From: an uncultured Oscillospiraceae bacterium | GTDB taxonomy: Bacteria > Bacillota > Clostridia > Oscillospirales > Oscillospiraceae | Assembly: GCA_949948775.1 (NCBI GenBank) | Contig: CATLHC010000017.1 | Span: 1 to 43,775, forward strand | Reading direction: 5' to 3' | Length of the DNA: 43,775 bases | Shown: piece after piece, positions 1 through 43,775 of the stretch | Position numbering within the stretch: position 1 is the first letter of the stretch | Layout: each line of letters starts with the position of its first letter | Notes under the pieces: model-generated | The model's input: only the letters and a program-made list of their open reading frames with translations | Told to the model about the DNA's origin: nothing | Database searches by the model: none | Position numbers and translations under genes: made by a program

Positions 1-941
1 ATCAGCAGCGCCAGTACGATGATGGGCGGCAAAATTTGATAGGGCAGGGTGGTGATGTTGTTGAAGCCGGCCTCGATGAGAGAGCCGATGGAGCACTGGG
101 GCAGCACGATGCCCACGCCCACGAAGCTCAAAAACGCCTCAGTGAAAATGGCGGTGGGGATGGAGAACATCACCTGGGTGATGATGGGCCCGATGGTGTT
201 GGGCAGAATTTCCTTGAAGATGATGTGGAAGCTGCCCGCGCCCAGGGTGCGGCTGGCCAGCACGTACTCATGCTCCTTGAGCTTGAGCATCTCGGCGCGG
301 CTGATCTTGCTCATGCCGATCCACTCGGTGAGGAGCAGGGCCACGATGACCAGCACCATGCCCTTTGGCATGAAGATGGCCAGCACGGACACAATGACCA
401 GCCGGGGCACCGAGTTGCCGATTTCCACGATGCGCTGCATGATATTATCGACCATCCCGCCGAAGAAGCCGGAGATCAGGCCATAGCTCATGCCGATGAT
501 CATGTCGATGATGATGGTGACAAAGGCGATGATGAGGGAGACGCGGGCGCCGTCCCAGGTGCGGGTCCACAGGTCCCGGCCCATGTCGTCGGTGCCGAAC
601 AGGAAGGTATGGTCCGCGAACAGCTCGGCGTTTCTGCCGCTGCCCTGGATGACGCCGGAAATCTGCGGCCCAATGCCCCGGGCCACAATCTGTTTGCCCT
701 CCTGGCTGGTGACGGACACAATGGTGTCATAATTGTAAGCGTTCATGATGGGCCCAAAGGCGGCGAAGAACATGATGAGCAGGACAATGACCAGCCCCAC
801 CACAGCCCGCCTGTTGCGGAAAAAGCTGATGGCGACGCCCTTCCAGTAGCCCTGGGAGGCGAAGTTCTGGTCGGTGGTGATATCCCGGTCAGGGAGGAAC
901 TGGAAATCCTCCTTGACGGGCACGTATGGCGTGTTGTTCAT
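1..941 (-). CDS. Peptide ABC transporter permease, DppC/OppC type (3' end missing)
   Basis: Inner-membrane permease of an oligopeptide/dipeptide ABC importer; about 313 codons are visible and the gene runs off the left edge. The start is fixed by an AGGAGGG site just upstream of the ATG at 941, which lies 2 nt after the stop of the DppB-type gene. A cytoplasmic N-terminal stretch of about 40 residues is followed by the first membrane segment (RRAVVGLVIVLLIMFFAAF), as usual for OppC/DppC. A periplasm-facing domain with a GTDDMGRDLWTR motif follows, then the BPD_transp_1 region with an EAFLSFVGVG stretch typical of this family. It would pair with the neighbouring permease and with ATPases probably encoded beyond the window. 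The family is clear; whether the substrate is a peptide, nickel or another small solute cannot be told. Confidence 0.93.
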   Translation of the reverse strand, partial: MNNTPYVPVKEDFQFLPDRDITTDQNFASQGYWKGVAISFFRNRRAVVGLVIVLLIMFFAAFGPIMNAYNYDTIVSVTSQEGKQIVARGIGPQISGVIQGSGRNAELFADHTFLFGTDDMGRDLWTRTWDGARVSLIIAFVTIIIDMIIGMSYGLISGFFGGMVDNIMQRIVEIGNSVPRLVIVSVLAIFMPKGMVLVIVALLLTEWIGMSKISRAEMLKLKEHEYVLASRTLGAGSFHIIFKEILPNTIGPIITQVMFSIPTAIFTEAFLSFVGVGIVLPQCSIGSLIEAGFNNITTLPYQILPPIIVLALL

Positions 942-943
942 GC

Positions 944-1885
944 TCAGCCCTCCTTTGCGGAAACCCGGATGCGGGGATCGAGAAGGCCGTAGAGCAAATC
1001 TACCACCAGCATGATCCCGATATACAGCGCGGAGTAGAGGATGCCCAGGGCCAGCACGTAGTTATAGTCCACGCCCTCGCCGGTGATGGCGTCCACCATC
1101 AGCTTGCCGATACCGTTGATGCCGTAAATCTTCTCAACGACCAGCGCACCGGTGAGCAGGTCCACGATGAGGGGGGCCAGCACCGTGACAATGGGCACCA
1201 GGGCGTTGCGCAGGACGTGCTTGCGCACCAGCGTGCCGCCGTACAGCCCCTTGCTCTCCGCCAGGCGCACATAATCGCTGTCCATGACCTCCACCATCTC
1301 GTTGCGGGTGAACCGGGCCACCGTGGACATGGTGAACAGGCTCAAAGACAGGGACGGGAGTATGGAGGAGAACAGGAATCGGTTGGCGTCGAAAAAGTAG
1401 GGAAAGTAGGGAATTTTAAAGGAAAAGAAGTATTGCAGGAAAATCAGGAACACGTAGGACGGCACGCACACCCCGATGATGGAGAACACGGTGCAGAAGC
1501 CGTCCAGGAACTTCCCCCGGTTTAGGGCCGCCACGATGCCCAGCAGAAGTCCCACCGCCGTGCCCACCAGGATGGCCAGCCCGCCGATGCGGAAGGAGTT
1601 GGAGATGGCGTTGGACAGCACCGTATTGATGGGCGCGCCGTAGTAGAGGGAGGTGCCGTTGCCGAAATCCCCGTGGAGGAGATTGGCCATGTACCGTCCG
1701 AACTGGACCAGGATGGGGTCGTCCAGCCCCATCTCCGCCCGCTTGGCGGCGATGGCCTCCGCGCTCATGCGCTCCGAGGGGAAGGGGTTACCGGGCATGA
1801 TGCGCACCAGCACGAAGAGCAGGAACACGATGAGCAGCAGGGTGAACAGGGCCATCCCCACTCGTTTCAATGTGTATTTTACCAT
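944..1885 (-). CDS. Peptide ABC transporter permease, DppB/OppB type
   Basis: The other permease of the peptide importer, about 313 aa. The protein begins MVKYTLKRVGMALFTLLL, the usual short N-terminus plus first membrane helix of DppB/OppB, followed by the family's MPGNPF motif. Near the C-terminus is VVEKIYGINGIGKLMVDAI, matching the EAA-loop region that contacts the ATPase. The ATG at 1885 is preferred over ATG 1891 because the GGGGG ribosome site is 8 nt from 1885 but only 2 nt from 1891. It overlaps nothing and is followed after 2 nt by the next permease, so the two are probably translationally coupled. It lies about 150 nt downstream of the binding-protein gene, with a stem-loop between them. 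Confidence 0.94.
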   Translation of the reverse strand: MVKYTLKRVGMALFTLLLIVFLLFVLVRIMPGNPFPSERMSAEAIAAKRAEMGLDDPILVQFGRYMANLLHGDFGNGTSLYYGAPINTVLSNAISNSFRIGGLAILVGTAVGLLLGIVAALNRGKFLDGFCTVFSIIGVCVPSYVFLIFLQYFFSFKIPYFPYFFDANRFLFSSILPSLSLSLFTMSTVARFTRNEMVEVMDSDYVRLAESKGLYGGTLVRKHVLRNALVPIVTVLAPLIVDLLTGALVVEKIYGINGIGKLMVDAITGEGVDYNYVLALGILYSALYIGIMLVVDLLYGLLDPRIRVSAKEG

Positions 1886-1986
1886 AAGCATTACCCCCAG
1901 TGGATAGCCAAAAAACCTCAAAACAAGTATTCATTTGTTTGGAAGTTTTTTGGCTACGTTTTATCTGAGCGGAAGGGAAAAGGGCG

Positions 1987-2018
1987 GGGGAGCGGCTCTC
2001 GAAAAAGGGCCGCTCCCC
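1987..2018 (-). terminator. Stem-loop between binding-protein and permease genes
   Basis: A perfect 10-bp stem (GGGGAGCGGC at 1987-1996 with GCCGCTCCCC at 2009-2018) and a 12-nt loop lie directly after the stop of the binding-protein gene. On the minus strand it is not followed at once by a strong U run, so it may be a leaky terminator or an mRNA 3'-end stabiliser that sets a high binding-protein to permease ratio. Confidence 0.55.
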
Positions 2019-2039
2019 ACAAAACGCCTGTGTTGTGTG

Positions 2040-3755
2040 TCAGCCGATGCTGGCGGATTTGTAAACGCGGTTCAGGGCCACGGGGTGGAACTCGATGCCG
2101 GTGACGCCGTCGGCGATGAGGTTGGCGTTGGACTTGGTGTACAGGGGGGCGATGACGGCCTCCTTCATCACCAGTTCCTCGCCCTCATACAGAGCGGCCC
2201 AGCGGGCGTCATAGTCGGTGACGTAGGCACCCACGGTGCAGTCGCTGATGATCTGATCGTACTCAGCGTTGGACCAGAAGCCGTAGTTGTTGGCGTTGTT
2301 GGTCACCCACATGCCCATGTAGGTCATGGGGTCGGCGTAGTCGGGACCCCAGCGAGTCAGGGCCACGTCGTAGTTGTCGTTCTGCATCTTGTCCAGACGC
2401 TCGGCCTTGGTCATGGGCTGGAGGTTCAGGGTCACGCCGGGGAGGTTCTCCTCCACCTGGCTCTTGATGGCCTGGGCCACGTTGGCGACCTCGTCGCCCT
2501 CATTGTTGCCGTAGATCATGGTGAACTCGAAGCTGTCAACGCCCAGCTCGGACTTGGCGGTCTCCAGGTACTCCTGGGCCTTGGCCACGTCGTAGCCGCA
2601 GTAGTCGGCAAACTTCTTCTGGTCGGCGGAGAAGTCCTCGCCGGTGGTGGCGCTGGCGGCGAACTGAGGCGGTACGGCGGTGTAGGTGGCCAGGGAGCCG
2701 TCCATCACGTAGTTGTCCACCACGCTCTCACGGTCGATGGCGTTGGAGATGGCCAGGCGCAGGTTGGCGTTGGCCAGCATGCCGCCCTGGGCGTTCTTGT
2801 CGGTCTGGCTGAAGGTGAGGTACCACATATAACCGGCGCCGGTAACCTTCAGCTTGTTGGACAGGTCGGCGTCCTCCTCAGCGGCGGCCACCTGGCTGCC
2901 GTTGATGGTGACCAGGTCCAGGGTGTTGCTGCGGAAGGCGGTCAGGGCGTTGTCGGAGGAGCCTACCACCTGATAGCTGATACCGGCCAGCTTCACGCGG
3001 CCGGCGTCCCAGTAGGTGTCGTTCTTCTTCAGGGACAGGCTGGCGGTGCCAGGGGTGTAGTTCTCCAGCACGAAGGCGCCGTTGGACAGGTAGGTGTCGG
3101 CGCTGGTGCCGTAAGTGCCGGCGGCCAGGCCGGTGTAGAAGGCCTCGTTAATGGGATAAAAGGCGGGGAAGTACATCAGGGAGGGGAAATAGGACACGGG
3201 GGCGGTCAGCTCCACCACCAGGGTCTTGTCGTCCTGGGCAGTGATGCCCAGGGTGTCGGCGTCGGCCTCGCCGGCCATGATGGCGTCGGCGTTCTTCACG
3301 TTGCCCACGCCGTCACCGAACATGTAGCCGTACTCCTCGTTGGTCTCCACGCCCAGGCGCCAGGCGAACACAAAGTCGTTGGCGGTGACGGGGTCGCCGT
3401 TGGCCCACTTGGCGTCGCGCAGGTGGAAGGTGTAGGTCAGGCCGTCCTCGGAGATGTCCCAGTCCTCGGCAATGGCGGGAATGGCCGCGCCGTCGGCATC
3501 CATCTGGGTCAGGCCGTCGATGCAGTCGGCGATGACCTCGAAGGAGTCGCCGTCGGTGGCCAGATTGGTGTCCAGGGACATGACGTTGGTGCTCAGCATG
3601 ACGTTCAGATACTTGCCGCCGTCAGAGCTGGGGTTGGAACCCTCGGAGCTGGGAGCGGCCCCTCCGTTGGAGGCGGCGGGGTTGTCATTGCTGCCGCAGG
3701 CCGTCAGCCCGAAGAGCATCAGGGCCGCCAGCAGCATAGAGATGGTCTTTTTCAT
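2040..3755 (-). CDS. Peptide ABC transporter substrate-binding lipoprotein (SBP_bac_5)
   Basis: Extracellular solute-binding lipoprotein of family 5 (OppA/DppA), 571 aa, the usual length. The N-terminus MKKTISMLLAALMLFGLTAC is a lipoprotein signal peptide ending in an LTAC lipobox, so Cys20 should be lipidated and anchored to the membrane. A Ser/Gly/Asn-rich linker of about 30 residues follows, then the binding domain, with the family hallmark TFHLRDAKWANGDPVTANDF near residue 120. It is the first gene of the operon and feeds the two permeases downstream. A promoter is visible at 3828-3856, giving a leader of about 65 nt. The actual ligand cannot be predicted. Confidence 0.96.
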   Translation of the reverse strand: MKKTISMLLAALMLFGLTACGSNDNPAASNGGAAPSSEGSNPSSDGGKYLNVMLSTNVMSLDTNLATDGDSFEVIADCIDGLTQMDADGAAIPAIAEDWDISEDGLTYTFHLRDAKWANGDPVTANDFVFAWRLGVETNEEYGYMFGDGVGNVKNADAIMAGEADADTLGITAQDDKTLVVELTAPVSYFPSLMYFPAFYPINEAFYTGLAAGTYGTSADTYLSNGAFVLENYTPGTASLSLKKNDTYWDAGRVKLAGISYQVVGSSDNALTAFRSNTLDLVTINGSQVAAAEEDADLSNKLKVTGAGYMWYLTFSQTDKNAQGGMLANANLRLAISNAIDRESVVDNYVMDGSLATYTAVPPQFAASATTGEDFSADQKKFADYCGYDVAKAQEYLETAKSELGVDSFEFTMIYGNNEGDEVANVAQAIKSQVEENLPGVTLNLQPMTKAERLDKMQNDNYDVALTRWGPDYADPMTYMGMWVTNNANNYGFWSNAEYDQIISDCTVGAYVTDYDARWAALYEGEELVMKEAVIAPLYTKSNANLIADGVTGIEFHPVALNRVYKSASIG

Positions 3756-3827
3756 TCCAAAATCTCATCCTTTCCATTTTTATCACATTAAGGCACTAGA
3801 ACAGCATCGTGCTAAAGTGATGCAAGT

Positions 3828-3856
3828 ATCATATCACATTCCTGCATTTTGGGCAA
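3828..3856 (-). promoter_or_regulatory. Sigma-70-type promoter of the peptide ABC operon
   Basis: Read on the minus strand: TTGCCC (3856-3851), a 17-nt spacer, then TATGAT (3833-3828). It lies about 70 nt upstream of the binding-protein start. Confidence 0.65.
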
Positions 3857-3973
3857 CTAAAAAAACGCAAAATATCGGAAAAATCCGAGCTGTCCTCCGA
3901 CGTTTTTTCGTTGATTTGACGGAAAGCAATCCGTGAGCGGCAAAAAGCCCTTGCAAAACCAACGAATGGCGGC

Positions 3974-4013
3974 AAAAAGGCGCCTGCCATTGTGATGTGG
4001 CAGGCGCCTTTTT
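3974..4013 (-). terminator. Rho-independent terminator after the symporter gene
   Basis: A 16-nt inverted repeat (3974-3989 with 3998-4013, core GGCGCCTGCCA) has A5 on one side and T5 on the other, so it can end transcription in both directions. It lies 34 nt past the stop of the sodium:solute symporter gene. Confidence 0.85.
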
Positions 4014-4047
4014 CTCTGCAGAATTCTCAGGGATGGACCTCTCCCGC

Positions 4048-5580
4048 TTATTCGGCGGAAGTCTCCGGAATCTCGGGATAGTCCTTGCCGAACCAGGTGC
4101 ACACCAGGCCGTAGGGCGGCTTGGGCGTGACCAGGCAGACCACCACCATGATGACGGTGGACAGGGCGGTGGCCATCAGCACGGGGTTCACACCCAGGCA
4201 CAGGGCGGTGGCCAGGGCGTTGCCCGCCTTGGAACCCATGTCCAGAGCCAGGTAGAGCACGATGCCGCTGACCAGCCCGGCGATGGCGCCCTCCTTATTG
4301 GCACGCTTCCAGAACAGGCCCAGCAGCACGGTGTGGAAGAAGGCCACGGTCATGCCGCCGGTGGCGTAGGTGATGAGGGAGGCCAGCAGAGCCGGGGGAT
4401 TGCAGGCGAAGAGGAACACCACCAGGGCGACGACGACGATTCCGGCGGTGTTCAGCTTCTTCAGCTTGTCCTCCTCGATCTTCGGGTTGATGATGTTCTT
4501 GTAGAGGTCGCCTACCAGGGTGCCCGCCAGGGAGACGATCATGCCGCCCACGGAGGACTGCACGGCGCCGCACACGCCCGCCAGCACCAGGCCCGCCGCC
4601 CAGGGGGGCATGACGGAGACCGCCAGGCTGGGGATGCCCAGGTCGGGAGTGGCCAGGGAGCCCTCGGGGAAGAGATACTTCACGGTAAAGCACAGGCCGT
4701 TGAGGCACAGCAGCCAGGCCGCTACCACGATGGCGCCCACCTTGATGGCGTTGTGCAGGGTCTTGGTGTCCTTATAGGTCAGGGTGGACATGGTGACGTG
4801 GGGCATGGTGAAGGTGGTATAGCCCCACAGGAAGGCGAAGGAAATGGCGGTGCCGATGCCCTTGGGCACGAACCAGTCGGGATTGGTCTGCATCAGCTCC
4901 TGAATGGTGGCGGTATAGCCGGGGGTGGCGTTGACGCCCATGATGAAGAGCACGATGACCGAGATGGTCATGACGATGCCCTGGATCACGATGGCGGAGG
5001 CCACGCCCTTGACGCCGCCGGTGAGGGCCGCCACCACCACCAGCAGGGTGAAAATAGCCAGGCCGATGCGGTAGTCGGCGCCGGTGAGGATCTGGAAGAT
5101 GCGCCCGCCGCCGGTGATGGTGGACACGGCGAAGGCGCCCAGGAAGAACAGCACCACCAGGCAGCTCAGCGCGCCGAAGACCCTGGAGCTCTCATAGCGG
5201 TTCATAAACAGCTCCACAAAGGTGTTGGACTTGGTGCGGCGGGCCACGATGCCCACCCGCTTGCCGATGAGGCCCAGCACCATGAAGTTGGTGCACAGGG
5301 AGAAGAAGCAGCACACCATCCAGATGGCGCCGAAGGTGTAGGTGTAGCCGGGCACGCCCATGAACACGCCCGCGCCGGCCACGCCGGCGGACACCATCAT
5401 GGCGGTGACCAGCACGCCGCTGGAGCGGCCGCCGGTGTAGAACTTGCTCATGAAATCGCCGCTGCCCGCGCCCTTCTTCATGGCCTGGCGGCTGAAAAAG
5501 CTGTAGAAGAACTGGAACAGGGTATAGATGGCAAAGACAACGATAATGGTTGTTTTCGCGGCGCTTGTCAGGTTTTCCAT
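4048..5580 (-). CDS. Sodium:solute symporter family protein (PanF-like)
   Basis: Na+-coupled secondary transporter of the SSS family, 510 aa, in the normal range (about 480-520). Roughly 13 hydrophobic segments are visible. Near residues 45-90 there is the GGRSSG followed by a VSAGVAGAGVFMGVPGYTYTFG-like run, which corresponds to the conserved first helices of PutP/PanF proteins. The gene just upstream encodes a YhdT-like small membrane protein. YhdT is the partner of the pantothenate symporter PanF in enterobacteria, so the two may form one transport unit. Pantothenate itself is not proven; another carboxylate is equally possible. Last gene of the DUF169-YhdT-symporter operon, 20 nt after the small gene, and followed by a clear terminator. 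Confidence 0.9.
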   Translation of the reverse strand: MENLTSAAKTTIIVVFAIYTLFQFFYSFFSRQAMKKGAGSGDFMSKFYTGGRSSGVLVTAMMVSAGVAGAGVFMGVPGYTYTFGAIWMVCCFFSLCTNFMVLGLIGKRVGIVARRTKSNTFVELFMNRYESSRVFGALSCLVVLFFLGAFAVSTITGGGRIFQILTGADYRIGLAIFTLLVVVAALTGGVKGVASAIVIQGIVMTISVIVLFIMGVNATPGYTATIQELMQTNPDWFVPKGIGTAISFAFLWGYTTFTMPHVTMSTLTYKDTKTLHNAIKVGAIVVAAWLLCLNGLCFTVKYLFPEGSLATPDLGIPSLAVSVMPPWAAGLVLAGVCGAVQSSVGGMIVSLAGTLVGDLYKNIINPKIEEDKLKKLNTAGIVVVALVVFLFACNPPALLASLITYATGGMTVAFFHTVLLGLFWKRANKEGAIAGLVSGIVLYLALDMGSKAGNALATALCLGVNPVLMATALSTVIMVVVCLVTPKPPYGLVCTWFGKDYPEIPETSAE

Positions 5581-5600
5581 ATCTCTCTAGCCTCCTTGCC

Positions 5601-5915
5601 TTATTTCTTGAGGGAGCCGCGGGGCGTCACGTCCATGTCCTTATAGACAAAAGTGACGATGAGCTCCTGGGCCACCACCATGCCGATGATGATGACGATT
5701 TCCAGGAAGATCCACAGCGGCATGCCCAGGACGTAAGTGTAGCTGCCGGGGTCGGCCCCCAGGGTAAAGAGGTTGACGATCATCAGCAGGACGAAGATGC
5801 TGTATGTCAGCATCGTGATCCAGAACTCCTTGGCCGTCTGGGTAAAGCGCTCGTCAGGTACGATGGAGGAGGGATCATAGTCCCTGCTCATGGGGTCGAT
5901 CTGGTTTTTTTCCAT
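5601..5915 (-). CDS. YhdT/DUF997-like small membrane subunit
   Basis: A 104-aa protein with a charged N-terminal tail of about 35 residues and two hydrophobic helices. Between them is a YTYVLGMPLWIFLE stretch, and FVYKDMDVTP follows the second helix. Both patterns match the DUF997 (YhdT) family, which accompanies SSS-type symporters. The ATG at 5915 is chosen because GAGGAG lies about 10 nt upstream; longer in-frame versions have no ribosome site. It probably assembles with the symporter encoded 20 nt downstream. The family assignment is from remembered motif pattern, not a search. Confidence 0.82.
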   Translation of the reverse strand: MEKNQIDPMSRDYDPSSIVPDERFTQTAKEFWITMLTYSIFVLLMIVNLFTLGADPGSYTYVLGMPLWIFLEIVIIIGMVVAQELIVTFVYKDMDVTPRGSLKK

Positions 5916-5991
5916 GAAAATAGTTCTCCTCTCTGTTTGGTTCCGCTGTCCGGCGGGAAGGTCCGGTCCGTTCACAAAGCGTCCGGACGCC

Positions 5992-6753
5992 TCACTCTTT
6001 CAGCAGGAAGTCGGGGGACATCTCCTGCCAGCGGTCCATCCGGGCCTTCAGCTCGGCCTTGCTCTCCGGATCCTCCTTCATGGCGATCAGCTCCCAGGGC
6101 ATCTCCTCCAGCGCCTGGATGACCTCGTTGATCTTCTGATAGGGGATGGCGATGATGTGCCGCCCGGCGGGGTAGGTCTTACGGCGCTTCATGCCGTGGT
6201 GCATGCCGGTGATGCAGGAATTCACCTTGCCGCTGACATAGGGGTAGCTGTACATCCAGGCGCAGCTGAGCACGCTGGAGCACTTGGTCTCCCACAAGTC
6301 GCCGGAGATGTAGCTGGTGGCCCGCATCAGGATTTCGGCCTGCTCGGTCTCGGCCACGCAGACCACCAGATCGGGGTCGAAGTCGCAGATGGCGATGGGG
6401 CAGAACACCACGAAGTTGATGGAGCCGGGGACGATGGTGGTCATCACGTTGTACAGCCGGGCGTTGGGAGCCTGGCTTTTGAACACGCCGAAGTCATAGC
6501 CCGCCTGGCCGCTGGCGCCCAGGCCCGGCTTGGGGATCATGCCCAGCACCATCTTGCCGAAGCAGTTGTCGTCCTCCTTGGTGATGAAAAACTTCTTGCC
6601 GGAGGTCTGGGCCTCCTTCACAAACTCGCAGAACGAAAGCGTCTTGTCGACGTGCTCCACTCCCTCCGGCCGGGAGTAGCAGTATTTCAGCGCAACCGCC
6701 GGATACTCCATGCCCAGCTTGGCAAACAGGTCCTTCGCTTTCTGACTCAGCAT
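5992..6753 (-). CDS. DUF169 family protein
   Basis: Soluble protein of 253 aa, about the usual length of DUF169 proteins. Recognisable features are the N-terminal PAVALKYC segment, a Cys-containing LSFCEFVKEA stretch, and the central FGVFKSQAPNARLYN and CPIAICDFDPDLVV regions. There are several cysteines (for example in DDNCFG, VLSCAW and NSCITG) that could bind a metal or cofactor. The family has no established biochemical role. The ATG at 6753 has GAGGAG 8 nt upstream. It is the first gene of the operon with the YhdT-like protein and the sodium symporter, and it diverges from a LuxR-type regulator, so it may act on the imported compound. That is inference from position only. Confidence 0.85.
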   Translation of the reverse strand: MLSQKAKDLFAKLGMEYPAVALKYCYSRPEGVEHVDKTLSFCEFVKEAQTSGKKFFITKEDDNCFGKMVLGMIPKPGLGASGQAGYDFGVFKSQAPNARLYNVMTTIVPGSINFVVFCPIAICDFDPDLVVCVAETEQAEILMRATSYISGDLWETKCSSVLSCAWMYSYPYVSGKVNSCITGMHHGMKRRKTYPAGRHIIAIPYQKINEVIQALEEMPWELIAMKEDPESKAELKARMDRWQEMSPDFLLKE

Positions 6754-6956
6754 AGCTTTTCTCCTCTCTTTACTTCTGAAATGGGTCTGATCAATCGACT
6801 GACTCCCGCATCTTCCCGCCGACAGCCGGTCTAGGGTAATTTTATCAACAAGGCAGCGCGAAAAAAATGGTGTGATTTTATGCTTTTTGATGAAATACTC
6901 CCCTCTCCCCAAACGGGAAGTCCACAAAACCTCCATGAAATGAGTATAAAATATGA

Positions 6957-6985
6957 AGTCTATTCTTAAATAACTCCATCTTCAA
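6957..6985 (-). promoter_or_regulatory. Candidate promoter of the DUF169-symporter operon
   Basis: On the minus strand: TTGAAG (6985-6980), a 17-nt spacer, then TAGACT (6962-6957). Each hexamer matches consensus at 4 of 6 positions. The leader to the DUF169 start would be about 195 nt. The gap 6754-7088 holds this, the divergent regulator promoter and the inverted repeat between them. Confidence 0.4.
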
Positions 6986-6987
6986 AA

Positions 6988-7023
6988 AACCGCCGGCCGG
7001 TTCAATTGTTTTTTCCGGCGGTT
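6988..7023. promoter_or_regulatory. Inverted repeat between divergent promoters (candidate operator)
   Basis: AACCGCCGG (6988-6996) and CCGGCGGTT (7015-7023) form a perfect 9-bp inverted repeat with an 18-nt centre. The repeat starts 2 nt from the -35 of the minus-strand promoter and its right half encloses the -35 of the luxR-type gene promoter, so a protein bound here could control both genes. Confidence 0.5.
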
Positions 7024-7034
7024 CGTGTTAAAAT
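7006..7034 (+). promoter_or_regulatory. Promoter of the LuxR-type regulator gene
   Basis: TTGTTT (7006-7011), a 17-nt spacer, and TAAAAT (7029-7034), placed about 55 nt before the ATG at 7089. Confidence 0.6.
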
Positions 7035-7088
7035 GAATCAAAATTGATCTGATTTTGTATCATCGTTTCCGGGGAAGGGGGGGTCGTT

Positions 7089-7946
7089 ATGCGGTGTACG
7101 CTATCCGATCAGGAGTTCACGTTTTTTTCTCAAATGGTCTACCGGATCAACAGCTCTTCCTCTTATGAGGAGGCCGCCAACACGCTGCTCAGGCAGGTGC
7201 AGTATATCATCCCCTTCACCAAGGGGATCGTCTTCCAAATCTGCGAGACGGCCCCGGGCCAGCCTCCGGCCTATCAGCATCCCGTCGCCCTGAACCCTCC
7301 CGGACTGGTCTATGAGGAGGATATTTTTATGAAGGGAGGCTACCGCTCGGACTGGCTGATGTATACTCCCTCGCCCTGGAGCAGCACCTTCCGCCAGACC
7401 GACATCCGGGATGAGAGCACCTTCCGGGACACCTCGCTCTATCAGGACGTATACAAGCCCCAGAACATCTATTATGGACTCCACTCCATCCTGGTCCATC
7501 AGGATCGCAAGCTGGCTCAGATCGGCCTGTTCCGTCCCGAGGACCAGACGGACTTTGACGAGCGGGACGTGTTCATTTTCAGCGCCCTGTCCCCCCATCT
7601 GGAGCAAAAGCTCTATTCCCTGCTGGAGCGCCCGCCCATCTGCGACAACTGCCCCAGCCTGGAGGGGCGCCCCCTTCAGGACAACGAGTTCCAATTCCAC
7701 ATGATGAGTACCTACGGCCTGACCAAGCGGGAGATTGAGGTCTGCCTCCTGCTCTGCCAGGGGATGAGCAACCAGGAAATCATTGTCAGTCTGTTTATCA
7801 GCAAATCCACCCTGGACAAACACCTTTATAATATTTATCGAAAGACCTCGGTAAAAAACCGGGTCCAGCTGGTCCGCCTGTTCGACCAGGAGAGCGCCCG
7901 TTTCGGCGCTCCGCCCCGGGGGTCCCCCGGCGCAGGCCGCCCATAG
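7089..7946 (+). CDS. LuxR-type (GerE helix-turn-helix) transcriptional regulator
   Basis: DNA-binding regulator of 285 aa. The C-terminal part (about residues 210-270) is a LuxR/GerE helix-turn-helix: GLTKREIEVCLLLCQGMSN, then EIIVSLFISKSTLDKHLYNI. The N-terminal 200 residues look like a GAF-type sensor domain but have no clear ligand motif; the cysteines in ICDNCPS near residue 190 could bind metal. The ATG at 7089 has an AAGGGGGGG ribosome site 5 nt upstream. It diverges from the DUF169-symporter operon, so it most likely senses the transported compound or a derivative and controls that operon. A hairpin follows the gene. Confidence 0.88.
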   Translation: MRCTLSDQEFTFFSQMVYRINSSSSYEEAANTLLRQVQYIIPFTKGIVFQICETAPGQPPAYQHPVALNPPGLVYEEDIFMKGGYRSDWLMYTPSPWSSTFRQTDIRDESTFRDTSLYQDVYKPQNIYYGLHSILVHQDRKLAQIGLFRPEDQTDFDERDVFIFSALSPHLEQKLYSLLERPPICDNCPSLEGRPLQDNEFQFHMMSTYGLTKREIEVCLLLCQGMSNQEIIVSLFISKSTLDKHLYNIYRKTSVKNRVQLVRLFDQESARFGAPPRGSPGAGRP

Positions 7947-7956
7947 CAGAAAAAGG

Positions 7957-7981
7957 CAGAGCCGCTCACAGAGCGGCTCTG
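7957..7981 (+). terminator. Hairpin after the LuxR-type gene
   Basis: A 10-bp stem CAGAGCCGCT (7957-7966) and AGCGGCTCTG (7972-7981) with a 5-nt loop. Only a weak T-rich tail follows, so termination may be partial. Confidence 0.6.
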
Positions 7982-8053
7982 TATCATTTAAATGAGCTGA
8001 TCTGCGGCGCTGCTTCTGCGGAGCGGTTTCTTCTTCCCCTTTTGCCCGCTTTG

Positions 8054-8062
8054 TGCTATGAT
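8054..8062 (+). promoter_or_regulatory. Candidate extended -10 promoter of luxE-luxC
   Basis: TGCTATGAT (8054-8062) fits an extended -10 element (TGnTATAAT-like). No good -35 hexamer is visible at the right distance. It lies 25 nt before the luxE start. Confidence 0.4.
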
Positions 8063-8087
8063 TTATTCATGTAAAGGAGGCGAAACT

Positions 8088-9212
8088 ATGCTGTCCCGTC
8101 AACGACTGTTCTGGCGGCTCCGGCCCTACGACCTGCCTGGCTCCGACCGGGCCTTTCTGCAAGCCTGCCGGGACAACTGTGCCTATCACATCCGCCGCTG
8201 CCCCGGCTACGCCAAGATCTGCAAGCACTTGGGCTTCTCCCCGGCGCAGCTCAAGACCATAGCGGACCTGGCTAAAATCCCCGTGCTCCCCACCCTCTTC
8301 TTCAAGCGGAGGACCCTGTTCTCCATGTCCCCGCAGCGCATGGCCATGAAGGTCACCTCCTCGGGCACCAGCGGGAAGTACAGCCGCATCGGGTTTGACT
8401 GGGGCTGCATTCTGGCGGAGGCCCCCATGGTCATCAACCTGGGGTTCCGGCACCATCTGGTGTCACCAAAGCCCGCTCACTGCGTCATCCTGGGCTACAA
8501 GCCCCACAAGTCCAACCACACCGGGGTCACCCGCACCATGTTCGGCCTGACCCACTTCTCCCCGCCCCTGAGCCGCACTTACGCCCTGCACATGGTGGAC
8601 GGGTCCTATGTCCCGGACCTGGACCGCGTGGCCAGGGCTTTGAAAAGGTTCGAGCGCTCCCACTTCCCCACCCGGGTCATCGGGTTTCCCTCCTATCTGT
8701 GGTTCGGCCTGAAGCGGATGGAGGAGCTGGGGCTGCGGGTGAAGCTTCCCAAGGACTCCCGCATCATCCTGGCGGGGGGCTGGAAGCAGCACTCCGACCA
8801 GGAGGTGGACAAGAGCACCCTTTACGCCCTGGTGGAAAAGACCCTGGGCATCCCCGAGAAAAACATCAACGAGCTGTTCGGCGCGGTGGAGCACCCGGTG
8901 TTTTACAACACCTGTGAGCGCCACCACTTCCACATACCCGCCTATGGACGGATCATCATCCGGGACCCGGACACTCTGGAGCCTCTCCCCATGGGGAAGG
9001 TGGGACTCATCAACCTGATCTCGCCCCTGATGTGCGCCACGCCGACCCTCAGCGTCATGACCGACGACCTGGGGTACCTGACGCCGGGGGAGAAGTGCGG
9101 CTGCGGTATCAAGACCCCGTACCTCACCATTCTGGGCCGGGTGGGGATGAGCGGCATCCAGACCTGCGCCGCCGGGGCGTCCGAGCTTTTGGGAAAGGGG
9201 GAAGCGTTTTGA
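8088..9212 (+). CDS. luxE: LuxE-family acyl-protein synthetase
   Basis: Member of the LuxE acyl-protein synthetase family, 374 aa, the usual length. It activates a fatty acid as acyl-AMP and passes the acyl group to an enzyme cysteine for reduction by LuxC. Visible features: VTSSGTSGKYSRIGFD near residue 95 (adenylation-type Ser/Thr/Gly loop), LAGGWKQ near 235, ELFGAVEHPVFY near 265, and VMTDDLGYL plus an ILGR motif near 350, as in adenylate-forming enzymes. The start at 8088 has AAAGGAGG 7 nt upstream. Its stop overlaps the luxC start. No luxA, luxB or luxD is in the window, so light production is not indicated; the product is more likely a long-chain aldehyde or alcohol precursor. Confidence 0.88.
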   Translation: MLSRQRLFWRLRPYDLPGSDRAFLQACRDNCAYHIRRCPGYAKICKHLGFSPAQLKTIADLAKIPVLPTLFFKRRTLFSMSPQRMAMKVTSSGTSGKYSRIGFDWGCILAEAPMVINLGFRHHLVSPKPAHCVILGYKPHKSNHTGVTRTMFGLTHFSPPLSRTYALHMVDGSYVPDLDRVARALKRFERSHFPTRVIGFPSYLWFGLKRMEELGLRVKLPKDSRIILAGGWKQHSDQEVDKSTLYALVEKTLGIPEKNINELFGAVEHPVFYNTCERHHFHIPAYGRIIIRDPDTLEPLPMGKVGLINLISPLMCATPTLSVMTDDLGYLTPGEKCGCGIKTPYLTILGRVGMSGIQTCAAGASELLGKGEAF

Positions 9213-10471
9213 TCTTTGCCAATGGAAAGCTCCTGCCCGACTCGGCGCGGAAAACGATTCTGGACGGTTTGGAAGCCCATCTGAACGCCGTCCGTATGGC
9301 CCCTCCCCTGGAGGCGGAGGTGGTGATCGCCGCCGTGGACGCGCTGGGGAAACGGCTGCAGTCCGGGGAGTTTGCCCCGCTGCTGTCCCAATTTCTCCCC
9401 GCCGGGGTGACGCTGGACCAGCTGCTCCCCCTGCTGAGCCGGGAGGCGCTGGAGGCCAAGCTGTCCGCCGAGCTGGGGCCGGAGCCGTTTGCCTCCAGGG
9501 AATTCGCCAAAACCACCGCCCGGACCCTGCCCCTGGGCGTGCTGTTTCACATCGCGCCGGGCAATATGCCGGGCCTGCCGGTGTACACCGCGCTGGAGGG
9601 GCTGCTGACGGGCAACATCAACCTGGTCAAGCTGCCCCACGGGGACAAGGGCCTGTCCCTGGCGGCCTTCGGGGCGCTGACGGAGCAGGAGCCCCGGCTG
9701 GCCCCCTACCTTTACGCCTTTGACCTGCCCTCCGCGCAGCGGGAGGACCTGGAAGCCTTAGCGGCGCTGGCCGACGGGCTGGTGGTGTGGGGCGGCGACG
9801 GAGCCATCGCATCCGCCCGGACCCTGGCCGGACCCGGCTGCAAGCTCATCGAGTGGGGCCACCGGCTCAGCTTCGCCTACGTCTCCGGCTATGAGGACGA
9901 GGAGGCGGAGCTGTCCGCCCTGGCTTGCCACATCGTGGAGACGGGCCAGCGGCTGTGCTCCTCCTGTCAAGTGATTTTCTTGGACAGCTCGGATTGGGAG
10001 GCGGGTGCCGCCTTCTGCAGAAAGCTCCTGTCCCATCTGGAGCGGGCGGCGGCCAAGCGCCCCGGCCCCGGAAGGGGGGCCATGGCCTCTCTCAGCGGCC
10101 ACACCGCCCTTTTGGAGCGCATCGTGGATGGGCGCGCGGAGGGCGAAGCTCTGTTCCAAGGCCGGGGCTGCGCGGTGATTCTCCGGCCAGACCGGGAGCT
10201 GGAGCTGTCCCCCATGGAGGGCAACGTGCTGGTGAAGCTGCTCCCCCAGCAGGAGCTTCTGCCCGTCCTGCGCCGCCAGAAGGGGCGGCTTCAAACTGCG
10301 GGCCTGATCTGCGCTCCAGGTCAGCGAGAGGCACTGACCGGGCGCTTGCTCCGGGCGGGGCTGACCCGCGTCACCCGGGCGGGATCCATGTCCGCCTCCT
10401 TCCCCGGCGAGGCCCACGACGGGGAATATCCCCTGCGCCGCTATCTCCGGGCGGCCGACGTGGAGCGGTAA
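9209..10471 (+). CDS. luxC: LuxC-family acyl-CoA/acyl-protein reductase
   Basis: NADPH-dependent reductase that makes a fatty aldehyde from an activated acyl group, 420 aa, slightly shorter than Vibrio LuxC (about 480 aa). The likely catalytic cysteine is Cys250 in GQRLCSSCQVIFLD, corresponding to the acylated cysteine of the aldehyde-dehydrogenase-like fold; a second cysteine is at 253. HIAPGNMPGLPVYT and GDKGLSLAAF correspond to cofactor-binding segments. The start is a TTG at 9209, overlapping the luxE stop in the sequence TTGA, with AAAGGGGG upstream, which points to translational coupling and a joint complex. A strong terminator follows. Confidence 0.88.
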   Translation: MIFANGKLLPDSARKTILDGLEAHLNAVRMAPPLEAEVVIAAVDALGKRLQSGEFAPLLSQFLPAGVTLDQLLPLLSREALEAKLSAELGPEPFASREFAKTTARTLPLGVLFHIAPGNMPGLPVYTALEGLLTGNINLVKLPHGDKGLSLAAFGALTEQEPRLAPYLYAFDLPSAQREDLEALAALADGLVVWGGDGAIASARTLAGPGCKLIEWGHRLSFAYVSGYEDEEAELSALACHIVETGQRLCSSCQVIFLDSSDWEAGAAFCRKLLSHLERAAAKRPGPGRGAMASLSGHTALLERIVDGRAEGEALFQGRGCAVILRPDRELELSPMEGNVLVKLLPQQELLPVLRRQKGRLQTAGLICAPGQREALTGRLLRAGLTRVTRAGSMSASFPGEAHDGEYPLRRYLRAADVER

Positions 10472-10485
10472 GCGCCGCATGAGGA

Positions 10486-10522
10486 AACGCCATAGAGGGA
10501 CGTCCCTCTATGGCGTTCTTTT
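10486..10522 (+). terminator. Terminator of luxE-luxC
   Basis: A nearly perfect 15-bp hairpin (10486-10500 with 10503-10517, AACGCCATAGAGGGA arm) is followed by CTTTTATT. The convergent minus-strand gene ends inside it: its TAG is at 10508-10510. Confidence 0.88.
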
Positions 10523-11320
10523 ATTGCCGCGCCCATCCCCCAGCGAACCTGCCGCACTGCGTCCCGGCAGGCCCGTCTCCAGCTCCTCGTCGGTGAGGAA
10601 CTCGGTCATCACATGCCGGTACCGCTTGGGCATATGGGTGGACTGGCACTTGGGATTCAGCCGCCCCTCGATGGCGATGGTCTGATAATAGTTCCGCCAC
10701 ATGGCCCGGAAGGCCCGCTCCTGCGCCCCGGCGGGTCCCATGCGGAAATCCTCCGCAGGCAGGAGCTTCCACCGCCCCCGGTCGGAGAGGAACACCTCGT
10801 GGTGGGTCCGGTCGTAGAGCGCCAGCCGCTCTCCGGAGTAACGGGCGGCGAAATGGGAGGCCAGCAGGGGCAGCACCCGGTTTTTCGGCTCGATCTCCCC
10901 CACCAGCGCGCCGTCCAGGTCGGAGAAGCGGACAAACCCCTTCAAATGGTCCCACTCGGTCCACATTTTGGTCAGCGCCAGGTTCACACGGGCCATCACC
11001 GGGTTGCTCAGGTCCAGCCGCACCCGGTCCCCCTCCGCCAGCCCCCGGCGGATCAGCACCAGCAGGTCCAGCTCCTTCTGGGGCAGGCAGGTCAAAAAGC
11101 CGCGGGCGATGAGCTTTTGGAAGGCGGGAGACACCCGCTTGGCCAAGGCGGTGTAAAGCCGTTTGGCTTTCCCTCGGTCCGTGGCCGGCTCCCGCGTCTC
11201 CCAGAGCGCGGCCCCGCCGTCCGGGAGCAGAAACTCCACCGGCTCAATTCCGCACTCCAATGCGTCCCAGACGCAAGTCAGAAACCCGGCGAAGGTGCCG
11301 TCGTATCGGTACGCCGTCAT
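10508..11320 (-). CDS. TIGR03915-like putative DNA metabolism protein
   Basis: A 270-aa protein that accompanies the radical SAM protein encoded just upstream. It resembles the TIGR03915/DUF4130 family of partners of TIGR03916 radical SAM proteins. It begins with MTAYRYDGTFAGFLTCVWDA, the typical opening of that family. The C-terminal half contains YDRTHHEVFL, AFRAMWRNYYQTIAIEGRLN and HMPKRYRHVMTEF, also family-like. The ATG at 11320 follows the stop of the upstream gene after 1 nt, so the pair is tightly coupled. A role in DNA repair or modification is assumed for the family but not established. The last codons and stop are within the terminator hairpin of the convergent lux genes. Confidence 0.85.
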   Translation of the reverse strand: MTAYRYDGTFAGFLTCVWDALECGIEPVEFLLPDGGAALWETREPATDRGKAKRLYTALAKRVSPAFQKLIARGFLTCLPQKELDLLVLIRRGLAEGDRVRLDLSNPVMARVNLALTKMWTEWDHLKGFVRFSDLDGALVGEIEPKNRVLPLLASHFAARYSGERLALYDRTHHEVFLSDRGRWKLLPAEDFRMGPAGAQERAFRAMWRNYYQTIAIEGRLNPKCQSTHMPKRYRHVMTEFLTDEELETGLPGRSAAGSLGDGRGNKRTP

Positions 11321-11321
11321 A

Positions 11322-12593
11322 TCAGCCCGCCCCCTGCTCAAACAGGGACAGCTGCTGCCAGCTCTCCCCACTGCCCAGCAACCCCTGCTCCAGCCCGGTC
11401 AGGCGGCGGTACACGCTGTCGGGACTGCACCGCAGCCCCGGCAGCATCCGCCCCCCGCAGGTGATGAAATACTGGGCCCGCTTCATGACCACGCCCAGCC
11501 GCTTCAGCCCCTCGAAGGAGAGGGGGCCGTACCGCCGCGCAGCCACGATCCGCTCCGCCCCCCGCATGCCGATGCCCGGCACCCGCAGGATGGCCTCGTA
11601 GTCCGCCCGGTTCACCTCCACCGGGAAAAACTCCGGGTGGCGCAGGGCCCAGTCGCTTTTGGGGTCCAGGGCGGCGTCAAAATTGGGGTGGCTGTCGTCC
11701 AAAATCTCCTGGGCGGTAAAACCGTAGAACCGCAGCAGCCAGTCCGCCTGATACAGCCGGTGCTCCCGCAGAAGGGGCGGCTTGAAGTGCGCGGGCGCGG
11801 GCAGGTTTTTGTGGTCGGACACGGGCATATAGGCGGAATAGAACACCCGCTTCAGACGGTACTTTTTGTAAAGCCCCTCGGTCAGCGTCAAAATGTGCCG
11901 GTCGCTCTCCGGCGTGGCGCCCACGATCATCTGGGTGGACTGCCCCGCCGGGGCGAACCGGGGCGCGTGGCGGTACAGCTTCAGCTCCGCCTTGGACTGG
12001 GCCGCCCCGTCCCGGATCTGGGCCATGGGCTTGAAAATGGAGGCCCTGCTCTTGTCGGGGGCCAGCAGACGCAGGGAGGACTCCGAGGGCAGCTCGATGT
12101 TGACGCTCAGCCGGTCGGCCAGCAGGCCCAGCTCGTAGGTGAGGCCGGGGTCCGCCCCCGGGATGGCTTTGGCGTGGATGTAGCCGTTGAATGCGTATTC
12201 TGTGCGCAGTAGGCGCAGGGTCTCGATCATCCGCTCGGTGGTGTAGTCGGGGCTTTTCAGCACCGCCGAGGACAGAAACAGCCCCTCGATGTAGTTGCGG
12301 CGGTAAAACTGGATGGCCAGCTCCGCCAGCTCCCGAGGGGTGAAGGCGGTGCGGGGCACGTCGTTGGACCGGCGGTTGACGCAGTAGGCGCAGTCGTAGC
12401 AGCAGCAGTTGGTGTACAGCACCTTCAGCAGCGACACGCACCGCCCGTCGGCGGAGAAGGTGTGGCAGCAGCCGGAATTGGAGGCGGTGCCGATGGTTCC
12501 CGCCCTGCCGCCCCGGGTCACCCCGCTGGAGGTGCAGGCGGCGTCATACTTGGCCGCGTCGGCCAAGATCGTCAGCTTTTCCATGACATCCAT
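11322..12593 (-). CDS. Putative DNA modification/repair radical SAM protein (TIGR03916-like)
   Basis: Radical SAM enzyme of 423 aa. The cluster-binding CxxxCxxC sits in NCCCYDCAYCVNRRSND near residue 75. The C-terminal third has a helix-hairpin-helix DNA-binding motif (YEAILRVPGIGMRGAERIVAARRYG), as in the family annotated as putative DNA modification/repair radical SAM proteins. Three cysteines near the N-terminus (TSNSGCCHTF and following) could hold another metal site. The ATG at 12593 is preceded by a G-rich ribosome site. It has a near-perfect promoter and a LexA-like box at the transcription start, so induction by DNA damage is likely but unproven. The reaction is unknown. Confidence 0.9.
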   Translation of the reverse strand: MDVMEKLTILADAAKYDAACTSSGVTRGGRAGTIGTASNSGCCHTFSADGRCVSLLKVLYTNCCCYDCAYCVNRRSNDVPRTAFTPRELAELAIQFYRRNYIEGLFLSSAVLKSPDYTTERMIETLRLLRTEYAFNGYIHAKAIPGADPGLTYELGLLADRLSVNIELPSESSLRLLAPDKSRASIFKPMAQIRDGAAQSKAELKLYRHAPRFAPAGQSTQMIVGATPESDRHILTLTEGLYKKYRLKRVFYSAYMPVSDHKNLPAPAHFKPPLLREHRLYQADWLLRFYGFTAQEILDDSHPNFDAALDPKSDWALRHPEFFPVEVNRADYEAILRVPGIGMRGAERIVAARRYGPLSFEGLKRLGVVMKRAQYFITCGGRMLPGLRCSPDSVYRRLTGLEQGLLGSGESWQQLSLFEQGAG

Positions 12594-12672
12594 CGTGCTC
12601 CCCCCCCGGCAGGCAGACCGGCGCCCCGCCTCCCCCTGTGCGGCGCACGCGGGGGAAAGCCGCGCCAATAAT

Positions 12673-12685
12673 CAAACATTTGTAC
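12673..12685 (-). promoter_or_regulatory. LexA/DinR-like SOS box
   Basis: On the minus strand the sequence is GTACAAATGTTTG. With the flanking base it agrees at 11 of 14 positions with the Gram-positive SOS consensus CGAACRNRYGTTYC. It starts 4 nt downstream of the -10 element, covering the transcription start, where a repressor would block initiation. Confidence 0.5.
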
Positions 12686-12689
12686 TCTT

Positions 12690-12717
12690 ATTATAGTACG
12701 CCTGCTCCATTTGTCAA
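12690..12717 (-). promoter_or_regulatory. Consensus sigma-70 promoter of the radical SAM repair pair
   Basis: On the minus strand: TTGACA (12717-12712), 16-nt spacer, TATAAT (12695-12690). Both hexamers are perfect. The leader is about 90 nt. Confidence 0.85.
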
Positions 12718-12999
12718 GCTTTATTTTTTGAGAAGCAGTCCATCCACGCCCAGCTTTCCCCAATCACCGTATGGAGGACCTGCCGCGCCCGAGGGCAGGG
12801 GCGATAAAAAAGCTTCCCATCTCGGACGGAGAGCCGCACGAAGATAACCTCCTATCCGCCGCCATTGCGCTGCCGTCCACAAGGCTGCTTTCAATACGGA
12901 GCGGAATAATCTTACAGAATGTTCTCTGGAAAAGATTGCTTTGATTTCAGAATTTCCCTACCATTCCTGTACTTTGAATATGATTTTCACCTATCGGAC
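12718..12999. other. Gene-free stretch between repair pair and pucR-type gene
   Basis: No convincing gene is seen. On the minus strand, downstream of the regulator gene, a T6 run (complement of 12805-12811) follows an imperfect hairpin and may be a weak terminator. The rest shows nothing recognisable. Confidence 0.5.
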
Positions 13000-14586
13000 C
13001 TAATGCTTTGGGGTGTATTCAATCGCGTCGTCCAAAAGGCTGGCCTGCTGATTCTGGACTCGTTCCATATAGCGCAGCACCTGACAGGAGTGGAGAATTC
13101 CTGTTTTCTCAGCGCTGGCATCCAGGCTGATGCCCACCAGCTCTTTGATCTTGTTGAGTTTATATAGGACCGTATTGCGGTGCATATGGAGAAATTTAGC
13201 CGTTTGGGTGACGTTGCAGTCATTCACCACATAATAAAACAGAAAATCCCGCAAATCGGTGTTGTTTTGCATATCGTACCGGGTAAGATTCAAAATTTCA
13301 GGATAGGCAAAGTATACCAACCGGTCATGACCGAACTCCTCCATCAAATGGGAGGCGCACAGATGGATGGTATAATAACCAAGATAACGGTTCAGGCGGG
13401 CGCAGCGCTTGTCCGCCTCCAGCCGCAGTTTTGGAATCATATCCAGCACCTCCCGGGACTGGATATATTCGGTGCGTATTCCTTTTTCCAGTGTACATGC
13501 GTTGCTGAGGATGGCAAAGCCGTTGTGGGCCTGCAGCAATTCCTCCAAGGCCTCCAGCCCGCACTCCTTTTCATCTACACGGGCTGATTTACTGAAAGAG
13601 AGGAGCACAACAATCTTACCGTCGTAAACGGTGACATTGCTGGAGGAAAAAATGGCGTTAACCTTTGGGAACAGCTCGGATAAGGGCGCTGCACTGTCCT
13701 CAAAAGAGATGATTAGAAAGCGAATCCATGGACCGGTGGCAATGGGCAATTTTAGCATATCCGCCATCAGATGGCGGGGATTCTGTCTGTAATAGACATA
13801 CATGCGGTCAATAAAAAGCCGGAAGGGGTCGTCCCTCAATACATCAAGGGATTTGTCGCTGGCGCGCAGACAGGCAGTCAGGCGCTTTGAAAGCAGATGG
13901 GAGAAAGACTCCGCCCAGCCGTCTGGGTCCGCTCCGGCGATAAGAAGGTGGCCAAGGGTGCGGTCCTGGTCACGGAGAGGGCACATGCGGTAAGAGATCT
14001 GGTAAATGTTAGCAGCCCCGGTGGGAACGCCGCTGGCCAGCAACTGGCCAAAAAGCTTGTTGATTTGGGCGGGGGAGAGCCGCTGATGGGTGTCCGGTTG
14101 AGTGATATCGCGCATTCGGTCCGTAGCTTGGCCGGAGGCAACAATATTGAAGCAGGAGTCAATGAGGAAAAAAGAACAGTCTGTCAATGAAGCGGCACAT
14201 TGGAGCAAGTGGAATAGATAATCCTTCCCGGGGAGCACGGCGGAGAGGGCGTTTTCCCACTCCGCCAGGCGGGCCAGGTTTTCCGAGAGACGGTTATGGA
14301 GCGCTGGCAGCGGCATGTTGCAGCTGATCACATTCGCTTTTGCAGGCAGAGAGACGCCGTTGGGCAGCGGGCCGGAACAGAATACAGTGACGATTTTCTC
14401 CGGATCCGCATCGCACAATAGGGCGGCGATTTGCTCCCCGTCCCCCACATAGATGATGTCGGAACGGATGGGTCTGCCCGCCTCCGGAAGCATTAGACCG
14501 GAAAGCCGTTCGACTCCCTTTGTGGAAAGAGAGCGGGAAAGTATGACAGTGTCCATGCCACAGCAAAGCGAGTCAAAATATATCAT
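13000..14586 (-). CDS. PucR/CdaR-type transcriptional regulator, module A
   Basis: Regulator of 528 aa ending in a PucR-type helix-turn-helix (HTH_30): DLRDFLFYYVVNDCNVTQTA and KFLHMHRNTVLYKLNKI at about residues 445-485. The central region (about residues 260-420) resembles the GGDEF-like CdaR domain found in this family; the N-terminus is a PucR-like sensor of unknown ligand. The ATG at 14586 is chosen because GGAGGG lies 7 nt upstream; a TTG six bases earlier is less likely. It diverges from the aldo/keto-reductase-permease-GRE genes and is the probable activator or repressor of that operon. A paralogue of nearly equal length controls module B. Confidence 0.9.
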   Translation of the reverse strand: MIYFDSLCCGMDTVILSRSLSTKGVERLSGLMLPEAGRPIRSDIIYVGDGEQIAALLCDADPEKIVTVFCSGPLPNGVSLPAKANVISCNMPLPALHNRLSENLARLAEWENALSAVLPGKDYLFHLLQCAASLTDCSFFLIDSCFNIVASGQATDRMRDITQPDTHQRLSPAQINKLFGQLLASGVPTGAANIYQISYRMCPLRDQDRTLGHLLIAGADPDGWAESFSHLLSKRLTACLRASDKSLDVLRDDPFRLFIDRMYVYYRQNPRHLMADMLKLPIATGPWIRFLIISFEDSAAPLSELFPKVNAIFSSSNVTVYDGKIVVLLSFSKSARVDEKECGLEALEELLQAHNGFAILSNACTLEKGIRTEYIQSREVLDMIPKLRLEADKRCARLNRYLGYYTIHLCASHLMEEFGHDRLVYFAYPEILNLTRYDMQNNTDLRDFLFYYVVNDCNVTQTAKFLHMHRNTVLYKLNKIKELVGISLDASAEKTGILHSCQVLRYMERVQNQQASLLDDAIEYTPKH

Positions 14587-14627
14587 GCACAAGCCCTCCG
14601 CTTCAAAGCATTTGCTGTACCAATGTT

Positions 14628-14633
14628 ATTATA
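14628..14633 (-). promoter_or_regulatory. -10 element of the module A regulator gene
   Basis: On the minus strand TATAAT, 42 nt upstream of the start codon. No strong -35 at 16-18 nt; TTGTCG lies at 19 nt. In the same AT-rich gap (14587-14913) TATCGAC occurs twice as a direct repeat near 14675-14695. Confidence 0.4.
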
Positions 14634-14838
14634 CACTATTTTCGGGCTGGCGCGACAATTATTTTTTGTGGGTATCGACAAAAATATCGACTTCCACTGT
14701 GCACGTGAACAAATTTGAACGGCATTGGCATGTTTTTGATTTTGGGACGAAAGAAACAGGCCCCGATTTATGCGGAAAGCCGGAGGGGCTGGATAGATTT
14801 GTGTGGGCATCCATTGTGGAAAAAACGCCTCAAATGAT

Positions 14839-14844
14839 ATGATG
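14839..14844 (+). promoter_or_regulatory. -10 element of the module A operon
   Basis: TATGAT, about 70 nt before the aldo/keto-reductase-like start. The best -35 candidate, TTGTGG at 14814-14819, is 19 nt away, so the promoter probably needs an activator. Confidence 0.4.
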
Positions 14845-14852
14845 CCCATGGG

Positions 14853-14867
14853 AACAGAACTTGTTCT
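14853..14867. promoter_or_regulatory. Candidate operator of module A
   Basis: GAACA-N5-TGTTC, a perfect 5-bp inverted repeat with a 5-nt centre, 8 nt downstream of the TATGAT element, at the expected transcription start. Function inferred from position only. Confidence 0.35.
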
Positions 14868-14913
14868 TCTTCGTTTTAAAAAGGAAATCTGTCCAAAAGA
14901 AGGAGGAACTGAG

Positions 14914-15915
14914 ATGAGTGAGATGGGAAAAGACCTGAAGCAAAAAGCAGTCGATTTGCTCTGCCTGGGCTCCTGGCATATTTACAGCCGAATGTCTCTG
15001 GATGAGAACGTGAAATTCATTCAGGGCGCTATGGAACGGGGAATCAACCATTTTGACATTGGCGACTATTGGGATCATGACCTGCTGAATACGCGGCGCT
15101 TTAAAGAGGTGGCGGATATTCTGGGCCTGAGGCGGGAGAGCTATCGTCTGGGGCTGAAGGTGTTCACCAATTCCACCGAGAGCCGGGAATTAGTGGTCAA
15201 ACGGATGCTGGATCTGCTGGGCATGGAATACGCCGATTACATCCTCTTCTCCCGCCCCAATCCCCAGGAGACCATGCAGGAAGCGGTAGAGGCCATGAAC
15301 GAGTTGGTGGAGCAGGGTTTGACCAAGGAACTGGATTTCTCGCTGTGGGACGCGCCTTTGCTCAAGCAGGCCTACGACCTGCTGCAGTCACAGAACATGC
15401 ACCTGCCGCGCTTCGTGCAGTTCCAGTACAACATCTGCCGCAGGGATGTGGTGGAGTCCAAGGCGTATCAGGCCCTGTTCCGGGACACTGGAATGAAGCT
15501 CCAGGCGGCCTTTACGCTGGAGGGAGGAATTCTGGGCGGCCATGTGACCCGCCGCCGCTTTGAGCCGGAGGAGAGGGCTCAGGGCATCTGGTTCCCTGCG
15601 GAGGAGCGCAATATGGCCCGGGACTCCGGCGGCATCCGCCGTGAGATCGTGAGAAAGGTGCCGCGGCTCATTGAGGTGGCCCAATCTGTAGGCCTGTCTC
15701 CGGCTCAGCTGGCCATGGCTTTCCCTGCCACCAACCCCAATATTGAAAACGTCCTATTTGGGGCGACCAAGCTTTGGCAGCTGGATGAGGCCATCGGCGC
15801 CATGGAGTTTGCCCTGACCAGGCCGGATGAGGTTCGGGCGCTGACGCAGGAGTTCTATACCGCCGGCGCCGAGGCGCCGCATCTGTTTGACTTCAACGGC
15901 GGTCATCTCCATTGA
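14914..15915 (+). CDS. Aldo/keto reductase-like protein with altered active site
   Basis: TIM-barrel protein of the aldo/keto reductase family, 333 aa. Recognisable parts: GAMERGINHFDIGDYW (family: GINFFDTAxxYG) near residue 50, Lys82 in LGLKVF, and a C-terminal PATNPNIENVLFGATKLWQLDEAI stretch that is the usual NADP-binding end. Asp48, Tyr52 and Lys82 can be matched to the catalytic tetrad, but the His of the usual LHRPDP motif is replaced: the sequence reads ILFSRPNP with Ser113. The spacing between Asp and Tyr is also one residue short. It may be a weak reductase or have another role. The ATG at 14914 has AGGAGG 7 nt upstream. First gene of the module A operon. Confidence 0.82.
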   Translation: MSEMGKDLKQKAVDLLCLGSWHIYSRMSLDENVKFIQGAMERGINHFDIGDYWDHDLLNTRRFKEVADILGLRRESYRLGLKVFTNSTESRELVVKRMLDLLGMEYADYILFSRPNPQETMQEAVEAMNELVEQGLTKELDFSLWDAPLLKQAYDLLQSQNMHLPRFVQFQYNICRRDVVESKAYQALFRDTGMKLQAAFTLEGGILGGHVTRRRFEPEERAQGIWFPAEERNMARDSGGIRREIVRKVPRLIEVAQSVGLSPAQLAMAFPATNPNIENVLFGATKLWQLDEAIGAMEFALTRPDEVRALTQEFYTAGAEAPHLFDFNGGHLH

Positions 15916-15930
15916 GAGGGGAGGGAGCAC

Positions 15931-16308
15931 ATGATGAAGCGGCTGGAGGGGAAATGCGCCGTCGTCACCGGCGCGGGCGCCGGACTGGGCCGAGGAATCG
16001 CGCTGCGCCTGGCTTCTGAGGGCGCGCGGGTACTCGCGGCGGACCTGAAGCTGGAGGCCGCCCAAGAGACTGCCGCGGATATTCGTGCGGATGGAGGCTG
16101 CGCCGAGGCGTTTGCGTGCGATGTGACGCGGGAGGACGACGTGGCGGCCATGGCGCAGTTCGGAATGACCGCCTATGGGAAGCTGGACCTGCTGTGCAAC
16201 AACGTAGGGGCCTCCTTTGAGGCCCGGAATGTTTTGCGAATCACCGAATTGACCCAGGAACAATGGAATTTTTTGCTCGACATCCCGAAACGGTCCGCTG
16301 GGTCCTGA
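15931..16308 (+). pseudogene. Truncated short-chain dehydrogenase/reductase
   Basis: The N-terminal half (about 125 aa) of an SDR-family oxidoreductase. The NAD(P)-binding TGAGAGLGRG glycine motif and the NNVG of the fourth strand are present, followed by a typical ITELTQEQWNFLLD helix. Then the frame shifts into unrelated sequence and stops. The catalytic Ser and YxxxK that should follow are absent in all frames before the next gene, so the enzyme cannot be active as an SDR. The remaining 77 nt to the permease gene show no SDR remnant, which points to a deletion of the 3' half. The ATG at 15931 has a GGGAGG site upstream. Confidence 0.8.
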
Positions 16309-16385
16309 TTTCAGGCGGCTTTCGCAGAAAAAGAACCGCGCTGCTGCATAGAAACATAAAATTGATTTGGGAGAGGAGCATATAT

Positions 16386-17702
16386 ATGTCAAATACTGTT
16401 ATGATTGCCGCGCTGGTAGTTGGCTTGATTGCGGCCTTGGTCATCAGCACAAAATTTAACATTAACGCGGGCATTTTGGGCCTTCTTGTGGCCTGGATCG
16501 TGGGCGGCTGGATGGGAAAGCTGAGCGTGACGACGCTGGTGGGGTATTGGCCCACTTCCGTTATGTTCATCGCCATCACCACCACCCTGTTTTTCGGCGT
16601 CGCTCGGGAAAACGGCACGTTGACCTTATTTGCCAATAAGGTCATGTACGCCACCCGAAAATTTCCCTGGTTTATACCCATCGCCCTCTATCTCACCGCG
16701 TGGGTTGTGGGCGCCGCCGGGGCCGGCGCTATGGCGGCCCAAATTGCCCTGTCGGCCATTGGGTTTGCCATTGCCGGCCAGACTGGAATGCACCCGCTGC
16801 TGGTGATTCTGGCCGTCTTTCTGGGCGGTGGCGGTGGCGGCGGCATGTTCTGGAGCTCTGAGGGCGCCAACCGGATTGCCTTTTACGGCCAGGCCGGCGT
16901 GGCCGAAGACGCCGTTACCTACAGCGCCATGGCCTACAGCCTGTATTCCTTTATCATTTTTACACTCATTTTCCTGATGGGTTATGTGGTATTTAAGGGC
17001 TGGAAAATCGATACGGCAAATTTGAATATGGAGAAGCCGGCTCCCTACGATGATAAGCAGAAACCCACCCTGGTGCTCATCGCTGTCTGCCTGGGGCTGG
17101 TGATTGGCAGCGCCGTGTGGAAATGCTTCTGGCCCAGCGACCTGTCTAAGTATCTGGCGGGACAGCTGAGCATCCAGATGGTCTGTTTGGCGGGATTTGT
17201 GGTGGCCTTTTTCCTGAAGCTGGCCGACGCGAAGGCGGTGATGAAGCGAATTCCTTGGGACTTAATCTTGAATATCGGCGGAATGTGTGTGATGATTAAG
17301 GTGCTGATCAACTGCGGCATTACCGATATGGTAGCGGCCGTTTTCGCCGGAGACATTCCCAAGTTCATCATCCCCGTGCTTTTCTTTATCATGGCGGGCG
17401 TCATCACGCTCTTTTCCAATTTCACGGTTATCTATCCGCTTCTTATGCCGCTGGTTCCCGTGGTGGCCGCCGCTGCAGGCTGCAATTCCGTGACATTATT
17501 TACGGCCATGTGCCTGGGTTCCTTTACTCCCGGCATCTCGCCGTTTTCCACCGGCGGCGCCTGCTGTCTGTCCGGCTGTCCCGACGAGAAAACCCGCCAG
17601 GAGCTGGTGCCGAAAGTGTTTATTATGAGCCTTGTAATCATCGCTGTCATCTGTGCGCTGCTGCTGACTCCTATCATCAGTTTCCTGCCCGACTGTTTGT
17701 GA
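16386..17702 (+). CDS. MatC/SLC13-like carboxylate permease, module A
   Basis: Inner-membrane transporter of 438 aa with about 11-12 hydrophobic segments. It resembles the DASS/ion-transporter superfamily permeases often annotated as MatC-like or SLC13-like carboxylate carriers. Two segments stand out: a glycine run with GGGGGGGMFWSSEG near residue 150 and GSFTPGISPFSTGGA near residue 390; the latter matches the two-fold repeated ion-binding hairpin region of this superfamily. The ATG at 16386 has GAGGAG 8 nt upstream. It precedes the GRE gene and probably imports the GRE substrate, likely an organic acid. The module B permease has the same length and the same ISPFSTGGA motif. Confidence 0.85.
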   Translation: MSNTVMIAALVVGLIAALVISTKFNINAGILGLLVAWIVGGWMGKLSVTTLVGYWPTSVMFIAITTTLFFGVARENGTLTLFANKVMYATRKFPWFIPIALYLTAWVVGAAGAGAMAAQIALSAIGFAIAGQTGMHPLLVILAVFLGGGGGGGMFWSSEGANRIAFYGQAGVAEDAVTYSAMAYSLYSFIIFTLIFLMGYVVFKGWKIDTANLNMEKPAPYDDKQKPTLVLIAVCLGLVIGSAVWKCFWPSDLSKYLAGQLSIQMVCLAGFVVAFFLKLADAKAVMKRIPWDLILNIGGMCVMIKVLINCGITDMVAAVFAGDIPKFIIPVLFFIMAGVITLFSNFTVIYPLLMPLVPVVAAAAGCNSVTLFTAMCLGSFTPGISPFSTGGACCLSGCPDEKTRQELVPKVFIMSLVIIAVICALLLTPIISFLPDCL

Positions 17703-17728
17703 GAGAGCGGCGGCCACACAGGATGACG

Positions 17729-17754
17729 GGGCCGGACGCTTTAGCGTCCGGCCC
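17729..17754 (+). other. Intercistronic hairpin between permease and GRE genes
   Basis: A 12-bp perfect stem (GGGCCGGACGCT at 17729-17740 with AGCGTCCGGCCC at 17743-17754) with a tight 2-nt loop and no T run. It is more likely an mRNA stability or processing element than a terminator and could raise GRE expression relative to the permease. Confidence 0.5.
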
Positions 17755-17774
17755 ACCGGAAAGGAGGAATTGAT

Positions 17775-20207
17775 TTGCCGTCGAAATACACGCCGCTGCC
17801 TTACGCGCCGGAGATCGATAGTATTGACCCGTGTGTTGGGCGCATCCAGCGGCTGCGGGAACGGTCTCTAAACGAGCCGATCCACATCTGCGCCCATCGG
17901 AGCAGGATTGCCACCGCAAGCTGGAAAGAGACCGAGGGCCTGCCGCTGCACATCCGCCGGGCGCGCTTGTTTGAAAAGCTTTGCGATGAGATGCCTTTGA
18001 AAATTTTTGAGGAGGAACTGATTGTAGGGTCCCAAACTCCCTACCTGCGGGGAGTGGGCCTGCAGCTGGATTATAACCCTAAGCCTGGCTTTGAGCTGAT
18101 GGCGGGAGACCGCCGTATGCGCGCGGAACAAAGCACCGGTGAGCTGACGGAAGGCGACCTGGAGCAGATTGGGGCGGACGCCCGGTATTGGGGCGGGCGA
18201 AGCCCCGGCGAACAGATGCTGGAGGCAATCCATGAACGGTACGGCGAGACATATGACGACGCCATTTATTGCTGTGCCCGCTCCTATGCCAGCTTTACCA
18301 ATTATGCGGCCCAGGCAGACTATGGTAAGGTGCTGGAAAAGGGAATACGGGGAATCGTGGAGGAGATCGACGCGCAAATTGCCGCGCTCAGCTTCCATGA
18401 CGCGGACAGCGGGCAAAGGCTGACCTTCCTCAAGGCCATGCGCATTTCCTGCCTTGCGTTTATTCGCCTTGGACGCCGCTACGGCGCGCTGGCGGAGGAA
18501 ATGGCCCGGGAGGAGGCCGGCTCCGAACGGAGGCGGGAGCTTTTGCAAATCGCCAAAGTGTGTGAAAGGGTCCCCGAGTTTCCCGCGGAAACCTATTGGG
18601 AAGCCCTCCAATGCATTCGCTTTATCCACCTGGGCCTTTATCTTGAGGATGGGAACGGTGCCGGCGCCTCCCTGTGCCGGATGGATCAGAACCTGAATCC
18701 AATTTATCAAAAGGAATTGGCGGCCGGAACACTGACCCGGGCCAAAGCCATGGAGCTGCTGGCGGCTTTTTGGATCAAAATAGCTGCGACCGACCGGCTC
18801 CCGCCCGGATATGTGAAAACCATGGGCGCAGGTTACGTCCAGTCCCGCGCGATCTTGGGCGGCGTAAAACGGGATGGCGGCGATGCCTGCAATGAGCAGA
18901 CCTATATGATCCTCCATGTGGGAGGAAAAATGAGGTTGGACTTCCCGCTGTTTCTGCGCTGGCATCCGGAGATCAACCGCGCTTTTATGCACAAAGGCGT
19001 GTGGACCAATACGCAAATGGGATCGGAGCCGGCTTTTCACAACGATGTCAACATCATCAGGGGTCTGGTGGAGGACGGCGCCTCGCTGGAGGATGCTCGG
19101 GACTACACGCTGCAGGGCTGCACCCACCCCTACCCTTATGGGACGGTGTACGGCACGCCTATTTTCCTCAACGGGGCCAAGGTGCTGGAGCTGACCATGT
19201 ACGACGGGTTTGATCCAAAGCTGGGAAAACAGACCGGCCCTCACACCGGCGATCCCAGGGGGTTTAGGGACCTGAAGGACTGGATAGCGGCATATACCGC
19301 ACAATGGGCGCACCTCTACTCGGTGGTCATCAATGCTGTTAACCTCGGCCAGAGCGTGGAGATGCAGGTGTTCAGCCAACCGTTTGTCTCTGCGTTGACC
19401 GCCGATTGTATTAAAAACGGAAAAGGGGTGCATGAGGGAGGATGCCGTTATAACCAGTTTATTGGAGACATCATGAACAAAGTCTATGCCGATGTGCCCG
19501 ATTCGCTCATGGCGATTGAGTTTTTGGTGTATGAGAAAAAGCTGGTTACGATGGATGAGCTGCTGAACGCCTGCGCAAGTAATTTCTCCGGTGAGCGGGG
19601 CGGGGAAATTCGAGAGTTGGCCCAAAAAGCCCCCAAATATGGAAATAATTTGGGCCGTCCGGAGGAAATTTATCAGATGGTCAATGAAGAGGTCACCCAA
19701 TTCTGCCTGAGACAGCGGAATTGGTTCGGACTGCCCAAACGAGATGGGCGGCCCGGCGGATCCATCCATATGGCACAGGGCATGGATGTGGGCGCGCTGC
19801 CCAGCGGCCGGCCGGCGGGAGCTCCTCTTTCCGACGGCGGGATATCGCCCTGTACGGGCTGCGACACCCAGGGCCCCACCTGCGTCATGGCGTCTGTGGG
19901 CAAGGCAACGGATCATTTCCGCCGTACCCGGTCCGCGGTGCTCAATCAGAAAATCCCCCAGAGCATGTTGAAAACCCCGGAAGAGAGGGAAAAGTTCGTG
20001 GCGCTTTTGGAGGCGTATTTTGAGGGCTACAATGGATACCAGGTGCAGTGGAATATCCAGGATCGAGCCACGTTTGAGGACGCCATGAAACACCCCTCAA
20101 AGCATCAGGACCTGATTGTCCGGGTGGGTGGCTTCAGTGCTTATTACATCGAACTCAGCGATAAACTTCAGCGGCAGATTATAGACCGTACGGAGCAGCG
20201 GTTGTAA
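17775..20207 (+). CDS. Glycyl radical enzyme (PFL2-like), module A, unusual GCTH active site
   Basis: Oxygen-sensitive glycyl radical enzyme, 810 aa, normal for the family. The radical glycine should be Gly786 in RVGGFSAYYIEL, 24 residues from the end. The thiyl-radical cysteine is Cys449 in YTLQGCTHPYPYG. Known GRE eliminases and decarboxylases have Cys-X-Glu here (GCVE); this protein has Cys-Thr-His, so the usual general base is missing and the reaction is likely different. Other family landmarks are present, such as GALPSGRPAGAPLSDG near residue 675. The start is a TTG at 17775 with AAGGAGG 7 nt upstream. No activase gene is in this operon; the one in module B is a candidate. Substrate unknown. 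Confidence 0.9.
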   Translation: MPSKYTPLPYAPEIDSIDPCVGRIQRLRERSLNEPIHICAHRSRIATASWKETEGLPLHIRRARLFEKLCDEMPLKIFEEELIVGSQTPYLRGVGLQLDYNPKPGFELMAGDRRMRAEQSTGELTEGDLEQIGADARYWGGRSPGEQMLEAIHERYGETYDDAIYCCARSYASFTNYAAQADYGKVLEKGIRGIVEEIDAQIAALSFHDADSGQRLTFLKAMRISCLAFIRLGRRYGALAEEMAREEAGSERRRELLQIAKVCERVPEFPAETYWEALQCIRFIHLGLYLEDGNGAGASLCRMDQNLNPIYQKELAAGTLTRAKAMELLAAFWIKIAATDRLPPGYVKTMGAGYVQSRAILGGVKRDGGDACNEQTYMILHVGGKMRLDFPLFLRWHPEINRAFMHKGVWTNTQMGSEPAFHNDVNIIRGLVEDGASLEDARDYTLQGCTHPYPYGTVYGTPIFLNGAKVLELTMYDGFDPKLGKQTGPHTGDPRGFRDLKDWIAAYTAQWAHLYSVVINAVNLGQSVEMQVFSQPFVSALTADCIKNGKGVHEGGCRYNQFIGDIMNKVYADVPDSLMAIEFLVYEKKLVTMDELLNACASNFSGERGGEIRELAQKAPKYGNNLGRPEEIYQMVNEEVTQFCLRQRNWFGLPKRDGRPGGSIHMAQGMDVGALPSGRPAGAPLSDGGISPCTGCDTQGPTCVMASVGKATDHFRRTRSAVLNQKIPQSMLKTPEEREKFVALLEAYFEGYNGYQVQWNIQDRATFEDAMKHPSKHQDLIVRVGGFSAYYIELSDKLQRQIIDRTEQRL

Positions 20208-20261
20208 GCTGTCTCAACGTTTTTCCCCCAGCGCGGATCTTCGTCCCCTTGGCACAAAACG

Positions 20262-20302
20262 GCCCTGCCCGGTCCGGCGAATTTGTCCGGACCGGGCAGG
20301 GC
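20262..20302. terminator. Bidirectional terminator between module A and the kinase gene
   Basis: A 16-bp perfect stem (20262-20277 with 20287-20302) with T-rich sequence on both sides (GTTTTCGTT to the right, GTTTTGTG on the minus strand). It separates two convergent genes. Confidence 0.88.
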
Positions 20303-20310
20303 GTTTTCGT

Positions 20311-21981
20311 TCAGGCGAGGTAACAGCCCCCGCCGATGAATTCCCGCATAAGGGAGGTCTTGGGGATGTTGTCCGCGGGGATGGGCAGGAAGTAATTCAG
20401 GAACTTCAGCAGCCGCTTGGCCTCAATGTACTCCTCGCTGTCCCGGGGCACGCCGAACAGCAGCGGCTGGACATAGGGCTTCAGCAGCGCCGTCTCATAG
20501 ATCAGGGCCGAGTTGAAGATCATGTCCGCGCTGTCCTGGAAGGGAAAGATGTTGTTCTCCTCCCCACGGCGGACGTTGGGCCACATCTTGATGGTGGCCT
20601 GGGCGCTGTAGCCCCGGGTGCGGGCGTCCCGCTCGATGCGGCGCAGCAGGCGGGCGTCGGTGGTGGGGATGCGGTTGTGGTCGTCGATGTTCAGCGTGGT
20701 CAGGCAGCTGATGTAGATCTTGTACTTGCTCTCCTTGGGCAAGGCGTGGGTGAACTGGTCGTTGAGGCAGTGGATGCCCTCGATGACAAGCACGTCCTCC
20801 GCGCCCAGGGTGAGGAAATTGCCGTTATACTCCCGTGCGCCCTTTTTGAAGTTGTAGCTGGGCATCTCCACCGTCTCGCCGTTCAGCAGACGCATCATGT
20901 CCGTATTGAACTGTTCCACGTCCATGGCGCCCAGGCCCTCGAAGTCGTAGTTGCCGTTCTCGTCCCGGGGGGTCCTGTCCCGGTTCACGAAATAGTTGTC
21001 GGTGGCGATGGCGTGGGGGCGCAGGCCGCAGGCGCGCAGCTGGGTGGACAGGCGGTGGGAGAAGGTGGTTTTGCCCGAGGAGGAGGGCCCCGCGATCATG
21101 ACGAAGCGGACCTCCTTCCGGGCGGCGATCTCGGCGGCGATGTCGCCGATCTTCTTCTCCATCATGGCCTCGTAGGTCAGGATCAGCGGCACGGTGCCGC
21201 CCTGGGAGACAATGGTGTTCAGCGCCGCCACGTTGGAGACGTTCAGCGATTCGGCCCGCAGCGTGGAATCGTACAGCGCCCGGTAGACCTTCATGGAGGG
21301 CTTGAACTGACCCAGCTCGTCGGGATTCTTCAGGGTGGGCAGGCGCAGCACAAAGCCGTCCTCAAACAGCTCCAGGCCGAAGCAGCGGATATAGCCGGTG
21401 TCCGGCACCATGTAACCGTAGAAGTAGTCCACAAAGCCGTCCAGCGAGTAGACGTTGACGTGGGAGTTCACCCGGAAGCTGAGCAGCTCGGCCTTGTGGA
21501 CCAGCCCTTCTTTGCGGAACAGCTCCATGGCGTCGTCGGTGTTGATGGACTTCTTTTCAATGGGCAGCGCCTGGGCGGACAGCTCCCGCATCCGCGCCTC
21601 CACCCGGTCCAGCAGGGGCTGATTCAGGGTAAAACCGCCCTGGGCGCGGATAAAGAGGGCGCGGCTGAGGGAGTACTCCACCGAGATGCGCTCCACATTT
21701 TCCCTGCCCGCCACGTCGTAAAAGGCCTTCAGCATCAGGAATACCGCGCTGCGTTCATAGGTCTGGATGCCGGGCACGTCCCGGGCAGTGACCATTTTCA
21801 GCGAACAGTCCCGGTCCAGCACCTTGTGCAGCTCGCACAGCTTCCCGTCCCGGTTCACCAGCAGGATGTCGCAGGGGAACCGGCTCTGAAAGTCCGCCGA
21901 AATGGCGCGGTAGGGCGTCCCCTGGGCATAGGCGTACTCCGCGCCGTCCACGGTGACCTGAAACATTTTACTCTCTTCCAT
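20311..21981 (-). CDS. Uridine kinase-like nucleoside kinase with TGS/ThrRS-like N-terminus
   Basis: Cytoplasmic P-loop kinase of 556 aa. The C-terminal 290 residues are a uridine kinase/phosphoribulokinase-type domain: Walker A GPSSSGKTT near residue 285, ATDNYFVNRDRTPRDENG (substrate loop) near 315, and VIEGIHCLNDQ near 390. The N-terminal 270 residues resemble the TGS and second additional domain of threonyl-tRNA synthetase, an architecture common in Firmicute nucleoside kinases. The ATG at 21981 has AAGGAGG 7 nt upstream. It has its own promoter and terminator, so it is probably a housekeeping gene unrelated to the GRE modules on either side. Its exact substrate is not certain. Confidence 0.9.
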   Translation of the reverse strand: MEESKMFQVTVDGAEYAYAQGTPYRAISADFQSRFPCDILLVNRDGKLCELHKVLDRDCSLKMVTARDVPGIQTYERSAVFLMLKAFYDVAGRENVERISVEYSLSRALFIRAQGGFTLNQPLLDRVEARMRELSAQALPIEKKSINTDDAMELFRKEGLVHKAELLSFRVNSHVNVYSLDGFVDYFYGYMVPDTGYIRCFGLELFEDGFVLRLPTLKNPDELGQFKPSMKVYRALYDSTLRAESLNVSNVAALNTIVSQGGTVPLILTYEAMMEKKIGDIAAEIAARKEVRFVMIAGPSSSGKTTFSHRLSTQLRACGLRPHAIATDNYFVNRDRTPRDENGNYDFEGLGAMDVEQFNTDMMRLLNGETVEMPSYNFKKGAREYNGNFLTLGAEDVLVIEGIHCLNDQFTHALPKESKYKIYISCLTTLNIDDHNRIPTTDARLLRRIERDARTRGYSAQATIKMWPNVRRGEENNIFPFQDSADMIFNSALIYETALLKPYVQPLLFGVPRDSEEYIEAKRLLKFLNYFLPIPADNIPKTSLMREFIGGGCYLA

Positions 21982-22053
21982 GGGATGGCCTCCTTTGTAT
22001 GTATGATCGTCCCGCCGGGGGAGCGGCTGCGTCTCCCTCGTGTCTCTATTCCT

Positions 22054-22082
22054 ATCATACGATAGTTTGCGCAAAAATACAA
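22054..22082 (-). promoter_or_regulatory. Promoter of the uridine kinase-like gene
   Basis: On the minus strand: TTGTAT (22082-22077), 17-nt spacer, TATGAT (22059-22054); leader about 65 nt. Confidence 0.6.
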
Positions 22083-22119
22083 TCTTTTTCGCGCCCTGGA
22101 AGCCTCCGATCCCCCGCCC

Positions 22120-23058
22120 TCAGCCGCCGATCTTGACCGGCACGCCGTGGCCGGCCACGATCTCCTTGAATGCCTCCATATCCGCGTCGCTGGGCGGCTC
22201 CAGGTTCAAACTCCGGGGACGCCCCAGGCTCTCGTTTTTGCTCTCCCCCAGCCGATGGTAGGGCAGCAGGTTCACGCTGACGTCCCCGCCCAGGGACGCG
22301 GCGAACCGGCCCACGGCGTGGAGGTTCTCAATGCTGTCGTTCATCCCCGGGATGGTGGGCATGCGCAGAATTACGGGTACGCCCAGCTCCCTGTGGATGT
22401 GGCGGATATTTTCCAGAATGTACTCGTTGGGCACTCCCACCAGCCTCTCGTGGGCCTTGGAGTCCATGTGCTTCACGTCCAGCAGCGCGATATCCACGTG
22501 GGGAAATACCCGGTCCACCACCTCCCGCTTGGCAAAGGCGCTGCTTTCAATGGCGGTGTGGATTCCCTCGGCGTGGGCGGCGGCGAACAGGTTGGCGCTG
22601 AATTCGGGGTGGGACAGCGCCTCTCCCCCCGAGATGGTCATGCCGCCCCCCGAGCCGTCGAAAAACAGTTTATCCCCCTTGACCTGGTCGATGACCTCTC
22701 GGACGGTCTTTTCCGTCCCCGCGATCTCACGGGCCGAGGCCGGGCACGCGCCCACGCAGGCGCCGCAGTTGACGCACTTGTCCCGGTCGGTGACGGCCAC
22801 GTATTTTCCCTCATAAGGGCCGATGGAGATGGCCCCCTTGGGACACAGCGGGACGCATCTGCCGCAGCCGGTACACTTGGAGGAATAGGTCATCAGCTCC
22901 GGATAAGCCGCGTTGGACTCCGGGTTGGCGCACCACAGGCACCGCAGCGGGCAGCCCTTCACAAACACCGTGTCCCGGATGCCGGGGCCGTCGTGGATGC
23001 AGTAGGTCTGGATGTTGAACACCGGGGCATGGGCACTGTAGTCGATTTCAAATTTCAT
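22120..23058 (-). CDS. Glycyl radical enzyme activating protein (radical SAM)
   Basis: Radical SAM activase of 312 aa that abstracts a hydrogen from the conserved glycine of a GRE. The SAM-cluster motif CxxxCxxC is in KGCPLRCLWCANPES near residue 38. Two ferredoxin-type [4Fe-4S] sites follow: CTGCGRCVPLCP and CVNCGACVGACP between about residues 60 and 110. This insert is typical of activases of PFL2-type GREs and is absent from PflA. SGGEALSHPEF is the usual SAM-binding GGE region. It lies 45 nt after the PucR-type gene of module B on the same strand and is probably cotranscribed with it. It is the only activase in the window and may serve both GREs. Confidence 0.95.
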   Translation of the reverse strand: MKFEIDYSAHAPVFNIQTYCIHDGPGIRDTVFVKGCPLRCLWCANPESNAAYPELMTYSSKCTGCGRCVPLCPKGAISIGPYEGKYVAVTDRDKCVNCGACVGACPASAREIAGTEKTVREVIDQVKGDKLFFDGSGGGMTISGGEALSHPEFSANLFAAAHAEGIHTAIESSAFAKREVVDRVFPHVDIALLDVKHMDSKAHERLVGVPNEYILENIRHIHRELGVPVILRMPTIPGMNDSIENLHAVGRFAASLGGDVSVNLLPYHRLGESKNESLGRPRSLNLEPPSDADMEAFKEIVAGHGVPVKIGG

Positions 23059-23103
23059 TTTTCTCGCTCCATTTCAGTGTTGATTTGCGTCCCGCACGGG
23101 CCG

Positions 23104-24672
23104 TCACTGCAGCTCCTTCTGCATCACGTTCTCATAATACCGCATGATCTGGCAGGAGATCAGCAAACGCTGGCGCAGCCGGGGGTCGTCCATCTCCATG
23201 CAGGTCAGCTTCTTGATTAGGTTCACCTTGTTGTTAACGGTATTTCGGTGCATATACAGGTCTGTGGCCGTCTTGTTCACATTCCCGTCGTTGAGCAGAA
23301 AATAGAACAGCACGTCCCGCAGGTTGGCGTTGTGCGCCCGGTCGTATCGGGTCAGCGCCGTCACCGCCGGGTGGGCCAGATAGAGGATATCCTCATTCTG
23401 CTCCGCCTCCAGGTACCGCTGGACGCACAGGTCGATGAGGCTGTATATGATATAGTCCTCCGTAAAAAAGATCCGCTCCGCTTTGTCCTGGCACAGCAGG
23501 CAGGCCAGTTCGTTGGTACGCTTGCTCAGCAGATACATGGACGCGATGGCCTCGGCGTGCCGGGTGCCGTTGCCGATCATCATAAAGCCGTCGTACCGCT
23601 TTAAAAGGGCCGTGAGCTTCTCCGTCTGCTCCGGTCCGCCCAGAGAGGGCCGGAAATCCCGCTCCTTATGGCTGTACAGCAGGATAATGTCCTTTTGATA
23701 GACCGCCATATTGGTGCTGGGGAAAAAGCCCCGCAGGCGGCTGAGCAGATAGTTGTACGGCACCCGGATGTTGTCGTTTTTGAAAGAGATGACCACCACC
23801 CGCAGAAAGTTCTGCACCGGGCGGGGCAGTGTGGACAGGGCGGAGCGAATCTCCATGCGGTTGATCAGCCGCCGCTCCATCACATCCTCCCAAAACCGCT
23901 GGAAGGTTCTGATCTCCGGGTCCATGCGGCTCGTATCCCGGGAGAGCAGCTGCCGGCGCAGGCACTGCATCACGCAGGCGCACAGGCTCTGCAGATCCGT
24001 ATCCGCCCCCTCGCCGCCCTCCAGCAGCAAAATGCCCAGCACCTCGCCCTCCCAGGCACTCCGGCAGGCGAAGACGGCGGTCCCCGTCTCCTTCACCGTG
24101 AGCGTGCCCCAGCTCTCCTGAGGCGCGCCGGGCGGGAACAGCTTTTTCATAACATCCTGTGGCAGAACGCCGGCTTCGGAGAGCTGCCCGGCCAAATAGG
24201 AGGACTCCTCCAGCCCGGCGGAGTCCATGACCCGCCCCTGCCAGTTCAGCAGCGCCGCGCCGCACGCCCCGGACCGGGCGGCCATGCGCAGCGCCTCGTG
24301 GATTCCCGCGTCCTGGTCCAGCAGGTCCTGGCAGTTCTTCTTCCACAGCTCCGCCCGGCGGATGTTCCGGGCCGTCAGGTTGTACAGCCGGGGCAGCGGA
24401 CAGGACAGCAGCGCCAGGGCGCAGCCCTCCGGCGCGGCGGGGCGCATTCCCTTCTCCGCCCCGGCCAGCAGCACAAGGCAGCCGGGAGCGGCCTGGATTC
24501 CGCTCAGCCGCTCCAGCCACGTCGCTTCCCCCAGATAGATCCGGTCCGGCAGCAGCTCAGTTTGTGTATCCAGCAGTTCCAAGCTGTCCGGGCAATGATC
24601 CCTGTCCGGAGGGATTGCGGTGTGGACAGTGACCGACCTCAACCGTCCAAGCAGATAGCGCAGACTCAGCAC
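23104..24672 (-). CDS. PucR/CdaR-type transcriptional regulator, module B
   Basis: Regulator of 522 aa with the same plan as the module A regulator: N-terminal PucR-like sensor, CdaR-like central domain and C-terminal HTH_30 (ANLRDVLFYFLLNDGNVNKT and DLYMHRNTVNNKVNLIKKL). The start is taken as GTG at 24672 because GGAGGA lies 7 nt upstream and because the resulting N-terminus (LSLRYLLGRLRSVTV) aligns with the start of the module A paralogue; upstream ATGs at 24687 and 24738 have no proper ribosome site. It diverges from the permease-esterase-GRE operon and is followed by the activase gene. Confidence 0.88.
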   Translation of the reverse strand: MLSLRYLLGRLRSVTVHTAIPPDRDHCPDSLELLDTQTELLPDRIYLGEATWLERLSGIQAAPGCLVLLAGAEKGMRPAAPEGCALALLSCPLPRLYNLTARNIRRAELWKKNCQDLLDQDAGIHEALRMAARSGACGAALLNWQGRVMDSAGLEESSYLAGQLSEAGVLPQDVMKKLFPPGAPQESWGTLTVKETGTAVFACRSAWEGEVLGILLLEGGEGADTDLQSLCACVMQCLRRQLLSRDTSRMDPEIRTFQRFWEDVMERRLINRMEIRSALSTLPRPVQNFLRVVVISFKNDNIRVPYNYLLSRLRGFFPSTNMAVYQKDIILLYSHKERDFRPSLGGPEQTEKLTALLKRYDGFMMIGNGTRHAEAIASMYLLSKRTNELACLLCQDKAERIFFTEDYIIYSLIDLCVQRYLEAEQNEDILYLAHPAVTALTRYDRAHNANLRDVLFYFLLNDGNVNKTATDLYMHRNTVNNKVNLIKKLTCMEMDDPRLRQRLLISCQIMRYYENVMQKELQ

Positions 24673-24736
24673 GGTACACTCCTCCATTCTTCCAAATGCG
24701 CGGGAGACAGCGTGTTCTCGGTGCGCTCCCATAAGC

Positions 24737-24742
24737 ATTATA
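24737..24742 (-). promoter_or_regulatory. -10 element of the module B regulator-activase operon
   Basis: Perfect TATAAT on the minus strand, 65 nt before the GTG start; the -35 region is poor (TGCAAA at 16 nt). Confidence 0.45.
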
Positions 24743-24759
24743 CATTACTTTTTGCTCTT

Positions 24760-24774
24760 TTGCACATATTGCAA
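24760..24774. promoter_or_regulatory. Candidate operator of module B
   Basis: TTGCA-N5-TGCAA, an inverted repeat with the same 5-5-5 layout as the module A candidate but different sequence. It overlaps the -35 region of the regulator promoter in the 359-nt gap between the divergent genes. Confidence 0.4.
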
Positions 24775-24875
24775 TCAAAAATTCCCGCCTTTTTCGTAAA
24801 AATGTTCACCCTGCACATCGAGCTTCACTTTTTTTGTGCCGCGTAAACAGAAAATGACGACTTTCACTTTTTTCC

Positions 24876-24904
24876 TTGCGAACCGAGGACAAATATGCTA
24901 TTTT
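24876..24904 (+). promoter_or_regulatory. Candidate promoter of the module B permease-GRE operon
   Basis: TTGCGA (24876-24881), 17-nt spacer, TATTTT (24899-24904). The leader of about 120 nt is very GC-rich (around 24945-24985) and may fold. Confidence 0.45.
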
Positions 24905-25031
24905 CAAGCCAAGATCAGCGGCTGTCCGCCGCCTGTGCGCACCGTGGGGGACGGGGCGCCGGGGGCGCGGGCGGCGGCTGGCCCTTGTCGGACCAAAGGC
25001 CATCACGTGATTCAGAGAGAGGAGTTTTTGA

Positions 25032-26348
25032 ATGGAAGTCCAAGTTCTGCTGTGGGTTGTTCTGGCGGCTGTGGCCGTCTCCATCGCCCTGAGCTACTTC
25101 TGCAAAGTCAACATCGGCATACCGGCACTGATCTTCGCGTACATCATCGGCGTGTTCATCCAGGGGATGAAGGTCAAAGAGGTAGTGGCCCAGTGGCCCA
25201 CCAGCGTGGTGTTCCAGCTGATGACCATCACCATGTTCTTCTCCTTTGCCATCTTCAACGGCACGCTCCCCAAGGTGGCGGACAACATCATCTACCGGTT
25301 CCGCAACAACGCCAAGGTCATCCCCTTCGCCCTGCTGCTCATCGGCACCGTCATCGGCGCCCTGGGCGCGCCTCCCCCGGCCTGCAACACGATCCTGGCT
25401 GTGCTCACCTTCACCATCGCCATCCCCGCAGGCCTGAGCCCCTGGCTGTGCGCCGTCATCGTCTGCTTCGGCGGCTCCATCGGCACCTTCTTCCCCTGGG
25501 CGGTCCAGGGCTCGGTGGTCAAGACACGCACCGACGAGATGCTGGCGGAGACCGCGCTGGCCGGCCAGGGCGAGCTTACCGCCTATAAGACCTGCCTGCA
25601 CTGGATTCTCTTCACCCTCATCATCTTCCTGATCTTCTTCTTTGTCACCAAGGCGTTCAAGATCGGCAAGGTGGACGTGAAGAAGCCCGAGCCCTTCACC
25701 AAAGAGCAAAAGACCAACCTGTGGATCATCATCGTGGTGGCCGTCCTGGTCATCGCCCCCAACCTGCTCAAGCTCTTCATCAAGGGCAACGCCACCCTCA
25801 ACCTGCTGGCCTCCGCTCTGGACATCCAGATGCTGGCCATCATCGGCACCCTGCTGTGCACCATCCTGAAGCTGGGCAGTGAGCGGGACGCCATCGTCAA
25901 GGGCGTGCCCTGGAACACCATCATGATGGTGGGCGGCGTGTGCACCCTGATGGGCGTGGCCTCCGCCGCCGGTGTCACCCAGTACATCGGCGACCAGCTG
26001 GCCGCCAGCTCTTTCTCCCCCTCCGTCATCGGCGCCATCCTGGCTCTGATCGGCGCGTTCCTCAGCCTGTTCTCCGGCGCCATCAACGCCGTGTTCCCCA
26101 TGCTGGGCGCCATCGCCGTGCCCTATGCCGTCAGCGCCGGCATCAGCCCCATCCCCCTGCTGGTGGCCATCGCCGTGGGCGCCTCCGCCACCGCCATCTC
26201 CCCCTTCTCCACCGGCGGCGCCATTATGATCGCCAACGTGCCCGACCAGAAGGTGGCCGACGGCCTGTTCATCAAGACCATCGTGCTGGCCATCGTGGGC
26301 GCGGCCGTGGCGGCTCTCATGGCCGTGACCGGCATTTTCTCCATCTGA
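25032..26348 (+). CDS. MatC/SLC13-like carboxylate permease, module B
   Basis: Inner-membrane transporter of 438 aa with about 11-12 hydrophobic segments, the same superfamily as the module A permease and exactly the same length. Shared features are the N-terminal helix followed by a KVNIGIPALIFAYIIG-like segment, the VAQWPTSVVFQ motif (module A: VGYWPTSVMF) and ATAISPFSTGGA near the C-terminus. The first hairpin differs: module B has GAPPPACNT where module A has AGAGAMAAQ. The ATG at 25032 has GAGAGGAG 7 nt upstream. It begins the operon with CapA, esterase and GRE genes and is the likely importer of the GRE substrate or the acid released by the esterase. Confidence 0.87.
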   Translation: MEVQVLLWVVLAAVAVSIALSYFCKVNIGIPALIFAYIIGVFIQGMKVKEVVAQWPTSVVFQLMTITMFFSFAIFNGTLPKVADNIIYRFRNNAKVIPFALLLIGTVIGALGAPPPACNTILAVLTFTIAIPAGLSPWLCAVIVCFGGSIGTFFPWAVQGSVVKTRTDEMLAETALAGQGELTAYKTCLHWILFTLIIFLIFFFVTKAFKIGKVDVKKPEPFTKEQKTNLWIIIVVAVLVIAPNLLKLFIKGNATLNLLASALDIQMLAIIGTLLCTILKLGSERDAIVKGVPWNTIMMVGGVCTLMGVASAAGVTQYIGDQLAASSFSPSVIGAILALIGAFLSLFSGAINAVFPMLGAIAVPYAVSAGISPIPLLVAIAVGASATAISPFSTGGAIMIANVPDQKVADGLFIKTIVLAIVGAAVAALMAVTGIFSI

Positions 26349-26435
26349 TTCAGCCGCTGAGCGGCGGGCCGCCCGCAAAACGCCGGACGGCCCGTCCGCG
26401 TGAGGCCAGGCCTTCGCGAGAAAGGAGAATTCTCT

Positions 26436-27560
26436 ATGGGTGAAAAGCTTTTGATCGCCACCGGCGACATCGGTCCCAACCGGGAGAACCCGGACGAGAT
26501 GTTTAACGGCGTCCGGGCGTCTCTCCAGGAGGCGGATCTGCTGTTCGGCCAGCTGGAACCCTGCATCGCCCACACCGGAACCCCGGCCGCCCAGTGCCGT
26601 CTGCCCATGCGCTGCCGTCCGGAGAGCGCCGCCGCCATCCGCCGGGCGGGCTACGACGTGATCTCCTTTGCCACCAACCACTGCATGGACTGGGGCCGCC
26701 CCGCCTTCTTCGAGACGCTGGAGCTGCTCCAGGCCCAGGGAATCCGGACCATCGGAGCCGGAGCGGATATTTTCGCCGCCCGCCGTCCCGCCGTTGTGGA
26801 TCTGGACGGCACAAAAATCGGCTTTCTGGGCTACAACAGTATTCTGCCCCAGGATTACTGGGCCAATGAGGAACGGCCCGGCTGCGCCCCCCTGCGTGGC
26901 ATCACCGCCGCCGTCCCCCGGGAACACGACCAGCCGGAGACCCCGGTGCGGCTGTTCTCCTGGCCCCACCCCGACGACCTGGACGCCATGCTGGACGACA
27001 TCGCCCGGCTGCGCCCCCAGGTGGACGTGCTCATTGTCTCGTTCCACTGGGGCATTCACTTCGTCCCCGCCGTGCTGGCCCAGTATCAGCGGTACGCCGC
27101 CCACTTCGCCATCGACGCCGGGGCCGACCTGATCCTGGGCCACCACACCCATATTCTCAAGCCTATGGAGGTCTACAAGGGCAGGGCCATCGTCTACTCC
27201 ATGGCCAACTTCGCCCTGGAGGAGCCCGGCCGGTTTTTCGAGGGCAAGGGCGAGCTGACCCAGTCCAAATCCCACCAGGATATTGCCGCGCTGAACCCCG
27301 ATATGAAAAAAAGCAGGCGGCAGATGCCGGTGGACTCGTACAAAACCCTGTATGTCAAATGTGTCATTGACGAAAAGCGGATCAAGCGGGTCTCTTTCGT
27401 CCCGGTGCAGCTGGATGAGGGCGCCGTCCCCCATACGTTGAACCCGGAGGATCCCCGCTTTGGGGAAATCGTGGACTATATGCGCCGAATCACCGCGGAT
27501 CAAAAGCTGGATACCCAGTATACCGTGGACGGCGGCGAGGTGTACCTCATCCGCGACTGA
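26436..27560 (+). CDS. CapA/PgsA-type metallophosphatase domain protein
   Basis: Protein of 374 aa with the CapA-type calcineurin-like metallophosphoesterase fold. Metal-ligand motifs are visible in order: ATGDIGPNRE near residue 10, FATNHCMDWG near 75, SFHWGIHFVP near 205 and LGHHTHILKP near 235. No signal peptide or membrane anchor is present, unlike the CapA/PgsA proteins of capsule and polyglutamate systems, so it should be cytoplasmic. The ATG at 26436 has AAAGGAG about 8 nt upstream. It lies between permease and esterase genes in the module B operon. A role in processing the imported compound is possible; a capsule role is unlikely from context. Confidence 0.88.
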   Translation: MGEKLLIATGDIGPNRENPDEMFNGVRASLQEADLLFGQLEPCIAHTGTPAAQCRLPMRCRPESAAAIRRAGYDVISFATNHCMDWGRPAFFETLELLQAQGIRTIGAGADIFAARRPAVVDLDGTKIGFLGYNSILPQDYWANEERPGCAPLRGITAAVPREHDQPETPVRLFSWPHPDDLDAMLDDIARLRPQVDVLIVSFHWGIHFVPAVLAQYQRYAAHFAIDAGADLILGHHTHILKPMEVYKGRAIVYSMANFALEEPGRFFEGKGELTQSKSHQDIAALNPDMKKSRRQMPVDSYKTLYVKCVIDEKRIKRVSFVPVQLDEGAVPHTLNPEDPRFGEIVDYMRRITADQKLDTQYTVDGGEVYLIRD

Positions 27561-27617
27561 GCCGCGGCGCCATGGCCCCTGCACAACCGTTACATTTTTA
27601 GAAGGAGGCAGACATCA

Positions 27618-28964
27618 ATGAAGCGCAGAAAGACCATCATATCCAGCGCGGCCCTTGCCCTGTGTATGTCCCTCACCTTTGCCCTGTCCTTCTGTACCGC
27701 CTGGGCCAGCCCGGCGCCCGCCCAAGAGGCTGAGGCGGTCCCCACTATGAATACCAAGACCATCAACGGCAGCAGCAATCTGGCCTGGCAGCCCAAGGGC
27801 CTGTTCATTAAGCCGGATGCGGACCGCATTTTGGTGGACTACTGCACCTACATGCTGAAGACCCCGCTCCAGACGAAGGACGGCGTGTCCTTTATCCTGC
27901 TGGACGATTTGACCGCGCTGTACTCCCCTGACTTTAAGGTGGAGAACAAGGACGGCAGCATCACCATCACCCACGCCGGGGTTTCCGCCCAGATCGAGGT
28001 GGGCAGCACCGAGGCCACCTTCTACACTGGCAAGGGCACTTTGATCGCCGCCCCTTTCCAGGATGGCGACGATGTGTATGTCCCTCTTATGGACCTGATG
28101 ATTAAGGGCTTCGGCAAAACCAGGAGTGAGCTGAACGGCTATTACGGTCTGGGCAACAGCGCTGATTTTACCGTGACCCGAGACGATGTGTACAATCTGA
28201 AGATGTTCTTCCGGGGCAAGGATGTGGGCAAAAGCTACTGGGCCTATTGGAATGAGGACACGCAAAGCCTGGAACCCGTGGTGGTGTACATTCCCTCCAC
28301 CTACGACGCCAAGAAGCCGAATAAGATGATCGTTCAGCTCCACGGCGCCAGCGGCAACGCCATGCGTATCCCTGACAGTGACGATGGCGTTCTGATGATG
28401 CGGGAAGCCGAAAAGCGGGGCTATATCGTCATGTGGCCCAACACCTACGGCGCCCAGTGCAACTTCGGCATGTGGGTTCAGCCCGCGGGCCAGCTCCCCA
28501 TTACCGATCAGACCGACCCACAAAATCCCGCCGGTCACTCTGAGGCCAAATTGGCCGACATCAAGCTGTCCGGTGAGAACGTCCAGAAGGCCATGGATTT
28601 TGTGGAGAGCAAGTGGAGCATCGACGAGAAAAAGGTGTACATCATGGGCATCTCCATGGGCGGCTGCGGCACCTGGTATCAGGCTGCCGCCTATGGTGAC
28701 CGCTTCGCTGCGGCCAGCCCCTCCGGCGCCTTTGTGGAGCCTGCGTATTTCGACTGGAGTACCGTCAAAATCCCCACCTTGTACGTGGGTGGCACCGAGG
28801 ACCGCAACGGCTTTGACCTGATGCGCAACGCCTATGACATCGCCAAGAGCCAAAAGGCCAACATCGTCCAGTTTATCACAGTGGGCGGAGCCCCCCACGG
28901 CGGCGAGTGGCCGGTGGTACTGGAGGAGACCTTTGAGTTCTTCGAGCGCTACTCGAAAAAGTAA
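27618..28964 (+). CDS. Secreted serine esterase with copper-amine-oxidase-like N-terminal domain
   Basis: Exported hydrolase of 448 aa. Residues 1-31 are a signal peptide ending near AWASPAPA. Residues about 60-170 (KGLFIKPDADRILVDY, then VYVPLMDLMIKGFG) resemble the copper amine oxidase N-terminal-like domain common in secreted clostridial proteins. Residues about 200-448 are an alpha/beta hydrolase similar to PHB depolymerase/feruloyl esterase-type enzymes: nucleophile Ser346 in MGISMGGCG, Asp395 in GGTEDRNG and His427 in GGAPHGGEW form a likely catalytic triad. It should release an acid or alcohol from an ester at the cell surface. Its position before the GRE gene suggests it supplies the substrate imported by the permease. 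The natural ester is unknown. Confidence 0.85.
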   Translation: MKRRKTIISSAALALCMSLTFALSFCTAWASPAPAQEAEAVPTMNTKTINGSSNLAWQPKGLFIKPDADRILVDYCTYMLKTPLQTKDGVSFILLDDLTALYSPDFKVENKDGSITITHAGVSAQIEVGSTEATFYTGKGTLIAAPFQDGDDVYVPLMDLMIKGFGKTRSELNGYYGLGNSADFTVTRDDVYNLKMFFRGKDVGKSYWAYWNEDTQSLEPVVVYIPSTYDAKKPNKMIVQLHGASGNAMRIPDSDDGVLMMREAEKRGYIVMWPNTYGAQCNFGMWVQPAGQLPITDQTDPQNPAGHSEAKLADIKLSGENVQKAMDFVESKWSIDEKKVYIMGISMGGCGTWYQAAAYGDRFAAASPSGAFVEPAYFDWSTVKIPTLYVGGTEDRNGFDLMRNAYDIAKSQKANIVQFITVGGAPHGGEWPVVLEETFEFFERYSKK

Positions 28965-29009
28965 CGGGGCACAGCCCTGTGGATAGAATGGCAAAAGGAG
29001 ATATCGCTT

Positions 29010-31412
29010 ATGTATGAACGGATTGAACGCATCAAAAAGCGGGTGGTTGTAGACCACTATCCCATCTGCATTGAAAAGTACCGCATCACCGCCGACGTGC
29101 TGGAGCACTCCAAGCACGACCCCGCCGTGATCCAGCGGGGCAAAATGCTCCGTGCTTACGCCGAACGCATGCCCATCGCCATCGCCGACGACGAGCTGAT
29201 CGTGGGACTGGGCGCCTCCAAGCCCATGGGGCTGGAGATCGACCCCAACTACGGCATCTGGACCCAGGACGAGATCGACAGTCTGGTGGAGGACGGCTAT
29301 CTCATGAGCGAGGAGGACCAGCGCGACCTCCAGGAGCTGAATAAGTACCATGACCCCGCCACTCAGATCGGCATGCAGGGCGACCTCTTCTACGAGCCGG
29401 AGAACGAGCGCATTCTGAAGCTGCTCAAGGCCGGCCTGGTCCTGCCCCCCTGGAAGGAGAAGTCCGAGGGCGGCGGCGTGGGCGGCGGCTACGCCCAGAG
29501 TGGCCTGGGCCTGGGGCCCAGCCTGGTGCTGCTGCTGGTGGACTACACCAAAATCCTCCACAACGGCACCAACGCCCTTATTGAACAGGCCCGCGCCTGC
29601 CAGAGAGAGCTGCGCTTTACCGACGGGGAGAGCATCGACAAGTTCCGCACCTACCAGGCCATGATCATGGCCTTTGAGGCCATGAATACCTTGGCCGGGC
29701 GGTACTCCAAGCTGGCCGCAGAGATGGCGGAAAAGGAGAGCGACCCCGCGCGCCGGGCGGAGCTGGAGTCCATCAGCGCCATCTGCGCCAAGGTGCCCAT
29801 GGAGCCCGCCTCCACCTTCCGGGAGGCCATCCAGTGCTTCTGGTTCCAATTCCTGATGCTCTCCCCCAGCACCACCCTGCCCGGCGGCCGCTTTGACCAG
29901 TACATGTACCCCTACTACAAGGCCGACCTGGACGCGGGGCGCATCACCCGGGAGCAGGCCCTGGAGCTGCTGTGCTGCATGCGCCTGAAGGACATGGAGC
30001 TCAACCGCACCTCCGGCAAGAATAACCGGAAAAAGAACGCCGGCTTCGCCAAATGGCATAACTTTATCATCGGCGGCGTGAAGCCCGACGGCAGCGACGC
30101 CACCAACGACCTGAGCTACCTGCTGCTGGACGCCGCGCTCATCACCCGCACCCCCCACCACACCATCACCCTGCGGGTGGCTCCCTCCACCCCCAAGGAC
30201 CTGATTTTGAAGGGCGTCCAGTGCCAGGCCGAGGGGCTGAGCATGCCCGCCTTTGTCAGCGACCAGAGCTACATTCATTTCTTCACCATGCACGGCGTCT
30301 CTCTGGAGGACGCCCGGGACTACGCCATCACCGGCTGCCTGGACGCCAACCTGGCGGGCAAGAGCCGCACCGGCCCGGTACCCATGACCATCATGACCGT
30401 CATCTTCGACCTGTTCCGCCACAATGGCGTCAACACCAAGAACGGTGAGCTGGCAGGCATCCAGACCGGCGACTTCACCCAGTTCCAGAGCTTTGAGGAG
30501 ATGTTCGCCGCCTGGGAAAAGCAGTTCAAATACTGCCTGAGCGTGGTGGGCGAGCGCAACAACGTGGAGCTGAAGGTCACCCAGGAGGTCCTGGTGGATC
30601 CTCTGCGCTCCGCCCTGATGTACAAGGGCATCGAGAGCGGACGGGATATCTGGGCCCGCCACGACATCCCCTTCGACAACACCGCCTCCATCTGCACCAT
30701 CGGCATGGTCAATGTGGGCGATTCCTTCGCCGCCATCAAAAAGCTGTGCTTCGACGAGAAGAAGTACACCCTCAAAGAGCTGTACGACGCACTGGAAGCC
30801 AACTGGGACGGCTTTGAGGAGATGCGGCAGGACTTCAAGAACGCCCCCAAGTTCGGCAACAACGACCCCTATGTGGACGAGATCGTGGCCCGCTGCTACA
30901 AGCTGTTCACCGACTTCGTGCCGACGCTGCCCACCATCACCGGCGGCACCACCGTGCCCTGCGGCATCTCCATCACCAGCCATCAGCCAGGCGGCCTGCT
31001 CACCGGCGCCACACCCGACGGCCGCCGCGCGGGCGAGATCCTGGCCGACGGCACCATGAGTCCCATGCAGGGCGTGGACACCTGCGGCCCCATGGCCGTC
31101 ATGCAGTCCGCCATGAAGGTGGATCAGGATCCCTTCCAGGCCACGCTGCTGAACATGAAGTTCTCCCCCAACACCCTCAAGACCGATGAGGACAAGGCCA
31201 AGCTGGCCTCCCTCATCAGCACCTATCTCAACAACGGCGGGAAGCACGTGCAGTTCAACGTGGTCACCACCGAAACCATGATCGCCGCTCGGGAAAAGCC
31301 TGCCGAACACCGGGACCTGCTGGTGCGCATCGCTGGGTACAGCGCCTACTTTGTCCAGCTCAACGACGCCATGCAGCAGGAGGTCATCACCCGCACCGAG
31401 CACAGCCTGTAA
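29010..31412 (+). CDS. Glycyl radical enzyme (PFL2-like), module B, GCLD active site
   Basis: Glycyl radical enzyme of 800 aa. The radical glycine is Gly776 in RIAGYSAYFVQL, 24 residues from the end. The active-site cysteine is Cys443 in YAITGCLDANLAGK. The eliminase/decarboxylase signature Cys-X-Glu is changed to Cys-Leu-Asp, a conservative but unusual change that would place the carboxylate further away. Other family landmarks include GGGVGGGYAQSGLGLGPS near residue 155 (a glycine-rich segment) and GATPDGRRAGEILADGTMSP near 675. The ATG at 29010 has AAAAGGAG upstream. Last gene of the module B operon. It is only distantly similar to the module A enzyme apart from the common family motifs. 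Substrate unknown. Confidence 0.92.
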   Translation: MYERIERIKKRVVVDHYPICIEKYRITADVLEHSKHDPAVIQRGKMLRAYAERMPIAIADDELIVGLGASKPMGLEIDPNYGIWTQDEIDSLVEDGYLMSEEDQRDLQELNKYHDPATQIGMQGDLFYEPENERILKLLKAGLVLPPWKEKSEGGGVGGGYAQSGLGLGPSLVLLLVDYTKILHNGTNALIEQARACQRELRFTDGESIDKFRTYQAMIMAFEAMNTLAGRYSKLAAEMAEKESDPARRAELESISAICAKVPMEPASTFREAIQCFWFQFLMLSPSTTLPGGRFDQYMYPYYKADLDAGRITREQALELLCCMRLKDMELNRTSGKNNRKKNAGFAKWHNFIIGGVKPDGSDATNDLSYLLLDAALITRTPHHTITLRVAPSTPKDLILKGVQCQAEGLSMPAFVSDQSYIHFFTMHGVSLEDARDYAITGCLDANLAGKSRTGPVPMTIMTVIFDLFRHNGVNTKNGELAGIQTGDFTQFQSFEEMFAAWEKQFKYCLSVVGERNNVELKVTQEVLVDPLRSALMYKGIESGRDIWARHDIPFDNTASICTIGMVNVGDSFAAIKKLCFDEKKYTLKELYDALEANWDGFEEMRQDFKNAPKFGNNDPYVDEIVARCYKLFTDFVPTLPTITGGTTVPCGISITSHQPGGLLTGATPDGRRAGEILADGTMSPMQGVDTCGPMAVMQSAMKVDQDPFQATLLNMKFSPNTLKTDEDKAKLASLISTYLNNGGKHVQFNVVTTETMIAAREKPAEHRDLLVRIAGYSAYFVQLNDAMQQEVITRTEHSL

Positions 31413-31430
31413 TCCTTTGCCAAGGCGGTC

Positions 31431-31465
31431 AAAGCGCCTCTGCCCCAAAGGGCAGAGGCGCTTTT
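31431..31465 (+). terminator. Terminator after module B
   Basis: A 15-bp stem (31431-31445 with 31450-31464) with loop CAAA and a T4 tail, 19 nt past the GRE stop. It probably also serves the convergent DUF4125 gene, since A residues flank the left arm. Confidence 0.88.
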
Positions 31466-31484
31466 GTGTCCGAATGTGCAGCCG

Positions 31485-32153
31485 TCAATGGAAATAGGCC
31501 CCGCAGGTGGAGCACTCGCCGCCCCCCATCCGCTGGATCATCGCGTAGGCCATGGACTTCTCGGCCGCCGCCAGAGACGGATACCCCATGGCGGCCACGG
31601 AGTTCTCCTGGATGACCCGGACCAAATCCACGCCCTGCTCCTCCAGCCTCCGCGTGTGCTCCAGCAGAGCGGCCAGCGTGGCCTCGGAATAAGTCTTCCA
31701 CTCCCCAATCTGGTAGGTCTCGATGGAGGTGTCCCCCGCCTCCTCGTCCCGGGCCAGCAGGGGCCGCCCGCCCAGGGCGATGGCGGGAAATTCCCGCCGC
31801 AGCCGCTCCGTCTGGGGCAGGAAATGCCCCCACAGCGCGGCGATCAACTCCTCCTGCTCCCGGCTGAGCTGGGGCAGCTCCCCCTTAAACCGGGCAAAGC
31901 CCGCCGGGTCCGTGCGTTCCATCATCCGGATATACTTCTCCCGCACCAGACTGCGGCCCGCCGCCTGAGCGGATTCCAGATCCTCCAGATAGCACCGGAC
32001 CGCCTCAGAAGACCAGGCCCGAAACTGCGCCCCGCGCATGGCCCGGAAAACAGCCGGATTTTCCTGGCAGTCGGTCCGCTCCTCCCCGTTCACCTGGCGG
32101 AACATGGGCCACTCCAGTTCCATGATCCGCTCGATCAATTCCTTTTGCTCCAT
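31485..32153 (-). CDS. DUF4125 family protein
   Basis: Soluble, mostly helical protein of 222 aa. The opening QKELIERIMELEWPMFRQVN, the NPAVFRAMRGAQFRAWS region and the LVREKYIRMMERTDP segment fit the DUF4125 family found in gut Firmicutes, which has no known function. The C-terminus ends with GECSTCGAYFH, a CxxC that might bind metal. The ATG at 32153 has GGAG 8 nt upstream. It stands alone, diverging from a two-component system, and ends against the terminator of the GRE operon. Confidence 0.82.
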   Translation of the reverse strand: MEQKELIERIMELEWPMFRQVNGEERTDCQENPAVFRAMRGAQFRAWSSEAVRCYLEDLESAQAAGRSLVREKYIRMMERTDPAGFARFKGELPQLSREQEELIAALWGHFLPQTERLRREFPAIALGGRPLLARDEEAGDTSIETYQIGEWKTYSEATLAALLEHTRRLEEQGVDLVRVIQENSVAAMGYPSLAAAEKSMAYAMIQRMGGGECSTCGAYFH

Positions 32154-32203
32154 ATGCGATTCTCCACTCCTTCTTGATGCCACACGGCAGATATGATACG
32201 TCT

Positions 32204-32209
32204 ATTATA
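32204..32209 (-). promoter_or_regulatory. -10 element of the DUF4125 gene
   Basis: Perfect TATAAT on the minus strand, about 50 nt before the start; no clear -35. Confidence 0.4.
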
Positions 32210-32351
32210 TAGGATAACCGGTCCTGCGGCACATATTTTTTGCAAATCCGGCAGATCTGTGCACATCTTACATCCGGGAACGCGCAGCTTGTGCGGCGAG
32301 CACAACCCACCGGCGCGCCGGCAGGGGTGATGACGCCGGCCGTCCAAAAAT

Positions 32352-32380
32352 CATTTCATGACAAATTCGCGGCATTTCAT
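32352..32380 (+). promoter_or_regulatory. Direct repeat, candidate LytTR binding site
   Basis: CATTTCAT occurs at 32352-32359 and 32373-32380, 21 bp start to start, ending 10 bp upstream of the -35 hexamer. LytTR regulators such as AgrA and ComE bind two direct repeats two helical turns apart, so this is a likely autoregulatory site. Confidence 0.5.
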
Positions 32381-32390
32381 TACGGCGGGA

Positions 32391-32419
32391 TTGCCAGCGT
32401 TCCTCTAATCTGCTAAGCT
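32391..32419 (+). promoter_or_regulatory. Promoter of the LytTR two-component operon
   Basis: TTGCCA (32391-32396), 17-nt spacer, TAAGCT (32414-32419). Transcription would start near 32426. Confidence 0.6.
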
Positions 32420-32430
32420 ATCAAAGAAGC

Positions 32431-33153
32431 GTGGTGATCAGCATCATTAAATTCGCTATTTGTGACGACGAACCGCTGGTGGTTCAAGAGCTCGGAGGCT
32501 GTCTGTCAAGCTATATGGAGGAAAAGCAAATCACCTCTTATGCCGTCAGCAGCTTTTCCAGCGGCCGCTCCCTGTTGGAGCACGGCGGCTTTGACGTAAT
32601 TTTCCTTGACATCCAAATGGAGCGGCCCAACGGGATGGAAACCGCCAGGCTGCTGCGCCGGCGGGGAGAGCGCGGCCTGCTGATTTTTGTAACGGCCCTG
32701 CGGGAATATGTGTTCGACGCCTTTGAGGTGGAGGCATACGATTACTTGGTCAAGCCCCTGGACGGCGCCCATTTCAGACGGACGATGGACCGGGCCCTCA
32801 AGCTGCTGGAGCAGAGAGCCGCGAAGGTCCTGGTGATCCGGCGCGGAACCGGCTGTGAGGCCGTTCCGCTGTCTGACATCGTGTACTGCGAGGTGCTGGG
32901 CCGGAAAGTCCATATCCACAAAAGGGATGGGACGGTGATCGACTACTACGACAGGCTGGAGGACTTGGAGCGGCGCGTGGACCGTCGCTTTTTCAAGTGC
33001 CATAGGAGCTACCTGGTCAACCTCGACTATGTCCGCGGGTGTCAATCCGGGCAGGTCACGCTGCCCCAGAGCGGGACGGTTCCCGTTTCCCGCCTGCGGG
33101 AGCGGGAGCTGACACAGGCCTTCCTGCGCCGCCTGAAAGAGAGGGGGTTCTGA
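32431..33153 (+). CDS. LytTR-family response regulator (AgrA/ComE type)
   Basis: Response regulator of up to 240 aa. The receiver domain (about residues 6-125) has the acidic pair in FAICDDEP, the phospho-acceptor Asp in VIFLDIQM near residue 60 and Lys in YLVKPLDG near 108. The LytTR DNA-binding domain covers about residues 135-238 and includes RRFFKCHRSYLVNLDYV. The start is uncertain: GTG at 32431 or 32434 lies only 5-8 nt after the predicted transcription start. The family usually begins directly with MIKFAICDDE, which would need ATC 32443 or ATT 32446, and a GGTGATC ribosome-like site lies at 32433-32439. The next gene starts 1 nt after the stop. Confidence 0.92.
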   Translation: MVISIIKFAICDDEPLVVQELGGCLSSYMEEKQITSYAVSSFSSGRSLLEHGGFDVIFLDIQMERPNGMETARLLRRRGERGLLIFVTALREYVFDAFEVEAYDYLVKPLDGAHFRRTMDRALKLLEQRAAKVLVIRRGTGCEAVPLSDIVYCEVLGRKVHIHKRDGTVIDYYDRLEDLERRVDRRFFKCHRSYLVNLDYVRGCQSGQVTLPQSGTVPVSRLRERELTQAFLRRLKERGF

Positions 33154-33154
33154 T

Positions 33155-34534
33155 ATGGACTATTTCAGCCTGTTTCTGGACGGCCTCTGCCTTGGGGGAC
33201 AGTGCGTGACGCATCTTCTCTTTGTCAGCCGTCTTTCCGGGAAAAGGTTAAAGCCGCGGCATTTCCTCGCATATTTTTTCCTGCTTTGCGTGATTTGTCT
33301 GGTATCCGTCGGGCTTGACCTCAGCGGGGCGCTCTCGGTGGGCGCGGGTGTGCTGGCGCTATACGGCATAAGCCGAGCCGCATTGGGAAACCGGCGGCCC
33401 GTGTCCTGGCTGGCGGCGGTCCTGGCCTTCTACATTTCCCAGCTTTCCCTCGGCGTCCTCAATTCCGTGGAGACGGCGGTCTTCCCCCGCTTCATTGGAA
33501 ATCCGCTGCTGTATCCGCTGCTTCTGGCGGCGCAGGTTTTCTTTTTCACGCTGTGTGCCTGCTGCTGCCGCGCTGTGCTCAAGCTCCTGTCTTGGACGCG
33601 GGACGGCCAAACTCCCTATATCGGGCTACTGCTGTTTCCCGGCCTGTTCTTCTTTGCCGCGCAGCTGTATATCCTCCATACCGCCTACAGCTTTTTCGCC
33701 TTCCCCCGCCCGCCGGAGGAGTTCGGAACGCACGGTGCGCTGCTGCTTCTGCAGGTTATGGGGCTGGCGGCAATGCTCTGCACCCTGTACTCCTACCGCC
33801 GGCTCTGTCAGGGGTTTCAGGCCCAGGCCGCGCTGCAGTCGCTGACGCAGGCGGCCCAGGCGCAGAAGGTCTATATCGCCGAGGCGCGGACGCGCTATGA
33901 ACGGACGAGGGCCTTCCGCCACGACATCAAAAACCACCTGTCCGTATTAGACGGCCTGCTCAGCGGCGGAAGGCCGGCCGAGGGCAGGGCCTATCTGGAA
34001 AAGCTGAGGGCCGCTTCGGACGCGCTGTCCTTCCCCTATCAGACCGGCAATCCAGTGGTGGATATCCTGCTGGGCGAAAAGCTGGGGCTGGCCAAGGAAA
34101 TTGCGGCGGAGGTATCCCTGCTCCTGCCCAGCCCCTGCGCGATTGACGATTTTGACCTGTGCGTGATCCTCGCCAACGCCCTGGACAACGCCATCACCGC
34201 CTGCCGCTCCGGCCCGGCCCCCCGCTCCATCCGCGTCGCCGGAACACGGCAGGGGGATTTCTATATGCTGAGCGTTGAGAATACCTGTTCTGAGGGACCT
34301 CCGCATCCGGAGGGGATCGGCCTTTCCAACATCCGGTCGGCGGCGGAAAAGTATCACGGGGCGGTGCTGACGGAAAAGGACGGACGGCGATTTTCCTTGG
34401 ACGTCCTGCTGAACATCTCGCCCTGTTATTCCGAGAGGCGCGAAAGCGAAGACGGCGGGCGGGCAAACAGCTTTGGCCGTGAGCGTATCTGCGGCTGCCC
34501 AAACGGTATTCCAGAATCCGTGAAGGAGGAATGA
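33155..34534 (+). CDS. GHKL-type sensor histidine kinase (AgrC-like)
   Basis: Membrane sensor kinase of 459 aa. Residues 1-215 hold about 6-7 membrane helices with no recognised sensor domain, as in peptide-sensing AgrC-type kinases. The phospho-acceptor region is AFRHDIKNHLSVLDGLL near residue 255. A GHKL ATPase domain follows, with an N-box in CVILANALDNAITAC near residue 335 and a G-box in HPEGIGLSNIRSAAEKYHG near 390. The last 30 residues extend past the ATPase domain with no known motif. It overlaps in operon fashion with the response regulator (1 nt gap). No AgrD-like peptide or AgrB-like protease is nearby, so the signal is unknown. Confidence 0.9.
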   Translation: MDYFSLFLDGLCLGGQCVTHLLFVSRLSGKRLKPRHFLAYFFLLCVICLVSVGLDLSGALSVGAGVLALYGISRAALGNRRPVSWLAAVLAFYISQLSLGVLNSVETAVFPRFIGNPLLYPLLLAAQVFFFTLCACCCRAVLKLLSWTRDGQTPYIGLLLFPGLFFFAAQLYILHTAYSFFAFPRPPEEFGTHGALLLLQVMGLAAMLCTLYSYRRLCQGFQAQAALQSLTQAAQAQKVYIAEARTRYERTRAFRHDIKNHLSVLDGLLSGGRPAEGRAYLEKLRAASDALSFPYQTGNPVVDILLGEKLGLAKEIAAEVSLLLPSPCAIDDFDLCVILANALDNAITACRSGPAPRSIRVAGTRQGDFYMLSVENTCSEGPPHPEGIGLSNIRSAAEKYHGAVLTEKDGRRFSLDVLLNISPCYSERRESEDGGRANSFGRERICGCPNGIPESVKEE

Positions 34535-34537
34535 TCT

Positions 34538-35050
34538 ATGACACCTATTTCCAGCGTGAGCACCGGCGCCGCCCAGGCTCTGACGCCTGCCAAGCAGGCG
34601 CTCGGGACGCCCGGGGCCCGGCCGCCCGAGGAGAAATCGCCGGGCCACCCCCCGAGACCCGCTATGGACCGATACGTCCCGGAGGAACCGAGGGAGCCGT
34701 CCGGCCGCTATTGGCTGGGCAGGGATGAGGATGGCCGGCCTAAGATCTGCTTTGACGGCCCGGAACGGGCGGCGGACGCCCCCGACCCGGAGGACCCCAA
34801 TCAGAGCGCGGGCGCGAAGAGGTGGGAGAAGACGGGTCAAAGGGAAGGGACCTGCACCGGCAATACCGACAAAGTCGACCGCGAGATCGAAAAGCTGAAA
34901 AGGAAGCGGGAGGAGCTGGAGCGGCGGCTCCATACCGAAACCGACGAGGCCAGGCGCAAAGAGCTGGAACGGCAGCTGGCGCAGGTTGCGCGGGAGCTGG
35001 ACCAAAAGGACAACGACGCGTACCGGCGCCGACACAGCGCCTTCACATAG
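34538..35050 (+). CDS. Hypothetical coiled-coil protein in the two-component operon
   Basis: Protein of 170 aa of unrecognised family. The first 110 residues are rich in Pro, Gly and Ala and probably disordered, with no signal peptide. Residues about 112-160 form a strongly charged heptad-like coiled coil (VDREIEKLKRKREELERRL and KELERQLAQVARELDQKD), slightly similar to FlxA-like proteins. The ATG at 34538 has AAGGAGGA about 6 nt upstream and starts 3 nt after the kinase stop, so it is made with the two-component system. It may be a partner or target of the system. No function can be assigned. Confidence 0.8.
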   Translation: MTPISSVSTGAAQALTPAKQALGTPGARPPEEKSPGHPPRPAMDRYVPEEPREPSGRYWLGRDEDGRPKICFDGPERAADAPDPEDPNQSAGAKRWEKTGQREGTCTGNTDKVDREIEKLKRKREELERRLHTETDEARRKELERQLAQVARELDQKDNDAYRRRHSAFT

Positions 35051-35055
35051 TGACG

Positions 35056-35083
35056 GCCGCCCGCATCGTCAGATGCGGGCGGC
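35056..35083 (+). terminator. Terminator of the two-component operon
   Basis: A 12-bp stem (GCCGCCCGCATC at 35056-35067 with GATGCGGGCGGC at 35072-35083), loop GTCA, then TCATTTAA. Confidence 0.75.
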
Positions 35084-35226
35084 TCATTTAAGCGGAAATA
35101 ATAGCTAACAATGCGTTTGGGTTCGCCCATATCTGTCCCTTCCCTGATGATTTAACCGGAGAAACCACGAATTTACAGTTTGTTTATTGTTTCTCGGGCA
35201 TTTTTCAGACTTGTTTCAGTTTCCTG

Positions 35227-35235
35227 TGGTAAAGT
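35227..35235 (+). promoter_or_regulatory. Candidate extended -10 promoter of the VTC operon
   Basis: TGGTAAAGT matches the extended -10 pattern TGnTATAAT in five of the six -10 bases or related positions; no clear -35. It is 25 nt before the VTC gene start. Confidence 0.3.
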
Positions 35236-35260
35236 CCTGCTATGGAAAGGACGTGATGCT

Positions 35261-35935
35261 ATGCCGCAATACCGGCACGAGTGGAAGCACGAGATCACCC
35301 CGTCCGACCGCCTGCTGCTCCGGGCACGGCTGAGCGCCGTGTGCCGGCCGGACGGCCACGCCATGGACGGGCGCTATCAGATCAGGAGCCTATATTTTGA
35401 CAATTGGGCCGACACGGCCCTCCGGGAGAAGATCGACGGGGTCAACCGGCGGGAGAAGTTCCGCATTCGATACTACAATTTTGACCCCTCCCTCATCCAC
35501 CTGGAGAAAAAGAGCAAACAAAACGGGTTGGGCGCCAAGGCCATGGCGGAGCTGTCCGCCGCAGAGGTCCAGGCCATCGTGGACGGGGATCTGGATTGGA
35601 TGCCGGGCAGCGGCAGGCCGCTGGTGCGGGAGCTGCACCACAAAATGCGCGTGCAGGGCCTGCGGCCCAAGACGATTGTGGACTACACCCGGGAGCCCTT
35701 TGTCTACGAACCGGGGAACGTGCGGGTGACGCTGGACTACGACATCCGCACGGGGTTGCGGTGTACCGACCTTTTAAACCCGGACTGCGTCACCATCCCG
35801 GTGGGAGAGCCAGTCACCATTTTGGAGGTGAAGTGGGACAATTTCCTGCCCGACGTCATCCGGGACGCGGTGCAGCTGGAGGGGCGGCGGGCCGCTGCCT
35901 TCTCCAAATACGCGCAGTGCCGCATCTACGGTTAA
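35261..35935 (+). CDS. VTC-domain protein (polyphosphate polymerase-like)
   Basis: Soluble protein of 224 aa made of a single VTC domain, the catalytic tunnel fold of the yeast vacuolar transporter chaperone Vtc4, which makes polyphosphate from nucleoside triphosphate. Basic and acidic residues typical of the triphosphate tunnel are visible: YRHEWKHEI near residue 5, SLYFDN, REKFRIRYYN near 68, LEKKSKQNG near 86 and VDYTREPF near 140, with ILEVKWDNFLP near 190 as the C-terminal acidic strand. There is no membrane segment of its own. It is followed by a DUF4956 membrane protein after 12 nt, a pairing common in bacteria, so that protein may act as membrane partner or exporter of the product. 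Confidence 0.88.
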   Translation: MPQYRHEWKHEITPSDRLLLRARLSAVCRPDGHAMDGRYQIRSLYFDNWADTALREKIDGVNRREKFRIRYYNFDPSLIHLEKKSKQNGLGAKAMAELSAAEVQAIVDGDLDWMPGSGRPLVRELHHKMRVQGLRPKTIVDYTREPFVYEPGNVRVTLDYDIRTGLRCTDLLNPDCVTIPVGEPVTILEVKWDNFLPDVIRDAVQLEGRRAAAFSKYAQCRIYG

Positions 35936-35947
35936 GGAGGAAAATTT

Positions 35948-36619
35948 ATGACATTCCAAGACATTTTCAAATCCAGCTTTCTGGAAAACGTCGCCAGCGT
36001 CAGCATTTTGGACATGGCGCTGGCCCTGACCCTGGCCTTCGGCATCGGGCTGTTCATCTTCCTGGTATATAAAAAGACCTTCTCCGGCGTGATGTACTCC
36101 TCCAGCTTCGGCGTGACCCTGGTGGCCCTCACCATGATTACCACCATGGTGATCCTGGCCGTCACCAGCAATGTGGTGCTGTCCCTGGGCATGGTGGGCG
36201 CGCTGTCCATCGTCCGTTTCCGCACCGCCATCAAGGAGCCGCTGGACATCGCTTTTCTGTTCTGGTCCATCGCCGTGGGCATCGTGCTGGCGGCGGGGAT
36301 GATCCCCCTGGCCGTCATCGGCAGCGTAGTCATCGGCGTGATCCTGCTGGTGTTCGTCAACAAGAAATCCTTTGAAACCCCCTATATCCTGGTGCTTCAA
36401 TGCGCGGATCAGGCGTCCGAGCTCCAGGCCGGGGCGTTCCTGGAACGCAACACCAAGCGCTGCCTAGTCAAGAGCAAAACGGTGCGGCAGGGGCTTATTG
36501 AGCTGAATTTGGAGGTCCGGCTGAACAATGCCGACACCGACTTCGTCAACGCCCTGTGCGCCTTGGAGGGCGTGCGCAGCGCCGTGCTGGTCAGCTACAA
36601 CGGCGACTACATGGGGTAG
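35948..36619 (+). CDS. DUF4956 membrane protein
   Basis: Membrane protein of 223 aa with about 4 helices in the first 140 residues. The family hallmark is the LGMVGALSIVRFRTAIKEPL segment near residue 85, matching the conserved core of DUF4956. The C-terminal 85 residues form a cytoplasmic alpha/beta domain. The family has no proven function, but it is often next to VTC-domain proteins and CotH kinases, as here. The ATG at 35948 has AAGGAGG about 8 nt upstream and lies 12 nt after the VTC stop, so all three genes form one operon. Confidence 0.88.
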   Translation: MTFQDIFKSSFLENVASVSILDMALALTLAFGIGLFIFLVYKKTFSGVMYSSSFGVTLVALTMITTMVILAVTSNVVLSLGMVGALSIVRFRTAIKEPLDIAFLFWSIAVGIVLAAGMIPLAVIGSVVIGVILLVFVNKKSFETPYILVLQCADQASELQAGAFLERNTKRCLVKSKTVRQGLIELNLEVRLNNADTDFVNALCALEGVRSAVLVSYNGDYMG

Positions 36620-36623
36620 GGCC

Positions 36624-38498
36624 ATGTCAACCCATAAGCATATCGACCGCGTCTGTGCCGCCGCCATCGTGCTCTCTCTGCTTCTGACCCTTCTTTTTAT
36701 GAATGGGGAGGCCCTGGGTATACAGCCCGCCTCCAAGGCTATGGGGTACGAGTCGAAGCTGTTCGACACGTCAAGGGTACATACCGTTGAGATCGTCATG
36801 GACGATTGGGACGGCTTCCTGGAGACCTGCGAAAACGAGGAATACACCGCTTGCGCGGTGGTCATTGACAACGAGGCATATAAAAACGTGGGGCTGCGGG
36901 CAAAGGGAAACACCTCTTTGTCCTCCGTGTCGCAGATGGGCAGCGACCGCTACAGCTTCAAGCTGGAGTTTGACCGGTACGACAGCGGAAAAACCTATTA
37001 CGGCCTGGATAAGCTGTGCCTGAACAATCTGATTCAGGACAATACCATGATGAAGGACTACCTTACCTACCGGCTGATGGGGGAGTTTGATGTGGCCGCT
37101 CCGCTGTGCAGCTATGTCTACATCACCGTCAACGGCGAGGACTGGGGGCTGTACTTGGCGGTGGAGGGGGTGGAGGACGGCTTCCTCCAGCGCAATTATG
37201 GCCGGGACCACGGCGAACTCTACAAACCGGACAGCATGGGCTTCGGCGGCGGGCGGGGCAATGGGCGGAACTTCGACATGGACGAGTTCATAAACCGTGA
37301 CGACACGGAGCAGGACGACGGCCCGCCCGGCAATACGCGGCTTCCGGAGCGGCAGGGGATGATGCCGGAGGGCGTTGACTCGTCCGCCTCCGGCGGGCAG
37401 GTCCCGGGCGGCGGCTTCGGCGGGGTGTTTGGGGGCATGGGCTCCGACGACGTGAAGCTGCAATACTCCGATGATGACCCGGACAGCTACCCCAACATTT
37501 TCAGCGGCGCCAAAACCGATGTGACCGACGCCGATCAGGCCCGGCTCATCCGGGCGCTGAAGGCGCTGGGCGAGGGCGACGTGGAAAACGCCCTGGATCT
37601 CGACCAGGTGCTGCGCTATTTCGTGGTCCACAACTTCGTGGTCAACGGCGACAGCTATACCGGGTCCATGGTGCATAATTACTATCTCTATGAGGAGGAC
37701 GGGCTGCTGTCCATGCTCCCCTGGGACTACAACCTGGCCTTCGGTACCTTCCAAGGCGGCGACGCGTCCGGCGCGGTCAACGACCCCATCGACACGCCCC
37801 TGTCCGTCTCAGGCAGCGGTGAGCGGCCGATGGCCGACTGGATCTTCTCCAGCGGGGAATACACCCAGCTGTACCACCAGTACTTCCGGCAGTTTCTCGA
37901 CGGCGCGGACTGCGCCGCCCTCATAGAACAGGCATACGCCCTCATCGCTCCCTACGTGGAAATAGACCCCACAAAATTCTGCACCCGCGAGGAATTCGAG
38001 GCGGGCGTGTCGGCGCTCAAGACCTTCTGCCAGCTCCGCGCCGAGAGCGTGTCCGGCCAGCTGGCCGGAACCATTCCCTCCACGGATGAGGGGCAGTCCG
38101 CGGACCCCTCCGGCCTGGTGGACGCCGACCGTCTTACCCTGTCCGATATGGGGGCGATGGGCGGCGGGGGCGGTCCCGGCGGGGGAGGCGGTTTTCCCCA
38201 AGGCTCCTTCAACGGCCCCGGCGAAGAGATCAGCGCTCAGCCGGATGACGGCGGCAGAGACCGCCGACCGCCTGAGGGCATGGGAATGCCGGACGGTTTC
38301 CCGGGAGAAGACGGGGACGCGCCCCAGGGCGGAAGCTTTCCCAACGAGCCGTCCGCAGTTCCCAATGCGTCTGTCCCGGTGCTGACGGGGATCTCCGTTC
38401 TGATCCTCTTGGCGGGGCTGCTGGCCGCGTTCCGATTGAAACGGCGCCGCCATGGGAACGCACACGGCGGCGCCGGCTCGTCAACAGCCCCATATTAA
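36624..38498 (+). CDS. CotH kinase family membrane protein
   Basis: Protein of 624 aa with an N-terminal membrane anchor (residues about 10-28) and a C-terminal membrane helix (VPVLTGISVLILLAGLLAAF near 595). The extracellular part is a CotH-type protein kinase fold: GLRAKGNTSLSS near residue 92 (the family's nucleotide loop), FVVNGDSYTGSMVHNYYLY near 345 and MLPWDYNLAFGTFQ near 372 (metal-binding Asp). In the middle and after the kinase domain lie Gly-, Pro- and Asp-rich stretches (GGGGGPGGGGG near 515), probably flexible linkers. CotH in Bacillus phosphorylates spore-coat proteins; the target here is unknown. The ATG at 36624 follows the DUF4956 stop by 4 nt. Confidence 0.9.
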   Translation: MSTHKHIDRVCAAAIVLSLLLTLLFMNGEALGIQPASKAMGYESKLFDTSRVHTVEIVMDDWDGFLETCENEEYTACAVVIDNEAYKNVGLRAKGNTSLSSVSQMGSDRYSFKLEFDRYDSGKTYYGLDKLCLNNLIQDNTMMKDYLTYRLMGEFDVAAPLCSYVYITVNGEDWGLYLAVEGVEDGFLQRNYGRDHGELYKPDSMGFGGGRGNGRNFDMDEFINRDDTEQDDGPPGNTRLPERQGMMPEGVDSSASGGQVPGGGFGGVFGGMGSDDVKLQYSDDDPDSYPNIFSGAKTDVTDADQARLIRALKALGEGDVENALDLDQVLRYFVVHNFVVNGDSYTGSMVHNYYLYEEDGLLSMLPWDYNLAFGTFQGGDASGAVNDPIDTPLSVSGSGERPMADWIFSSGEYTQLYHQYFRQFLDGADCAALIEQAYALIAPYVEIDPTKFCTREEFEAGVSALKTFCQLRAESVSGQLAGTIPSTDEGQSADPSGLVDADRLTLSDMGAMGGGGGPGGGGGFPQGSFNGPGEEISAQPDDGGRDRRPPEGMGMPDGFPGEDGDAPQGGSFPNEPSAVPNASVPVLTGISVLILLAGLLAAFRLKRRRHGNAHGGAGSSTAPY

Positions 38499-38567
38499 CA
38501 CAATACGGATTGTTCTAAACTGTGCCGCGCCAGACTTTCAAGAAACGTACCATTCCGTCGTAAAATT

Positions 38568-40355
38568 CTACCCGAACTGGCTGGCGTAGAGCTTGTAATA
38601 AAACCCCTTTTGGACCATCAATTCCTCATGGGTGCCCTGCTCCACCACGTCGCCGTGGTCCACCACCAGGATGTGGTCGGCGTTCTGGATGGTGGACAGC
38701 CGGTGGGCGATGACAAAGCAGGTCTTGCCCGCCATCAGGGAGCGGATGGCCTTTTGCACCTGCCGCTCGGTGTTGGTGTCCACGTTGGAGGTGGCTTCGT
38801 CCAAAATGAGCATGTTGGTGTCGTACAGCATGGCCCGGGCGATGGTGAGCAGCTGCTTCTGGCCCTTGGAGATATTGCCGCCGTCCTCGCTGATCACCGT
38901 GTTGTATCCCTGGGGAAGCCGCATAATATAGCTGTGGATGCGGGCCGCCTTGGCGGCGCGGACCACCTCGTCCATGGAGGCGTTCTCTTTGCCATAGGCG
39001 ATGTTGTCGAAGATGGTCCCCCGGAACACCCAGGTCTCCTGGAGCACCATGGCGTAGTTGCGGCGCAGCGAGTCCATGGTATAGGCCCGGTTTTCCGCGC
39101 CGTCCACGTAGATACACCCCCGGTCCGGGTCGTAGAACCGCATGAGCAGGTTGATGATGGTGGTCTTGCCCGCCCCGGTGGGTCCCACGATGGCCACGGT
39201 CCGGCCCGGCTTGGCCTCAAAGTTCAGGCTGTGGAGGATGGTCCTGTCCGGTTCATAGCCGAAGCTGACGCCCTCGGCCCGCACATGGCCCCGGCAGCTT
39301 TCCAGCTCCGCCGCGCCGTAAATGTCCTTGACCTCCTCTGGCTCGTCCAGCAATCGGAATACCCGCTCGGAGGCGGCCAGGGCGGAGAAAATCTCGTTGA
39401 TGATGTTGGAGATCTCGTTGATGGGCCCGGAGAACTTCCGGGAATAGAGCACAAAGGAGGAAATCTGCTTCAGTCCCACCACCCCCAGCATGTAGAGGAT
39501 GGAACCCCCCGTGCCGATGGCGGCCAGGCCGAAGTTGGAGATCATGCCCACGGTGGGCCCCATGGTCATGCCCAGGCCGTCTGCGTCCCGGTACGCCTCG
39601 GCGGCGGCGCGGTTGATGCGGCTGAAATCCCCGCACACCCGGTCCTCCTGGGCGTAGGCCAGGATGGTGCGCTGGCCGGTGAACATCTCCTCCGCAAAGC
39701 CGTTCATGGCGCCGTAAGCCGCGCTGCGCTTGGCGTAGAGGGGCCGCGTTTTTTTGCCCATGTACCGGGTAAACAAAATAGAGGCCGGGATGGTGGCCGC
39801 CATGCACAGCACCAGGGGCGGGGAGATGACGCACATCATCACAAAGCTCCCCGCCACCGTCACGGTGCTGGTGACGATCTGGATCACGTCGGTGGATAGG
39901 CTGGTGCACACCACGTCCACGTCGTAGCTCACCCGGCTGATGATGTCGCCGGCCTGATTGCGGTCAAAGTAGCCCACCGGCAGGGCCATCAGCTTGTTGA
40001 ACACATCCCGGCGCATGTTCCGGGCCACCCGGCGGCCCACCCGCATCATGCCGACGCTCACCAGGAAGTTCATGACGCTGCTCCCCGCGTAGCAGATCAG
40101 CATCAGCACGGCGCAGCGCCCCACCAGGTCTATATCCACCTGTCCGGGTCCCAGCTTATAGCCCGCCTCCACCGCGCCGATGGCCTCCCCGGCGAATTGG
40201 GGCCCCAGCAGGTTGCCGATATTGCTCAAAAAGGTGCACACAAGAAACAGCAGTACCCACCAGCGGTATTTCATTAAATATTGCAGGATGCGCCGCAGCG
40301 CGCCCCTCGCGTCCCGAGGCTTAGCCCGACCGCCCCGGTCTCCCGGTCCCGGCAT
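38568..40355 (-). CDS. ABC exporter half-transporter, catalytic partner
   Basis: Fused membrane and ATPase half-transporter of 595 aa, type IV exporter (multidrug family). Six membrane helices are in residues about 25-330. The ATPase part has Walker A GPTGAGKTT near 385, signature ISKGQKQLL near 490 and Walker B MLILDEATSN with the catalytic Glu near 515. The signature motif departs from LSGGQ. Together with the partner gene 16 nt upstream, whose catalytic Glu is replaced, this is a heterodimeric exporter with one degenerate ATP site, as in TM287/288 and BmrCD. No terminator is clear downstream; CotH converges from the other side. Confidence 0.93.
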   Translation of the reverse strand: MPGPGDRGGRAKPRDARGALRRILQYLMKYRWWVLLFLVCTFLSNIGNLLGPQFAGEAIGAVEAGYKLGPGQVDIDLVGRCAVLMLICYAGSSVMNFLVSVGMMRVGRRVARNMRRDVFNKLMALPVGYFDRNQAGDIISRVSYDVDVVCTSLSTDVIQIVTSTVTVAGSFVMMCVISPPLVLCMAATIPASILFTRYMGKKTRPLYAKRSAAYGAMNGFAEEMFTGQRTILAYAQEDRVCGDFSRINRAAAEAYRDADGLGMTMGPTVGMISNFGLAAIGTGGSILYMLGVVGLKQISSFVLYSRKFSGPINEISNIINEIFSALAASERVFRLLDEPEEVKDIYGAAELESCRGHVRAEGVSFGYEPDRTILHSLNFEAKPGRTVAIVGPTGAGKTTIINLLMRFYDPDRGCIYVDGAENRAYTMDSLRRNYAMVLQETWVFRGTIFDNIAYGKENASMDEVVRAAKAARIHSYIMRLPQGYNTVISEDGGNISKGQKQLLTIARAMLYDTNMLILDEATSNVDTNTERQVQKAIRSLMAGKTCFVIAHRLSTIQNADHILVVDHGDVVEQGTHEELMVQKGFYYKLYASQFG

Positions 40356-40371
40356 TTGCGTTTCCCCCTCT

Positions 40372-42126
40372 CTACGCCATCTCGCCCATCTGAATTTTGT
40401 AGGTTTCCAGATAGGCGGGGCAGGTTTTCAGCAGTTCCTCGTGGGTGCCGTAGCCCACGCACCGCCCGTTGTCCATCACCAGGATATGGGTCATGCCCAT
40501 GATGGAGCTGACCCGCTGGGCGATCATGATCAAGGTGGACTCCCCGTGGTGCTCCCGGATGGCCCGGCGCATGGCCGCGTCGGTCTGGTAGTCCAGGGCG
40601 GAGGAGCTGTCGTCCAGGACAAGGATCTCCGGGTTTGCCGCCAGGGCCCGGGCCACCAGCAGCCGCTGCCGCTGTCCGCCGGATAGGTTGGCCCCCTTGA
40701 TGGCCGCCTGGTGTTCCGGCCCGTCCTCCAGGCTGTCGATGTACTCCGCCGCCATGGCGTCCTCGATGGCGGCACGAAAGGCGGCGTCATCCAAATCCCG
40801 ACCGAAGCGGACATTTTCCCGCAGGGTGTCCTGAAATACCATGTCGTTCTGGAAGCACGTGCCGAACCGCCGGCGCAGCGCATCCTTGTCATAGGTGCGC
40901 ACGTCTCTGCCGTCCACAAACACGCCGCCCTCCCGGACGTCGTAAAACCGCATGAGCAGCGAGATGATGGTGCTCTTGCCGCAGCCGGTGGGGCCGATGA
41001 TCCCCAGGCTCTCCCCCCGCTTCAGGGCAAAGCTGACGTCCGCCAGGGCCATCTCCCGCTCCTCCCCGGCAAAGCCGGTGGAATCGCCGGAGTCCTCCCC
41101 ATAGCTGAAGCTGACGTGCTCAAAACGGATCAACTCGTCCCCCGCCGGAGTCAGCCCCTCGTCCGGCCCCAGCGCGCGCTGGTCGGTCCGGGTCCGAAGC
41201 ACCTCGTCAATGCGCTCGGCGCTGGCCCCCGCGCGGCTCAGCGTCATAAAAATTCGGGACAGGCCCATGAGTCCCATGTTGATCATGTTGAAGTAGGTGA
41301 GAAAGGCCAGGATCACCCCCGGCTCCATCATACCGCCGTTTACCCGCCCCGCGCCGATCAGCACCACCAGGGTCAGGCCCCCGTTGACGCACAGCTGCAT
41401 AAAGGGAGACGGAATGGCCATGACGGTGCCCGCGGCGATGTCGCTGTCCATCATATCCTCGTTGGCTTGGGCAAAGCGGCGCTTCTCGTACTCCGTCTTG
41501 GACAGGGCCTTCACAACCCGGATGCCGGTGATGTTCTCCCGCATGACCCGCACCACCGCGTCCAGCCGCCGCTGCACCCGGTTGTACATGGGCAGGCCCC
41601 TGGCGGTGACCATAAATACCACCAGGATCAGCACCGGCAGCATGGCCACCAGAATCATGGCCAGCGAGGCGTCCATGATCAGGGTGACAATCACCCCGCC
41701 GATGAGCAGCATGGGGGCCCGGACGCACAGGGTCTGGAGCTGCTGTACGGCGGACTGGACGTTGTAGCTGTCGCTGGTCATCCGGCTGATGAGGGAGGGT
41801 AGGCCGAAGGCGTCGAACTGGCTGCCCGACAGGTTGACCGTCCTGCCAAACAGCTCCTGGCGGATGTCGTAGCTCACCCGGTGGGCGGTCTCGATGCCCC
41901 GGCGGTTGGCCAGCACGTTGAGCTGGCGGCACACAAAGGCGGCCGCGAACATCATCAGTCCCCACAAAAGAGCCAGACGCAGATCTCCCAGCGGGGCCAC
42001 CTTATCGATGATATGCTCCAGAATATAGGGCAGCAGCAGCTCGCTGAGCGTTCCCAGAAGCTTGATGGCGATACATATGGCAACCGCCCTTTTGTAGCGA
42101 CCCATGGCCCGAAACAGCATTCGCAT
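40372..42126 (-). CDS. ABC exporter half-transporter, degenerate partner
   Basis: Half-transporter of 584 aa with six membrane helices in residues about 15-310. The ATPase domain has Walker A GPTGCGKST near 380, a canonical signature NLSGGQRQRL near 490 and Walker B EILVLDDSSSALD near 512, where Asp stands in for the catalytic Glu. This is the expected feature of the degenerate member of a heterodimeric exporter. The ATG at 42126 has AAGG about 9 nt upstream. First gene of the operon, with a promoter and repressor boxes shared with the divergent marR-type gene. Probable drug or lipid export; substrate unknown. Confidence 0.93.
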   Translation of the reverse strand: MRMLFRAMGRYKRAVAICIAIKLLGTLSELLLPYILEHIIDKVAPLGDLRLALLWGLMMFAAAFVCRQLNVLANRRGIETAHRVSYDIRQELFGRTVNLSGSQFDAFGLPSLISRMTSDSYNVQSAVQQLQTLCVRAPMLLIGGVIVTLIMDASLAMILVAMLPVLILVVFMVTARGLPMYNRVQRRLDAVVRVMRENITGIRVVKALSKTEYEKRRFAQANEDMMDSDIAAGTVMAIPSPFMQLCVNGGLTLVVLIGAGRVNGGMMEPGVILAFLTYFNMINMGLMGLSRIFMTLSRAGASAERIDEVLRTRTDQRALGPDEGLTPAGDELIRFEHVSFSYGEDSGDSTGFAGEEREMALADVSFALKRGESLGIIGPTGCGKSTIISLLMRFYDVREGGVFVDGRDVRTYDKDALRRRFGTCFQNDMVFQDTLRENVRFGRDLDDAAFRAAIEDAMAAEYIDSLEDGPEHQAAIKGANLSGGQRQRLLVARALAANPEILVLDDSSSALDYQTDAAMRRAIREHHGESTLIMIAQRVSSIMGMTHILVMDNGRCVGYGTHEELLKTCPAYLETYKIQMGEMA

Positions 42127-42182
42127 GATGATCTACCTTCTGTTCTGAAAAATCTAAACTTCCATGGTGCCTAACGAAATAT

Positions 42183-42211
42183 AGAATAACATGCCGGCGG
42201 CAACTTGTCAA
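42183..42211 (-). promoter_or_regulatory. Promoter of the ABC exporter operon
   Basis: On the minus strand: TTGACA (42211-42206), 17-nt spacer, TATTCT (42188-42183). Confidence 0.7.
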
Positions 42212-42229
42212 GGCACCAAAATATTTCTC

Positions 42230-42258
42230 TTGACATTTTATTGCGTGCGCGGTAAGAT
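42230..42258 (+). promoter_or_regulatory. Promoter of the marR-type gene
   Basis: TTGACA (42230-42235), 17-nt spacer, TAAGAT (42253-42258). Confidence 0.75.
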
Positions 42259-42301
42259 GATTGCAAGGCACCTAATAAATTGAACGGAGGAATTTTGCGA
42301 T

Positions 42302-42925
42302 ATGAATGAAGCAGGGAAAGGCGGCCAGACACAGGTCTGCCCCCAGTGCGATCGTCACTGTCCGGCGGACACCCTCCAGTGCGGCAGGGGCTGTAAATAC
42401 TTCGGCGTAACAGGCGACAGCCGCGATGGCTGTGACCACGACCATAGCGGCCATCACGGCCGCATCTGCCGCGGCCCCCGCCAGGACCGGGACGACCTGG
42501 CCGGCAAATTCGAGCGGTGCGGGCGGCTTCTCTCCCATTTGCTGGGTAAGCGGCGGGGGCAGGGGCGCATCCTGCGAACCTTGTGCCAGCGGGGCGAGAT
42601 GCCGCAGAAAGAGCTTCAGGACCTGCTGGGCATCCAGGCCGGGTCGATGAGCGAGATCGCAGCCAAATTGGAGGACAAGGGGCTTATCGTCCGCGTGCGC
42701 AGCGGAGAGGACCGCCGAAAGGTGTACCTGTCCATTACGGAACAGGGCCGGGCCCGGGTGGCCAAAACGAGCGAAGAACACATCCTGAGGCGCCGGGCGG
42801 AGCTGTTTTCCGCCCTCACGCCCGAGGAGCGGGGGACCCTGGAGGGCCTGCTGGACAAGCTGTCGGCCGACTGGGACAAGCGCTTGGAAGACGAGGGCCG
42901 CACAGACCTGCGCCGATGCCGGTGA
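42302..42925 (+). CDS. MarR-family regulator with Cys/His-rich N-terminus
   Basis: Regulator of 207 aa. Residues about 75-190 are a MarR winged helix: RCGRLLSHLLGKRRGQGRIL, then ELQDLLGIQAGSMSEIAAKL as recognition helix region and the wing in RSGEDRRKVYLSITEQG. The first 55 residues carry seven Cys and several His (CPQCDRHC, LQCGRGCKYFG, GCDHDHSGHHGRIC), suggesting a zinc or redox-sensing element, unlike classic MarR. GGAGGAA lies about 9 nt before the ATG. It diverges from the ABC exporter pair and its likely operators lie in the shared gap, so it probably represses the exporter and itself. Confidence 0.9.
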   Translation: MNEAGKGGQTQVCPQCDRHCPADTLQCGRGCKYFGVTGDSRDGCDHDHSGHHGRICRGPRQDRDDLAGKFERCGRLLSHLLGKRRGQGRILRTLCQRGEMPQKELQDLLGIQAGSMSEIAAKLEDKGLIVRVRSGEDRRKVYLSITEQGRARVAKTSEEHILRRRAELFSALTPEERGTLEGLLDKLSADWDKRLEDEGRTDLRRCR

Positions 42926-43061
42926 AGAAAAACAACTGCAGGATGTGCCGCCGTAAAGACAGTTAAGAGATTTTTTAAGAGACAGCGGCATGAAACTGTA
43001 CTCCGAGCGGATGATGTTGACCGCGCGGATACCCACAGCTTGGGGATGTGGGAAGCAATGA
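42926..43061. other. Leading part of the gap before the phosphohexomutase gene
   Basis: The 335-nt gap 42926-43260 holds a promoter at 43062-43090 and a leader of about 165 nt. No gene, hairpin terminator or known riboswitch pattern is recognised in it, apart from a 14-codon frame starting at 42922 that is not called. Confidence 0.5.
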
Positions 43062-43090
43062 TTGAAATCCAAAGGGGAATATGCTACTAT
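43062..43090 (+). promoter_or_regulatory. Promoter of the phosphohexomutase gene
   Basis: TTGAAA (43062-43067), 17-nt spacer, TACTAT (43085-43090); leader about 165 nt. Confidence 0.55.
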
Positions 43091-43260
43091 GAAAAGGACC
43101 AAAAATTAGGCAAGGAGACTTGGCCCAGGAAAAGATTTGTTCACGCAAATGCCAACGATATGCTGTTGTCTGCCGTCGGCGGCCTGGCCTCCGGCGGTGT
43201 GGAGGGTTAGACGGTTCCTGAGCGCCTGGTGTGGCCAAGACCCTGGGAAGGAGAAGGAAA

Positions 43261-43775
43261 ATGAACATCAAATTTGGAACAGGGGGCTGGCGGGCCATCA
43301 TCGGGGACGGTTTTACCAAAGCCAACATCCAGCGGTTGGCCGCCGCCCTGGCCCGGAAGATGAAAGACGAGGGAACGGCCCAGCGGGGCTTCCTCATCGG
43401 CTACGACCGGCGGTTTTTGTCCAAAGAGGCGGCCCACTGGGCCGCCGAGGTAATGGCCGGGGCGGAGGTGCCCTGCATGGTGGTGGAGCGGGAGGCCCCC
43501 ACCCCCCTCATTATGTTCGCCGTGAAGTATTACGAGCTGTCCTACGGCATGGCGGTGACCGCCAGCCATAACCCGGCGCTCTATAACGGGGTGAAGGTGT
43601 TCACCAGGGGCGGCCGGGACGCCGATGAGGACGTGACGGCCAGCGTTGAGCAGTACATCGTGGCCCTGCCCGACAGCCCCTATCCGGTGGTGCCCTATGA
43701 GGAGGGGGTGCGCACCGGGCAGATTCAGATCATCGACCCCATGAACGCCTACAGCGACTCCATCATTCGGTCGGG
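43261..43775 (+). CDS. Phosphoglucomutase/phosphomannomutase family protein (3' end missing)
   Basis: The first 171 codons of an alpha-D-phosphohexomutase, cytoplasmic enzymes that move phosphate between C1 and C6 of hexoses. The N-terminus MNIKFGTGGWRAIIGDGFT is the family opening, and TASHNPALYNGVK near residue 100 contains the phosphoserine (TASHNP). The acidic metal loop (DGD) and the sugar- and phosphate-binding domains lie beyond the window. The ATG at 43261 has AAGGAG about 7-8 nt upstream. Whether it prefers glucose, mannose or glucosamine phosphate cannot be judged from this part. Confidence 0.93.
   Translation, partial: MNIKFGTGGWRAIIGDGFTKANIQRLAAALARKMKDEGTAQRGFLIGYDRRFLSKEAAHWAAEVMAGAEVPCMVVEREAPTPLIMFAVKYYELSYGMAVTASHNPALYNGVKVFTRGGRDADEDVTASVEQYIVALPDSPYPVVPYEEGVRTGQIQIIDPMNAYSDSIIRS

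Follow-up and report, generated by a model that had tools for sequence, protein, structure and literature searches.

Glycyl radical enzymes (GREs) catalyse chemically demanding reactions under anaerobic conditions, and those that form cresol and skatole give volatile or bioactive products. We know of no substrate for many GRE subfamilies. Catabolic GRE loci with a carrier are already known, and the modules described here are a variant of them. According to PMC6181972, the Olsenella clusters for 4-hydroxyphenylacetate decarboxylase (HPAD) and indoleacetate decarboxylase (IAD) contain a GRE, an activase and a transporter, while those of C. scatologenes have no transporter. The residue two positions after the catalytic Cys varies among GRE decarboxylases; it is Glu in HPAD and IAD, and PAD mimicry in IAD consisted of changing this Glu to Gln (PMC9248008). 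For BSS and MASS, PMC12358834 gives a fumarate-binding Arg at position Cys+15.

The window, i.e. the whole stretch of 43,775 nucleotides that was analysed, comes from contig C17 of a 2.82-Mb genome (174 contigs, completeness 89.4%). Among its open reading frames of at least 100 aa, Pfam searches delineate two modules, A and B (Table 1). In module A, a PucR-type gene on the minus strand diverges from plus-strand genes for an aldo/keto reductase, a fragment of a short-chain dehydrogenase (SDR), a MatC-type permease and GRE-A. In module B, activase and PucR genes on the minus strand diverge from plus-strand genes for MatC, CapA, a secreted esterase and GRE-B. This activase is the only one among the window ORFs scanned. 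Intramodule gaps do not exceed 77 bp, the distance from the stop of the SDR fragment to MatC-A, apart from the divergent spacers (210 and 293 bp). Those within module B measure 45-57 bp, which argues for one operon.

Table 1. Features of the two modules and of the genes adjoining them, in window coordinates
Feature	Coordinates	Strand	Remarks
PucR-type regulator A	13000..14592	-	about 528-530 aa; divergent from module A; PF13556 HTH_30 1.6e-14
Aldo/keto reductase	14914..15915	+	PF00248 1.7e-29; likely start ATG 14914 with ribosome-binding site
Truncated SDR, 125 aa	15931..16308	+	PF00106 1.3e-22, profile positions 1-107/195
MatC-type carboxylate permease A, 438 aa	16386..17702	+	PF07158 1.3e-19, PF03600 2.8e-10
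GRE-A, 810 aa, TTG start	17775..20207	+	PF02901 2.9e-138, PF01228 7.4e-23; motif GCTHP, loop RVGGFSAYY
Nucleoside-kinase-like gene	20311..22074	-	PF00485; between modules A and B
GRE-activating radical SAM enzyme, 312 aa	22120..23058	-	PF04055, Fer4; one CxxxCxxC (CPLRCLWC) and ferredoxin-type clusters
PucR-type regulator B	23104..24738	-	PF13556 6.1e-12
MatC-type carboxylate permease B, 438 aa	25032..26348	+	PF07158 8.4e-24, PF03600 1e-16
CapA/PGA_cap protein	26400..27560	+	PF09587 1.2e-62
Secreted alpha/beta-hydrolase esterase	27618..28964	+	PF01738, PF00756 barely above cut-off
GRE-B, 800 aa	29010..31412	+	PF02901 1.9e-149, PF01228 2.5e-28; motif GCLDANLAGKSR, loop RIAGYSAYF
DUF4125 protein, possible module B member	31485..32183	-	PF13526 4.6e-55

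Both regulators bear the C-terminal HTH_30 domain that marks the PucR/CdaR type, and neither gave a Pfam match to the N-terminal PucR domain. Both permeases scored above cut-off with the MatC_N and CitMHS models, which places them in the MatC / ion-transporter superfamily. The N terminus of the esterase looks by eye like a signal peptide; its matches to PF07833 (Cu_amine_oxidN1) and to a PHA-depolymerase-like NCBIfam model (1.3e-14) stayed below cut-off. Pfam found no BMC domain in any gene of 13000-32183, and the small gaps inside the two modules leave little space for an unlisted shell gene. None of the genes of 13000-31465 encodes a shell protein, a CoA ligase or an aldehyde dehydrogenase; a LuxE/LuxC pair is located at 8058-10471, 2.5 kb upstream of the modules.

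The gene plan, strands and sizes proposed in the initial annotation were confirmed, together with its broken SDR (125 aa against 250 aa for a full SDR) and the lack of shell, CoA ligase and aldehyde dehydrogenase genes. It had placed the modules side by side and listed different accessory genes for each. The accessory genes do differ, the activase being on the PucR-B side, and the modules are neighbours, but the nucleoside-kinase-like gene separates them. It had also spoken of two copies of one plan. The plan is indeed shared; the counterparts are distant homologues, with identities of 30% for the GREs, 32% for MatC and 28% for PucR. That one module arose from the other by duplication was rejected on the basis of these values and because the GREs fall in different clades.

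The gene between the modules is present in 18 of the 42 genus genomes, its own included, with 82-88% identity in 14 others and 69% in three. A misbinned contig is unlikely in view of these 14 genomes. In the stretches read from ten genus relatives, no GRE-module gene stood beside it. Two of these ten showed weak ABC and sensor-kinase matches (25-34%).

GRE-A and GRE-B have the features of the GRE superfamily: PFL-like and Gly_radical Pfam domains far above cut-off, corresponding to the barrel and the C-terminal glycyl radical loop, and the catalytic residues Cys449/Gly786 (GRE-A) and Cys443/Gly776 (GRE-B). The Glu that GCVE-type GREs carry at the second residue past the Cys is replaced by His in GRE-A (GCTH) and by Asp in GRE-B (GCLD). 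GREs were sorted by the motif at the catalytic Cys into classes A to E, labels coined for this analysis, and none of these classes has Glu at that place. Both proteins remained below the cut-off of each of the 12 NCBIfam GRE models matched, including the subfamily model TIGR01774 (458.7 bits for GRE-A and 504.2 for GRE-B vs 678.2), and reached less than half of the equivalog cut-offs. With the HPAD model NF033715, GRE-B scored 354.8 and GRE-A 235.3 bits (cut-off 1150), and with the IAD model GRE-B scored 408.3 bits (cut-off 1100). Ten related GREs likewise fell below the cut-off of each of the eight models listed per protein (NCBIfam, 1e-60). Membership in a named NCBIfam GRE family (CutC, HypD, HpsG, HpfG, IAD, HPAD, PFL and others) was thus ruled out by the cut-offs.

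The reading that we favour, tentatively and at somewhat below an even chance, is that A and B are two independent catabolic modules on one plan, in which a carboxylate would be imported and then attacked by a radical, with decarboxylation as the most likely reaction for B. A C-terminal tree (46 rows, 317 columns) placed GRE-B together with classes C, D, E and GCID (support 96/95; B-E clade), and GRE-A with two Chloroflexota GREs and the GCAGS class (100/99). The B-E clade joined HPAD with a moderate support of 83/83, under the star threshold, and formed a wider group with HPAD, arylacetate decarboxylase (AAD) and the X-succinate synthases (79/91); a simpler tree model gave 74 and 71, respectively. 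The arylacetate decarboxylase 7e7l was placed apart on a long branch in the C-terminal trees. The suggested relationship between the B-E clade and HPAD is based on these 317 columns. Class A and the B-E clade had been joined in a full-length FastTree without HPAD, X-succinate synthase or AAD. In the C-terminal tree such a clade was not recovered, yet not rejected (AU p 0.09), and a common Glu-less clade of GRE-A and GRE-B was dropped since it was lost once decarboxylases and X-succinate synthases were added.

Against a decarboxylase, the full-length scores (NCBIfam and PDB) point to eliminases at least about as strongly. The top equivalogs are HpsG (475.5 bits) and CutC (467.7) for GRE-B, and HypD (446.3) and HpsG (412.6) for GRE-A; the nearest PDB chain is the CutC entry 9f3w for both (404.1 bits for A, 425.9 for B). 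It is possible, although not the outcome we would expect, that the GREs act on an imported hydroxy- or amino-carboxylate by dehydration, deamination or desulfonation, the general acid/base being Asp (B) or His (A) instead of Glu; the product would pass to general metabolism or to the aldo/keto reductase, SDR or MmgE/PrpD. The two redox genes of module A and the MmgE/PrpD dehydratase-family genes found near GRE-D would fit such a hydroxy-acid route. However, every one of the NCBIfam scores lies below its cut-off, classes A to E lack the Glu at Cys+2 that the alignments show in glycerol dehydratase and CutC, and the C-terminal tree joins the B-E clade with HPAD. A third chemistry, very improbable, is that GRE-B resembles X-succinate synthases, adding a substrate to fumarate or reversing this step, and so makes or splits a di- or tricarboxylate. 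Its C-terminal part (349 residues from Ser452) has the benzylsuccinate synthase TutD as top PDB chain (213 bits), and relatives have di/tricarboxylate-type carriers and a family III CoA-transferase in their vicinity. Over its full length, though, GRE-B scores 299.3 bits with benzylsuccinate synthase, lower than with many others, and the fumarate-binding Arg at Cys+15 seems, from the alignment ends, to be missing.

Relatives of GRE-B with 64-71% identity were found in six of 120 family genomes besides the window. A B/C/D profile, for which at most two candidates per genome were scored, detected members in 33 of 400 family genomes, the present one included, from 15 of 106 genera; the loci read were part of the places listed (G821 was not among them). 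Among 371 class genomes, only that of the window and one of another family were positive. Some family genomes hold 13-24 GRE matches each. The present genome carries a third module on contig C1, with PucR diverging from GRE-C and MatC, and PucR-B is 43% identical to its regulator.

Neighbourhoods of 8 kb were compared between 57 B/C/D GREs and 28 control GREs, using only GRE frames of at least 1500 bases. The controls comprised GCVE and GCME types, two GCAGS and seven whose motif was unread by the pattern, 21 of their 22 loci being from four genomes (G060, G063, G106, G038). Six non-control GREs without the Asp motif were left out of the Fisher test (five GCVE-type ones beside clade members and the truncated GRE-D of locus L116). 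MatC or TctA was near 20 of the 57 B/C/D GREs, in seven genera, versus 2/28 controls (Fisher 0.007; carriers 3/34 when the six were added to the controls), and PucR near 18/57 versus none of 28 (Fisher 4e-4); both p-values are optimistic, as the carrier and PucR references came partly from the test loci, loci of the same genus are not independent and the controls represent few genomes. SDR genes were commoner near controls (7/28 vs 2/57, p 0.005). An activase was present near 23/57 and 10/28, respectively. Differences were not significant for CapA (PGA_cap; 3/57 vs 0/28, two of the three near GRE-C genes), esterase (3/57 vs 0/28), DUF4125 (8/57, near GRE-B/C/D loci, vs 1/28), LysR (9/57 vs 1/28) and MmgE/PrpD (5/57 vs 2/28).

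No MatC or TctA resembling the references was detected within 8 kb of 37 of the 57 B/C/D GREs, on contigs that were short in some cases and not in others, and several GRE-B relatives in genus g25 had no detected carrier. These observations would suit chance neighbourhood, in which carriers and regulators serve other genes and the GRE substrates enter otherwise than via MatC. We regard this as unlikely: PucR and MatC accompany each of the three GRE loci detected in this genome, the short gaps in module B argue for one operon, and in other genera an unrelated carrier fills the same slot, which is taken by either MatC or TctABC. Carboxylic acids are our best inference for the substrates of the clade, the carriers giving the strongest hint.

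Several arrangements recur in the clade. Genera g41 and g106 (L037, L041, L116, L117, L118) have GRE-D, TctB, TctA, TctC and GRE-B in a common locus, and a GCID-class GRE accompanies TctBAC in L044. PucR, GRE-C and MatC occur together on contig C1 of this genome and in genera g74 and g61, and PucR, MatC, MmgE/PrpD and GRE-D in g74. The order activase-PucR diverging from a carrier or a GRE was seen at six loci of four genera (the window, L044, L045, L127, L128, L130). Of the closest GRE-B relatives, some are near TctABC (g41, g106), some near PucR but no detected carrier (G797, G859), and others near neither kind of gene (e.g. G083, G908). Esterase-type hydrolases lie near two kinds of B/C module, those of the window and of L128/L130, and the L130 hydrolase has Peptidase_S15, BD-FAE and Cu_amine_oxidN1 domains. 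Other neighbours are an AMP-binding ligase (L127), a CoA-transferase family III protein (L049) and an OYE-type flavoprotein (L135). The ligase, CoA-transferase and OYE genes suggest that aromatic or alkenoic acids may take part in the pathways of some relatives, and the MmgE/PrpD, OYE and CoA-transferase genes suggest multi-step pathways in some.

The palindrome TGAACNNGTTCA is present in the PucR spacers of the third module of this genome and of genus g74. It was discarded as a shared operator of the window modules, no exact match being found in the A and B spacers. With up to two mismatches, the window contained 39 matches vs 12.2 expected (none of 100 shuffles had as many), spread over its whole length without marking any spacer.

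Under the import and radical-attack reading, PucR would switch on the carboxylate carrier and the GRE, which would attack the imported acid. In module B, the secreted esterase might free the acid from an ester, as the esterases of the window and of L128/L130 suggest; MatC, judged by its family, would import it, and the activase adjoining PucR-B would install the glycyl radical. GRE-B, in which Asp445 replaces the usual Glu, would then cleave the acid, most likely with removal of CO2. A GRE with a carrier alone needs a product that requires no further pathway, and decarboxylation with product exchange fits this. GRE and carrier would suffice, as apparently in the third module of this genome, and decarboxylation, which consumes a proton, could together with acid/product exchange via the carrier conserve energy in the absence of a shell, a CoA ligase and an aldehyde dehydrogenase. 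In module A, the His-bearing GRE may work with the aldo/keto reductase and, ancestrally, with the SDR that is now truncated, and the module probably acts on a different, redox-processed acid.

Module A has few relatives. The window's genome is the sole carrier of a GRE-A match among the 42 genus genomes, the other 41 having none (E up to 1e-100). Besides the window, the 120 family genomes gave only two matches (37-38% identity, E up to 1e-150), which belong to the GCAGS class, and 391 class genomes gave the window alone (E up to 1e-170). In the genus and family genome searches, the pairing of an A-type with a B-type module was seen in this genome only. The nearest relatives of GRE-A are two GREs of one Chloroflexota MAG (59% and 54%), the only one with A-type GREs among 249 genomes of its class. 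Besides the two A-type GREs, its cluster has a class E GRE, a full SDR and a gene resembling an epimerase; no aldo/keto reductase was among the ORFs matched within 12.8 kb. The SDR fragment of module A is 43% identical, over 118 aligned residues, to the 250-aa SDR of this cluster. Module A looks foreign, like a recent import, because the GC3 of its five ORFs (0.64-0.75) deviates from that of the 25 other window ORFs scored (0.76-0.93).

Among 72,556 plasmid records, the best match of the aldo/keto reductase is on plasmid Mpl of Novosphingobium sp. PP1Y (34% by tblastn, 35% by blastp), with His where the module A protein has Ser. In PP1Y, 1.5 kb separate the reductase gene from a class E GRE that has kept its Cys and Gly; a frame-broken SDR lies between them, and GRE-B, too, has its best plasmid match in this GRE (38.5%). 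No PP1Y plasmid activase was among the matches listed (60 of 311 records). GRE, SDR and aldo/keto reductase genes thus recur, partly or wholly, in three distant lineages, and no locus read has all three intact.

The initial annotation saw in these modules a so far undescribed system for two related carboxylic acids. At the NCBIfam cut-offs, neither GRE hit a family of known substrate. An undescribed carboxylate system is supported for the clade of module B, where GRE-B reaches the cut-off of no named family and carriers recur in seven genera, but this support does not extend to module A. Conservation of permease and regulator with the GRE in other genomes applies to some members of the GRE-B clade and not to all. 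The idea of two related acids found no support: the GREs fall in different clades, the accessory genes differ and the A-B pairing appeared in no other genus or family genome searched. No publication treating these loci was apparent in the literature searched, which does not in itself prove absence from print.

Taken together, a wider picture can be drawn, which as a whole we hold doubtful. An unnamed, Asp-marked GRE branch (B, C, D) would run minimal one-step fermentations in what are presumably uncultured Clostridia, probably gut-dwelling. Its carrier (MatC or TctABC) and GRE would act as a decarboxylase-antiporter pair through which energy is conserved from acids of plant or host origin, and in members of one family it would have diversified into several parallel GRE-carrier modules per genome. 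A second type of GRE, very rare, bearing His and accompanied by aldo/keto reductase and SDR, would have moved between Chloroflexota and this lineage. The genome context narrows the substrate search to imported carboxylic acids for the whole B-type clade and points to Asp445 and Arg453 of GRE-B and His451 of GRE-A as residues of interest. The 13-24 GRE matches of some family genomes represent a hidden catabolic repertoire, and a new radical decarboxylase, if such it is, could make volatile or bioactive products.

Compared with known systems, the modules share with the GRE eliminases (CutC, trans-4-hydroxy-L-proline dehydratase, glycerol and propanediol dehydratases, HpsG/HpfG, isethionate lyase) the PFL-like domain family and the best whole-length scores. 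They differ from them in having GCTH (A) or GCLD (B) for GCVE, no shell genes and scores below half of the equivalog cut-offs. The benzylsuccinate and alkylsuccinate synthases resemble GRE-B in its C-terminal part, where TutD is the best PDB match, whereas the fumarate Arg described for them seems absent. The Mpl cluster of the Alphaproteobacterium PP1Y, unannotated in its record, has the GRE motif GCLGVN and, by eye, MFS-like and LysR-like genes instead of MatC and PucR; it shares with the window a GRE 38.5% identical to GRE-B, a broken SDR and an aldo/keto reductase 35% identical to that of module A. From the HPAD, IAD and AAD loci, module B differs by Asp instead of Glu and by its PucR regulator, and by MatC (in relatives MatC or TctABC) in place of MFS; neither GRE-A nor GRE-B has the Glu after the Cys or reaches the NF033715 cut-off that define the HPAD family. 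Nevertheless, the Olsenella loci (PMC6181972) combine a GRE, an activase and a transporter as module B does, and the B-E clade joins HPAD at 83/83.

The palindrome TGAACNNGTTCA occurs exactly at L034:9588, at L045:6720, 6798, 13869 and 13958, and at L127:5952, in each case within a spacer between a PucR gene and a carrier or GRE gene of class C and D modules. A seventh exact site in the test loci (those around class B, C and D GREs, with Asp two residues after the catalytic Cys), L126:6896, lies outside such PucR spacers. Exact sites numbered 7 per 660,658 bases in the test loci versus 1 per 358,407 in the control loci around other GREs, the motif having been derived from L034 and L045, which are themselves among the test loci counted. 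With one mismatch, the numbers were 35 and 21, respectively. TGAACNNGTTCA is a possible PucR operator. In the window, 39 matches with at most two mismatches were found versus 12.2 expected from shuffles; they are scattered over its full length, and codon usage is perhaps behind this excess.

Features in the window and in one Novosphingobium plasmid locus
Feature	Coordinates	Remark
Genes for an acyl-protein synthetase (LuxE type) and an acyl-CoA reductase (LuxC type)	8058-10471	2.5 kb from module A; ORFs overlap at 9032-9212
DUF4130 gene and adjoining gene	10508-12668	radical SAM and HHH matches of adjoining gene weak, below cut-off
Module A aldo/keto reductase	14914-15915	SRP (Ser)
Novosphingobium plasmid GRE	L083:6908-11903	frame open, Cys and Gly retained

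Upstream of module A, the LuxE/LuxC pair, next to genes for a LuxR-type regulator and a DUF169 protein, is possibly a separate carboxylate-reducing system. The DUF4130 gene and its neighbor form a putative radical SAM partner pair.

Novosphingobium is an aerobic genus. By eye, no activase was seen in the ORF list within 7 kb of its plasmid GRE. Family genomes G060, G063, G038 and G106 are unusually GRE-rich, with 24, 19, 16 and 13 PFL-like matches, respectively, some contig-edge fragments included. In another genome (G231), the L152 protein matched the 4-hydroxyphenylacetate decarboxylase (HPAD) model above cut-off (1314.2 bits); its motif, GCLAVAP, is without the Glu present in the two other HPADs found.

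The Novosphingobium relative of the module A aldo/keto reductase also carries SRP. At that same place, the second reductase of Novosphingobium sp. PP1Y has HRW, whose His occupies the usual catalytic His position of aldo/keto reductases.
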